Shown: positions 1-64,000 of the stretch, piece by piece
Layout of the letters: every line of letters begins with the position of its first letter
Position numbering within the stretch: the first letter of the stretch is position 1
Assembly: GCA_001692895.1 (NCBI GenBank)
Contig: KV748179.1
Coordinates: forward strand, 4,424,668-4,488,667
DNA: 64,000 bases
Source of the DNA: Cenococcum geophilum 1.58
Lineage: Eukaryota > Ascomycota > Dothideomycetes > Gloniales > Gloniaceae
Direction of reading: 5' to 3'
Program-made: the position numbers and the translations under genes
Notes under the pieces: model-generated
What the model was told of the DNA's origin: nothing
The model's database searches: none
The model's input: only the letters and a program-made list of their open reading frames with translations

Positions 1-95
1 CCTCGTCTTCCACCTTTTCCTGTGCAGATATATGTATACGGTTCCGAATTCGCTCTCGGGGGACTGATCTAAACAATGCCACGGGCATTGTAATG
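1..95 (+). repeat. Direct repeat, copy 1 (~95 bp)
   Basis: This stretch recurs almost unchanged at 1087-1185, with the shared core TGTGCAGATATATG and then CCGAATTCGCTCTCGG in both. Differences are a 3-base indel and a few changes near the ATGCC/GGCAT hairpin at about 73-88. It could be one end of an element cut by the window edge, or one unit of a ~1.09-kb tandem repeat. No coding potential is visible. Confidence 0.7.
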
Positions 96-206
96 GGGGG
101 GGAAGTTTTTTCGAAACGGGAGTTCGAAATAGGAATCCACGAACAGAAGATGGAGAATATGTCAACATCAATAAACGACGTCCACCCGTCGTCATCAGCT
201 ACTCTA

Positions 207-481
207 CGACGTCCGTCTCGTCGCTCACAGTCAACTTACGACGTCCGTCTCGTCGCTCCCAGCTAGCATCCGCATCTCCGTGCTAGTAACAGAGCAGCTG
301 ACACCGTCCCGTCAGCAAACAACATCGTCATGCTACGTTCGCCTTCAGCACCTAGCGTCCGCATGCCGTGCTAGCATTGCCAGTTACCTGACATCCGCAT
401 AACCGTGTCAACATCAGTTCAGCATCATCGTCCGCATAGCCGCGATGACAACAGATCTAGCATACGTATAGCCGTGCTTAG
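207..481 (+). repeat. Cluster of short hairpins with a common loop
   Basis: Eight short inverted repeats lie at 207-223, 239-255, 263-286, 297-316, 352-374, 389-410, 425-448 and 457-481. Their stems differ: CGACG/CGTCG (twice), CTAGCA/TGCTAG, GCTGAC/GTCAGC, CTAGC/GCTAG, TGACA/TGTCA, TCATCG/CGATGA, and CTAGCA/TGCTTAG with one bulge. Several loops share TCCGCATnnCCG, exactly 12 nt in four units. Stem bases change on both sides together while the loop stays constant. Copies 1 and 2 also form a 25-bp direct repeat. The function is unknown. There is no open frame and little sign of RIP. Confidence 0.6.
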
Positions 482-1086
482 CCATCAGTTATCGTCTCAC
501 TACGGTCGCAGCTATCAGGATCACTTAAAGCAAGAGCTTCGAGCATGTTGAGTCATAGTCAGCCCAGCAAGTAGCGTCGGGTCACGTATCGTGATCAGAG
601 TCATAGTTGGCTAAAGCAAGGAGTGTCATATGCACCGCAATTCCAGACAGTTTTTTCCTGATAAGCCCATCGTCATGCCACGGTCGCAGGCATCTGCATC
701 GCCAGCCAGCCACAGCATGCCAGCCTTTCTCCAATGACGGATCCGTCTTCTCTTCTCTTATTTTTCTTAGCTTTATTTTGTTTTTGAGTACCCCACGGAC
801 GCGCCACATCCCTGATTCGAAGAGCGTTGGTCGGTGGTGTCCTGAAGGACCCTGGCGACGAAACAATTATCTTCACACGTAGAGGAGGGAAACGGACGCA
901 CATCCCCGAGGCAGGTGGGGCAGGGTGGATGTCCTTGAACTGGACCTAATGTTGTCGGACGCAGACTGACTCCCTAGAACTATATTACAGGTGTCGCTGA
1001 GTCAGTTAGGCTCCGTGCTCGCGGGCAATCTTGCATACGTTCGGGACATCGTTAACCATCAGATCACCCTGGGCCTATAGTTCTAC
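482..1086. other. No recognisable gene
   Basis: Base composition is mixed. Three overlapping frames of 70-95 codons run on both strands at 582-903 but encode nothing recognisable and have no supporting context. A small hairpin (TCACG/CGTGA) lies near 573-586. The segment lies between the two direct-repeat copies and may belong to the same repeat unit. Confidence 0.5.
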
Positions 1087-1185
1087 TCCTCCGTCTTTCC
1101 ACCTTTTCCTGTGCAGATATATGTCGTATACGGTTCCGAATTCGCTCTCGGGGGACTGATCTAAACAATTGCGCACGGCATTGTG
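1087..1185 (+). repeat. Direct repeat, copy 2 (~99 bp)
   Basis: This is the second copy of the sequence at 1-95, in the same orientation. The spacing of about 1.09 kb would fit LTR-like ends or two units of a larger tandem repeat. No target-site duplication could be assigned, because copy 1 starts at the window edge. Confidence 0.7.
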
Positions 1186-1202
1186 AATCCCAAGGATCGA
1201 AA

Positions 1203-1418
1203 TTGGGAAAATTTAAAGAGAATTCTTTCCAAAGAAATTTCCAATCTAGACGGGATATAAGTAATGATTTCATGGATATGACAGATCATTGGGGGATCCG
1301 ACAGAATGATCTTCTCCAAGATCAACGAATGATACTAGCGAATCGCAAATCTTGGCGAGCAAATTTTAATCATATATATCAATTAGATATTCATCCCGAG
1401 GATATACGGAATAAATAA
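1203..1418 (+). other. Unassigned small open frame
   Basis: An open frame of about 70 codons, rich in Asn, Arg and Gln, runs to a TAA at 1416-1418. It has no ATG at its start (it opens at a TTG); the first ATG is near 1273. I recognise no domain. It begins just after direct-repeat copy 2 and ends where the sequence becomes AT-rich. It could be a fragment of a transposon gene or chance. Confidence 0.2.
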
Positions 1419-1984
1419 TATTATTTTAATTATCATTAAAATCGGGATCTATTTTAGGTTAGGAAGGAGAAAGAATATTTATTTACGACGATAGGGATAA
1501 GAATTTCCCGGGATCTAGATAAAATGACCGCGAATCCGCAAAATTATTTTCATACTATTGGATCGCCCTTTGAGAATATATAATATTCGATATATCGATA
1601 AGGTTCTTAACCCGAGGCGCACTGAATATACTATATGTAATATACTGAGGATTTTAGATTAAGAAATTTTTCCAGATGTCGAATCGATATTATTAAATCT
1701 AAAATAATTCGATTCATTTTTCACACTAGATAAAGTGTAGTCCTTTAAAAAAAACCCGGGGCAACAAGCCGTTCCGCTTTTAGCCCCAGACGTTGTGTGT
1801 GGACGCATTCAGCGTTAAAACCCCGTTTAAAACCCCCGTTAAACCGTCCGTTTAACGATTGTTTCTGTGTTCATCTTGATATCCGGGTCAATAGACTACC
1901 AATTGTACAGGCTTGCATACGTTCTAAACGGCGCTCGTGCCTCGATTGACTGAGTCGCTGTGACACTAAGCAGTAGAAAAGAGT
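1419..1984. other. AT-rich gap, no gene seen
   Basis: The first part (to about 1740) is AT-rich. A more GC-rich stretch at about 1745-1870 has repeated AAACCCC/TTAAAC-like words. No open frame, RNA gene or matched repeat ends could be supported. Confidence 0.5.
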
Positions 1985-2410
1985 TTTAGGGCTAATTTAG
2001 TACCCGTTTAATACCCTTATAAAAGCACTCTAAGAAGCTAAAAGAAAACTTCTTTAAAGGTAAAGCTTATTAAGGGAGTAAATAGGGTAATAATTATACT
2101 AACAATCTAAAAAAAGAAAAGCCCTAGTTATAGACCTCTTCTAGTTATAGCTAGGGCAAAATATAGAAGAGAAGACTCTTTATATTACTGTTAAGCTAGA
2201 ATTAGTACTCCCTATAAATAAGGTATATTAGTTCTAAGCACTATATAATAGCGGCGCTAAAATTAATCTTATATAGTATAATTTGGCAAAAGAGTATAAG
2301 CTTATTCTATTACTAAGGTAGCGGAAACCTATTATAGGCTTCCTAAATAAGTATTAGATTAAACTATATAGCGCGTATAAGCTTATAGTGTTATTAACTA
2401 ATATGTATAT
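1985..2410 (+). mobile_element. Ty3/Gypsy fossil fragment (protease region)
   Basis: This segment aligns by eye, end to end, with 12450-12865 inside Gypsy element B, including the retroviral-type protease motif SGAKINLI. It is therefore a truncated second copy of the same family, about 425 bp long, with no LTR attached. Both copies are AT-rich and broken at many points. It ends abruptly where the 12-bp minisatellite region begins. Confidence 0.75.
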
Positions 2411-2496
2411 AGGGGGTATACTTGGCAGAGGCACGTGTAGAGGCTATCGGGAATATAGCGGGGACCCGATAGTAATGTGTCGCGCGCACACAAAGG

Positions 2497-2722
2497 CTTT
2501 GTGTAGAGCTTCGTGTAGAGCCTCCGTACGCAGAGCTTCGCGCGGAGCCTCGTGCAGAGCCTCTATATGTGGGGCTTCGTGTAGAGCTTTGTGTAGAGCT
2601 TTGTGTAGAGCTTTGTGTAGAGCTTTGTGTAGAGCTTCGTGCAGAGCTTCGTGTAGAGCCTCGTGCAAAGCTTTGTGTAGAGCCCCGTGCAGAGCTTCGT
2701 GCAGAGCTTCGTGCAGAGCTTT
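2497..2722 (+). repeat. 12-bp minisatellite, ~19 units
   Basis: The tandem unit is close to AGAGCTTCGTGT/AGAGCTTTGTGC, about 19 copies. Variation is mainly C/T and G/A at fixed positions; the central copies at about 2580-2640 are almost identical. Because the unit is a multiple of three, several frames stay open and give artificial Cys-Arg-Ala-Ser or Glu-Ala-Leu-His repeats. I do not regard these as proteins. The array abuts the Gypsy fragment on its left. Confidence 0.9.
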
Positions 2723-2758
2723 TGTGGTATTTTTGTTGCAGCCGAAAATTAGGGTTTA

Positions 2759-2828
2759 GCAATTTGCGGCGATTTGCACGAGTAGCCTGTGTGTTTGTAG
2801 TAAATCGCTGCAAATCGCCGCAAATTGC
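2759..2828. repeat. Perfect 20-bp inverted repeat
   Basis: Arms at 2759-2778 and 2809-2828 are exact reverse complements (core TTTGCGGCGATTTGC), with a 30-bp spacer that carries another related word, AAATCGCTGC. It lies just 3' of the minisatellite. It could be the end of a small inverted-repeat element or a cruciform-forming site. No target duplication was found. Confidence 0.8.
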
Positions 2829-3114
2829 CAAAATTGCGACTTACGCAGGTTTTGCAGACCCTGATTTTCGCTTGCGACAACGTGCCCAAAATTTTTTTTC
2901 CTGACGTAAGTAGTAAAGTAACAGAAATTAATAAAAATTAACGGTAGTTTATTTATAAGTAGAATAAATTCTTAGCTCTAAAGCTAGGAGAATGTTTTAA
3001 AGTAAAGGATTTTAAAGCAAGCTATATTTAAGTAGATTCTATTACAAGTATATAAAGAAGTTAGGTAGTAAGGTAGTAGATAGAGAGGAGGTAGTAAAAT
3101 AAAATTATATAGTG
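2829..3114. other. AT-rich spacer, no gene seen
   Basis: After a short GC-richer part (to about 2910) the sequence is AT-rich and closed in all frames. No repeat ends or RNA signals are recognised. It lies 3' of the ankyrin fragment on the opposite strand. Confidence 0.4.
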
Positions 3115-3502
3115 CTTAGTTACAGCAGCTAACTATAGCCTTATGCCCTCCCTACGCCTCTAACTATAGTAGCGTTTATCTTTTAATATTCCTTAAGTTG
3201 ATATTGACCTTGCCTGTCTAGAATATTAGCTAGGCTATAGCCTTATACCTCTCCTCTGCCGCCAACAACAGCAACTTACGCCCAATTTTACCCTCCTTTG
3301 AGTTGATATCGACCTTACCTGTCTTAAAGAGCAGCTTGACCACGGCCTCGTGCCCTCCCTGCGCCGCCAACCACAGCGGCGTCTGGCTCCTAATATTCCT
3401 CGAGTTGACGTCGACCTTTCCCGTTTCAAACAGCAGCTTGACTACGGCCTCGTGCCCTCCCTCCGCCGCCAACGACAGCGGCGTCTGTGTTGCCACATAC
3501 AC
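3115..3502 (-). pseudogene. Ankyrin-repeat fragment, decayed
   Basis: The minus strand encodes tandem ~34-residue ankyrin repeats: TPLSLAAEGGHEAVVKLL, then TPLWLAAQGGHEAVVKLL, then a weaker third repeat ending near 3230. Further downstream, to about 3115, the pattern continues (GGHKAIV) but with in-frame stops where the conserved Trp and Gln of the repeat should be. The open part (3230-3502) starts at an ATG, but no N-terminal effector or NACHT domain is attached. It lies 150 bp 3' of the HET-NACHT-WD40 gene on the same strand. Ankyrin arrays are the usual alternative sensor domain in fungal STAND proteins, so this may be the remnant of a second such gene. That origin is inference; the repeat identity is clear. 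Confidence 0.8.
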
Positions 3503-3655
3503 TACGTGTCTTACTAAGATATGAAGATATCTCGCGAAATATAAAATACGCGCTCCTAGGCTGTACTACGAAGTAGTGAGTATCAAATATAATAAATATA
3601 TGTAATACCACTATTATTGAGTAGATAGAGCTCGCACATCAACGCTTAAAAGCCG

Positions 3656-5830
3656 TTACGTTAAAGAATCTCCTAAATTGAACCTAAGAAAAGTAATGTG
3701 ACCAGATGCGTGTCCTAAGCAGATAGTGTCCTCGTGTACAGCCGTACATGTTGGTTGGTATTCAGAGGGAAGCCAAAGAAGGCGCTGTCTTGCAGAAGAT
3801 ATCCATTGACCATTTACAAAGATAGTACATTGATCTTTTTTCTGATGGGAAGAAGTATGAGAGAAGGATAAACCAGTAGAGATTGGCCCTTTATTCGTCA
3901 TTAGCTGGGAAGAATCTGGGGAGAAGGATAGAGTTGTAATTGTCACACCAAAATCGACTCTGCTGTGGCGAGTCCGCGTTCCTACATCCCACAGCCAAAC
4001 CGTCTTGTCGTTTGACGCCGACGCTAAATACTGGCTGTCGGTTGAGAAAGCTATGGCGTTGGTGCAGGCCAAGTGGCCCTCAAGTATGCCGTGGCAAGAA
4101 CCCGTCCTTACGTCCCATAGCCGGATCGTCTTGTCGTGCGATGCCGACGCTACAAGCCGGCCGTTGGGTGAGAAGGCTACGGCATTGATCCAGCCCGAAT
4201 GGCCCTTAAGCACGATGCGGCAAGAGCCTGTCATTACATCCCACAGCCGGACTGTCTGGTCGCCTGACGGCGACGCTATAAGCTGGCCGTCGGATGAGAA
4301 GGCTATGGCATTGATCCAGGCCGAGTGGTCCCGAACTGAGTGGGCTTCAAGCGTGTGGCGGCAAGATCCTTCCCCTACATCCCACAGCCGGACTTTCCCG
4401 TCGCCTGACGCCGATGCTATAAGCTGGTTGTTAGGCGAGAAGGCTACGGCATTGATCCAGTCCGAATGGCCTTCAAGCGTGATGCGGCAAGAGCCTGTCC
4501 TTACATCCCACAGCCGGACTGTCCTGTCGCGCGATGTCGACACTACGACCTGGCCGTTGGGTGAGAAGGCTATAGTATTGATCCAGGCCGAGTGCCCCTC
4601 AAGCACGCTGTGGCAAGTCTGCGTCCCTACATGCCACAGCCGAACTGTCTTGTCGCCTGATGCCGACGCTACAAGCCGGCCGTTGGGGGAGAATGCTACG
4701 GCATTGATACAGTCCGAGTGGGCTTTCAGCGTGCTGCGGCAAGATCCCGTCCCCGCATCCCACAGCCGGACTGTCTTGTCGCCTGACGCCGACGCTACAA
4801 GCTGGCTGTTGGGTGAGAAGGCTATAGCGCTTATCGAGTCTGAATGGCCGTTAAGCGTGCTGTGGCAAACCCCCGTTTCTACATTCCATAGCCAAACTGT
4901 CTTGTCGCCTGATGCCGACGCTACGAGCTGACCGTTGGGTGAGAATGCTACGGTATTGATGTAGTCTGAGTGGCCCTCAAGCGTGCTGCGGCAAAACCCC
5001 GTTCCTACATCCCATAGTCGGACTATTTTATCGCGTGACACTGACGCTATATGTTGGCCGTTGGGTGAGAAAGCTATAGAGTAGACCCAGTCGGTGTGGC
5101 CCTCAAGCGTGCTGCGGCAAGATCCTATCTCTACATCCCACAGCCGGATTGTCCCGTCACCTGACGCCGATGCTATAAGCTGGTTGTTAGGCGAGAAGGC
5201 TATGGCGTTTATCCAGGCCGAATGGCCTTCAAGCGTGCTGTGGCAAGATCCCGTCCTTATATTCCACAGCCAAACTGTCCCGTTGTCTGACGTCGACGCT
5301 ACAAGCCGGCCGTTTGGTGAGAAGGCAATAGCGCTTATCCAGGCCGAATGGCCCTCAAGCGTGCTACGGCAAGATCCCGTCCCTACATCCCACAGCCGGA
5401 CTGTCTTGTCGCCTGATGCCGACGCTACAAGCCGGCCGTCGGGTGAGAAGACTACGGCATTGATGTAGTCCAAGTGGCCCTCAAGCGTGCTGCGGCAAAA
5501 TCCTGTCCTTACATCCCATAGCCGGACCGTCTTGTCGTGTGACGCCGACGCTATAAGTTTGCCGTCTGGTGAAAAGGCTATGGCATTAATCCTGTCTGAG
5601 TGGCCCTCAAGGGTCTGGAGCAAAGCATCCCAATCTTCTTCCATTTTTGGTAGCCTGGCAATCCACTTAGGAATATGGTCCTTAAACGTCTTCCGTGCGA
5701 TGCTTATCTCTGGAGCAAAAATAAGGGCTGAAGAATAGACCTGTAGAGGTGCATCTTGTAATATGGATCGGAACCGCAACGTAAACCGCTTTACGTCGTA
5801 AAGGAAGCTTATGACAACACTGTTATCTGA
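3656..5830 (-). other. Exon 2 of the HNWD gene (linker, WD40, C-terminal tail)
   Basis: The exon is open for 724 codons and a TAA. A ~75-residue linker precedes the array and contains RSILQDAPLQVYSSALIFAP and the IPKWIARLP...EDWDALLQTLEGH junction typical of NACHT-WD40 proteins. After the repeats comes the tail FVNGQWISSARQRLLWLP...CTAVHEDTICLGHASG, a known C-terminal cap of these proteins. The contrast between this clean exon and the interrupted exon 1 suggests recent loss. Confidence 0.88.
3967..5620 (-). repeat. WD40 array: 13 near-identical 42-residue repeats (126 bp each)
   Basis: Each unit follows TLEGHS..I.AIAFSPNG..(V/I)ASASGDKTVRLWDV.TGSCRS. Thirteen repeats can be counted, then a degenerate fourteenth. 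Most variation sits right after GHS (DR, DY, AW, DW, DS, DC, GW, AC), in the GDK/DNG/RDK turn, and near the WDV.TG position. Repeat 11 has five extra residues that duplicate part of the HS-containing segment. In repeats 8 and 11 the GH dipeptide reads AH. The remainder is nearly constant, as in HNWD genes where repeats are exchanged and homogenised while surface positions diversify. Confidence 0.93.
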
Positions 5831-5883
5831 CTGCGACACATATAAGCACAGCGATTACAATAAGGCACGAAAAATTAGCTTAC
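5831..5883 (-). other. 53-nt intron joining NACHT and WD40 exons
   Basis: On the minus strand the donor GTAAGC begins at 5883 and the acceptor CGCAG ends at 5831. Removal is phase 0 and joins LQALVD to SDNSVVISFLYDVKRF, which matches the linker seen in HNWD proteins (elements such as FLYDAKRF). The length is typical for a fungal intron. Without it the NACHT frame meets a stop right after the donor, which would wrongly suggest two genes. The splice is inferred from sequence only. Confidence 0.82.
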
Positions 5884-7317
5884 ATCTACAAGCGCCTGTA
5901 GCCTATTGATCTCATAGATGCATTTGTATGCTTCCCCAATGAGGCTCATAGCTTCCAGCCAATACAGGAAATACTCCTGGAGAAAAAGATGGATGGGGTC
6001 GCCGTCGTGGATATGGCGTTCACTCTGCTCCAGATGCTGCACCCAATAACGGCAGGCATACTGTAACTCAGGCGGTAGACTACCAGCAATTATCCGTTCA
6101 TCAATCTCACTCCTCAGAGTTCCAGGCATTAAGAGATTGCACATGTTTTGCCGCAGGCCCTTTGCACTCGACATTAGTTTAAGGCACTGAGATGCTAGCT
6201 TCTTATGTGTTTCCTTTTTATCTACCCAGAACGGACTCTTTCCCCGCTTTTGAGGATCGAGGAGAAACTCCCGAAAAGATAGATGTAGGAGCCTTATGGG
6301 CACATCCTCGCTATCGGGAATGCTGAGAATAGAGTGTAGAGAGTCTAGTTGGCAGCTGATATCCTCTTTAGGGATACCGAGAAAGTGTGTAAGTGAGGCA
6401 ATAGAGAGAGGACTCTCTAGAACAACGATACTGCCAACTATTTCTTGGAACTCGCTAGCCTGCCTTTCTCTGTCCTCCTCATCTTCATTATTAAAGAGCT
6501 GGTTTAAGATAGGAAGATATATTGCGTTAAGCTGGGAGGCTTTTGTTTTCTGATACCCGAGCACTATGTCTAAGCGCTTTTTGGGATTGTCCCGTTGATC
6601 TCCAATATATCGACAGGCCGTAGCAGCGAAGATGAACAACGGGACCGCCAGCTTGGCCAGGGCTTGGATTTTGTCTCTACTAGGCCAGTCTACAGACAGC
6701 GAGCGGTGGTGTCGTATTTCTCCGAGTTCATGCTCTAAAAAGAGACGTATATCGTGTTCGATTGTTTGCTTCGCGGCCTCTTGCAGAATTAGGTCTTCGT
6801 ATGTACCATCGGGCATTTGTCTAAACCCAAGGCGAATATGTAGCTCTGGTCTGCTTGTTACAAAGATCCGCAATGTCACTGGCTTAAGACCCCTTGTTCG
6901 TGAAAGAAGTTGGAGGATTACTCGTATATCTTTATCTCTCTCGCATTCGTCCAACGCGTCAATTACAATAACCAATTCTAAAGCTTGAAGAGTTGCCGCC
7001 TCTAAGAGCGGCTGACGGATTAACTTCTTAAACTAATCTTTTAAAGCCTTCTCGGAAATAGCTGGGTTGGCATTAATTGCTTTCCTAATACCTGATCTCA
7101 TCTCTGGTATACGACCCATTAGGCGTATAGCAATGGTGGTAAAGAATTGTGTGGCATTACCGCGCTGTCCCTCGCCCCTCTTAAAGAAGAAGCTGGCTCC
7201 TAATTGACATTGCTCGGCAAATGACTGTGCAACAGTCCGAGCAATTATAGACTTTCCTGTGCCAGCCATCCCGTTAAGCCAGAATATAGGTTTGCCATTT
7301 TTGTCCTTTGCCCATTC
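5884..7317 (-). other. NACHT NTPase part of the HNWD gene
   Basis: Walker A is read as NGMAGTGKS around codons 296-304, preceded by the typical FWLN. Walker B is VIVIDALDECE at codons 398-408, with the sensor-like FVTSRPE about 30 residues later. The rest of the STAND core runs to codon 760, including the helical region with LLHLSFREFLLDP that is typical of this subfamily. The in-frame TAG at codon 377 lies between Walker A and Walker B. Exon 1 ends LQALVD, just before a GTAAGC splice donor. Confidence 0.88.
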
Positions 7318-8163
7318 TTAGATGTGATGCAGCAACTCAGTTCGAGTATTTGGAAGACATCTTAGATTGTGTTCCTCCATATGAGAGTCAAAGGATGCTC
7401 CTTTCGCAATCGGTAGATTAATTGAGTTGTCATCTCTAACCTCTCTCAGGAGTCGATTAAACGCACTCTGCTGCCCTTCGCCGTAGATAAGCGGTATATG
7501 GATGTTAAAAATGCCTAATAGAGAGTATGCCGCGTCTTCTTCGCGTTTTGTCCGGCGTTTTGCTGCCCACGATATGCGTTCGTCCATACTGAAATGAGAC
7601 AAAAGGCGTCCTTGAAGGGCTTGGATGGCGATTCCTGTTATCTCGTGGAGAGTTTGTTCTAGTGATTGCTTATTACCAAGCCACTTTTCCTCCTGAGAGA
7701 AGAATTCAACTGATGCTGGAGCAATAAGCTCTTGAAGTGTCCAACCACGAGTAAACCATCTGCTTTTCTTAAATGCCTGCGTCCACCTCTGGGAGAATTC
7801 GTCGTTATCAGCGGAACCGCTAACTGAAACGTCCGACAAATACACATAGCATCTAGCTGCATCCTGGTACCACCGGAACATAGAGTTAATGGATTCTGAA
7901 AGCTCCGCGCTGCTTAAATTATTGATGCAGCAGGTGTCCACCCAGAAGAACTGCAGACCGTCATTAGCAGCTTGCTTGCCGCAGAAGCGGATCTTGCGAT
8001 AGCCAGCTTTGGTTTTGCCTGTACCATCTATCAGGTCTTTGAAGGTAACCTCTTCGCCATCCGATCCCCATGTGTGCGAAAGAACAGCATAGCGCGGAAT
8101 GGTATTGCCAACAAATTCGACAAGGCTGAATTCGCCGTCATCTTGAGGCCGCAAAAGACGCAT
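7318..8163 (-). other. HET domain part of the HNWD gene
   Basis: Codons 1-281 carry the heterokaryon-incompatibility (HET) domain. Visible hallmarks are YAVLSHTWG near residue 25, FFWVDTCCIN near residue 90, the SMFRWYQDAARCYVYLSDV block, and the GWTLQELIAPASVEFF motif. The extreme N-terminus and the KAGYRKIRFCGKQA segment match the HNWD subfamily more closely than generic HET proteins. By itself this stretch would make a NACHT-less HET protein if translation stopped at codon 282. Truncated HET proteins can keep activity in some systems, but nothing here shows that. Confidence 0.9.
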
Positions 8164-8453
8164 GAAGAGGGTATTTTCGGCGGGCTCTAGCTAAGGGGAT
8201 TATTACAATAGATGTAGGCAAGACGCGCACTTGTCGAGCAGCCAAAAAAACTGCGACTGTGCTGGCTAGCAGATTCATGGAAGAACACTCAATGGAGATA
8301 ATGGTGGGGTAGGGGGCGGGGCGAAGTGGCTGAGCTTCGACGGGTCAACATCACGTGGCTGAGTACAGCCGTTCTCAAAATATCGGTAAAAATCGCCAAG
8401 CCGAAAGAGCCGGGGTAATTCTTTTAATTTTAACCACCGCAATTAAGATTAAT
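8164..8453. promoter_or_regulatory. Upstream region of the HNWD gene
   Basis: This is the 290 bp between the HNWD start codon and the transposase remnant, read divergently. A G-rich run (GGGGTAGGGGGCGGGGCG) lies at about 8305-8322 on the plus strand. No TATA box can be assigned with confidence. The distal part may already belong to the transposon, whose left end I could not define. Confidence 0.35.
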
Positions 8454-9225
8454 ATGGGTCGCCGCCTTTCTGATGAAGTTGTTTATAGAATTAGGATTCG
8501 CATTAAATCCAATAAGGACATAGCAGCTATCGCAGCTGCAGTAAAAGTAGCTAAGAAGACGGTTTATAAGATGCGACTAAGGGGTCGTTCGGTTGCAATC
8601 TGACGCTTTTGAATCTGAACTGAAAGTCCGGCAGAAAGAACGCGTTCCTTCCCGATTTGACACGCGTCTGTGGCTCTACAAGTTGCACGGACGTGTGCAA
8701 TCTGAAGCCTTTAGACTTAAATAAGGAGCTTAAGGCTCCTTTTCAAACTGACGCCAAGACCTTCAGTATACAGTAAAGTTGCCAAATTTTTAGTAACTTT
8801 TAGCGTGTTTTTTTGGGCGGTCAGAGGAACATCAAAATTTTGTGGCTGGGGTCAAGTTGAACTGGAATTCAACCGAACAATCGCCTCAGAATCAGATTGG
8901 AGCTCCAGACCAACTCTATTCTGAACTGAATCTGAGGCCTCTAGATTGCAGCCGAACGACCCCTAAACCTTAATATTTGGGGCGAACCGTACGCGCCTCC
9001 TACCGTTATTCTTAGGCGATTAAGAGCTCTGCTACCTTACTAAGAAATGGTAAGGGATAATGTTATAGTGTTAAGGTTTTTGCTAACTGCTTATATAGAG
9101 GCTTCTTAACTACCTTAAAGATTAGCCTACTGCGTATCTAGATAAGATATAGGCTTTCCTATTTAACGAATTTAATACCTAAGTCTATTTAAACCATCTA
9201 CCGTATTTTTAGGAGCGCTTAGTGG
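8454..9225 (+). pseudogene. Tc1/mariner-like transposase, N-terminal remnant split by a MITE
   Basis: From ATG 8454 the frame reads MGRRLSDEVVYRIR...IAAAVKVAKKTVYKMRL, a helix-turn-helix start. It is then cut at 8578-8580 by a 383-bp MITE. Beyond the insertion, in the frame that results when one target copy is counted, it continues NIWGEPYAPPTVIL and, further on, in another frame, PTAYLDKI and AFLFNEFN. These are known from the N-terminal part of fungal Tc1/mariner-type transposases. Several TAG/TAA stops and at least one frame change are present, and the catalytic DDE domain is missing: Gypsy A starts at 9236. The family is inferred from motif memory only. Confidence 0.65.
8581..8963 (+). 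mobile_element. 383-bp MITE with TAA target duplication
   Basis: Terminal inverted repeats begin GGGGTCGTTCGG at both ends and match for about 21 bp with one C/T difference. TAA is present at 8578-8580 and 8964-8966. A TAA (TWA) duplication is characteristic of PIF/Harbinger-type elements. No transposase is encoded. It interrupts the transposase remnant at 8454-9225. It is relatively GC-rich and not visibly RIP-degraded, which fits its small size. Confidence 0.85.
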
Positions 9226-9235
9226 TTATAAAAGG

Positions 9236-9655
9236 TGTTACGGACCTTATATTGGCAGTAGTAGCACTACTAAGAAGAGACATAAACGGACTAGTAGTGG
9301 AGGTATAGGAGGTGCTAGAACTAGTCAAACTATAGGATAAGGGGTAACTAAGTTACATAATAAGTTATAGGAGGAGATTTGTTAATCTACTAGATCTATA
9401 GGATCTGCTTACGTACCTTACATACTTAGTATTTCTTAGGCGCAGTATTGTGTATTTAAAGGACTACAGTCCCTACCTAGATAGTTCTCTTCTTTATAGT
9501 GAATCTTAGAATATAATTAGAGTTAATTTATTAGGTAACTACTCCACCAGTTATATTTATGTTGTTAACTATTCTATACCTATATACCTAGCCTATTAAT
9601 AAGTCCACTATAGTATTTCCTATAAGGCTTTATTATATAGTTACTACCACAGTTA
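9236..9655 (+). repeat. 5' LTR of Gypsy A (right edge approximate)
   Basis: The start TGTTACGG is shared with the LTR of F at 56456, and the two sequences align for about 400 bp. The 3' edge is uncertain because no second LTR of this family is in the window. The five bases before it are AAAGG, the candidate target duplication. Confidence 0.6.
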
Positions 9656-10611
9656 TAGTAAAAGAAGTTAAATAATATGCTATTAAAAGCACTAGTTATG
9701 TCGTTAACGGCAGTAACTACCTTAGGATTAGGTAACGATACTAGTATAGTAGATACTAACTCTTAGCTAGTTACGGTTAGACAATTATAAGTAATAATTA
9801 ATTAATTAATGGGTAATAATAGGATACTTAAGGAAAGGATTAATGGAATTGGAGTAGCGAAGGTTAAGCTACTATCTATTAAGCGATTCTTAGGTAAGAG
9901 ATCTAAACTTAAGGAATTTCTTATGTAGATACATTTTAAGGTTATATAAGAAGGAGCGAAGCTAGCAATACCTATGGATTAAATAGCCTACGTGGGGTTA
10001 TTCCTGTTAGGAAGGGTACTTAAGTAGTTTAAACCTTACCTTATAGAGGTATAGGAAAGCGGCATATTAACTACTAACTAAGAAGTATAATATATGTTTA
10101 CTAGTTAAAACGGGTTTGTAAAACGCCTAATGTAAATATTTAGAGACCTAAAAGTAACTACTATAGTAAAACAAAAGCTTTAAAACTTAATATAACGGAC
10201 CTTAGTAATTAAGTATATAATATAGTTTTAGATATTAGCTATATAAGTTAAATGGAATAATAAGGCGCTTATGGTATAGTATAAATAGGGACTTAAAGTA
10301 AAAGTCTAGGACGTAATTATCCTAATGGAAGATACGGATACTCTTAGGGAATTAATTAATTAAGCAATTAAGATCAATAATAGGATTTACTAAAGAGAGC
10401 AGACTAAAAAGGGTTAGGATAGAGTTCTACAGTTATATAAAACGTAGAGTACGCAATAATAAAGTTAAAATTAAAAATTATAATATAGCGTAGAGCTAAT
10501 AGACCTAAGTAGTATTAAAGAAAATAAGAAATAAAATAGGAAACTATGGAAACTTAGAGGATAAGGATTAAGTAATTAAAGGTTTAAGAAATAAAGGCTA
10601 AACTAGGGATC
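9236..10611 (+). mobile_element. Ty3/Gypsy element A, left part (5' LTR and gag)
   Basis: It begins TGTTACGG at 9236 and is colinear with Gypsy F (56456 onward) through the LTR and most of gag, which opens near 9676 (56917 in F). It is interrupted at 10611 by the 35.7-kb composite element B and resumes at 46285. It is a broken fossil with many breaks, AT-rich by RIP-like change. The 3' LTR has not been found in the window, so LTR divergence cannot be used for age. Confidence 0.85.
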
Positions 10612-10826
10612 TGTAAGGGATATTATTGCAAACACCTTAGGTTGCCCTTAGGACAACCCCTAGACGCCCCTTAGATAGTCGCCGGTTACGTACTAGAGGT
10701 ATATACCCGTAGTATATAGTCTCTACAATCCTAGAGGCCTTACCTTCTTAAGGATTTGTCTCTCTTACCAATCTATTCTATTCTAATCGTGTCCTTATAG
10801 CCCCCTATCTACAAAGTCCCCTTATA
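10612..10826 (+). repeat. 5' LTR of Gypsy B (215 bp)
   Basis: It begins TGTAAGGGATATTATTGC and ends CCCCTTATA. It matches 46072-46284 along its length, with differences that are mostly C/T or G/A plus a 2-bp length difference. Confidence 0.92.
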
Positions 10827-13800
10827 TTTAAATCCTTCCTACTCTTTTTTAGAAGGGTAGTTGGCTTTAAGGACCAGATTATTAATTTATATCTTTTATT
10901 TATAACTACTATTCTCCCTTAAAATCTTATAATAACCTAAATAGAAACTCCACGGATACCTTATAGAAAGCCGTCACGTAAAGGTAAAAAGGTCCCTCTA
11001 ATAGCAAGAAATTGCGATAATATAACCCTCTAGATAAGATGGCTGAATAAGCCCTAATACCTGGATGCTCTAGGAGCTTAAAGACTCTTATATACCTATA
11101 GTTACCGCTAAGGAAAACGCAGACACCCTCTATAACGGTTATAACGCTACTAAAAAGTAGCCAGAACCCCTTTAGCCCTACCTAAGCTAATTAGAAGATT
11201 AAACGCTAGAGGTAACTCTAAGATCTTCCCCTAAGCTAGAAATGCTAGAGAAATATATTAATATATTTAACTAGGGAACTAACCAGAATCCTTCCGGAAG
11301 ACCATCGGCCTATAATTAGTATAGTGGTGGTATATAGACTACTTATAAGCTAAGCGGGCCTACCCCTTTAGGTAATCTAAACTAACTACTAATTTAAGAC
11401 TTAAGCCTTATAGGGAAATCTATACCAGCTATTAGTACTAATACTATCTCTATAGCCGGAGCTTCCCTAAGGCTAAGGTTGGAAAGTTAAGAGCCCCAAA
11501 CTAATGTTCTTTAAGGTGGATATTAGGAAGCTGCTATAAGGCTCTTAGAAGCTATATAGGAAGGAGCTACTAATAAATAGATTAGAAACCTTTAGGGGTA
11601 AGTTTAGATCTAGTAGAGCTTAATCTAGGCTAGATAAAATATTTTATAACCTAGCTAAGGCTAAGGGCTTTTTAGGAGCTACCTAGTACCTACCTAAGGT
11701 ATAGAAGACTTAGAGAGTTATTTATACTATAAATAGAAAAAGGATATAGACCGACTGGCTAAGGCCTTTAGTAGTTTAGAACTTCGCCATAAACCCAACG
11801 CCCAGTAGTTAAATAATTAGGTTTATAAGGTAGACAACTTCTTTAAAATGCTAATAATATAAGATAATACTAAAGAGCGTATATACTGGATTATTAGCAA
11901 GATTAAAAACCGATTGCTAAACTAGATTATACTTAATTAGCTTAATAAAGAGCAAATTACTATATAGCTACAGCTGTAAACCTTCCTAAAGAAATGGACT
12001 TAAGATCCGTATATTATATAATATAATAATATAAAGTTATTCTAGAATAGGATATAGCTTAACCGCTATAACTTCCGCTAGTTTATAAACTTTATAGAAA
12101 TTTATACTTAATAAATAGATCTAGAGCCCTTTAAAATAAGGACGGTAGTATCTATAAAAAGGAGAAGATTAGGTTTATCTAGGCTAGAATTAAACTAGTA
12201 ATTTATAATAAAATAAAGCGTGTAGGAGCCCTATTACGGATTACTATATATACGGATTTTAAACGAGCGGTCCTAAACGCTAAAAATATAGTAAGGAACT
12301 AGACCTCTTCTGGTAGGAAGCTAGGGGGTTACTAAAAGCGTAGGTACTTTAATAGTAATATAGGGTAGACCTAACCTTTAAAGAAGCCGTTCTTAAAGAG
12401 AACTTTAAAAGGGTTAAAGTTAGGGGCCTTAAATAACGGAAAAGACTCCTAAGGCTAACTTAATACCTATCCAGCACCTTTATGGGAATACTTTAAGAAG
12501 TTAAGAGAAAACTTTAGAGGTAGATTTTATTGGAAAAATAAATAGGGCGATAACTATACTAATAATCTAAAAAAAAAGCCTTAGTTACGGACCTCTTTTG
12601 GCTATAACTAGGGCAGGATGTAAGAGGAGAGGCTCTCCGTGTTGCTGTTAGGCTAGAAATAACACTCCCTATAGGTAAGATATAATAGTTCTAAGCACTA
12701 TATAATAGTGGCGCTAAAATTAATCTTATATAATATAATTTGGTAAAAGAGTATAAACTTGTCCTATTATAAAGGTGGCAAAAACCTATTATAGGCTTTC
12801 TAAATAAGCATTGGATTAAGCTATATAGTACCTATAAGCTTATAGTGTTAGTAGCTAATATATATAACCATACTAAGGTGGTCGGCCTGTAACCCTTTTA
12901 GGCGGCTAACTTTATAGGTTATAACTTTATTTTTAAATACCCTTAGCTTATAGAAGTAGATCCTAAAATATATTTTAAGATAGAAGCCTTTAAATAGTAG
13001 AATAATAAAGATTTAGAAGGGTGTATATTACTAATAAGCCTAGAGGATATTTTAGAGAATATAGCCCTAGGTAAAATAGTATACGCTTTATACCTAAAGG
13101 AGTATTAAATCTAACCCCTGTTTAATGGTAAGATAGGTATAAAGCCTAGTATAGGTAATAACCCCTCTATAATGGAGACCCTAGAGGGAACTATTAGATA
13201 GGTTATCCCATGCGCTGTTGATAAAGGCGTCCAAATAGACGAGCCAACCAAAAGCTTCAAATCAAAGGAGTCTTGGCAAAATTAAGTCGTAATTTTGAAC
13301 AATCAATGAGGCTCCAAATCAGCATAATAAATCTCAAATTTGCTATATTATCGTCTTAATTGCGATCGGATTAAGGCGAGGNGTTCCTGCTAGCAAGGTC
13401 CTTCTTTACAGAGCGGTATATTGCATTAATTCTACACTCGAGACATTTGATTGATGTTTTGGTGTTCGTGCATGGGCCACATCTATTGGACGCCTCAACA
13501 GCGCATAGGATAAAGATATTATAGGAAGGCGGCGATCTTAAGGATCTTATAAGATACTTTAACCGTTATAGGTTACTCTGGCTTAAGCAATATACAGAAA
13601 GTATACTATGGCATCTTAAGCACTACGTTAAGGATTTCCCTATCTTTTATTAGCTACCGTATAAAACGGTATAATATATAGTGGTAACTATATATAAGCA
13701 ACTATTATAGCATATAACACTACCCGTAAGTATTTTAAGGGAGCTCTAAAACCTACCTAATAATAACGCGGAGGATAAACGCGACTCTAATTTATTAAAT

Positions 13801-14307
13801 ATTCTAGTAGGCCTAAGGGACTTATTAAGGGTATTTTTAGGCAGGAGAGCTAAAGTCCTACCGCAGAACTTGGAGTATAATTATATAATTAATCTAGAAG
13901 AAGGTAAATAACTGCTAAACCTTTCTATCTATAACCTTTTGCGTAAAGAGCTTAAGATCCTACGGGAGTACCTTAATAGGTTACTAGAAAAGGGGTAAAT
14001 CCAGCCTAGTAAGTCGCCGGTAGGTGTACTGATTTTCTTTATTTTAAAAAATTTAAAACCAGATAGAACTATAAAGCTATACGTAAACTATTGTGGTCTT
14101 AATAAGATTATAATTAAGAACCGTTACCCACTACTACTAGTTAGTAAAATGCTGGATTAACTATTTAGGGTAAAGATCTTTATAAAGCTAGATTTATATA
14201 ACGCCTATTATAGGCTCCGTATTAAAGAAGGGGATAAATAAAAGACCGCTTTTAAGACCTAATACGGCCACTTTAAGTATCTAGTAATGCCTTTTAGGCT
14301 AGCTAAT
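10827..14307 (+). mobile_element. Gypsy B internal part 1 (gag, protease, RT start)
   Basis: This is the AT-rich fossil coding region between the 5' LTR and the insertion of element C. The protease motif SGAKINLI lies near 12710. The 5' half of reverse transcriptase is recognisable from about 13840 up to the C insertion point. A 305-bp MITE lies at 13206-13510 between protease and RT. The gag portion is only inferred from position. Confidence 0.8.
13206..13510 (+). mobile_element. 305-bp MITE with TA target duplication
   Basis: The inverted ends are TCCCATGCGCTGTTGA (left) and, reverse-complemented, TCCTATGCGCTGTTGA (right); similarity continues inward through GGCGTCCAA with a 4-bp gap. TA flanks it at 13204-13205 and 13511-13512, which suggests a Tc1/mariner-related non-autonomous element. 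Unlike the surrounding Gypsy sequence it is not AT-enriched. One ambiguous base lies at 13382. There is no coding sequence. Confidence 0.85.
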
Positions 14308-14500
14308 TGTTACGGAACGAGGGCAATGGCTATAAAGCGTATATATTCGAGGAGTCTATAAGACGTTACGCGATCGATTGTAAGGGTCGAGGGCGTAAGG
14401 AGGTGATATACCTACGCGTAGCTGACATAAGCTGTACGCGAGGTGTACGCGAGAGCACGGGGCTCTCCTATGGAGGCCCCTGCGGTGGGGTTCCGTAACA
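14308..14500 (-). repeat. LTR of Gypsy C, left (3' LTR in coding sense)
   Basis: It begins TGTTACGGAAC and ends GTTCCGTAACA, so the LTR ends are themselves inverted repeats of 11 bp. It pairs with 26623-26815. A 63-codon open frame inside it is only LTR sequence and is also open in the other copy. Confidence 0.93.
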
Positions 14501-14503
14501 CTA

Positions 14504-14513
14504 CCCCCCCTCC
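14504..14513 (-). other. Polypurine tract of Gypsy C
   Basis: On the minus strand GGAGGGGGGG lies just before the 3' LTR, where plus-strand priming would occur. It sets the orientation of element C. Confidence 0.7.
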
Positions 14514-14640
14514 TATAAAGGCGGAGCTCCGGCGACGCTGTGGTTACTATATATATATAAAAAAGACACTTAAGGTATAGAAAAGAAGAAAGGGGGGTAT
14601 TACTAAAGGTTTAAAACAACGTTATATAATAAGGCTTAGC

Positions 14641-14700
14641 ATTTAAGAATCCAACTAATTAGACAACTTTAACCGCCAGTTAAAGTTCCTGGATATCTTA
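14641..14700 (-). repeat. Shared palindromic 3' module, copy in Gypsy C
   Basis: Read on the minus strand (C's coding sense), AACTTTAAC and GTTAAAGTT arms flank a 5-nt centre. Upstream comes TAAGATATC and downstream CTAATTAGTTGGATT. The same ~55-bp block occurs in Copia G (37279-37333) and Gypsy E (43719-43775). Here it lies about 140 bp upstream of the 3' LTR. Confidence 0.8.
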
Positions 14701-16924
14701 ATAATATTCTAGTTACGTAATCGCACTTTACCGCAATTTAACGGTAATTTGCCCTTATATAGCAATATATAATAGTTTAACTCTATAAGGGCTCCTATAG
14801 AGGATTAGGTATAAAATCTCTACTTAGGCTTAGTTTTTATAGGTTCGCGTAGTAAAAGTTGCTAATTAGATCCTTTATATTTTTAAAATCTTTCTATAGT
14901 TACCATTCTGGCTAATCTATATCGAATCCTGTGTATATAGCTCTATAATAGAGCCATCGTCCTCTACCTTTGCTAAAGTATTTAAAGTTAATAATTTATT
15001 TAACAGTCCACTCCTTATAGTTCTCATCTTCGTTCTTATCTTAGATTAGTACTAATAGGGGTTTAGGCTATATCTGCCCTAGTAAGAGGTTAGGCTAATA
15101 GAGGTATAGTAGCTATAGGTAAAATATAGGCCATATCCCACGGGTAGCTAGAGTAGGTAGGAGTTCTAGCTTATATACGGCTCCCCTATTAATAACTTAT
15201 TTAATTAGATAGGGGCCAAGGTTCTTATAATTAAGTGACTTTATAGGCCTTTATATAGAGATATTGCGTATATCTAGCTATACCTAGTCGCTAACACGTA
15301 TCTCCGGTGGTGGCGTTTTACAGCAGTTAATAAACTAGGCCTAATTTGCTTAAGCCTAGGCCATTTCTCCCTTATAGTAGTTAAGTAGATTTTTTATATA
15401 GTCTGTATACTAGTCGGCAAGTAGCATCTTAAGGCGTTTTCTATATAGCAGTATTTTATTAATAGGTTCTAGTGGCTCTATGCCGGATTAGGGGTAATAA
15501 CCCTTATTTACGAAGAACGGGGTAAGTCCTATAGTAGTTAAGACGTAGTTATTTACTGCAAATTTACTTAGTGGGAGGTAATCTACCTAGTTATCTTAAC
15601 TATAGGCAACTACCTATTATAGGTACGCTTTTATACTGGCATTAGCATTTTCCGGTTGCCCAGCAGTTTTATAGTAAAAGGATATAGACATCTTAACGGA
15701 GATGCTAAGGCGTTAGTAGATTCGTCTCCATATATCGGAGTTAAATTATATACCTCGGTCAGACGTAATTAAGTTAGGTAACCTATATAGTTAGTAAACT
15801 TCGTAAAAAAAGGTGTTAGTAACGTTACTAATGGCTACGCCTTCGGTTAGGACGTAGTGGCGTTTTTTTATAAGTTAGCATATTATTATAAGGATATTCT
15901 TATAGGTACGGCCGTGTCGTTTATAGGGTAGTAGGTTAATAACGAAATCTATGGCGATATCTGCCTATTATCGTATAGGTACTAGTAAAGGGTGCAGTAG
16001 TCCTTAATACTTTATATTAAAGGCCTTAGCGCGCTTATAACCGTAGTAGGCGCCTATAAAGTATTTAACTAAGTCTATTATTTTTGGCCAGAAGTAGTAT
16101 TGGCTAAGAAGCTTGTAGGTTCCTCCTCTACCTAGGTAGCCGCTTAATTAGAGGTTATAGGCTATTTAGATTAGTTGCCGTTATAGATTTTCTAAGTTAG
16201 GGATAAATAGGCGACCTCTATAATAGAGCCTATTCTCTTTTACTTTTAAAGCTGCTATATTAATCTGGCCTAAGCTTTAGAGGTTAGTAGGTAGCGTATA
16301 AGCGTTAGCGGTCTTTGCGGTAATAAGTTAATATAGTAATAGGTTAACAGAGGTGTTATATACCGTAGTAATAAGCTCGTTAATTTTAGGAGGTAACTCT
16401 AGTTCTGTAGTATAAAGCTAAGGTATAGTTGGCTTTATTATAGGTAGTATACCTAGGGCTAAATTTTATGCTTTTAGGATTGTCTGTTATTAGAACTAAT
16501 TATAAAAGTTATTTTTAAACTAAGGAAGGTCTTACGAGCGGCGTATTAGGCTATTAGGTTTAGTACCTTATACTCTTAGTCTATATGCAATTTTAAAGTT
16601 AAAACTAGAGAGGAACTCATTTTAACGTGCTTGGCGTTAGTTTAGCTACTTTATAGTTATAAAGTACTTAAGGTTGCGATGGTCCGTAAGGACTTTAGTT
16701 AGCTAATTAGGCTCTACTAAGAAGAGTTCTAGTTAGAATTCTTTAAACGCTTATATAATTATAAGGAGTTCTTTATTATAGATCTTATAGTTATACTCTT
16801 ATAGTATAAACTTAGATGAGTAAAATGCGACTAGGTAAAGGAGACCGTTATTACCTATCTAAAAGAGGACGCCTGCGTTAATATAGTCTAAGGAGTTGGT
16901 TTTAAGATAAAGTTGTCGTCCTAG

Positions 16925-17160
16925 TGTGGTGGTGAACGCGGTCCGTCTTAGATAGGAAGTCACAATGCTATCTATCTATCGGTCGGTCGGTTAGTCGGTC
17001 GGTCGTTAGTCGTAATCAATCAGTAGGAAAGCAGTCAGTAAAAAGAAAGGAAAGAATGTATTCCGGTAAGTCGTGATTAAGAAAAGGAGAGAAGCCGAAG
17101 GCTTAATATATACAGGAAAATGCTAAGGCACTAAGTAGTAGCCCATTTTACCCCACCACA
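16925..17160 (+). mobile_element. Solo LTR (236 bp) with CTAG target duplication
   Basis: The ends are TGTGGTGG...CCACCACA, in TG/CA form with an 8-bp inverted repeat. CTAG is duplicated at 16921-16924 and 17161-17164. It interrupts the RNase H region of Gypsy C. A GGTCG-rich simple repeat lies at about 16979-17010. It is more GC-rich than its host element, so it is either recent or too short for RIP. With no coding part it is best read as a solo LTR; a small non-autonomous LTR element is possible. Confidence 0.8.
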
Positions 17161-18053
17161 CTAGTATAAAGTGAGCTAGGATAGGTGCTTTAGTAAAGGC
17201 ATTTTTAAGGTCTTAGAACGCCTTCTCGTATTTAGGCGTCTAGGTAAAGTATAGGTACGTTTTTCTTCCTTTTATAAAAAGGCCCTTCGTTTACATTATT
17301 GTTATAAGTAGTGCAACTACACCTAAGAAGTTGTATATAAATTTCCGGTAGAAGTTAGCGAAATTAAGGAAGGCTTATACGTCCTTAATGCAGTTAGGGG
17401 CTTGCTATTTAGTAATTATATATACCTTCTCGGGGTCTATACGGACACCCTTAGTAGTAATAATTAGTCTAAGGTATTTTACTTCTATAACTAAGAATTT
17501 ATATTTCTTTAAATTAATATAAAGTCCTACGTCCCTAAGGCGCTATAGGACCTTTTAAACGTGTTTAGTATATTTAAAAGGGTCATCGCTATAAATAAGT
17601 ATATTGTCTAGGTACGCAGAGCTGAAGTTATTAAGGTAGTTCTATAAGGCGTTATTAATATAGCTTTAAAAGGTGCCTAGGCCGTTATATACGCTAAAGG
17701 GTATAATAGTATATTTAAATTGGCCGAAGCGTAATACAAATACGGTTTTCTATTTATTACCTTCCTATATTCGGAGATAGTTAAAGGCGGCGATAATATT
17801 AAGCTTAGTATAGATTTTGGCTTAGCTAAGCCGCTTAAGGGTCTCCTATATAAGCGGTACTAGGTATTAGTTTTTAATTATAATAGCGTTAAGTCTTTTA
17901 TAGTTAANNTAAAATTANATACCTCCTTTTAGNTTNTTAGTAAGAANNATAGGGGCNGCTNCTAGTAATATACTAGGACAAATAAACCCTTTATTAAGGT
18001 GCTCGTTAATATACTTTCTTATAACTAGAAGTTTGTCTTTTAATATTAGGTAG

Positions 18054-18423
18054 TGTTATAGGACACCCCCATAACACCTTACACACGTCCACCTATTTCC
18101 ACCAACTTAGCAATTAGAGACTAACCGCGAAATGGCAATCTAACAGCAATCTAATAGCAATCTAACGGCAATCTACGGCATTCTGCTATATTCTGCCAAG
18201 TTCTACTAAATTCTGCCAAGTTCTGCCAGGACCATAACCTAAACCCTATTCTGCCTATATACGTATTGACTAAGCAACTAAGTTAACAATATATGCCCTT
18301 TCTTCCCGTTTTCCTACCTTCTTTCCTTATATAACGTCTTAACTTTATTACGCAGTTTATATATATAGCTTAATAATACCTACTTCGCTATATATTATTA
18401 CCGCTTATGCTTACTCCGTGACA
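18054..18423 (+). repeat. 5' LTR of Gypsy D (370 bp)
   Basis: It begins TGTTATAGGACACCCCC and ends CTCCGTGACA. It pairs with 23597-23966; differences are mainly transitions. Confidence 0.93.
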
Positions 18424-21400
18424 CTACGTTACGTTAAAAACTTATACTACCCTCCGAAAATACAGAATGACCCTAAAGCCCCCATAACGGCTAACGCTAT
18501 TATAGCCGCACTCTAAGAATAATTAGTAGGTATATAGAAGTCCTTTACGGACGCCCTTATATAGCACTAAGCCACTTTAACTTAATAGCAAGCCGAATAA
18601 AAAGCACGATAATAATAATTAATTAAAGCACTTTAAGAAGAAGTCCGCATCCTTAAGATGCTTATATTAAGGCCCTAAGACTAAATGCTATTTCTAGAGA
18701 TAAATACGCGGAACGTAAGCCCCAAATCAGTAGTAGTTACTTACCCTATAGAGCTAACTACCGCACTAAAACAATCTAAGAAACTACTAGACTCCCTAGT
18801 ATTCACTAGTAAATAATAAGAGCTTTAGTTATTTTTAAGCTAGCTTAAGAATAAGCTAACCAGTAATACTAATTACTACCTAACCGAAGCTAACCGACTC
18901 TATTACGCCCTAAGTTAACTAGGAGGAGATATAGCTAACCTTATTAAACCTCTTTAACCAAACTTAGTATAAAGCCTAGTTATACTTCTTAAAGCTACAT
19001 ACGGTAACCTAAACCGCTAAGCTACCGTTTAAAGAAAGATAAACTAAATAACTTAAGAAAAGAAAAGTTTCCTAGTATACTTCTCCGAATTTAACCGCTA
19101 CGCAAAGGAAATAGGCTAAAATGACTCCGCACTAATTAACAGCCTCATTAAATCCCTAAGCCCTAAACTAAAAACCTCCCTAATAGGCGTAGACCTCCCG
19201 GAAACTCTTAACGCCTATATAAACGTTATTAACAAACGGTATAATAATATACTACGCCTTATACTAAAGCCCATTTATTAGTATAACACAATAACCCTAT
19301 AAACGCCTACTAAGTCATTATCTCAACCTAAGCACCCTAACGCCATAGATATTAACACTAGGACCCTAGAATACGCCCTATTAGGGTCCTTTAAATAAGA
19401 ACGACGTATTAAGCTAGGCCTCTGCTTTAAATATAAAAGTAGCTCCCACCTCTTAAACCACTACTCCGTCCCTATGCCCCAAAACAATTTACAAACGGCT
19501 AGTACTAGTAGCCGTTCATCATATCGATCTTCTGGTTACCGTCCCCGATCTTTATTTAGTTCCACCCCTACGTCTAATAAGCACCATTTATAAGGACGAA
19601 GCTACAGCCGACGTCCTATAAGAACCCCACCCTAATTACCTCTAAAAGGAAGGTCCTGGAGCTAAATCGCTCTCCAAAACAGCTCTACTACAGGATCTTA
19701 TTAACCGTATTTAACGTTATAAACTCCGACTCTTGGGACCATAGTATAACTATTAACTATTATCTTCGGCAGAATAGTTAATAGGCTAACGCTTAAATCC
19801 TAATTAACACAGGAGCTAGCGGTATAGGATTTATTAATAAGATCTTTATATAAGATAATAGTTTTACCCTAACCCCCCTTAACCGGCATATTAACGTATT
19901 TAGATTTAATAGTAAACGCACCATCTTAGGCCATATTACCTATATAGTAACCCTAAGACTCCGATACCTAAACCACAAAGAACTAATTAAGCTTTTCATT
20001 ACCACCCTAGGTCACTTAGTGATCCTTAAATAACCCTAGATAAAGCTATATAAGGTAACTATTAATTAAAACAACCTTAAGCTTTTATTTACCGCCTCCC
20101 GTTATAAGCAAAAGTGCTTTATAACTCGCTACTTAGACCCAGAACCAAAATCTAAAGAATCTACCAGATTCCACCAATATAAGATTTCCACCGAATTCTA
20201 CTAATATAAGAATTCCACCGACACCCACCAAGGATCCAAAAATTCCACTAAGCTCTATAAGTTATTACCAAGCACTACACCACCCTAAACTAAATAGAAA
20301 CTTAAGCTTAGTACATAAAACTACTAAAAGAACTAGTATCCTATAATAAAAAGAATACTTAAAGAACCCGAACCCAAATCTAACACTAACTTCGTACCTA
20401 ATACTAAACCCAAACCCAAATAAGAAACTACGGACGAGCCAAACAAGCTTAGTACCCTAAATATCCGTATAATTAGAGCTATTCCATTAGCGCAACTTGC
20501 TAAGAAACCTAAACATACGATCTTTGCTATCACTATAGCTGATATTAAGAAGGCCTTAGCACCGAAGAAGTACAATAATCCTGCTACAAAGGTACTAGTA
20601 GAGTACCATAACCGCCTAGAGGTATTCTTATAGAAGGAAGCCGATAAGCTACTAGAATACCGATCGTACGACCATAAGATTATACTTAAAGAAGGAAAGC
20701 AGCCTGGATTTAGACCCTTATATAGGATATTCTAAAACGAACTCTAAGTACTATAAAAGTATTTAGATAAGAACCTAAGCAAAGGATTTATTAGAGCAAG
20801 CTCATCGCCTATAGCCGCACCAGTGATCTTCGTTAAGAAACCCAGCGGCGGTCTGCGCTTCTATATAGACTACCAAGCTCTTAACGCCGTTACTATTAAG
20901 AACTGATATCCAATCCCGTTAATATAGGAGACACTAAACCGACTAAGTAAGGCTTGTTACTACACGAAGCTTAATATCATCTCTACATTTAACCGTCTCC
21001 GTATTACAAAAGGGGATAAATAGCTTACTACATTTTGTACCTAATATAGACTATTTAAGTACTTAGTAACACCCTTTAGCCTTATAAATACCCCAAGCTC
21101 GTTTTAACATTATATAAACAATACCCTATACCCCTACCTAGATATCTTCTATACTGTTTATATCGACGACATCCTAATATATAGTAATAACCTAACCAAA
21201 TATCAGAAACACGTTAACCTTATCCTATAAGCCCTATACGGAGCTGGTTTACAATTAGATATAGATAAATACGAGTTTTATAAAACGGAAGACCTATACC
21301 TTAGACTTCTTATTTCTATAAACGGTATACAAATAGACCTAAAGAAAGTTAAAGCAATTATAAACTGGCAAGAACCTAAGAACGTTAAGGACGTAAGAGC

Positions 21401-23596
21401 CTTTATAGGATTTGCTAATTTCTACTAACGGTTTATTAATAACTTCTCCGCCCTAGTTTTACCCCTTATAGCTCTAACCTAAAAGGATAAAGTCTTTGTC
21501 TTTAATAAGGAATGCAAGAAGGCCTTTACCTATCTAAAGGTTATATTTACTACTGCGCCTATACTTTAATACTTTAACCTAAACCAAATAAGTGTTATAG
21601 AAGCCAACTTATCTAACTACGTCACCGGAGGTATCCTATCTTAGTATAACAAGAATAGAGTATTACACCCTATAGTATACTTCTTAAAACGACTAAGCCT
21701 AGCTAAATATAACTATAAGATCTACGATAAGGAATTATTAGCTATTATTAGGTGTTTTAAACAATAGCGACCTAAACTAGAAGGCGCTAGATTTCTAATT
21801 AAGGTCCTTAATAACTATAAGAACCTGCAGTACTTTATAACCACAAAACAGCTAAGTTATTATTAGGCCCGCTAGTTAGAATATCTATCTTATTTCTAAT
21901 TCTTAATTATATACCGCCCAGGCGTCTAAGGTTAGAAGCCTAATGCCCTAACCTAACGCTCGCAAGACGCGCCAGCCCTCAAAGAAGCGCGCTCTTACCA
22001 AAATTAGACCCTACTTTACCCTAAACTATTTAACCCTCCCACTAAAGATCTTATGGTACACGTCCTTAAAATAACTAATTAATTGATTAAACAGATTATA
22101 GTTAACAAATACCTAAATAATAAGTTTATTTAAGAGACGCTTAAGCTAATATAAAATAGCATTAGACGCTCTAAAAAGATTTCTCTAAGTAAATATAAAG
22201 CTTATGGAAATTGCTTATATTACCGGAACTATCTAGTTATCCCTAATTATAATAAGCTTAAGCTTAAACTCCTTAAACACGTATACGATCTACCTATCAC
22301 CAGCCACCCAGGCTAAGAAAAGACCCTAGAACTACTCTAACGGGAGTATTATTAGCCGAATATATATAATATAATATAAAGGTACGTCTCTAGCTACTAT
22401 ACCTGCCGACAAGCTAAAGCCTTGTATAAGACATATAACGGTCTTTTAAAGCCGCTACCTGTTCTAGACCAAAGATAGAAGGATATCTTAATTAACTTTA
22501 TTATTGACCTTCCTAAGAGTAGAGGCTGCACGAACATTATAGTAGTTATAGACCGACTATCTAAAATAAGACACTTAATCGCCTGCCCTAATATATTAAC
22601 GCCTGCCGTCGCCTAACTATTCCTAGATTATATATAGAAACTCTATAGACTTCCCAAAACGATTATCTCTAATAAAGACAGCTAGTTTATCTTAGCATTC
22701 TAAAAAAAACTAACTACTTAACTCTACATTAAAGCACTGTTATCTATTACATATTACCTAGAAACGGATAGCTAAACGGAACGCGTAAATACTATAATAG
22801 AATAGTATATTCGGATATATACGTCGTATTTATAGGATAACTAAATTAACTAGCTTACATTCGCCGAGTTTACTATAAATAACTCCGTCTTAGAAACTAT
22901 AAAAGTCTCCCCGTTCCTAGCTAATTACGGCTAGCACCCACAAATGGGTTTTAAACCCTTTAGTAATGTTCCTTACCCTACTTATTATGCCTTATAAGTT
23001 GTAAAAGCAAATAAATTTATAAAGAAGATGGAGGAACTATAATAGTTCCTTACCAATAAAATAATATGGGCTTAATCTATTTATAAAGCCGTAGCAAATA
23101 AGAAACGAACCCTAGCACTAGCTTACTAAATTAGTAATTTCGTCTGGCTAAATATAAGAAATCTAAACACGAAACAACCCACTAAGAAACTTAATTAGAA
23201 GAACACTGGCCCTTATAAGGTTAAAAAGGTTATCTCTTCTTATACCTACTAATTAAAGCTCCCTAATACGGTTAAAATCCACCCCGTATTCTATACGTTA
23301 GTCCTCCGCCCTACTACCCCTATATTAAACGCCCTACCTAAACAGATATAAGACCCTCCCCTACTAGTTAAAGTAGATAGTAAGAATAAGTACTTTATTA
23401 AAAGAATTAATAATATTAAGTATAATAAACGGAAACACTAATATATATATCTTATAAAATAGAAAGGCTTTACTAAGTCCTTATAGGAACCCGTTAACTC
23501 TATAGAACTTATATAAGCCGCAGAAGACTTTCACAAACTCTACCTAGAACTACTACAGCCCCATCTCGCAGAAGCTTAAGTTTAAAGGGGGGGTAC

Positions 23597-23966
23597 TATT
23601 ACGGGACACCCCCGTAATACCTTGCACACGTCTACCTATTTCCACCAACTTAGCAATTAAAGACTAACCGTAAAATGGCAATCTAACGGCAATCTAATGG
23701 CAATCTAACGGCAATTTATAGCATTCTACTATATTCTACCAAGTTCCACCAAATTCTACTAAGTTCTACCAGGACTACAACCTAAACCCTATTCTGCCTA
23801 TGTACGTGTTAACTAAGCAACTAAGTCAACAATATATGCCCTTTCTTCCCGTTTTCCTACCTTCTTTCCTTACGCAACGTCTTAACTTTATCACGCAGTT
23901 TATATACATAGCTTAATAATACCTACTTCGCTATATATTATCACCGCTTATGCTCACTCTATAATA
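23597..23966 (+). repeat. 3' LTR of Gypsy D (370 bp)
   Basis: It follows a polypurine run (AAAGGGGGGG at 23584-23593) and has the same length as the 5' copy. The target duplication GGTAG follows directly. Confidence 0.93.
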
Positions 23967-26622
23967 GGTAGGGTCTCTTATAAGGTAGCGTTTTTCCTTA
24001 TTTAATATTAATGGTATAATTATTAGGTTAATATAGGGGGAGTATATCTACGCCCTTTTATAAGCATATATTAATAAAGTTATAGTACCTCTTAGGGAGG
24101 AGCTTGCGGAGTTCTTTATTAGTAAGTCCTTTTTTAAGTTTTATAAACTTCTTAAAGTCTAAAGGTAAAAGTCCGTAGAGTTCCGTAGGGGCGTTATCTT
24201 TTAAAAGGTTAACTATATCTATCCTATTACTATAGAGGACATAGTTTTATTCTTTATTAAGCTTATATAGTTATAATTAAGAAGCTGTAGTAACGGTCTA
24301 GCCTTTCCTATATACTATACGGTAGAAGGCCGCGGCACTTATATAGTAGTAGTTAGTCGTAGGTAGGGTAATAAGGGGTTTCTTAGGTTAATATCCTAGT
24401 AAGTAAATAGAGGCGGCTAGGCCATGTCCTAGGCAAGTCTCTCTATAGTATTTAAAGTTAAAGGTTACTTCTCTCTTTTCCTAATTAATAGTAGGGTTAT
24501 ATTATTTAAGCTAGCTTATTCTAAGAATAATAGGGTAGTTAGTAAGTAGTATAATATAGGCCTAGAGCTCTTCCTAGTGCCCGTTTATATCTAAGTAGAG
24601 TTATACTATATGGATAATCTTCTATATAGTATAACTACTGTTAGCAAGTTATAGGGCGCGGGCTTTAGTAAGGGGTAAGGTAGGTAGGTTATAAGTATAT
24701 ATAAGTTAGGTATCTATAAATTAGTTAATAGCTCTGCAGTTAATTATAAAACGGCTTTTATATTATTTTATAGCAGTAGTTCCTATTATAGGTAAAACTA
24801 TCTATTTCCGTTCGTTTATTTTTACTAAGTTATCTATTAAGCAGGCCGATATATAGATCCCTCCATTATTAGGGCGTCCTAACCCGCGACTTAGGGCTAG
24901 GACTTAGCATTTTCCGCTTTTATATCCAATTCTACTATTATTACTGCGTCTTTGTCTTATATAGTAGTAGCGTATAGCAATATATTTAGTATTTAGGGCA
25001 TTAGGTTAGATATTAGGCGGCGGGTACTAAACCTAGCTATTAGGCAGTTTGGGTTATTATAACAATAGCCTTTTTAATGGCATTTATAGTAGCGTCCTAG
25101 TTTCTAGAGTAGCTCGCGCTCTCTATCTAGGAGTTTTTATAAAAAGGTTAGTATAGAGAGGTTAATATTAGCTCTAGTGGTACTTAAGGTAGTAGGCATT
25201 AGTGGCTTAGTATATATAGGTTTAGTAGGCCTAAAGGGCTTCTATAAAGAGGTCTTTAAGTAAGGGTTAGCAGTAGTAATCTAATTTAGTCATTGTTTAA
25301 TCTTCCGTAAAGCTGATACCATTTTATAAACATTGTTGTAGTTATAGCTGGCGGCTACGTAACTAAGGCGATAAGTAACTTTTTTAAGAAGATCCTCTTA
25401 GTCTTTAGTATCGTCTTAGGTAAGGGCTTTAGTGTATTCCTAGAATTTAATATAGAACTCGTTAAATAATTTAGTAGGGCTTATCTTTAGGGCACGTAGT
25501 TTAGCTTAGTTGGTGGCTAGTAGGTTATAGTCGCGGTATATTAGGTTGAGATTATTAAGGACTTTTTAGTAAGACTGCTACTTCTAGGGGCTACTAGTCT
25601 CCTATTAGGCGAAGAGTCTATTAAATAGTATACTTTTTATTCGCCCGATAATATAGCCAATCTTAGTATCTTCTATAGAAAAAAGGTAGGCGCTCTAAGT
25701 TAGTTTCTTGCGGATTTATATCTTCTAATAGCTATATTCCTTACGGTCTCCTTAAAAGACTAGGGGGTTAGGGTAGCATATATTAGACCCTATAGTAGCA
25801 GTTTAGGTCTAATTATTATAGCTTTTATTGTCGCTGCTTTAGCAGGGGTTCCTATTAGGTAAAGCTGCTTAGCACTAACCCTTTATTAAGCGTTAAGTAG
25901 GTAAAGTTACTAGGGGCGTAGAGACTTAGGTGGCGTTATATATAGTAAAGAGGTATCTAGCGTTATTACAAATGTGCTTATTAAGCTAAGATTATAAGTA
26001 TTTAATTATGCCTTCTTTTTTAGTAACTGTAGCAATTAGTATAATCTTATTCTTCTTTAACTATTAAACGTTGCGTTTAAATACACAGAGGTCGTCTTTA
26101 GTTTCTTAACGTATGTTATTAGCGAGCGCCTTATAAGCTTATAGGTCTTAGATAATATCGTAATCTTAGGTAGTACGCATCTCAGCTTATATAAGCTTTA
26201 GGTGGTAGTTCTATAGAAAGCGGTAGTATTTATTAGGGTTTTGTGCTACTATTTTTGCAAACGTCTTAGCGTCTTATATTTTAATTTTAATAGGTAGTAG
26301 CCCTTCTATTTACTTGTCCGTAGTTATATAGTTAATAAAAGATAAGATATTATTGGTGTCTATCTCCTTAGGGGTTAAGGCTAGGGCTAATAAATCAAAT
26401 TCTCCTAGGATTAATTGGCGTTGTAGGTTAAGTATAGGTATTAGATTATTCTTTGGGTTTAATATAGTAGCTAGTAAGGAATATTATCTTACTATTATAG
26501 GTTCCTTAAAAGTATAAAGTGAGGTAATTTATAGACATGCTGCTTTTAGTAGCGCCTACAATATTTTAAAGATGTAGAATTGGTTATAGGCTAAGTGTTA
26601 GTAGTAAAAAGGCGCAACGTAA

Positions 26623-26815
26623 TGTCACGGAATGAGGGTAATAGCTATAAAGCGTATGTATTTGAGGAGTTTATAAGACGTTGCGCGATCGATTATAAGG
26701 GTCGAGGGCGTAAGGAGGTAATATACCTACGCGTAGCTGACATAAGCTGTACGCGAGGTGTACGTAAGAGCACGGGACTCTCCTATAAAGGCCTCTGCGG
26801 TAGGGTTCCGTGACA
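26623..26815 (-). repeat. LTR of Gypsy C, right (5' LTR in coding sense)
   Basis: It is the same length as its partner at 14308-14500 and differs mainly by C/T and G/A changes, as expected from RIP rather than simple ageing. It is followed by CTAAT, the target duplication. Confidence 0.93.
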
Positions 26816-29800
26816 CTAATACGCATATAATATTCTAATTGTATATTTATAGAGCCTTAGGGGGACTAGTTAACCATATATACGTCGTCTATTTAGATAA
26901 TATCTTAATCTACTTAGAAGACGAGGATTAACACAAGCAATACGTCCGCGAAGTACTAAAACGTTTAGATAATTAGGGCTTTTATACTAAGGCGTTAAAG
27001 TATATCTTTAACACTAAGTAGGTTAAGTTCCTAGGTTATATTATAATACCTATAGGTATAGTTATAAACCTAGTATAGGTATAGATAATTTAGGAGTGGC
27101 TAGAGCTAGAGAGCTATTAGGATATTTAAGTGTTCCTAGGCTTTACCAATTTCTATAGGCGCTTTATCTATAACTACTTAGATATCGCCTAATACCTATC
27201 TAACTATATTACGGAAGCTTTTTAAGACTTAACCTAAGGAATAAAAAGCTTAAAGGCGGTAAGGAAGAAAACTAAAAATGGATTAACTAAATAGTATAAA
27301 CTATAGTTATAGCCCGGAAAGATTTAGAAGGCCTTTTAGGAACTTTATATAAAGTTTATAAAAGCTTTATTACTGCGGCATTTTAACCTAAATTAACTAT
27401 TAATAATAATTACTAATATATTAAATTTCGCCTTTATTAGTATCCTACTATAACCTAATAAGTATCTAGACGCTACCTAGCTCTATTAGAGGCCAGTAGT
27501 ATTCTATAACAGAAAATTCTAGGGGCCTAAAGTTAGGTATTATACCTATAATAAGGAACTGCTGGCTATAGTTAACTGCTTTAAATAGTAGCGACACTAC
27601 CTTAAGTACGCGAGCTATACTACTTATATACTCTTAGATTACTATAATTTACGCTACTTTATAACTATAAAGGAGCTTATACTTTAATAAGCTAAATAGG
27701 TAGAGGAGTTTATATAATTTAATTTTAAAATTAAATATAAGCTAGGGAAAAATAACCCTACTAATAAACCGTTATAACGGCTAGACTATACCAAAGGCTT
27801 TAAAACGGGAGAAGGAAAACAGATAATAGATATCTTACTCCATATATTACAGAACAAGCTCTAAGTATAGGATGCTTAAGCACCTATAGCTCTATATACT
27901 AAGTTTTAGGCGGTATAAGCCCTATTAGTTTCCACTAATATTCTGGCTAGTACCTGGTCTATTACTAATAAGGGTCTAAATATACCTAAATAGGATATCC
28001 CTAATACATTCTTAAAACCTAGTAATATACCATCCCTAATTACTAAGCTATCCCCTTAAACTAATAGCGAAGCCATAGAGCAATTAGAACTCAGAGCCCT
28101 ATAATAACTAAAGGACTTTAACCTTATAGCGGCCTTCCTAACGTATACGCATTAAAGAGTTATAAGATTTATAGTACTATCTAGTCTTATACTTAAAGCA
28201 ATGTAAAATAAAATAGCTTTTACCTAGGAACTATCTAAAAGGTTAATAGATCTTATCTATAAGGTATAACAGAGGGACGCTTCCTATACAATCCTTAATA
28301 TAAAAGTAGACCGGAAACGTAATGGAAAGGAAGCTGCTAGGCGCTACTATTAGGAACTAGACCCAATGGGCCTACTACATAAAGGTAATAAGGTTTGGGT
28401 GCTATAAGAAGTAAATCTACAATAGAAGATTCTTATAAAGAATTACGATAATCCTTTAGGCGGCTACTATAGTTAAGTAAAAATAGTAGAATTACTTTAA
28501 CGCAAATACTATTGGCTAAGGCTTAATTAGGAAGTAAAGGAGTATATTAGCTATTATAAGAAGTGTTAAGTATATAAGATCCGCAGGTATAAGCTATAGG
28601 GTCTACTTAAATTAGTTCCCCCTACTAGTAAGCTATAGCAATATTACGCTATAGACCTTTTTACGGATCTCCCGCTATTTAAAGATAGCTAAGGACGAAT
28701 ATATAATTTGGTCCTTATACTTATTAATAAGTTTTTAAAGTACGTTTAATACCTTCCTATTAATAAGACGATTAACGCATAAGCGCTCGCTAGCCTAATT
28801 AAGGAGAAATACTTTCTTAAAGTAGATTAGCCACACTCTATTATTACTAATAGGGGCAGCGTCTTTATAAGCTAGTATTGGTCGGATCTACGCTTTTATT
28901 TAAAGATAGACTACTATTATAGTATAGCTTTCTATCTATAAATAGACGGGTAAATAGAACGCTAGAACTAGGAACTGGAGTCTTACCTATAAATATATTT
29001 AAACTACTAGCAAGATAACTAGTGTAAGCTACTTCCGTATACGGAGTACGCTTATAATTTAAAGCAATATATATTATATAAGTATACACTAATCTAGATT
29101 ACCTATAGCGTTTAACTATCTAGGTTTAATAGTATACCCAATAATTACTAGCTAAGGCCGTATAATTAGTTATAGGATCCTACGAGGAAGTTTAAGGATA
29201 TCCACCGAAGAGTATAAGGATACCTCTAGAAATGGGAGGAGTAATAAAAGTATGCGAAGTAGAGCCTACAAAATACCCAAGAGTAGTAGAGACTTTAATA
29301 TAACCGTAAGCACCAAAATAAGCATTTTAGAGTAGGCGATAAGGTTCTATTATATTTAACAAATATTAAAAACCGTTAACTATTAAAGAAGCTTAATATA
29401 AGATACCTAGGTCCCTTCTAAGTTAAGGAACGAATTAGTAAGCTAGCCTATTATCTCTAGCTACCCCTATCTATAGCCTATATACATCTAGTGTTTTATA
29501 TAAACCTACTAGAGCTATAGTATAGACCACCACTAGAAAAGAACTTCCGTCTAGGCCTAATTAAACACCCTAAGGTAGTAGGCGAGCGGTATAAGGTTAA
29601 AGCTATACTATACTATAAATCTGTTAAGAACAAGCTTTAATTTAAAGTTAAATGGCTAGGCTAGCCTACTAAGGACTCTATATAGGAACTAGAGAATTAC
29701 CTTAATTATTATAAAGATATTCTAAAAGAATATTGGGACTAAGGTCTATAATCTACAAATTATAGAAAACGCTCTAATACTATAGTGTTATCGCAACCTA

Positions 29801-30357
29801 TAAAGAAAGCTTGTGGTAGGCCGCAAAAGGCCCTAAAGAGTAAATAGGTTAAATTGGATATAGTATAAATAAGCTCCGGAAACTATAGGGATAGGGCTAC
29901 GGCCTAAGGTAGGATAGGTCCTTAGCCTTTTTACGTATATAATATAGAGTTAATAGGGCATTTTACTAGAATTACATTCCTATTTATTAATCTATATTAG
30001 GAATATAGTTCCTAGGGCTTCTAAGCCCTTTCTAAAAGTCTTACAAGGCCTTTTTAAGCACCTAATTAAGGTCCTTAATTGCTACTATATATAAGAACGA
30101 ATCCTAAAAGTCTAAACCATAAATACCTAATCTGAAAAGCCACTATACCTCATTATTATTAGGAATAGGATTAGTATTTATTGGGCTACTAAGTAATAGC
30201 TAATAAGAATAGGATCTAGACCCCTTAGTAGGGGTATAAGTAGGTATAAAAACAGGGGTAGGACGATAAGGTGTAGCTAGGGTAAAGATCCTTAAACACT
30301 TAATACTAATACCAACGAAGCTCTTATAGCGTAAGCTTATAGTTAATAAAGATACGC
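26816..30357 (+). mobile_element. Gypsy B internal part 2 (RT end, RNase H, integrase, chromodomain)
   Basis: It resumes directly after element C with the second half of reverse transcriptase, including the catalytic-site region near 26905. RNase H (~27330-27700), integrase (~28340-29400) and a chromodomain-like stretch with FKVKWLG near 29645 follow. From about 29760 the sequence is not assignable. It is a broken fossil with many breaks and ends at the insertion of element E. Confidence 0.85.
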
Positions 30358-30662
30358 TGTAACGGGACTAGCCCAGTTACAGTAGGAATATCTTAGTAAA
30401 ACACTCGACAGATAAATTCCGACGCTTTAACCGAATTCTGCTAGTTTAATCGACTTCTACTAAAGTCTATTAAAGACCGCGTGCGTATATACGCACGCAT
30501 TAACCACCAAGCCCCTAACTATTTAATTATATAATTCTCTTATTATTCCCTTCTCTTCTTTATGTAACGTCTTGTTCTTAGCAAGAGCTATATACCCTTA
30601 AATTTAGATAGAATTTATATTATTCCTTTAAATCTTTCCTAAAGTCTCTTCGCGCCCTTATA
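30358..30662 (+). repeat. 5' LTR of Gypsy E (305 bp)
   Basis: It begins TGTAACGGGACTAGCCCAG and ends CGCCCTTATA. A GTGCGTATATACGCAC palindrome lies inside it near 30482. It pairs with 43996-44300. Confidence 0.92.
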
Positions 30663-31666
30663 TTATATTGCGTTAATACTAATACTCTTAAAATAGTAAA
30701 TAAACTTAAATCCGCCACGTTAACTATTATAGCCCTAGTTAGGGAATAAATGACGATAATATAATAGTCCTTTATAGATGCCTTGGCCCAGTAACAAACT
30801 ATACTAGAAGCTTAGTATTAATAATTAATTAAAGTAATACGCAAAGAACTCTATAACGCTAAAGTACTCGCGTTAGAGACTATAATAGTAATACCTATAA
30901 ATAAAATTAAAATAACTGTATATAAACCTAACCTATTAAATATAAACCTTAAACTAGTAACGGTAGCTTAACCTATACCTATAATAAACCCGGTACCTAC
31001 TATAAAATCTAAAAAGCTCCTTAACCCTCTAATGTTTAATAGAAATTAAAATAACCTATATCCCTTTATAACTAAGCTCCATCTTAAACTTTTAATAAAC
31101 TATAACTAATACCCTACTAAAGCTAGTAAGATTAGCTATAGAATGTCTTAATTAAGTAAAGACGCTATATAAACTATAGACCTATTCTTCTATAACGGCA
31201 CCTTTATTAATTTTAAAATTTTTATCTCTCTATTAGAACAAATATATAATAACGCTAGCCATAAACATATAGCTATTACTAAACTTAAAACCCTATAATA
31301 ACGGAACCAAGACTTTACTAGCTTCTTTTTAGAATTTTTAGGCATTATTAGTAAACTGGATTAAAATAAAGCCGCTAGAGTTACTGCTCTCTATTAAGCT
31401 ATCTTAAATAAAATTAGAGTATAGTTAGTAGGTAGAGAACTGCTAAAAAACTTACCCAAATTTACTATAATATATTAACGAATTAATAAAGACCTCTAAT
31501 ATAATAAGCAGACCTATTCTCTAAAGCTAACTATATCTTACGTTTAAAACTTTATAAAACTAATATATACCCTAAAGCGCGATCTATCTCTAAGATCTAA
31601 AAGCCCTATATATAACCCTATAGACCTTAACGCTACTTAATTCTATATACCTTTAGGAACTAATAA

Positions 31667-31874
31667 TGTCGGGAATAAGGCAAGTTGCCGCCACGTACGG
31701 CAAACTGCCGTCACGTAATGGCAAGTTGCCATCACGTGTCGCCGCGGTACTAGCGTGGCGAGGAGCCTTAAGTTCCTCGCCCTCCCTTATTCTAATTAAT
31801 AAGCTTTATTAACCAACATCACTATAACCCTACTCGAGTAGTCGTTATTGGTGAGTCACCCTATGTTTCTAACA
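31667..31874 (+). repeat. 5' LTR of Copia G (208 bp)
   Basis: It begins TGTCGGGAATAAGGC and ends GTTTCTAACA. GC-rich blocks (GCGGTACTAGCGTGGCGAGG) survive unchanged in both copies. The two LTRs differ by only a handful of transitions, the closest LTR pair in the window. Confidence 0.93.
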
Positions 31875-34800
31875 CTGATTAGTGGTTAAATACACAGTCA
31901 ACTATAGAGCAGCTAGGTTTTCGAATAGAAGAGACAGTCTCGTATAGGGGTGCTATATACGCTTATATGGAATGGATCCCGGTGATACTATACTACCTTA
32001 AACTTACGGAAAACTAGTAATAGAAGTGTTACTGAGTACTAGGAGATACTAAGTTGCGTCTATTACGCAGAATAACTACGTTTACGAAGATTTGGTTAAG
32101 TACTTTAGGTTAAAAGTGTTACTAAACCTAGGGTCCTAAGTTAACGTCCGAAATGCGTTAAACGACGTCTAAAACGCGTTAAACAACATCTTAAATTACC
32201 TACCTCTTGATAGTAAACCTACGAGATCCTATAAAACCGAAAATCCTACCTACCTTTGACGTACGACACCCCGTCGATCTTTTTACCTACTATAGCGTTA
32301 ACCTACCCGAAGAAGTATAAGGAAGATATTAACCTAAAGATATGGAATAAAGCTATAATTAACCTTGCAAACGCTAATGAACAAGACTTAAATGGATTTT
32401 TATTATACCGTATGGCATATTTTAAGGACAGTGAATATAATAATACCGCGCTATAGGAATGTATAAAGGAGGACTTTATTAGATAGATAAAGGAAATATA
32501 GGCCCCTGTAAATAAGGATATCGTATAGGACTTCCATAACTTCCTTTAAGAGAATGGAGTATTTGTCCCTAAGGACGGGGGTACTATTAGAGACAACATT
32601 TAGGAGTAGGTTATTGACGTAAAAGAAGAGCATAAATAGACTCTATAAGAGATTAAGTACTAACTACGCACTATAAGGAAGCTTAACTTATAATGGAACC
32701 TAAGTAATATACCTCTAGAGACAAACCTACCTCCGCCTTTAACTCCTCTGTATCTAATTTAACCCGTAACCTTGACGTTGAATACTATACCCTAACAAGA
32801 GCAGGCATAGGATCCTATTACTTCGCGATTTAATGACCTTTGGACTCTACCGACCAGACCTATATCCTTACTATAGCCTGTAATACAACTCCCACCTCCT
32901 CTACCTTAATCTTAAATTGGAGGTAGTTTAAAATTGCTTACAGAGCTTGCGAAGCTCTACTTGGATTAGGAGAAGAAGTTTAGCGGGGAATTATATAATA
33001 TTCTTAATTCGAAACTATATATCTTCTATAACTGTTACTAGAAGGTAGAAATAGAGTCTAATTAATACCATAACGCCTATTCCGTTATGCTTAAGGGCCA
33101 AGCTAGTACCTTCTATTATGATCGTTTAGTAGGAAAAGGATATAATTTTAACCGTATAATATATATATTAAGATGCTACTTTAAAATAGAAGAGAATAAG
33201 TAGCAGTATATATTAGAATAGAGAGAGACTACCTTTTTAAGGATTATTGCTATAAACCTAGGTGTCCCTCGGCTTGATTGTCTTTAAAAGCTCTTTAATT
33301 AACTTTAGACGATTTAGCGTGGTTTATCCAAATTATATTAAGAGAATTTTAGCCTACGTAATTAAGTTATTAGCGTATGCTAAGGCGTTAAAGAATATAA
33401 CCTTACTCTCTTTAATCCTATAAATACTTACGAAGGAATATATACTTAATTAAGATCTTCCATTAGCACTGCTCTATGCTCTTAAAAAGTATAATAATTT
33501 AACGCCTAACTCTAACCTACTTTGATTGACCCGCCCGGCCAATATAATTATAATTAGACTAATTAAATATATAGTGGCTATAGTGGGTAATACGGCAAAG
33601 GGTATAATTAATAACTATAAGGCAAAGGTGGAGGTCCTTATAAAGGTTTATTTTAAAGTAATCGCTAGAAGAAGTGTTATATTTATAAGAAACCGAATTA
33701 CTAGTTAACTAGGCATTCTTTTAATAAGCGAAAGGAGGCATATAATAAGTTTCGCTAGAGTATAAGAAATATTAGAAATTATAAGGCTACTATAGCTTAC
33801 TTCTAAAGTTTCCTGGTTTAATACAAAGGCGTAAAAGATCTTAAGGGTAAGGTTAATAAGGCCGAATAGCTCCTTATAGATATAGAAATTAAGGACTACT
33901 CTCCTAACTAATACTTCACTAAGTATGGTGAGGTGAATAGTATATAAACCGTCACTGTTCTTAATAACTAATCTACGCTCTATTCTATTATAAAGTTAGA
34001 TATCTTTAATGAGCTAAGGGAGAGTTCCGTGTTCTCCTTTAATGATAGATACTTAGCGAACGTCTTCTATGGTATTATACTAGATATTAAAGCCGCAGGA
34101 GTATCTACAGTAGGAGAACCTTAAGTTTGAGCCCTTTAGTAGCTTAATAGCTCTGTCTAGATTAACTATTTAACGGCAGGCTAATACACGATTTGTTTTA
34201 GTAAGGGTACTGCGATCTCTCTTAGCATAATTAGGGTCCAAACCCCCCTAGGGTATATTACTTTCCATATTGTCCCTATAAATACCCCGTTTCTATTTTG
34301 CATTAGAGATATAAATAAATTAGGCGTTAAGCTTAATAACTTTAAGAATGTACTTATTTAGGGAGATAATTGGGTGCCTGTTATACGCAAGTAGGGTTAC
34401 CCCTGGTTGCTTCTTTATTAACTAAAAAAGAGTGTTGCTTAAAGCTACCTAACTAAGTTAGAGTTACGTTAACTACACCGTCGTTTTAGTCACCTATCCG
34501 TTTATTAATTACTTAGGGTTCTTTAGTAAGTAGGCTATAAAGTTAAGGTTAAGGTAATTAAGTACCTTATAAAGTACTACTATAACTACTAAATAAACCA
34601 GAAGTCCCCTAGCCAATTTAAGTTTACCCTTAAAGATAATTATAACTTTAACTTCTGCATTATTGTCGACGTTATATATCTTAGCGGTAAGCTAGTACTC
34701 TAAGTTGTTAACTTCTTAACCTCCTTTTAAGCCGCACGTTTTTTAAAGGATATATTAGCTAGGAACGCATAGGATACCCTTTAACTATGCTAGATTAATA

Positions 34801-37278
34801 TCTACCTAGGACCCCCTAATTAAATCGTCTATAACGCAGAAAAGAACTTTTTATTTACGGAGTTTTAATAATAAATAAAGGTAATGGTAATTAAGGTTAA
34901 GGAAGTCCCTATTAAGGTATATAATAGTATTAGAAAAGTAGAATAATATTACGCGCTATTACGCCGCGTATATAAGATTATCTTTTTAGAACTAGAGGAC
35001 ACTAGTAAAGAACTTACCTTACAAATAGCTGTTAAAGCCATTAACGATTCCGCTGGCCCAGATAGACTTATACCTATATTACTAGTCTTTAGCGCCTACC
35101 CTTAAATAACTAATAATTCTCCACTATCTCCCTCTATTATATAATAAGCTAAGGCTATTTACAAGGCAACGAAGGAGGTATAATGTCTCTACGCCACACG
35201 CCAGGTTAACAACGTACTAGGAATAAGAAATGGCCCAAATACCTTAACTACGCTTGACCTGCCACTTTAGTTTAAGGTACGCGTATGGCGTAAAAAGGGA
35301 GGATAGTTAGGCCTATATTAACTTATTGCAATTAATAGTTAAACTTATACTATTTAGATGCCTTATAGACCCACTTAATTCCGTTTAACTATTATTAAGC
35401 CTTATTATAAAGATAATAGTTCCGAGCCTTTACAGGATACTATAAAAGATACCCTAGAGGAGAGCTATGATTAACGTGCTCTAGAAGGCGACCACGATCC
35501 TAATATAATTATAGTAGATACGCCGCAACTACGACGCGGTAGAGGTCGCCCGAAAGGATCACAAAATCGCTAACATCTTGTTAATTTTAAAGAGCAATTT
35601 GTTGCCGCTATTAAGAATGGAGTTAAGCTATTAATAGCCTTTATAACAGCTAAGGAGAAGACTGACTTTAAACTCGCAAAATAGCTCTAAAAGGAAGGTC
35701 GTATTATAACTTTAGGAGCTCCTTTCTAAGTATCTAATAAGTAGGAGATCAATGGTCTTATTATAAGAGGGGTCTTTAAATTTAAGAAGTATAACCCTAC
35801 TAAGTTCAATAAAGTTCGCATCTTTAAGTTAAGAATAGTTAACGAGATTAAAGGTAAAGCTACTAACGCCCTATTTAAGAAATTAAGGCTTATTATCTAA
35901 GGCTACAATAACAATAGTAAGGAGGTAATTCTTATATAATCTCCTATAATTTAACGAGCCAGTTAGCGAGTTATTATTGCACTAGCTCCCTCCCTAATAA
36001 AGAATAGAATGGTAGTCTATCTGCGAGATATTACTTAGGCCTATACCTAATTAGAGACGCACCTTTAGCGCTTAATATTAGCATACCTTCTAGAGTAAAT
36101 TCGCTACTAATACTCCGAAGATACAATTATGGTTGTGCTTAAGCCATTATATGGAATTGCAGAGGTAGGAACTTACTAGTAGGCTACCTACAGCAAGCAC
36201 TATAAAGAGAAGCTTTTGATAACTACTTCTATATTCGATCTATGCTTCCTTATTATAACTACGGGAACTCTATTTAGAATTGTTAGTATATAAACCAACG
36301 ATATAATTATCTTAGGAGATAACCGATTCTTAGCTCTTAAAGAAGATAAGCTAGTAAAGGCAAATCTTATGGCAAAGCTAAAGGAAAAGCTTAATTTAAT
36401 AATACTATTACTCTTTAATAGATGTGTCCTTTCCCTAAACGAGGATTCCATTACTTTATGCCAGAAGGGTTAAGGTAAGAAGATTAACGTTATTAACGTT
36501 AATTCTCTAAAATAAGAATACGTAGAGTAACGCGCTTATAGAGCTTATATTGCTTCTATCTATTAACCTAAGGCTTTATTTAATCTCTCTGTTGCCACTT
36601 AATACTAGGAATTAACTAAGGATAACGTCCTTACCCTAAATAAGCGTCTCTCTTAGTAAATAAACTATCTTAACCGGGGACTACTCTACGTGCCTGTTAA
36701 TCTTCCCACTACTAAGCTTTTTGTATTTGTTAATAAATCGTTTATAAATAATAAAGATTTTAGCTCCTAGCTAGGATATAAGATTATTATTACAAACAAA
36801 TCTACCAAAGAAAAAGACTTTATAATCCACGGTAACCTTATTTATTAAAGCTTAATTAAGAGTAAGCGCGTTACTTAAAGCGTTCTGGCGTTAGAGATAT
36901 ATAGAATAGTTAGCGGAGTTAATATGGTAATTATAATTAAAACTACCCTAAAGATAATTATAGATCGACTTAAACTTCCTATTATCCCTATAATTGTGTG
37001 TACTAACTTATACTCCCTTTATAAGTGTTTAGTTAAGCTTAGTACTATAAAGGAGAAGCGCCTTATAATTAACATTATAGCACTTCATTAATCCTACGAA
37101 CGTTAAAAACTCTTTAAGATTTAATAGATTAATGGCTAAGATAACCTAGTAGATATAATAACGAAGGCGAACCTAAATAAGGTACTAGAGACGTTTATTA
37201 ATACGAATACTCTACGTATATAAGTTAAAGGTTAGGTGAAAAGGGAGTCCTTAGAAATGTCTTAGTTATATAAGGCCT

Positions 37279-37333
37279 TAAGATATCTAGGAACTTCAAC
37301 CGGCGGTTAAAGTTATCTAATTAGTTAGATTCT
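37279..37333 (+). repeat. Shared palindromic 3' module, copy in Copia G
   Basis: It carries the same block as in C and E: TAAGATATC, AACTTCAAC/GTTAAAGTT arms, then CTAATTAGTTAGATT. It lies about 280 bp upstream of the 3' LTR. A second ~45-bp palindrome-ended block (GCCAAT...ATTGGC, containing TAGGATTTTC) at about 37358-37402 recurs inverted in E near 43831-43875. Confidence 0.8.
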
Positions 37334-37611
37334 GTAGACCCTAACTTAAACTAGCCAATTAGGATTTTCCATCCCTGGGATAAAAAATCGCTATTGGCTC
37401 GCTTATAGCTAGCGCCTTGGCGGCCCTAACGGCCCTAACACGATATCTACCTATAACTCCTTAGTAAGAAAGCACCGCGTGCTAAGAGGTAAATTTTGGG
37501 ACAGCGAGACTTATACTGCAATGGTAATAGTAAGTAAGGAGGGTTTATATTTATTATGATAGTTAAGTAGTATTTATATATAGATGGCAACCATAAAAGA
37601 AGAGTTGCTAG

Positions 37612-37819
37612 TGTTAGGAATAAGGCAAGTTGCCGCTATGTACGGCAAACTGCCGTCACGTAATGGCAAGTTGCTATCACGTATCGCCGCGGTACTAGCG
37701 TGGCGAGGAGCCTTAAGTTCCTCGCCCTCCCTTATTCTAATTAATAAGCTTTATTAACCAACATCACTATAACCCTACTCGAGTAGTCGTTATTGGTGAG
37801 TTACCCTATGTTTTTAACA
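37612..37819 (+). repeat. 3' LTR of Copia G (208 bp)
   Basis: It pairs with 31667-31874 at the same length. It is followed by AATAA, the target duplication. Confidence 0.93.
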
Positions 37820-39678
37820 AATAAATAAAGAATATAAGCTATAAATAGAGAATATTTTAGATATAGAAAAAAGGGATATATTTAAAGGGATTGCCAAACT
37901 TACCCTTTTAAAAAGGTCTACTGTAGCTCCTCTTAGTCCTTAAGTTATACTTATTCTATAAATTATACTTAGTTACTATAAAGTATTTTACCTTTAGTTA
38001 ATTTAGAAAACAAATCGTCCTAGGGCTAAATTATGCCTTAGAATAAGAAATAGAAGAGTATAAGTATCTAGGCTCTTTTAGCGCTAATATATAATATAAC
38101 TCCCTTAATATACTTAGTAAAATTTAAATACTTAGAAAATGGAAGGAAGTATAAATCCTTATAGATAGCGGAGCTACTAGTATAGGCTTTATTAATACAA
38201 ACTACGCGAAAACTTAATGCTTAAATTTAAAGAAACTTAATAAGCCCTTAATATATAGTAAACTAACGCACTACGCTCTTATAAAAATGCGGATAGGCGA
38301 ATACCTTAAATATATTTCTCTATTTATAATACCCTTAAAGCATTATAAAGTAATACTTAGATATAGATAGCTAAAATAACACAAACCTTTAATTAGCTGG
38401 GTTAAAAAAATACTAAAATTCCGTATAACCTACTGCCGAAGTTATTATTTAAAATACTACTTACCTTATAAATATATACACAACTATTTAAATTTAATAT
38501 AATATAAATTACCCTTACTATAAACCCCAAACTAATATAATAAAGTTATAACTGCTAATTGCGGTAAAGAATGTAAAGATAATATATTAAAACCCCTTAA
38601 AATTTATATAGTATAAGCCGCACCCTTTTATTTATTAGTAAGAAGACGAAACTATAAGATCTTTACTATAATACTAAAAGATATTAAAAAGGCGTTAAAA
38701 CTAAAGTAATATATTAACCCCTAACCTCTTATACCTAAAGAATATTATAATCTAATTAATATATTTAAAAAATAATTCGTAGACTAACTACCCCCGTATT
38801 AAGATAAGCATAATTTTAAGATAGAACTTAAACCTAGTATAACGCTAAAGTTTGGCCCGTTATATGGTATATCGTAAGAAGAGCTGCTTATAATATAATA
38901 ATACCTTAAAAAGCACTTAGAGAAAGGATTTATTTGCCCTAGTTAATTACTATTCGCCTTACTTATACTATTTATTAAGAAACCTAGAGAAGGCTTAAGG
39001 TTCTGTGTTAATTATTAAGCCCTAAATATAATTACGATTTAAAACCAATATCTAATTCCTCTACTTTAAGAAACGCTTAACTACTTAGTAAAAGTATAAT
39101 ACTTTACGAAGCTTAATATAGTTACTACCTTTAATTAAATCCGTGTTTATAAAGGAGATAAAAAGTATATAGCTTTTTATATATAATAGGGACTTTTTAA
39201 ATACCTAGTAATGCTATTTAGTGTAAAGAACGGTCCTAGTATATTTTAGTAATATATTAATAATACACTTCGCAAATTCCTTAATATATTTATTACCGCG
39301 TATATTAATAATATCTTAATTTATTTATCTTTACTTTCTAAGTATTAGAAGTACATTTAAATGGTTTTTAAACGCCTATAAGACGCGGGCTTATAATGCA
39401 ATATTAAGAAATACAAGTTCTATATATCTAAAGTTACGTACTTAGGCCTAATTATATCCCGTAACGGAATTAAAATGGACCCTAAGAAAATTGCTGTAAT
39501 TATAAACTAGGAAAGTCCTAATAGTATATAAAACATCTAAGGATTTCTAGAATTTATACAATTTTATTATTAATTTATTAATTACTTCTTAAAAATTATT
39601 TAGCTATTAGTAAACTTAATAAAGAAGAATATAAGATTTAAATAGACTACTAAATATAAATAAGCTTTTAATAACGTA

Positions 39679-41518
39679 TTTTACGGGCGAGCTAGTTAAA
39701 CGGGCGAGCTGGTTAGTTTGCTAAGACTATACTAAATATAACGAACTATGTAACAAACTATTCCACCTTACTATAATCTACCTCTGATTCCTTATCGCTA
39801 CTAGATTCTACAGTAGATTCTTTAATATTTTGGCACGTTTAAACGTTGTGCCTAGTCCCACCGCAGTTCCCACAGCGCCTTTAAGTTGGCTCGACTCCAT
39901 CTGCCCCAGCCTTACCCCAACTCTTCTTACTACTAGAGGCAGCGGTAGGAGAGTTCTCAGCAACTAGCTGCAATCCAGCCTTATAGGTAAGGACTCCTCC
40001 TTGCTAGATACGCTTTCTTTTACGCTATTTCCGTTAGATTGTGGCCTTATTAGCTGCTTTAAGCTCGGTAATTTAATCGCGCTATAATACTATCTAATGA
40101 GCCATTAAAAGGGTGCCCTTAATAAGCTGATTAAACCCTTCCTTTAATAAAGATGGTGAGCTACCTAACTTATTGCTAATTAGCTCTATTTACGACCCAA
40201 ATTTAAGGTGGTTACTAGGGGTTTTTAACTGCCATAGGGTGTCTTCGGTAGTGGGTGGTGTAGGCGTACGCAATCGAATGTTAAGCTTTGATATTACCTT
40301 ATCTGGGTTAAAAGAAACCAGGCTAGCGCCTTAAAAGCTTCCTTAGATATTACTCTTAGTAATAGAGGCGTTAAACGCGTCCTAAAAGGCTAGTAAGAAC
40401 TCTATTTTAGTAATATGGTTGATCCGGTTACGTATTAGCTTCTTAACTTGGCGCCCGTACGCTATCTTTAAAGGTAAGAAATAACCTATATCTAGTGGCT
40501 GCAGGATATACAATAAATGTGCTAGCATATATAAAGTAATTATTTTATTCTCCTTATAATATTCGGTAAATTATAGCGAGTTATGGCTCTTGTGGCTATT
40601 AATAATTAGTAGACGATACGCGCTAATAGTACGCTCCTTTGTATGCCTATTAAAGTACTTTAACCACTTAAAACTAAGCTTATTAGTTATCTAGCCGTTA
40701 TTAGAGACCCTAAATGCCTATTAAGGTGGTATATTAGCTTCCTGGTACCACATAGAGAGGTGGTTTTTGCCTTTGTAGATAATAAAGGGTAGAAGCACGT
40801 AGCCTAACGCGCTAATACCCTAGATTACCGTAACCCACTTACGATTGCCTGGTTGTATAGCCTTTAGTTAATGCCGTCTTTTAGAGCCTATAATGACTTT
40901 TTGCTAGGTTATTATACCCATCTAGAAGCTAGATTCGTTAAAGTTGTATAAGTCTCTGTTCTGGATACTGTACTTGGCTTTTATATTACGTATAAGGTTA
41001 AACTAGGCTTGTATAATTATTAGTTCTTCCTGTTTATAACGCTAGTAGTCTAGCTTCCAACTATATCTTGTTTTAAGCCCTGGGGTACGCTTAATAAAGC
41101 TATATGGCCAGTTTATGCCCACTGGGTTTATCCACCGCTCGGCTAATAGTTTATTAGCTATCTCTTAAATAGCATTAAGCGGAGGGGCAAATCCTCTTAA
41201 ATTTAGCTTAAGTATATACCGTTTTATCGCCTCCTCTTTGGTTACTGTAAGCTTTATTAAATTTGGCTTAGTATTGCGTCGTGGGGTAGTTCCGGCGCGT
41301 CGCGTCTGTAGGCTTAAGAGGGGGACGTTAAAAGTGCGTGTAGCGCGTTGAATGCCGTAAATCTGCTTTGTATCGAGAGCCTGGATAGCAAGCTGTATTC
41401 GAGCTTCTTTAGAAGTCGATTGTAAATTCGTAGGTGGAGACATTATAGTGTCAAATATTTTGATGCGTGGTCTTGGCAAACTGACCAGCTCGCCCGTTTA
41501 ACTAGCTCGCCCGTGAAA
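39679..41518 (-). mobile_element. Fot1/pogo-type DNA transposon H (1,840 bp)
   Basis: It is flanked by TA (39677-39678 and 41519-41520) within the palindromic target AACGTACGTT. Terminal inverted repeats of about 50 bp differ only by C/T-type changes. Each begins TTT(T/C) and then holds a tandem pair, ACGGGCGAGCTAGTTAA and ACGGGCGAGCTGGTTAG, probably repeated transposase-binding sites. The single transposase gene runs on the minus strand. The element interrupts the RNase H region of Gypsy E. Confidence 0.9.
39795..41479 (-). pseudogene. Fot1/pogo-type transposase, inactivated
   Basis: The N-terminal 104 codons (41165-41479) are open and carry the psq-like and CENP-B-like helix-turn-helix start (EARIQLAIQALDTKQIYGIQ, then KEEAIKRYILKLNLRGFAPP). 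The DDE_1 core follows: NFNESSF near 40930-40950, where NFDE is usual; QPGNRKWVTVI near 40830; and INSHKSHNS near 40590, where LDGHESH is usual. Both expected Asp residues read Asn, so catalysis should be lost. Near the C-terminus a CGNCGGTRHN...C zinc-knuckle (about 39835-39880) and an acidic tail match Fot1-like transposases of filamentous ascomycetes. Several in-frame TAG/TAA stops are present. All changes fit RIP-type C-to-T or G-to-A. Confidence 0.85.
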
Positions 41519-43718
41519 TACGTTAACCTAAAATATTATTTTATAACTACTCTAATTCTTACCTACTTTAATCTAGACCTTAAATATATTATTAAAACAG
41601 ACTTATCTAATTATATACTAGGAGGAGTATTATCGCAATATAATAAAAACGGCGAGCTATGCCTAATAGCCTTTCTCTCCCAGAAACTTACCCATATTAA
41701 ATTAAACTATAAGATATATAATAAGGAACTACTTATAATTATTAGATGCTTTAAATAATAGCGTTTAGAACTTAAAGAATTGTTATTTCTAATACGCGTA
41801 TTAACGGACTATAAAAACCTATAGTACTTTATAACTATAAAGCAATTAATATAGCGCTAAATTTATTAGGCCAAATACTTTTTATAATTTAACTTTAAGA
41901 TTACGTACTAACCTAGTAAACTTAATTAGAAGCCTAACTTATTAATAAGATAATTATAAGACTTATTTATAAACGCCTCTAATAAACGGATTATAAATTA
42001 ATTACGAATTCTACTACCCCCTAAATACTTTAAGAAATTACACCCTATATTTTTAAATGCGGAGCTTAATAGGAATAAATTAGAGATTAATAAGTGGGAT
42101 ATAAAAATTAATAAATTAATAGAGTATAAATATAAGAACGACTTCTGGATAGTAAATATAATAAAAGTTATTTAAATAGGGAAACGGTAATATAAGGATA
42201 TTATACTCGCTAAATGCGAAATCTATAATAATTAGTTATACTATTAATAGAAGATAGTAATCCCGAATTCTAAACCCTTACAATTTAAGATACTTAAATT
42301 TATATATAATTCCCCTATAGTAGGGCACCCTAGCTATATAAAGACCTATAAGATTATCTAATAAGTATATTACTAGCCTATAATATATAACTATATACGA
42401 AAATACGTTTAAGTATATAGAATATATATGCGTAGGAAGACCTCTTATGTAAAGAAGTAAGGAGTACTTTAACCATTACCAATTTTAATGTAAAGATGGC
42501 GAGATATCTTAATTAACTTTATAATTAACCTACCTAACAGGAATAGGTTTACGAATGTTATAGTAGTTATTAACTATCTTATAAAAATGCGATATATAAT
42601 TTCTATAGACTTAATTAATATAATATTGGTAGCTAAATGTTTTATTAAGTACATCTTTAAGCTATATAGACTTTTTAATTTAATAATATCTAACTATAGA
42701 AGCTAGTTTATTTTAGACTTCTAGTAAGCCTTATATAAACAATTAAGTATATAAATACGACTTTTAACTATATTTTATCCGGAGATAGATAGTTAAACTA
42801 AAATTATAAACGCGATTATAGAATAATACCTATAAATATACTACTCCTACCTATAAGATAACTAGGAAAAGTGGCTACCTTTAGCTAAGTTTACTGCAAA
42901 TAATATAAGGAACAAATTAATAGGTATAACGCCGTTTTATATAACTTACGGATAAGACTCTTAACTTAGATTTAAACTATAACCTAAAATTAATATAACA
43001 GGACCTATAATTAAGAGGATTTAACTAATTAACGTATATAACTTTGCTAATTAAATAAAGCAGTTAACGGAACTATTATAAAGTAAATTAGCGTACACTT
43101 AAATAGTATAAGAATAGCATATAAATAAAGAATAAACTCCTATATAGGACTTTAAGGAAGGTAATATAGTTTACCTAAATATACGAAACCTAAAGACTTA
43201 ACGACCCTTAAAGAAACTAGACTAGAAGTTTATAGGCCTATACTAAATTAAGAAGAAACTAAGCCCATATACTTATAAGCTTAAACTATTAACTAAAATA
43301 AAAATATATTTAACGTTTTATATAAACTTACTATAACCCTTAAAAAGTAAACCTATAACTTATAAAGTGCTACTACTACCTTCTATAATTATTAATAACG
43401 GTAATAGTTCTTACTTTATTAACTTAATTAATAATATATAATAAAAAATATAATCTAAATAATTTAAACTTCTTATTAAGTGGGAAGGATATAAAATATA
43501 AACTTAGGAAACTTATAACTAGATTAAGACCGACGCGCCTTTCCTAGTAAAAGAATTTTATGAAGACTATCCTTTATGGCCTGCTTTAGCTAAATAGATA
43601 TAATATAAAGGTAAATAACTGCTACCTAATACGAATATATAAAATACAATAGTAGGAAGTTTAAAATTAAAAAGAACTTAAAATACGTTATAACATTTAT
43701 AATATAATTATATAATAC

Positions 43719-43775
43719 GTAAGATATTAAGGAACTTTAACCGGCAGTTAAAGTTATTTAATTAGTTAGATTTGC
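43719..43775 (+). repeat. Shared palindromic 3' module, copy in Gypsy E
   Basis: TAAGATATT, AACTTTAAC and GTTAAAGTT arms, then TTAATTAGTTAGATT, in the coding sense of E and about 220 bp upstream of its 3' LTR. The copy differs from those in C and G almost only by transitions. Confidence 0.8.
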
Positions 43776-43995
43776 CTTACTAAGACCTACTATAAAGATA
43801 TTAGTTTAGCTTACTACCTTAACTAAGCTAATAGCGATTTTTTATACTAGGTATAGAAAATCCTAATTAGCCTACTTAACGATTAGAACCGGTAAAACCC
43901 TATACTACTACCTAACGCGAAAACACGACATATAATAAGTTATAAGTCTTAACTAAAATTAAATTATTTAGACCTTTAGCTAAAAGGGGGGGTAC

Positions 43996-44300
43996 TAAAA
44001 CGGGACTAGCCCAGTTATAGTAGAAATGTCTTAGTAAAACACTTAATAGATAAATTTTAACGCTTTAACCGAATTCTACTAGCTTAATTAACTTTTACTA
44101 AAGTCTGTTAAAGACCGCGTGTGTATATACGCACGCATTAACCACTAAGCCCCTAACTATTTAATTATATAATTCTCTTGTTATTCCCTTCTCTTCTTTA
44201 CGTAATATCTTGTTCTTAGCGAGAGCTATATACCCTTAGATTTAGATAGAATTTATATTATTCCTTTAAATCTTTCCTAAAGTCTCTTTACGCCCTTATA
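43996..44300 (+). repeat. 3' LTR of Gypsy E (305 bp)
   Basis: It is preceded by a polypurine run at 43982-43992 and followed by TACGC. It is equal in length to the 5' copy and differs mainly by transitions. Confidence 0.92.
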
Positions 44301-44305
44301 TACGC

Positions 44306-46071
44306 TTAAGCCTAGAATAAATAGAGACGTTAGCTAGCTAGTATAGTCTAGAACTACTAAGACCTTACTATAGTAACTATTAGTTACCTATCCGCTAGGT
44401 ACCTAAAGGGTAACCTACCTAATACTGTATTATGTTATACTCTTTTAAAACTTAATATATATGCGTAAACTCCTTCCTATAGTAAATAGCGACCTTTTTC
44501 TTATTACCCCTATCCCGTACCCTATCCTTAGTATATTAACCTTACTCTTATATTAGATATTACTAGCTAGCTTACTAGGAATTATAGGTAGTGTAGATAG
44601 CTATAGTATAGTCTTAAATTTAACTAAGATGTTTAGCATTAGCGCTAGAATAAGACAAAGCCTGGGTAATGTAGTAGTTAAAAACATTAAAGGATTGTCG
44701 CCACTTAGGCCTAGGCTATTAAAGCCTAAAGTTAGCAATAAAAATCTATTAAGGATAGAGAAGCTTACCTTAATATAACTACCGCTCTTAGTATATATGC
44801 ATTAATTATAAGGACTAAAGGTATTAGATTTAACGCAGTACGTCTTATTATAAGCCTCTAAAATCCTATTATTAGATTTCTGGTCTTTTAAAGACGTATA
44901 AGCAAAATTATTTAGGTAGGGCTAGCACTAGTTACAAGTTAGTAGGGGTTAGGGTTCTATATATAAAGGTAAGGCTAGGATACGCTATAGAATTTACTTA
45001 AAAGAGTAGTTAGTAGGAGAATAAAGAGGTATATTAAATTAATAATAAAAAAGAAGAAAATCTTAATAATATATTAAAGATACGTCTAAATTGGACAAAG
45101 GTTAATAATAGGACGTAAGGTGTTAAGGAAAAGGATTAAGCTTAATAAGTGAAGTGTCTTTATACTTTACCATCTAATACCCTTCTAATAAATAGCCACA
45201 ACCTTACCGATATAACTCCGTTATAATAGCGCTATTTAAAAGGAAGGAAATACGTATATAAGTTATTTAACTATTACTTCCTTATAAAAACTAACTACGT
45301 AGCTAGGGGAAGGTAATTAAGACGTTAAATTAAAAACGTATATAGGTTAAATTAGACCTAAAACGATACTATAGTATTAAAGAACAACGTTATAGACGTT
45401 CTTAATAATCGTATAATAGCTATAATTGCTATCGCAAAATGTCCCTATTTACTAAGTAGTAGAGCTACGCCAAATATACAGTATAGGACTACTAGATTTA
45501 AAAGCATATGCACTAAATCTTAAGAGATAAGTCTCTTTAACTGACTAATTAATACCTTAACTATATTTAATAGCCTAAGGGTAAATGCGGGAGTAATATA
45601 TTAGTGACGTAAAGGATTATAAGAAAAGGATTATAAGAAAGAATTATAGACTATATCTTAGCAGTTAAAGACGACGGTAAGATAAGGCTCTATACGTTAA
45701 ATCCTATACTAAAAGGTTCTATAGAACTATACTAGAACACTAAATTGCCTATAATACTTATAATTAATTATAGACTGGCATAAAGGCTTAGAAGTAAAGT
45801 TGTATAAAAATCCCTATATTAGCCTAGGTAGTTACTAGCATACTTCTAGTAGGCTTTTAATAGGTCTCCTAGTAATCCTTACGTTTTTTCTCCAATTATA
45901 TTTTTTCCTTATTAAGGTTTTTTAGGAGTTTAAAGTAGGGGTTAGATAGATAAATAATATACAGCGGTATACCGACATCTCTCCAAACCCCTTCCGGGAC
46001 GAGCCCTTATAATCTCCCTACCGTAAGGTAATAGCGATCGGGGGCCGACCGTAAGAAGGGGGGGGGGGTAA
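44306..46071 (+). mobile_element. Gypsy B internal part 3 (3' region, unassigned)
   Basis: It resumes after element E and leads to a polypurine tract at 46053-46068 and the 3' LTR. No retroelement domain or host gene is recognised in about 1.77 kb. Together with 29760-30357 this makes an unusually long segment between the chromodomain and the 3' LTR. It may hold an untranslated region, an extra gene now erased, or another old insertion. Confidence 0.55.
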
Positions 46072-46284
46072 TGTAAGGGATATTATTGCGGACACCTTAG
46101 GTTGCCCTTAAGACAACCCCTAAACACCCCTTAGATAGTCGCCGGTTACGTGCTAGAGGTATATACCCATAGTATATAATCTCCACAATCCTAGAGGCCT
46201 TACCTCCTTAAAGATTCGTCTCTTACCAATCTATCCTATTTCAATCGTGTCCTTATAGCCCCCTGTCTACAAAGTCCCCTTATA
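46072..46284 (+). repeat. 3' LTR of Gypsy B (213 bp)
   Basis: It pairs with 10612-10826. A run of G residues directly upstream is the polypurine tract. After it comes GGATC, and element A's gag resumes exactly where it broke off at 10611. Confidence 0.93.
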
Positions 46285-46530
46285 GGATCTTAGTAGCAGA
46301 AGATGTTTAGGCAGACTCTATAGTAAGAAAAATAGTTTAAAAAAGGAGCTTATATAAATTACGAAAAATAAGGTTATTTTATTAAAGACTATAAAAGTAG
46401 GTAGAGTTACTATATAGTAAGAGGAACGAGACTAGTTGTTTGTATCAACTTAATAATATAGGTAAGTTATATCTAGGGGCACGAAATACGTATAGTATCG
46501 TATACTCTTTTAGATAGTGGTAACTGTCAA
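46285..46530 (+). mobile_element. Gypsy A, right part (end of gag, possible protease start)
   Basis: After the target copy GGATC the sequence continues colinearly with gag of F (57858-58015), including a zinc-knuckle-like region. A possible protease motif (LLDSG near 46508) follows. Beyond about 46530 similarity is lost and no RT of element A is found in the window. Its right edge is uncertain. Confidence 0.7.
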
Positions 46531-46539
46531 TTCTATTAA

Positions 46540-49500
46540 GGTAGACTACGTAGTCTATATACTAACGCGCCTCCCCCCTAATTAGTTAGCGTATAAGTAG
46601 TTAGTACACCAAACGCATAACTACGCGTTTAGTATACCACGTGCCGTAATTATATACTGGCGGCACTTAAAAATAGACCCACTTATATATAGCCTCCGTA
46701 ATTACTTTAATAGAACCGTAAAATATTAAGGAAATATATATAGGAAATCCCTCCCGAGATGCCTTTTAGGCTGCCTTCCAAACGGTGCTTTAAGCTGGCC
46801 ATAAGTCCTATTTACGGTCCGTAAAATAAACCGTACGGCCTTCTAACGGGCCGTAAATAAACTATACAGCCTTTTAACGGGCCGTAAATAAATCGCAAGT
46901 GCTCCGTTGGTCTCGTTCCACCTATTCTATAACCTTTAGATTAAGCTTATTTATGTTAATTAGGGTTTTAAGAGCTTAGTATAGCTTTGCCTTAGTTATA
47001 GCGTCCGCTAGGTTATCTCCGCTGCTGATCTATTTAACCTCTGTAATCTCACGTTATTTATAGGCCTAATGTAAGCATATTAGGTCGACTATAAGTCTCT
47101 TCTCTTATATCGTACCTAGTTTAACTATATAGTCATAAAGGGACTTTAAATTAGTGCATAGAACTAGGGGTAATTACTCCAATTATAGGATCTTCTGGAT
47201 TATTAACTTAATTGCGGCTTCTATATTAAAGCTATAAGCTAGTATATATAGCTTAGAAGCTAGTATACTACGGGTTACTCGTTTACACTTAATTAAAGAC
47301 TAATAGGTTATATTTATATCCCAATTATAGTCCGTAAGTGCAATTATAAAGCCGATTTATAATAATAGGTCCCTATTATTAGCGAAGAAGGCGTCCGTAA
47401 ATACTAGTAAGCTAAGGGAATTTAGGTCTAGTGGCACAAAAGTAAGTCCTCTTATTACATTATTAATTTGCTACTAAATGCGTTTATTAAGCTACTTAAT
47501 ATTTTCCTTTTATAGATCTATTACCTAGGCCGCAAAGGATAAATTATAGGTAGATTTAGGTTAACAGACTATAGTAATATAGGCGCCTCTTATACGCTAT
47601 ATAACATATTAGTCCTTTATATTTATAGTTTTACGGGTCTCTTTATAGAAACTAGTAAGGTCCGTAGGCTTTACTATAATAAGCCTTAGGTTTTAAGCTT
47701 AGCGTTCCTAAGTTAGCTAGATTAGGTTACCCTTTTATATAATTAAGCCTCTATTAAACTTAATTAGAGTCTACTTAGTTAACTACTCTTACAGCTTTAC
47801 TAAGAACTTTACCTCTTATAGTTTAGTCTCTTTAGCGTCTACAAAAGTCTAGTCCGCTAAAAAGAGGGTATTATCCGTTTAGAGTCTAATAATATTAAGG
47901 CTGTTTAATAGGGTATATAGAAGGCAGGGGTTGTAAGTTAACTATTCTATTTTAAGTTTACTAATATAATACTAGTAATACGTTTTAAACTAGTGGTTTC
48001 TAGCTTCTAGTACTCTATAAAAGGGTTTTATAATCTATAAAATTATTCCTAGTTATAAATTAAGCTTAAGGGGTAGTCGTATATAGATATCTCTACTTAG
48101 GTAGATATTAGACTGCATATAGGCTTACGAGATATTCTATAAGTAGAGGGCTATAGGTTTAGTTTACTGTAGTCTAGGCGTAAGTATAAGTATAATCTAT
48201 TAACTAACTTATTAAATTATAGGCAATTATATAAGAACTAGGTCCTTTCCCTAGTTATTATAAGCTTATATAATAAGCCTTAATTTCTTAAAGGCCTTAT
48301 TAGTACTAGGGTGTTTAATCTTATTAATAAAGCGTAAGTTAAATATACAGACGCCTTGCGGAATATCTCTCTCCATTATAACCGCAAAGATACCTTTTTT
48401 AAGTAGTCCGTTAATCTCTTTACGTTATAAGTCCGTAAAAGGGGTTTCCTGTACTAAGACTAATATATCTATAGGTGGGAGTTGCCTTACGGATATATCT
48501 GCGGAGGTTAGGTAATTCTTTATTATAGGGTTCTTAGTTATAGGGTACTTTTAGGGGCGTCCTCGGCTATACTTTATAGTAGGTTTAGCGGGTTTAGTAA
48601 GTTTACGGGGGACTTTTAGAGTAGGTAAGGGTGCTTCCAGTTTGTCTAATTTAATATTATAGGTATTTTTAGACTAAAAATAGGGGTTTACGGACGTACT
48701 TCTAAAGTTAGTTGGTCTGCTAGGGAGCTATACATAGCACGTTTCGTCTTCTACAGCTAGTAAACAATAAGGTCCAGTCTAATTGCCGCTCTTATACTAT
48801 ATAAGGACTTTAGAATTAAGCGGGAGGTTATATACTAAGGTCGTGTTAGGTCTGTTACAGTAGTGTAAAGCACTATTAACAGTTTATTTAGCCTGTAACT
48901 TAACTATTTTAGCTATTACCTTCCGTATTATAGCTGCTTAATCCGTAATAGACGGGGTAGGAGGGTCCAGTTTACCTATTCTTAGGTAGGCTCCATAAAC
49001 TAAGAGGGTGGGTACTAGTCCGTTAGGGCCAGCAGTGTTATTAACGGCTTTTATAGCTACCTGTAAAGCCAGTTCCTTTTAAATATTCTTATACTTATCT
49101 ATAATAATCTAATAAGCTCTCCGTAGAGCTAGGTAAGCTCACTTAATAAGCCTAACGGACTAGTGCACCTTAACTAGAACGGCTTTTATTAAAATAGCTA
49201 TAGCTATAGCATACTATTGGAATTTCTTACTAATAAAGTTCCTATTGGCGTCGTAGGTAATATACTTAGGGAGTTTAATATATATGTTAATCTAGCAGGT
49301 CCGTAAAATATCCTAAGTATATTTTATAAATATATTTTGCAACTAACGGGCGGCTTAATAGTAGGTTGCCTCGTCAATTATATATAGTACTAGGCTGCTG
49401 TTAATATACATAATATCTATGTACACTAAGTGGTTAAAATTAAAATCTTTATAAAGAGTAAACTTAAATTGGCTTAGGGAACGTCCGTATTTCTAGCAGA

Positions 49501-51000
49501 AGGAACAGTATTTAGTTAAGTAGTTAATTGCCTTCTTATTAACGTCGTTATGTCTAGAGCGTTTAAGGACTCTATATAGCTTTTCGGCTAATAGGTAGCC
49601 GAAACGGCGGTATGGGCGGTAGATTTTAGTACTAGTAAGGTAGCACGGGTTATAGTTAAAAGATTCCTAAATGTAGGTCTATAAAGTCTCTCCCTATATA
49701 AGGAACGGGTGTCTAAATCGTTATATAATTGGCAGGGTAATATACTTACTTCCTAGGGCAGTTATGGGGCCAATTAAGATGTCCGTAACATTATTGTAGT
49801 AAACCTATAACCTATCTATATCCGCGAGGCAAAGTAGAAAAGGGGTATCCGCTTTTACTATATGGAAGTTAACTAGGCTAATTAGAGTCTTAACTGCAAC
49901 TAATTTAATTAATACAGTTAAGCCAATGCTAAATTGGACATTTACGGCCCTAGTTTGCATAGTATTAATATCTATATTATTATTTGTAGTGGTCTTATAT
50001 ACAAGGTATTATCTATAACCTATAGTAGACTTCTCAGAGGTACCTATATTGATTATAACGCTATAGAATTCTTTAGGGGTATAGCGTTCTGTGGTAATAT
50101 ATATAAATAGGTCCTGTTTACAGTCCGTAATATCTATAATAGGTTTAATAGGTATACTTACAGGCTAGTTTTTAGGTGTAATTAAATATATAAAAGAGCG
50201 GTTAGCTAATAAGGTTATAATATTAAAGGCTTAGCTATCTGTAAAAGGTCTAAAAGTAGTTAAGAATATCTCTAAGGTCTCCTGTTCCTAGGTATTTAAG
50301 TTAAAGCTAATTATAAGGGCTTCTATTAACTTGTTAAGAGACTCCTCTACTTCCTCTCCTTTATAGTCTAAGATAAACTAGTTAATCTAATTATTAAATC
50401 TCTTCTTAAACTTATTATGTTTTTTCTAGGTATACCTTATAAACTAGCATCCTTTCTTACTATATATAAAGCACTTCTAACTAGTTTGTCTATAGGGGTA
50501 TGCTTTTGTATAGGAGTTACTATAGGGGTTATAGGTAGGACTTAGTTGGTACGGGTACTACTAGCGGTAGCGGCGGTCCGTAAAGTAGGCATCTAAGTTA
50601 GTTTATAGGTTTTATAGGTTTATAATAAAGGCTTAAGTACTACCTAGCGGGTTAAAACTTTGTATATTATAATAGAGGACCGTAAATCGTTAATAAGGCT
50701 AGTTAAGGTGTCTATAGGCTTATAATAGGCGTATTTATAGGGTTCTACTTCCTAGTAAGCTGTAATAAGTTTATTATATAGGAAGTTATCTGTTTAAAGC
50801 TTAGTATTAAGGCCGTGCTATAGGTGCTAAAGGTCTTTAATAAGAATTTGCAGGTACTCTATAGTTAATTTTTCGGTGTTCTTATTAATTACAGTCCGTA
50901 ACTTAATCGCATTCTATTATATAAGGATATTACGCTTATTAAAGGGAATACTAAAGGGGTTGCTCTTAAGGTTAGTGTAATAGTAGTTAAGGGCTAGGCC
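46540..51000 (-). mobile_element. Ty1/Copia element J (reverse orientation, boundaries uncertain)
   Basis: The minus strand reads, from right to left, gag (~50000-50950), integrase (~48600-49900), RT (~47650-48560, catalytic region near 47860-47890) and RNase H (~46920-47450, ending with a NLADAITKAK-like motif typical of fungal Copia). No matched LTR pair could be found. The left flank (46540-46910) may hold the 3' LTR, while the right end is abrupt near the LINE. It is a broken fossil with very many breaks. It is related to, but clearly diverged from, Copia G. Confidence 0.82.
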
Positions 51001-51899
51001 GCGTAGTATAGTAGAGTAACGCGAACATACACATGCAACCTTACTAAAAGGTAGCACCGTACTTCAAAACTTACGCATACCCTTCTGCCTATTAAAAACA
51101 ATCGATTTTCCAACTCCCAAGACCTAATTCCTACTGCCTAGCGAGCTAGAGGTGGATTTATTTGTCATTTTTACCCCCTTTTCCCTAACAGAAAATTCTT
51201 CTTAGGGGTGGTTTTAGCTTATAAGTGAGGCACGGATAGGAACACTAAAACTACTACTACTACCACTACCACCAATACCAAAACTACAAAACATAGACTT
51301 TTTCTAAGTTTTTCTTCTATAGAAAGTAAAAGCCTAATAAAATAGGGGGTGTAGGTACTTTTCTATATCTCTTTTAGTCAGATTTTCTTTAGTAAGAGGA
51401 AGATTGCCTTTAGGGCTTTTCTGCTAGTAAAAGCCTAATAAGTCCTTTTTTTTAGTAGTTTTTTCTACTTCTAATAGAAAAAGAAAATAACTATACTAGT
51501 CTTTTTTAGCTAGTTTTTCTACTACCTTTTAGCCTAATCTCCCTAGAAATCTTCTAGTAAGATTAGTAAGGAGAAAGGGCGTAAAAGGATAGTAAAAATT
51601 AGCAAGGCTTTTTGCCTAGTTTTTTTACCTCTAGGACTAGGAGATAAGAGACCTAAGGAGGTTATTATCTACTATAAAAACTAGGAACCCCCCCTATAAG
51701 ATAGTAAGGCCTCTAATAGGCAAACATATAGAGACAAGCGACGACGAACCCTCATCTACCTCTTCTTCTACCTCTTCCCCTTCTCCTTCTCCTTCTCCTC
51801 CATCTTCCCCTTGCCCGTCTAAAAAAGACATAGAAAAGGAAAATAGAAGAAAAAGATATTATATACCATCTTCTCCTAAAAATGAAACCCAAAACTAAA

Positions 51900-53150
51900 G
51901 AAGAAGGATGTTAGTACCTAAGCTTATTACGGCTAGTATACCTCCCTCCTCTCTTTCTCTAAAATATCACCTATAAAAAGCCCTAGATAACCTAAACCAG
52001 GCCTATATAGGGCTAAAAGAAGAAGAAAAAGAAGAAAAAGAGCAAGTTAAATTACTAGGGGACTACATACAGAGTGTCCTAGTAGGAGAAAATCCCTTTA
52101 CAAAAGAAAAGGAAAGAAAGGAAAGAGATGTCCTAAAAGGACTAGTAGAAGAAGTAAGAGCTCTCCGTAAGGAGGTAGCCCCAAAAACGCAAACCTACGC
52201 AGAGAAGCTAAAGAAGGGCCTCTCTTCTTCCACTTTTGCTCCTTCTTCCTCTACTACTTCTTCCTCCCCCCCCCTCCTTATCTCCCCCTACTAGTTCTAC
52301 TAGCCCTACCTCTACTAGAGGAAAAAAAAGTAATTATAAGAAAGGAAACTAGTCCTAGTTACGGACCAAAAAGACCAGCCTCTAGATGTCTTCTCTTTAC
52401 GAAATTAAGTTAACTAACTATTTATATCTAAAATGCAAATAGAGAAGCTAGTAATAGCTACTATAGCTAGAACTAGAGAAAAGCAGAATATTCTCCTTAT
52501 AACTACAGAAGTATATAATGTAGAGTTTCTAGTTAAACATAAGGAAATCTGGTCTAACTGCTTCTCTTTTAAAAGGGAATAAAAACTAGAGCCCTAGGCT
52601 TAGGTAGTAGCTTACGGCGTCCCTATCTCCCCTTTCCTAGAAGAAGGAGGCTCTAAACTTCTAAAAGAAGAAATAGAGACCTTTAATCCTATTAGAATAC
52701 AGGGACTACCTAGATGGATCTTATCTAGGGAAAAGAGATATAATCCATAAACTAGGTTCGGCTCTATAGTTTTTGCTATAGAAAATAAGGAGAAAAGATA
52801 GGAAATCCTTAAGTAGAAGGAAATCCTAATTGTAGGGGTAGCTGCTAAGGTAGTTAAATACCTAAAAGTCTCTCCTACTACACAGTGTACAAGTTGCCAA
52901 AAATTTAGCCATATAGGAGATAGATGCTCTACTAAGGCCTGTTAATTCTATGCAGCGGCACATCTATCTAAGGACCACTCCTGTCCTATTTATAATATAA
53001 TAGGTAGACCTTGCGAGCATACTACCCCTCTTTGCAGCAATTGTAAAGAAAACCACTTTGCTAATAGCAAAGACTGTAAGTCTCTTAAAGCAGCTAAACT
53101 AGTATATAAATAAGTACAAGCTTAGAAGGTTCTATATAGGAAGAAGAAGA
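51900..53150 (+). pseudogene. LINE ORF1 (gag-like, zinc knuckles)
   Basis: A charged coiled-coil stretch (LKEEEKEEKEQVKLLGDYIQ) lies near 52010-52070, followed by EVRALRKEVAPKTQTYAEKL and a Ser/Thr/Pro-rich part near 52220-52320. The C-terminal part has CCHC knuckles: C-TS-C-QKFS-H-IGDR-C at about 52888-52930, a damaged second one, and C-SN-C-KEN-H-FANSKD-C near 53034-53076. This layout is standard for Tad1/I-clade ORF1, which binds RNA and makes the particle. Several in-frame stops occur, all TAG/TAA. No start codon could be fixed. Confidence 0.78.
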
Positions 53151-56100
53151 GATCTCTTTAGCTTCTAAAGCTAGGGGAGAAATCTCCTTTATACAATACA
53201 ACGTAGGAAAAAGACAAGAAGTATAGCAAACCCTACTAGAAATAGGATTTAGGAGAAAAATAAATATTATCCTAGTATAAGAACCTAGTACCTAGAAAGA
53301 CAGACAAAAAGAATCCTACTTCTCTATTCCACATCCTGCATTTAACCTTATCCTCCCTAGTAATCTAGCTATTTAACCTAAAGTAGCTATCTATATAAGG
53401 AAAACTAGTTCTAGTATTTTATAATATAGAAATAGGGAGGATATCTACAAAGATATAGATATTATAGCATTAGAAATCTATAGCCAATTTAAAAGATTTC
53501 TACTGTTTAATGTCTACAATAAGAGACAACTAGACAAAAACTCTAGAACCTAAAGAAGTAGTACAACTACTATCTCTAGGGCCATTCTAGAACTGGAAAT
53601 AAACCTCCCTTTTATACTAATAGGAGACTATAACCTACACCATAAACAGTGGAACGTGCTAGCTAGGAACCCAACTAGGGAGGCTAAAGAATTAGTAGAC
53701 TGGCTAGACAAATACAACTGCTAATTACTAAATTTAGATGAATAGTAAGGGACCTTTTATAGATCTAATATAAGGGAAAAGTCTATTATAGACCTAGCCT
53801 TCTACTTAGGAAACTTTTAAGAAAATACCTAGGATAATTGGACTATAATAAAAGAAACAGGATCTGATTATAAGACTATAGCATTCTCTTTATTTACTAG
53901 AGAGACTTAAAGATACCTAAACCCTCCTTAAGAAACCCCTTTCTCTATAAAAAAAGGCAAACTGGGAACTTTTCTTTACCTCCTTAAAAGAACAAGTTCT
54001 AGAGCTAGAACTAGAAGCAAAGCTTTTAGTTTTAGAAGAACTAGTTAGAGAAAACCCCTATATAAAGATAGGAGAAAAAGGTCCCCTAGCCTCCCTAAAA
54101 GATTTGTATAGACTTAAGGATAAAAGCTTAAGTACACTAGTAGATAATCTAGTAATAGATCTTACTAGCTGTATAAAGTTAGTAGTAGAGAAAGCTATTC
54201 CTAGATCTAGAACCTGCGAATTCTCTAAACCATAGTGGAATAAAGAGCTTCTAAAGAAAAGATAAAAAATGGCAAAACTAGGAAGACTTTATAAGGAATA
54301 ACCTGATAGAAGTTCTAGACTAGAAGCCTATAAAGAAGCTAAAAATCAATACTTTTACGCAATAAGAGAAGCCAAGACTAGCTACTGGAATAGCTTTCTA
54401 GAAAAAGCATAAGGAAAAGAGGTCTTTACTGCCCTAAAATATATAAAGGAGAGAACACTGCGAATAATCCCTAGTCTATAGTATAGTAAGGACGGGACTA
54501 CTAAACTAGTAGAAAGCTTTGATGACTAATGCAAAGCTTTTATAACTACTCTATTCCTAAAACCCCCTTCTACTAGCCCTATAGAGTGGAAGGACTATAC
54601 TATAGACAGTAAATGGGAATGGCTAGAACTAGAGAGAATAGAAGTTAAATAAGCACTTNTCTCTAGCTCTAATAAAAAAGCTCCAGGGCTAGATGGTATA
54701 TCTTTCGCAATTTTATAAAAGGCTTACCCTACTATAGAAGATCTTCTATATAGGATCTATAGGATCTTATTTATTTTAGGCTATTAGCCAAAGGTATAGA
54801 GAGAAGCTTGAGGAGTTATTCTTCCTAAAGTAAATAAGGAGGACTATTTTCTACCAAAGTCCTATAGACCTATCTCCCTATTAAACTGCCTAGGAAAGAC
54901 TTTAAAGATCTTTACTACTAGATTAGGATATCTAGCTAGTACTACTAGCTTACTTTAAGATTTATAACTAGAAGGAAGAAGATAGCGGTCTGTAATAGAC
55001 GTAGTTCTACTACTTCTAAATAATATATAATCTAAAAATAGTAGGAAAAAAGCTAGATAAAGGATAGCTACTATATTATTCCTAGACGTAAAGGGGGCTT
55101 TTGGCTATATCTCTAAAGGCTAGCTTCTATCTATCTATAAGGAACTAGGACTACCTATAGCGTTTATATAATAGGTGGCTACTTTCCTAAGCAATAGAAA
55201 GATATAGCTTTCCTTTAACGGGCAAATATAAGAAAAAGTAGAACTAGAAACAGGGATACCACAGGGATCGCCTATATCCCCTATCTTATTTCTACTATAT
55301 CTACGCAATATCTATAGGCTAGAGACAGAAGGAGCCTATTCCCTTAGCTATATAGACGATTTTGCAATTATGGTTATATTAAACTCTGCTAAATCTAATT
55401 GCAAAAAGCTAGAGAGGATTGTGCGAGAGCTAATGTCTAAAGCTAAGGAAGCTGCTATTAGCTTTAATATTGGCAAAACAGAGCTTATACACTTCTATAA
55501 TAAGCGTACTACTATAAAGGAAGGGCTAAAGCTAGAAGACGTAGAAATATCCCCTAAACCCCTAGTTAGGTAGTTAGGAGTATTCCTAAACTCTAAGCTT
55601 ACTTTTAAACAATATGTGGAAATAAAAATCTCTAAAGCAAAAGCAGCCTTCTATTTAATTAGAAGACTAGGCAATATATAAAGAGGTCTATCCCTATAAG
55701 CCCTTTAACAGCTCTATATAGCCTACGTTACTACTATAGTAGACTACAGAGTACAATGCTAGTGGAAAAGCAAATCTAGAGACTACTTACTAGCTAGGTA
55801 CCAATCTTTACAAAATAAGGCCCTAAAACTAGTTTTAGGAGCGTTTAGAGGATCTCTAAGCCAAGCTATAAAGATTGAAGCTTCTACTCCTCCCCTTAGA
55901 ATTAGATTTGAAAAGCTTTGCAATAACTACGTATTAAGAATCCTAAAATTTAAGGAAAATCACGTAATTAAAAAGCCTTATATAGAAGAGGTTAATAAAG
56001 ATAGGGACAAACTAGCAGCTAGTTCTAGCTCTAATTCTAGCCCTAAAAACTCTACTATAAAGTACCTCTTACAGCTAAAAACACAGCTACTATCTCTAAC

Positions 56101-56200
56101 TACTAGAGTTTAGAAGCTAATCTAAAATTGGAATATAGAGAGAGTCTCTTTAAACTAGTAAAAACTGTAGTCTCCTCCTATTCCCGCTTTCTTTTTTATC
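53150..56200 (+). pseudogene. LINE ORF2 (endonuclease and reverse transcriptase)
   Basis: It opens with an ISFIQYNVGKRQE-type endonuclease start near 53180. The metal/phosphate motif GDYNLHHKQW is at 53622-53651. GSDY at 53860-53871 stands where GSDH is usual, a His-to-Tyr change consistent with C-to-T. RT follows: PKSYRPISLLNCLGK (~54855-54899), FLDVKGAFG (~55081-55107), GIPQGSPISPILF (~55254-55292) and an intact SYIDDFAI catalytic box at 55347-55370. The thumb region has LGVFLNSKLTFK. An open run of 67 codons at 55370-55573 is part of this RT. Numerous TAG/TAA codons make it inactive. Confidence 0.88.
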
Positions 56201-56374
56201 TCTAAGGGTAGTAAAGAAGAAGCTATATAAGAACATCTACATTAGCAAAATGTTTATGCCTCCTAACAGTACTGACAGCTCCTAATAGCTCCTGTTAGAG
56301 CTGTTAGGAGCTCTAAGAGACACTTACACTTAGCATCCTATCAGAAACCTATTAGGAGGTCGCTTAGACTATTA

Positions 56375-56446
56375 GGATTACTAGGACCTTTAGGACCTTT
56401 AGGACCTCTAGGACTATTAGGACTATTAGGACTATTAGGATAATAA
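56375..56446 (+). repeat. 9-bp tandem repeat at the LINE 3' end
   Basis: There are eight units of GGACCTTTA/GGACTATTA/GGATAATAA, ending in TAAAAATTC just before Gypsy F. Short tandem repeats in place of poly(A) are known at the 3' ends of some I-type LINEs. A hairpin (AGCTCCT...AGGAGCT) lies upstream at about 56277-56312. Confidence 0.85.
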
Positions 56447-56455
56447 TAAAAATTC

Positions 56456-56890
56456 TGTTACGAACGCTTTAAGTACAATATTACGACTACTTAGAGAGGA
56501 GTTAGAAGAAGCTAGTTAGTTAATACAGGCACGGTCCAGGATGGAACCCATAGAACTATGTAATAAGGAATGGTAAGTAGAGTCACGTAATATAATCTAT
56601 GTAATCTGTATAATCTATAAGATCTATAATAGAGCGAACAGAGCAGACAGAGCGGATAGAGCAACGACTTTCTTAGGAGTACGGTTGTGTATTTAAGGAC
56701 CCTTAGTCCCTACCTAGATAGTTCCTTCCTCGTAGTGATTCTTAGAATACAATTAGAGTTAATCTATTAGGCAACCACTCTACCAGTTATTATTACGTTA
56801 TTAACTTACTTGCAATACCTATATACCTAGCCCATTAATAAGTCCACCGTAGTTCCTACTACAAGGCTCTGTTATACAATCACTACCACG
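56456..56890 (+). repeat. 5' LTR of Gypsy F (right edge approximate)
   Basis: It aligns with the LTR region of A (from 9236), for example TCCCTACCTAGATAGTTC in both. The TG start is clear. The end cannot be fixed without the 3' LTR. No target duplication is testable. Confidence 0.6.
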
Positions 56891-58019
56891 GTTACGGTTT
56901 CAATAAGTCAAATAACATGCCACCAAAAGCAGCCACCACGACGCCATCAACGGCGGCAACTACTTCAAGATCAGGTAACGACACCAGTATGGCAGACACT
57001 GACTCACAACAACCTGTAATAGTAGGGCAATTACAGGAGATAGTTAACTAGTTGACGGAAAATAATACAATACTTAAAAATAGGATCAACGGGATAGGAG
57101 CGGCAAAGATTAAGCTACTATCGATTAAGAGATTCTTAGGAGAAAAATTAAAGTTTAAAGGATTCCTTACGCAAATACACTTTAAGGTTTTATAAGAAGG
57201 AGCTAAGCTACTAATACCTATGGATTAAGTAGCGTATGCAGGATTATTCTTATTAGGAAGAGCACTTAAATAGTTTAAGCTTTACCTTATAGAGATATAA
57301 GCAAATAGAATAATAACTATAAACCAAGAAGTACAGTTTATATTCTTAAGCTAGAATGGATTTATAGAGCAACTTATATAAATATTCAGAGATCTGGAGG
57401 TAACAACTATAGCAGAAAGAAAACTCTAAGACATTACGCAACGAACCTTAGCAATTAAGTATATAACGTAGTTCCAAACGCTAGCGATATAAGTTAAGTG
57501 GAATAATAAGGCGCTTATGGTATAGTATAAACAGGGACTTAAGGCTAAAGTCTAGGACGTAATTATCCTAATAGAAGATGCGGATACCCTAAGGGAACTA
57601 ATAGATTAAGTAATAAAGATTAATAATAGGATCTACTAAAGGGAACAGGCTAAGAAGGGCTAGGATAGAGTTCTATAGTTGTATAAGACGCAGAGTACGC
57701 AATAACTAAAGCTAAATTAAAAAATATGGTATAGCGTAGAGCTAATGGACCTAAGTGGTACCAGAGAAACCTATAAAAGATAGAGTAAGAAACTATGGAA
57801 ACCTAGAGGTTAAGGATTAAGTAATTATAAGACTAAGGAGCATAGGCTAAACTAAGGATCTTAGTAGCAGAAGACGTTTAAGCGGACTCTATAATAAAAG
57901 CAATGGTTTAAAGACGGAGCTTATATAAATTGCGGAAAATAGGGTTATTTCGCTAAAGACTATAAAAGTGGTTAGAGTTATTACGTAGTAAAGGGAACTA
58001 GACTAATAGTATGTAACAC

Positions 58020-59980
58020 ATATGTATAAAGGGATGATAGTGTACTATAAGGAACAAAAGAGTGTTTAATTAGAAGTTTTGCGTTTTGTTATAACAACGC
58101 ATACTAAATTTATAAAGACGCCAAGTATAGTGCAAGCTATTAGCTATAAGAGCTAGAGTTAAGGAAACTTAAAGGAACTAAAGAGTTAGATAAAGAATAA
58201 GATCGACTCTATAAGCTAGATTAAGATATTACAGCAATATACGGACAAAGATTAGTAATAATAATAATAGAGTTAGAGTACTTATTAATTAATAGCGACA
58301 AGGATAGTAAAGGAACTAACTAGGGGTATCTAAACCTTAATAACGCAATAGAAGCAGAGACTGAAACCGCTATAGAGCATAGTTTAGTAACGGGTATTAT
58401 AATACCGTTGGATACGGCATCTATCGCTTTACGAGATAAAAGGAGTAATATTTAGAGACGATTAAGCAAGCAGACGACTGCTAGTGCTAGCTCACCACTT
58501 AATAAAGGCAAAAGGCCAAAGGCTTAAGATTCTTAAGATAAGATAAGAGACGACTAAGATTCTTAAGACGAGATAAGGTATGCTTAGGGACCTATAACGG
58601 ACGATAACCGATAGAGCAGAGCAACGGCTCAGTTCAGTAATATACGAATAAGCTTAGGACGAAGTTTCCTAAAGGCACAAGACTCTTAAGATAAGATAAG
58701 TGAGATTTAAGACTCTTAAGACGAGATAAGAACACCGGCAAAGCCTAGTTGGACTAAGGCTAGAGCGCAGCTTAAGAAAGAAGCAAGCTTAGAATTAAAG
58801 AATCTAAGGGACTAAGAATTTGGAGTATAAATAAGGACACCTATAGGCAAGAGGTAAGAGGCTTCTTTACAGATTAGAGAATCTGTAATACAAATAGCAG
58901 TTAGGCTAGGGGACAGATATATAAACCTAGAAGACTTACTAGGGGAACGAAGCGCTCAGCCTAAAGATCAAAAAGTTAATATTACGATTAAGAAGCAAGA
59001 GAACTTCAAGAATTTAATTACAAGACGCAGACAATAAGAAACTATAAACGAGTTTAGAGCAAGAATCCTTATATAGCAAGAACAAAAACTAGACGCAAGA
59101 TCTAGCATAATAGGTTATATATAAGACAGAGCACTAGTATAAAGAATTACTAATAGGCTAAAGATAGGTATACTAAGAGCCAAGTGGCTTACCGAACTAG
59201 AAAATGAAGAGGATTTAGAAATCCTAACTAGGTTTAAGGAACGACATATAAAAGGCTATTATAACATAGTAATAAGAAGATATTTTCTTACGGATAAGCT
59301 GTATACACTCCAGCAGCTATACTAAAGGTGGTATAGGTAAAGGCACAATAATAAGTGGGAAGATTTCTATATGTGGTTAGATAAAAGAGTTATCTAAGAC
59401 CACCTAATTACGGAAAAAGTAATAAATTATATCAAGGGAGCCTTAATAATAACATTAAAGGATCTAGAGGAACAGTTAGAGGACTAAAGAAGTAAGAGAC
59501 GCATCTTAGTACCTGTAAACAAAGTCATAACGTTTAGATTAACACGATAGAGGTTTAAACTTAAAGATAAAGACAAATTAAGAGTTAACCTAAAGCACCT
59601 AGCACACTATACGCTATTATAGATCGCATATATAGATAATATGTGTAAAATGTATAAAAATCCGAAAGAGAAAAACCGGAAATACCCTATAAGGATATAT
59701 TGGGCGCTAGATAAGCAATAGTACAGGAATGCTAAGTATATATACGGCTGGCATCTAGTAGAAGTATAAAGCTAAGGGGACTTAACACTTTAACCAGGAA
59801 GATTCCTTACGGAAGAATACCTAAATGGATAATAATAGTGGGAATGTTTAGAGAACACCTATCTATAGCATATTAAAGACAAAAAGCAAACAAAGTATTA
59901 GCTAAAGAGTAAGCCAAGTGCATAAGGATTAAGCAGCCAATAGTTAGGAAAAGTAGAGGCCCACGGGACCAGAGGGAGCC
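58020..59980 (+). mobile_element. Gypsy F: unidentified region between gag and protease
   Basis: About 1.9 kb lies between the zinc-knuckle end of gag and the protease-like region and has no counterpart in element A as far as A can be followed. It contains a doubled repeat (core TCTTAAGA and AGATAAG) at 58526-58578 and again at 58678-58730. Later parts look protein-coding in origin and might be a second gag-like domain, but I recognise no family. Confidence 0.45.
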
Positions 59981-62900
59981 AGTAGTAGAGCCTTAGACCC
60001 TTAAAGGAATTTAAGGACAACACCTAAATTTACGACTTAATTGGCAAGATTAACAGTTCGAAATATTAATAGATAGTAAAGTAATAAGGAACCATATCTC
60101 ACTAGCAGCAGTCAAAAGGATGGGGCTACTACACAGGCAAAAAGAGCACCCTTACCCATTAGTAACGATTTTAGGAGATCCGATAGCCTATAAAGGAGGT
60201 ATTATTAATCTTAAAACAGGACCAATTCAGATAGCCATCAAAGGGAGATAAGTCGAGATATCTTTCGACATATTACTATTAGGGAATAATAAGGCAGTAT
60301 TAGAAATACCTTAGTTATAGGAATATAATCTAAAGATCAATTAGGTTATAGGTTAAGTTAATATTAAAGATATATAATAACGTAAGATGCGACAATAAAC
60401 CAAGTTAGTATAGTACTAAGTTAGAGCGATATATAAAGAGACTAATTAGGGATTAAGTTATATACTAAAGAGATACCATAAGTATAGCAAGAAGCTATAG
60501 TTACTAGAAAGTAAGAAGCTGTTAGAGTATATAGTATAGGACTATAAGATAGAGTTAGAGCCAGGAACTAGTCTAAAGTTCTTTCCAATCTATAAGCTTA
60601 CTAAAAAGGAAGGGAGAGCACTAAAAGAGTTTATCCAGGAGAACTTATAAAAGGGATATATTAGACCATCACAGTTATTAGCAGGATATCCAGTACTATT
60701 TATACCAAAGAAGAATGGAAAACTTAGACTATGCATTAACTATAGACAGTTAAATAGCATCACTAGGAAGGATAGGTATCCTTTACCCTTAATTAGCAAA
60801 ATCTAAGACAGAATAGGCAATGCGCAAATCTTTACAAAGATAGATCTAAGATAGGCATACCATTAGATTAGAATCAAGGAAGGCGACGAATAAAAGGCAG
60901 CTTTTAGGTCAAAGGAAGGACTATATAAACCATTAGTTATATAATTCAGGCTTATAAACGCACTAGTAACGTTCTAGAAGTATATTAACAATATATTAAG
61001 AGAACACTTAAATAAGTTTATTATAGTATACCTTAATAACATTATTATCTACTTAATAAACGAGGAAGAACATAGAGAACATATCGAATGGGTCTTAAAG
61101 AGACTATAAGAAGAATAAATGCCAGTAGCAATCAAGAAATATAAGTTCTTTACTAGGAAGACAGATTTTATTAGATTTATCATAGAACTAGGCCAACTTA
61201 GCATAGATCTAAAGAAGATCGAGGCTATAGTGAATTAGCAAGAACCAGAGAATGTAATATAGTTAAGGTCATTCCTAGGGTTTTGCAATTACTGCAGAAG
61301 GTTTATAGCTTAATAGTTAAAGGACATTAAGTCATTTACAAGGTTAACAAAGAAAGAGGAACTATAGGTATAGGGAAAAGAATAAAAAGAGCTATTTAAA
61401 AAAGTTAAACAGTTATTTACCTAGGAGCCAGTTCTTAAAATTTACCAACTAAAACTAGAGACAGTGGTTAAAACGGATGCATTAGACTATATACTAGGAG
61501 CGTGTTTTTTATAAAAATATAAAGATGGATAGCACCTAGTAGCATACTATAGTCGAAAGATAACACCACTAGAACTAAACTATAACATCTATAACAAGGA
61601 GTTATTAGGTATAGTTATAGTACTTTAGAAATAGAAAGCATTCTTATAAGGTATAGAGAAACTATTTATAGTTAAAACGGATTATAAGAACCTAATAGGG
61701 TTCCTAATAATAAAAGAACTTAACTAGAGATAGGTTAGATAGGCAAAGATGCTTATAAAATACTATTTTAAGATTTAGTATACCAAGGGTATAGAGAACG
61801 CACAAGCAGATGCTCTAAGCAGAAAGGCTAAACTATAAAACGATAAAAAGCTATTAGGGGCTTTATTACAAAAAGATACAGACGGATTAATTAGGTACAA
61901 TTATCTAAAAATTATAGCAATATAAGAAGAACAGATCCACGAATCACTAGCAAGTAATTAGATATATAAGATCCAAGAAGCACAGGCAGAGGACCTAGAC
62001 TTAGAGTAGTATAAAAATCAAGAAGCAATATATATGCCAAGGTCTATTACAAAGGAGTTTATTAAATCATTTTATAAGGGACTAACTTAAGGACATAATA
62101 GAGCTATAGGCTTAGTGTTAAGACTTTAGGAGGAGTACATTATTAATAGAATCTGGGGACTAGTAAGAACAATTATAAAGAAATATCTAGATTGCTAAAG
62201 AAATAAACTAATAAGGCATAAGCTATACGGAGAGCCACAACCTATTAAAATACCAGAGAGACCATGGGAGGTCATATTATAGGACTTTATTATTAAGTTA
62301 CTAAAATTAAGAGATCCTATTACCGGGCAAGATTATAACGCGATCTTAGTAATAGTAGACAAGCTTACAAAGTGGAGATACTTTATAGTATATTTAGAAG
62401 AAATATTAGCAAAAGATATTACTAGAATTTATATTAAAGAAGTGTTTGCAAGATATAGAGTACTAAGTAAGATTATATCGGACAGAGATCTAAGATTCGT
62501 AGTAGCATTTTAGGAAGTGTTCTTAGCAGAGTAAGGGGTTTAAGTAGCAACTTCTACTATATATTATCCACAGACAGACGGTTAAACGGAAAGATTAAAT
62601 TAGACACTAAAATAGTATCTAAGGCATTATATTAATTATACATAGAACAATTAGGTATCGCTATTACCAGTTATACAGTTTGTATACAATATAACACTAT
62701 AAGAAGGAATGGGTATATTACTATTTAAGGCGAATTATAGATATAAGCTAAGGACCTTATTATTACTATAATAAGCGAAGAAAACGAGGAGCATAGCGAA
62801 GTAAAGAATGGAGAGTTTAATAAATCTTTATGCAGACCTTATGGAAACAGCTAAAATAGTATAATAAAGAATGAAGAAGTACTATAATGCTAAGAGATCT

Positions 62901-63329
62901 AAGGGACCAGATCTTAAGGAGGGAGATAAAGTATAGCTACTATACAAAAATTTCAAGAGTTAACAACTAAGTAAGAAGTTAGACCACGTTAGACTAGGGC
63001 CTTTCAAAATTACATAAAGAATTTCATTAGTTACATTTAAGTTAAACCTACTAGCTAAGATAAAGATCTACCCTATATAATACATCGCGATACTAGAGCT
63101 AGTATACGGAAATATTAAGCCACTAATCTATAAGGCAGACACGTATAGAGGACAAGAGAAAGACAAATAGTAAGTTTTAAAGATCATTAGCTATAAGGAC
63201 GTTAATAATAAAATATAGTATGAAGTAAAGTGGATAGGCTATAATAAGACTACCTAGAAACCACTAGAGAATTTAAAGAATGCTATGGGAAAGGTACAGG
63301 AGTATTAGAAGAGAAAAGGTTAGGCAGCA

Positions 63330-64000
63330 TTAATAAAGAAGGATTACTAAAGAATAAACCACCTAAGGGGGATATAGGAAGAGCGACTGCCGAACTACTT
63401 AGAGTTGTTTCCTTCTCTATTAGAAGAGAATCCGTTCTTTTATTGCTAAGTTCCTATAAACCTTATTCTATAAGTTTCCACTCCTTAAAATAAACCTTCT
63501 TACGAACTTTCTTAAGACAAATTAGTTAAGCAGACGCAGCTAAACGAGAATTAAGGGCCCGTTGCTAAGCGTTAGTAGCCTCCTTCTTAGCGTCACGCGA
63601 ATAATAAAGTTCTGCCAAGGCGACGGATAGCTTATTATTAAGCTTCGCAGTAGCAAATTAAACACAAGACCCTATAATAAATTACTTAGGGAACTTAGAG
63701 ACTATTAAGAGTTATAGGACGCGCATACTTAGCGTTAGAAACAGAGCGAACATCGCAAGATAATTAAACGTTTGCTTTAGTACACTCTAAATAAGAAGAG
63801 GGTTGCCAAGATAAAGGACTTGCTAGTACAACACAGACTAACCCCTCTTTCGCACAACGAGAACATGGAAATGGTATTATTTTACCCAGCAATAGTATAG
63901 ACGAGACTGTACGCGTATAATGAAGAGTTAAAGAAGATAAAGATGCTTTAGGTATAATAAGTAACGATATTAACCAAATTAATTAGACAGATATTACACC
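63330..64000. other. 3' non-coding part of Gypsy F, window end
   Basis: It follows the chromodomain and is AT-rich with no recognisable domain. No TGTTACG-type LTR start and no polypurine tract could be identified before the window ends, so the element continues beyond. Confidence 0.5.

Follow-up and report, generated by a model that had tools for sequence, protein, structure and literature searches.

The stretch of DNA analysed here, called the window, comprises 64,000 nucleotides of Cenococcum geophilum 1.58 (contig KV748179.1, positions 4,424,668 to 4,488,667 of the forward strand). A genome of 178-Mb with 81% repeats has been described for this species in the part of PMC5023957 cited here. 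The assembly of 177 Mb looks like that of a RIP-type fungus, and the window is an AT-rich, repeat-filled part of it. It contains transposons stacked one within another (Table 1). RNA families were absent from the window at Rfam gathering scores, as were tRNAs by ARAGORN. A shared palindrome was considered as a stable RNA and rejected, as it did not clearly outperform shuffled sequences (z = 0.25, -0.38 and -1.59).

Table 1. Elements of the nest, with their terminal repeats and flanking duplications
Element	Position	Strand	Description	LTRs or inverted repeats	Duplication
Tc1-like fossil (putative)	8454..9233	+	transposase remnant of which the left part is present; lowest layer, broken by M1 and later by A		
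M1	8581..8963	.	small, little-mutated inverted-repeat element in the fossil	22-nt, 8580-8601/8943-8964	TAA (probable)
A, left part	9234..10611	+	LTR-type element, 5' end and gag-like region; several genomic copies begin at 9234-9238		
B	10612..46284	+	Ty3-type LTR retrotransposon in A; ~8.9 kb net	10612-10826, 46072-46284	GGATC, 10607-10611 and 46285-46289
F	13206..13513	.	small, little-mutated inverted-repeat element in B	19-nt	
C	14308..26815	-	Ty3-type LTR retrotransposon in the RT domain of B	14308-14500, 26623-26815	CTAAT, 14303-14307 and 26816-26820
K	16925..17160	+	236-bp solo LTR in C		CTAG, 16921-16924 and 17161-17164
D	18054..23966	+	Ty3-type LTR retrotransposon in C	18054-18423, 23597-23966	GGTAG, 18049-18053 and 23967-23971
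E	30358..44300	+	Ty3-type LTR retrotransposon in B	30358-30662, 43996-44300	TACGC, 30353-30357 and 44301-44305
G	31667..37819	+ (inferred)	LTR element in E	31667-31874, 37612-37819	AATAA, 31662-31666 and 37820-37824
H	39674..41523	-	DNA transposon in E, at the start of its RNase H domain; DDE_1 transposase	56-bp including TA, 39672-39727/41470-41525	TA, 39672-39673 and 41524-41525
A, continuation	46290..46436	+	resumes after B; ends where I starts		
I	46437..51018	- (inferred)	LTR-type element in A, beside CTAGT; breaks off at 51018		
A2	56443..64000	+	relative of A without B; empty-site paralogue in the same window		

The first-pass annotation had placed five LTR pairs (B, C, D, E and G) and seven duplications at this locus; all five pairs were found where it had put them, and all seven duplications are exact. 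Its net length of about 6 kb for C, D, E and G also held (6,350, 5,913, 5,933 and 6,153 bp, respectively). The element letters used here were matched to its claims by inference from the duplications it quoted. It omitted I and M1, skipped the letter F and gave the CTAG duplication without identifying the element concerned as a solo LTR.

The order RVT_1, RT_RNaseH, Integrase_H2C2 was seen in B, C, D and E, with the integrase match of C just under the cut-off. The gag side of B gave no Pfam matches. C splits the RVT_1 domain of B, whose match ends at profile position 121 on the left of C and restarts at 128 on the right. On the right of H, the RT_RNaseH_2 match of E starts at profile position 12, and the first 11 positions were undetected on the left of H. 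C and the left LTR of D have TG...CA ends; the LTRs of B and E end in TATA rather than CA, and some right-copy LTR ends read TA via G-to-A changes. H matched DDE_1 with E = 3.4e-24, and with its terminal inverted repeats and TA duplication we take it to be a pogo/Fot1-type DNA transposon; a CENP-B-like DNA-binding domain gave no match at E 0.01 in its three minus-strand frames. The heavily mutated G showed no Pfam domain in 12 frame pieces covering both halves and stays unclassified by domain. Its nucleotide similarity to I is 57%.

We searched the genome for host copies that lack each insert. Junction queries consisted of 300 bases on each side of the site (181 on the right for B in A) plus one copy of the target, and the best 40 of 436-3,103 initial candidates per search were scored. 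The queries aligned across the join in 40/40 scored genomic copies for C in B, B in A, D in C, G in E and H in E, and in 38/38 for E in B, where the window's own two halves were set aside. Such matches are far beyond chance. Scoring the best 40 favours unbroken copies, so these counts prove that empty sites exist and are not their frequencies. For each junction, 10 or 15 of the 40 scored loci were fetched. The 15 bases on either side of the join were free of gaps in 15/15 loci for B in A and in 10/10 each for C in B, E in B, D in C, G in E and H in E. Point differences were present at these empty sites and in some loci fell inside the target sequence. K was missing from all nine C loci that reach its site (10 fetched). 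Copies of B also crossed the site of F uninterrupted (40/40 scored, and six small fetched loci). F itself had no clean target duplication, both flanks fitting the host best without a repeated target.

Interleaved LTR pairs could in principle arise without nesting, through mis-assembly or through segmental shuffling among dispersed repeats. The genome is highly repetitive and AT-rich, the families number hundreds to thousands of initial candidates, and the window contains 11 N, of which nine lie in C (17908-17961), with one more in F and another at 54659. However, all seven tested sites have an uninterrupted, single-target host in the fetched loci, with point differences and no gap. In addition, LTR or inverted-repeat ends delimit every insert. 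Shuffling would not yield this combination seven times over. We therefore regard this explanation as scarcely credible and the nest as real. A different explanation concerns K, which might be a small inverted-repeat DNA element instead of a solo LTR: it has a 12-nt inverted repeat if CTAG is counted, and the 1.8 kb between one pair of K copies yielded no Pfam domain. Against this stand the TG...CA ends and the 4-bp duplication. Moreover, among 40 genomic matches of K, five pairs lay on the same strand no more than 12 kb apart, where even scatter would predict 0.05; such pairs span 6.5-7.5 kb, and three of the five, all that were examined, carry a 4-bp duplication (CTAG, ATAT and ATAT) outside both copies. 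A DNA element is thus quite improbable; with one LTR, an intact duplication and relatives that occur as two-LTR pairs, K is a solo LTR.

The base of the stack was less sharply defined. The fossil gave weak Pfam helix-turn-helix matches at 8454-8577 (HTH_7/HTH_38), below the cut-off, and a relative elsewhere in the genome (L084) gave a DDE_3 match, also below the cut-off; these sub-threshold matches suggest a Tc1-like identity. L084 matches 8963-9235 at 91% and continues beyond, and its continuation, which corresponds to the right half of the fossil, was unmatched in the window at E 0.001. M1, within the fossil, has a RIP substrate index of 1.12.

Other copies of A show an edge within a few bases of 9234, the point past which L084 continues. 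The name 'gag-like' for this part of A is a reading of the sequence: Pfam gave no matches on A, which stays unclassified by domain. The first-pass annotation had put the right end of A near 46530 and had stated that each junction has an exact duplication. The first claim was incorrect, as A is cut at 46436 by I: matching to A stops at 46434-46436 in 40/40 scored copies, and past 46436 the A loci continue with other sequence in 12/12 (15 fetched). The second claim stands for the seven listed insertions and fails for A, of which the window holds the left junction and no closing duplication; what follows 46436 is I, and elsewhere in the window the continuation of A was found only in A2. The lowest step, the putative insertion of A into the fossil, thus rests on one boundary. 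A2 provides the empty-site comparison for B, in that 9227-10612 and 46284-46469 align to 56447-57861 and 57855-58039. It carries RT/RNase H within 59.4-61.7 kb. The edge of I at 46437-46439 recurs in its copies, and a further locus (L085) repeats its first 50 bases in the same orientation with 88% identity. The A/I boundary and the break at 51018 are read from the assembly, which may contain a local error at either place.

From the duplications and the empty paralogous sites, and at the base from the one boundary of A, the individual copies inserted in the order that had been proposed: Tc1-like fossil < A < B < C < D on one branch, with B < E < G and H on the other. The further proposal that this one locus gives the relative times of six families did not hold. 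E lies inside C at one locus (L066) and C inside E at another (L067), with an exact LTR edge join seen on one side of each; since both directions occur, family timing from a single locus fails. At L024 an A-type element lies in B, opposite to the arrangement in the window, where B lies in A. The activity of the families might still have followed the copy order of this locus, starting with B, passing to C and E and ending with D, G and H. A second G in E, one D in E and one C in an A-type element, all at other loci, fit this order. In view of the E/C nests in both directions and the A-type element in B we consider such a succession unlikely, although the comparison sampled few nests and a loose tendency is still compatible with it. 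The nest gives an order of copies, not of families, and the families appear to have been active over overlapping periods.

The LTR pairs differed by 107 transitions and one transversion (in E) over 1,289 sites. CpA contexts accounted for 75 of the 107 transitions (24 of the 75 with a neighbouring base also variable), as compared to 113 of 580 available C dinucleotides. B was the exception: 4/16 of its transitions fell at CpA, which makes RIP less evident in it than in the other elements. C-to-T changes in repeats with CpA preferred are a RIP-like pattern, B alone not being CpA-dominated. The suspicion that RIP distorts the LTR divergence was borne out: a clean and checkable stack already shows LTR identity contradicting the nest in 4/6 ancestor-descendant pairs. 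Transversions were too few (1 vs. 107 transitions) to order anything, and LTR divergence was rejected as a clock.

We also compared hosts and inserts for the depletion of CpA/TpG, the RIP target, normalized within each family. The host was more depleted in 14/17 other loci with an element edge inside another (12/14 of those first chosen); L045, among the three loci added, was clearly against the trend. In the window itself the host was more depleted in 3/6 direct pairs, giving 17/23 overall (one-sided sign test, P = 0.017). The norms for D and G each come from the window copy and two further copies, and leaving out these two families gives 12/17 (P = 0.07). Such depletion might provide a relative clock in cases where LTR divergence fails, with nests like this one for its calibration; this is a tentative suggestion that we would not yet favor. 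The true insertion order is known here, which makes the stack suitable for testing methods of dating in RIP genomes.

Successive insertions followed by RIP-like mutation of the copies almost certainly explain the whole stack, with support from the seven exact duplications, the empty paralogous sites, the RT domain of B split by C, the place of H at the start of the RNase H domain of E, the sensible net lengths and the RIP-like pattern. A DNA-transposon fossil would have taken in A first. Into A went B and, separately, I; B took in C and E, while D and K entered C, and G and H entered E. As the duplications and empty sites show, the LTR elements integrated with a 4-5 bp target duplication and H with TA. 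RIP, changing C to T in repeats, would then have struck the copies, breaking their frames and creating nearly all LTR differences; the mutation pattern is directly visible, and the RIP machinery is presumed. K would later have lost its interior via recombination between its own LTRs, as its solo form suggests.

In maize and other grasses, LTR retrotransposons nested in older elements give a relative chronology, and LTR divergence commonly serves as the clock. The present stack differs in that its LTR differences are almost all RIP-like. Pile-ups of this kind are well known, and nested clusters with verified duplications have already been published for a RIP-affected fungus (PMC4522978). The portion of that paper cited here, which also mentions maize, describes 78 putative clusters of 7.5-63 kb in Mycosphaerella graminicola (Zymoseptoria tritici), each with 2-7 different elements and with nesting given in brackets. 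As in our locus, these are nested LTR retrotransposons with verified duplications (4-6 bp), and the host is an ascomycete that has a RIP-like mechanism. The deepest-bracketed verified entry that we noticed in its Table 4 is 49 (263 (623)) within a base element, whereas here five successive layers were followed and seven insertions were each tied to empty paralogous sites. In Microbotryum, the amount of RIP-like mutation was tested against the age of the region; in the sections of PMC10502011 cited here, this was done with averages over evolutionary strata and not with host-versus-insert pairs. RIP was also present in the crapaud LTR retrotransposon of Podospora, for which the authors urge care with clock-based LTR ages (PMC10787394); unlike the present analysis, the cited sections of that work are without nest-based ordering.

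The genome that holds the window comprises 177,193,698 bases in 162 contigs. Positions 1-8,400 have a GC content of 0.47 and a substrate index of 1.11 for RIP (C-to-T mutation of repeats, CpA preferred), and past 8,400 the window is mostly AT-rich and poor in CpA/TpG. The gene-like left end contains tandem 12-bp repeats and an array of 126-bp spaced repeats (2538-2741 and 3943-5643), and a fragment at 1976-2409 is 80% identical to the interior of B (12439-12866). CpG observed/expected is unusually low in 51019-56440 (0.28, versus 0.76-1.31 in other measured stretches).

The five LTR pairs of the first-pass annotation were all recovered when the window was compared against itself, and its seven duplications are all present. 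Reverse transcriptase, RNase H and integrase domains occur in Ty3 order in B, C, D and E. G contains no recognised protein domain and has 57% resemblance to I, a multi-copy element that begins at 46437. The DDE_1 transposase of H lies on the minus strand. Net lengths of C, D, E and G are 6,350, 5,913, 5,933 and 6,153, in line with the earlier estimate of about 6 kb; that of B is 8,904-8,912, varying with the cut chosen for the small element F.

Features of the nest, with their flanking duplications
Feature	Position	Location or strand	Duplication	Remarks
B	10612-46284		GGATC	exact ends
C	14308-26815	minus strand	CTAAT	exact ends
D	18054-23966		GGTAG	exact ends
E	30358-44300		TACGC	exact ends
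G	31667-37819		AATAA	exact ends
H	39674-41523		TA on both sides	56-bp inverted repeats (TA counted in)
K	16925-17160	inside C	CTAG on both flanks	236 bp
F	13206-13513	in B		small inverted-repeat element; substrate index 1.83
M1	about 8581-8963	in Tc1-like fossil		small inverted-repeat element; substrate index 1.12
Palindrome	14665-14689	in C, minus strand
Palindrome	37290-37314	in G
Palindrome	43731-43755	in E

Empty sites were searched in the genome with about 300 bases per side (181 on the right side of B in A) joined by a single target copy. Uninterrupted copies were found for all six sites: 40 of 40 for C in B, B in A, D in C, G in E and H in E, and 38 of 38 for E in B with the window's own halves excluded. 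These are the best 40 of 436-3,103 candidates and the scoring favours unbroken copies, so the counts show that empty sites exist, not how frequent they are. Fetched loci were gap-free near the join for C in B, E in B, D in C and G in E (10/10 each) and for B in A (15/15). For H in E this was true of 10/10 loci with the join placed one base from the first cut, where it was true of 0/10. C splits the reverse-transcriptase domain of B, whose match ends at profile position 121 on the left and resumes at 128 on the right. For the RNase H domain of E, the match immediately right of H opens at profile position 12, and the first 11 positions escaped detection on the left of H.

K is an LTR. Among 40 genomic hits, the window's own counted, five same-strand pairs lie within 12 kb, where an even spread of hits would give 0.05. 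The ends of three of these five pairs, 6.5-7.5 kb long, were retrieved, and each pair is bounded by a 4-bp duplication (CTAG, ATAT and ATAT). The window's K is therefore most probably what remains, as a solo LTR, of a full element. A Pfam search of 1.8 kb lying between the copies of one pair gave no domain. K is absent from all nine C loci that reach its site; a tenth falls short of it. The duplication of the K family is 4 bp, and those of B, C, D, E and G are 5 bp.

At the base of the nest, several copies begin within a few bases of the left edge of A at 9234, and a Tc1-like relative (L084) continues through the edge point, which argues that A probably landed in the Tc1-like fossil. The first-pass annotation had carried the nest to 46530; A ends at 46436, where 40 of 40 scored copies lose their match to the window within three bases and beyond which all 12 A loci inspected have different sequence. 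From 46437 element I takes over, its edge fixed by its copies; it is inserted in A beside CTAGT. In the copy to which two other loci (L034 and L085) belong, the first 50 bases of I appear again at a distance of 3.2 kb, identically oriented. In the window, I stops abruptly at 51018. The closing duplications of A and of I were not found within the window; thus the claim that each junction has an exact duplication does not extend to A. In the window self-comparison, A, which lies on both flanks of B, is matched by a relative that runs without a break at 56447-58039.

The LTR pairs differ by 107 transitions and 1 transversion over 1,289 aligned sites. CpA accounts for 75 of the 107 transitions (24 of the 75 with a variable neighbouring base) and for 113 of the 580 C dinucleotides available. 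B departs from this pattern: 4 of its 16 transitions are at CpA. LTR identities are 0.925 for B, 0.907 for C, 0.895 for D, 0.911 for E and 0.962 for G, and they contradict the nest order in four of six ancestor-descendant pairs; the earlier warning that RIP distorts LTR ages was right. All eight differences between the G LTRs (31667-31874 vs 37612-37819) are C-to-T or G-to-A in the right copy only, unlike those of D, which split 19 to 20 between copies.

The proposal that six families could be timed from this one locus fails. At other loci of the genome, E lies within C (L066), C lies within E (L067) and B hosts an A-type element (L024), each insertion with an exact element edge on the one side seen. 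Because all these arrangements occur, a single locus orders copies only. Raw substrate indices in the window climb along the line B (0.32), C (0.35), D (0.46), and likewise from 0.27 in E to 0.46 in G, but the value of E is lower than that of B, its host, and A has the same value as B. We compared CpA/TpG density relative to other copies of the same family between host and insert. The host was more depleted in 12 of the 14 nests initially picked by eye. Adding three clear-edge nests, of which L026 and L078 agree and L045 opposes, gave 14 of 17. One further nest (L070) agrees and was excluded from the count for its ambiguous edge; L039, L063 and L079, being ambiguous or too short, were not used. 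Within the window alone the host was more depleted in three of six direct pairs. Over all pairs the count was 17 of 23 (one-sided sign p 0.017); leaving D and G aside, it was 12 of 17 (p 0.07). As nest pairs have families in common, this sign test is not independent. Family-normalised depletion is a lead only towards a possible substitute clock.

F and M1 are hardly mutated and nearly without RIP-like depletion within depleted hosts. F adds a further step to the nest, and M1 putatively another.

The palindrome GGAACTTTAACYGGCRGTTAAAGTT is common to C, G and E; it lies in a conserved stretch of about 55 bases, 165-300 bases from an LTR. With one mismatch allowed, the genome contains 935 + 975 occurrences of it, versus 1 + 0 for the reversed control. 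The commonest form among the matches listed (C at Y, G at R) contains no CpA or TpG, so RIP could not strike there at its preferred site. As an RNA the palindrome was not clearly more stable than shuffles, and the window gave no Rfam match. It is possibly a shared cis-signal. A second common block of about 70 bases adjoins it in G (37341-37412) and E (43814-43886), in opposite orientations with 78% identity.

No host-versus-insert depletion test was found in the portions consulted of PMC4522978, PMC10787394 and PMC10502011. PMC10502011 tested, in Microbotryum, how the amount of RIP relates to region age. Clusters of nested elements whose duplications were verified have already been described from an ascomycete with a RIP-like mechanism (PMC4522978), and the nest in the window is, on good support, an ordinary case of this known phenomenon.
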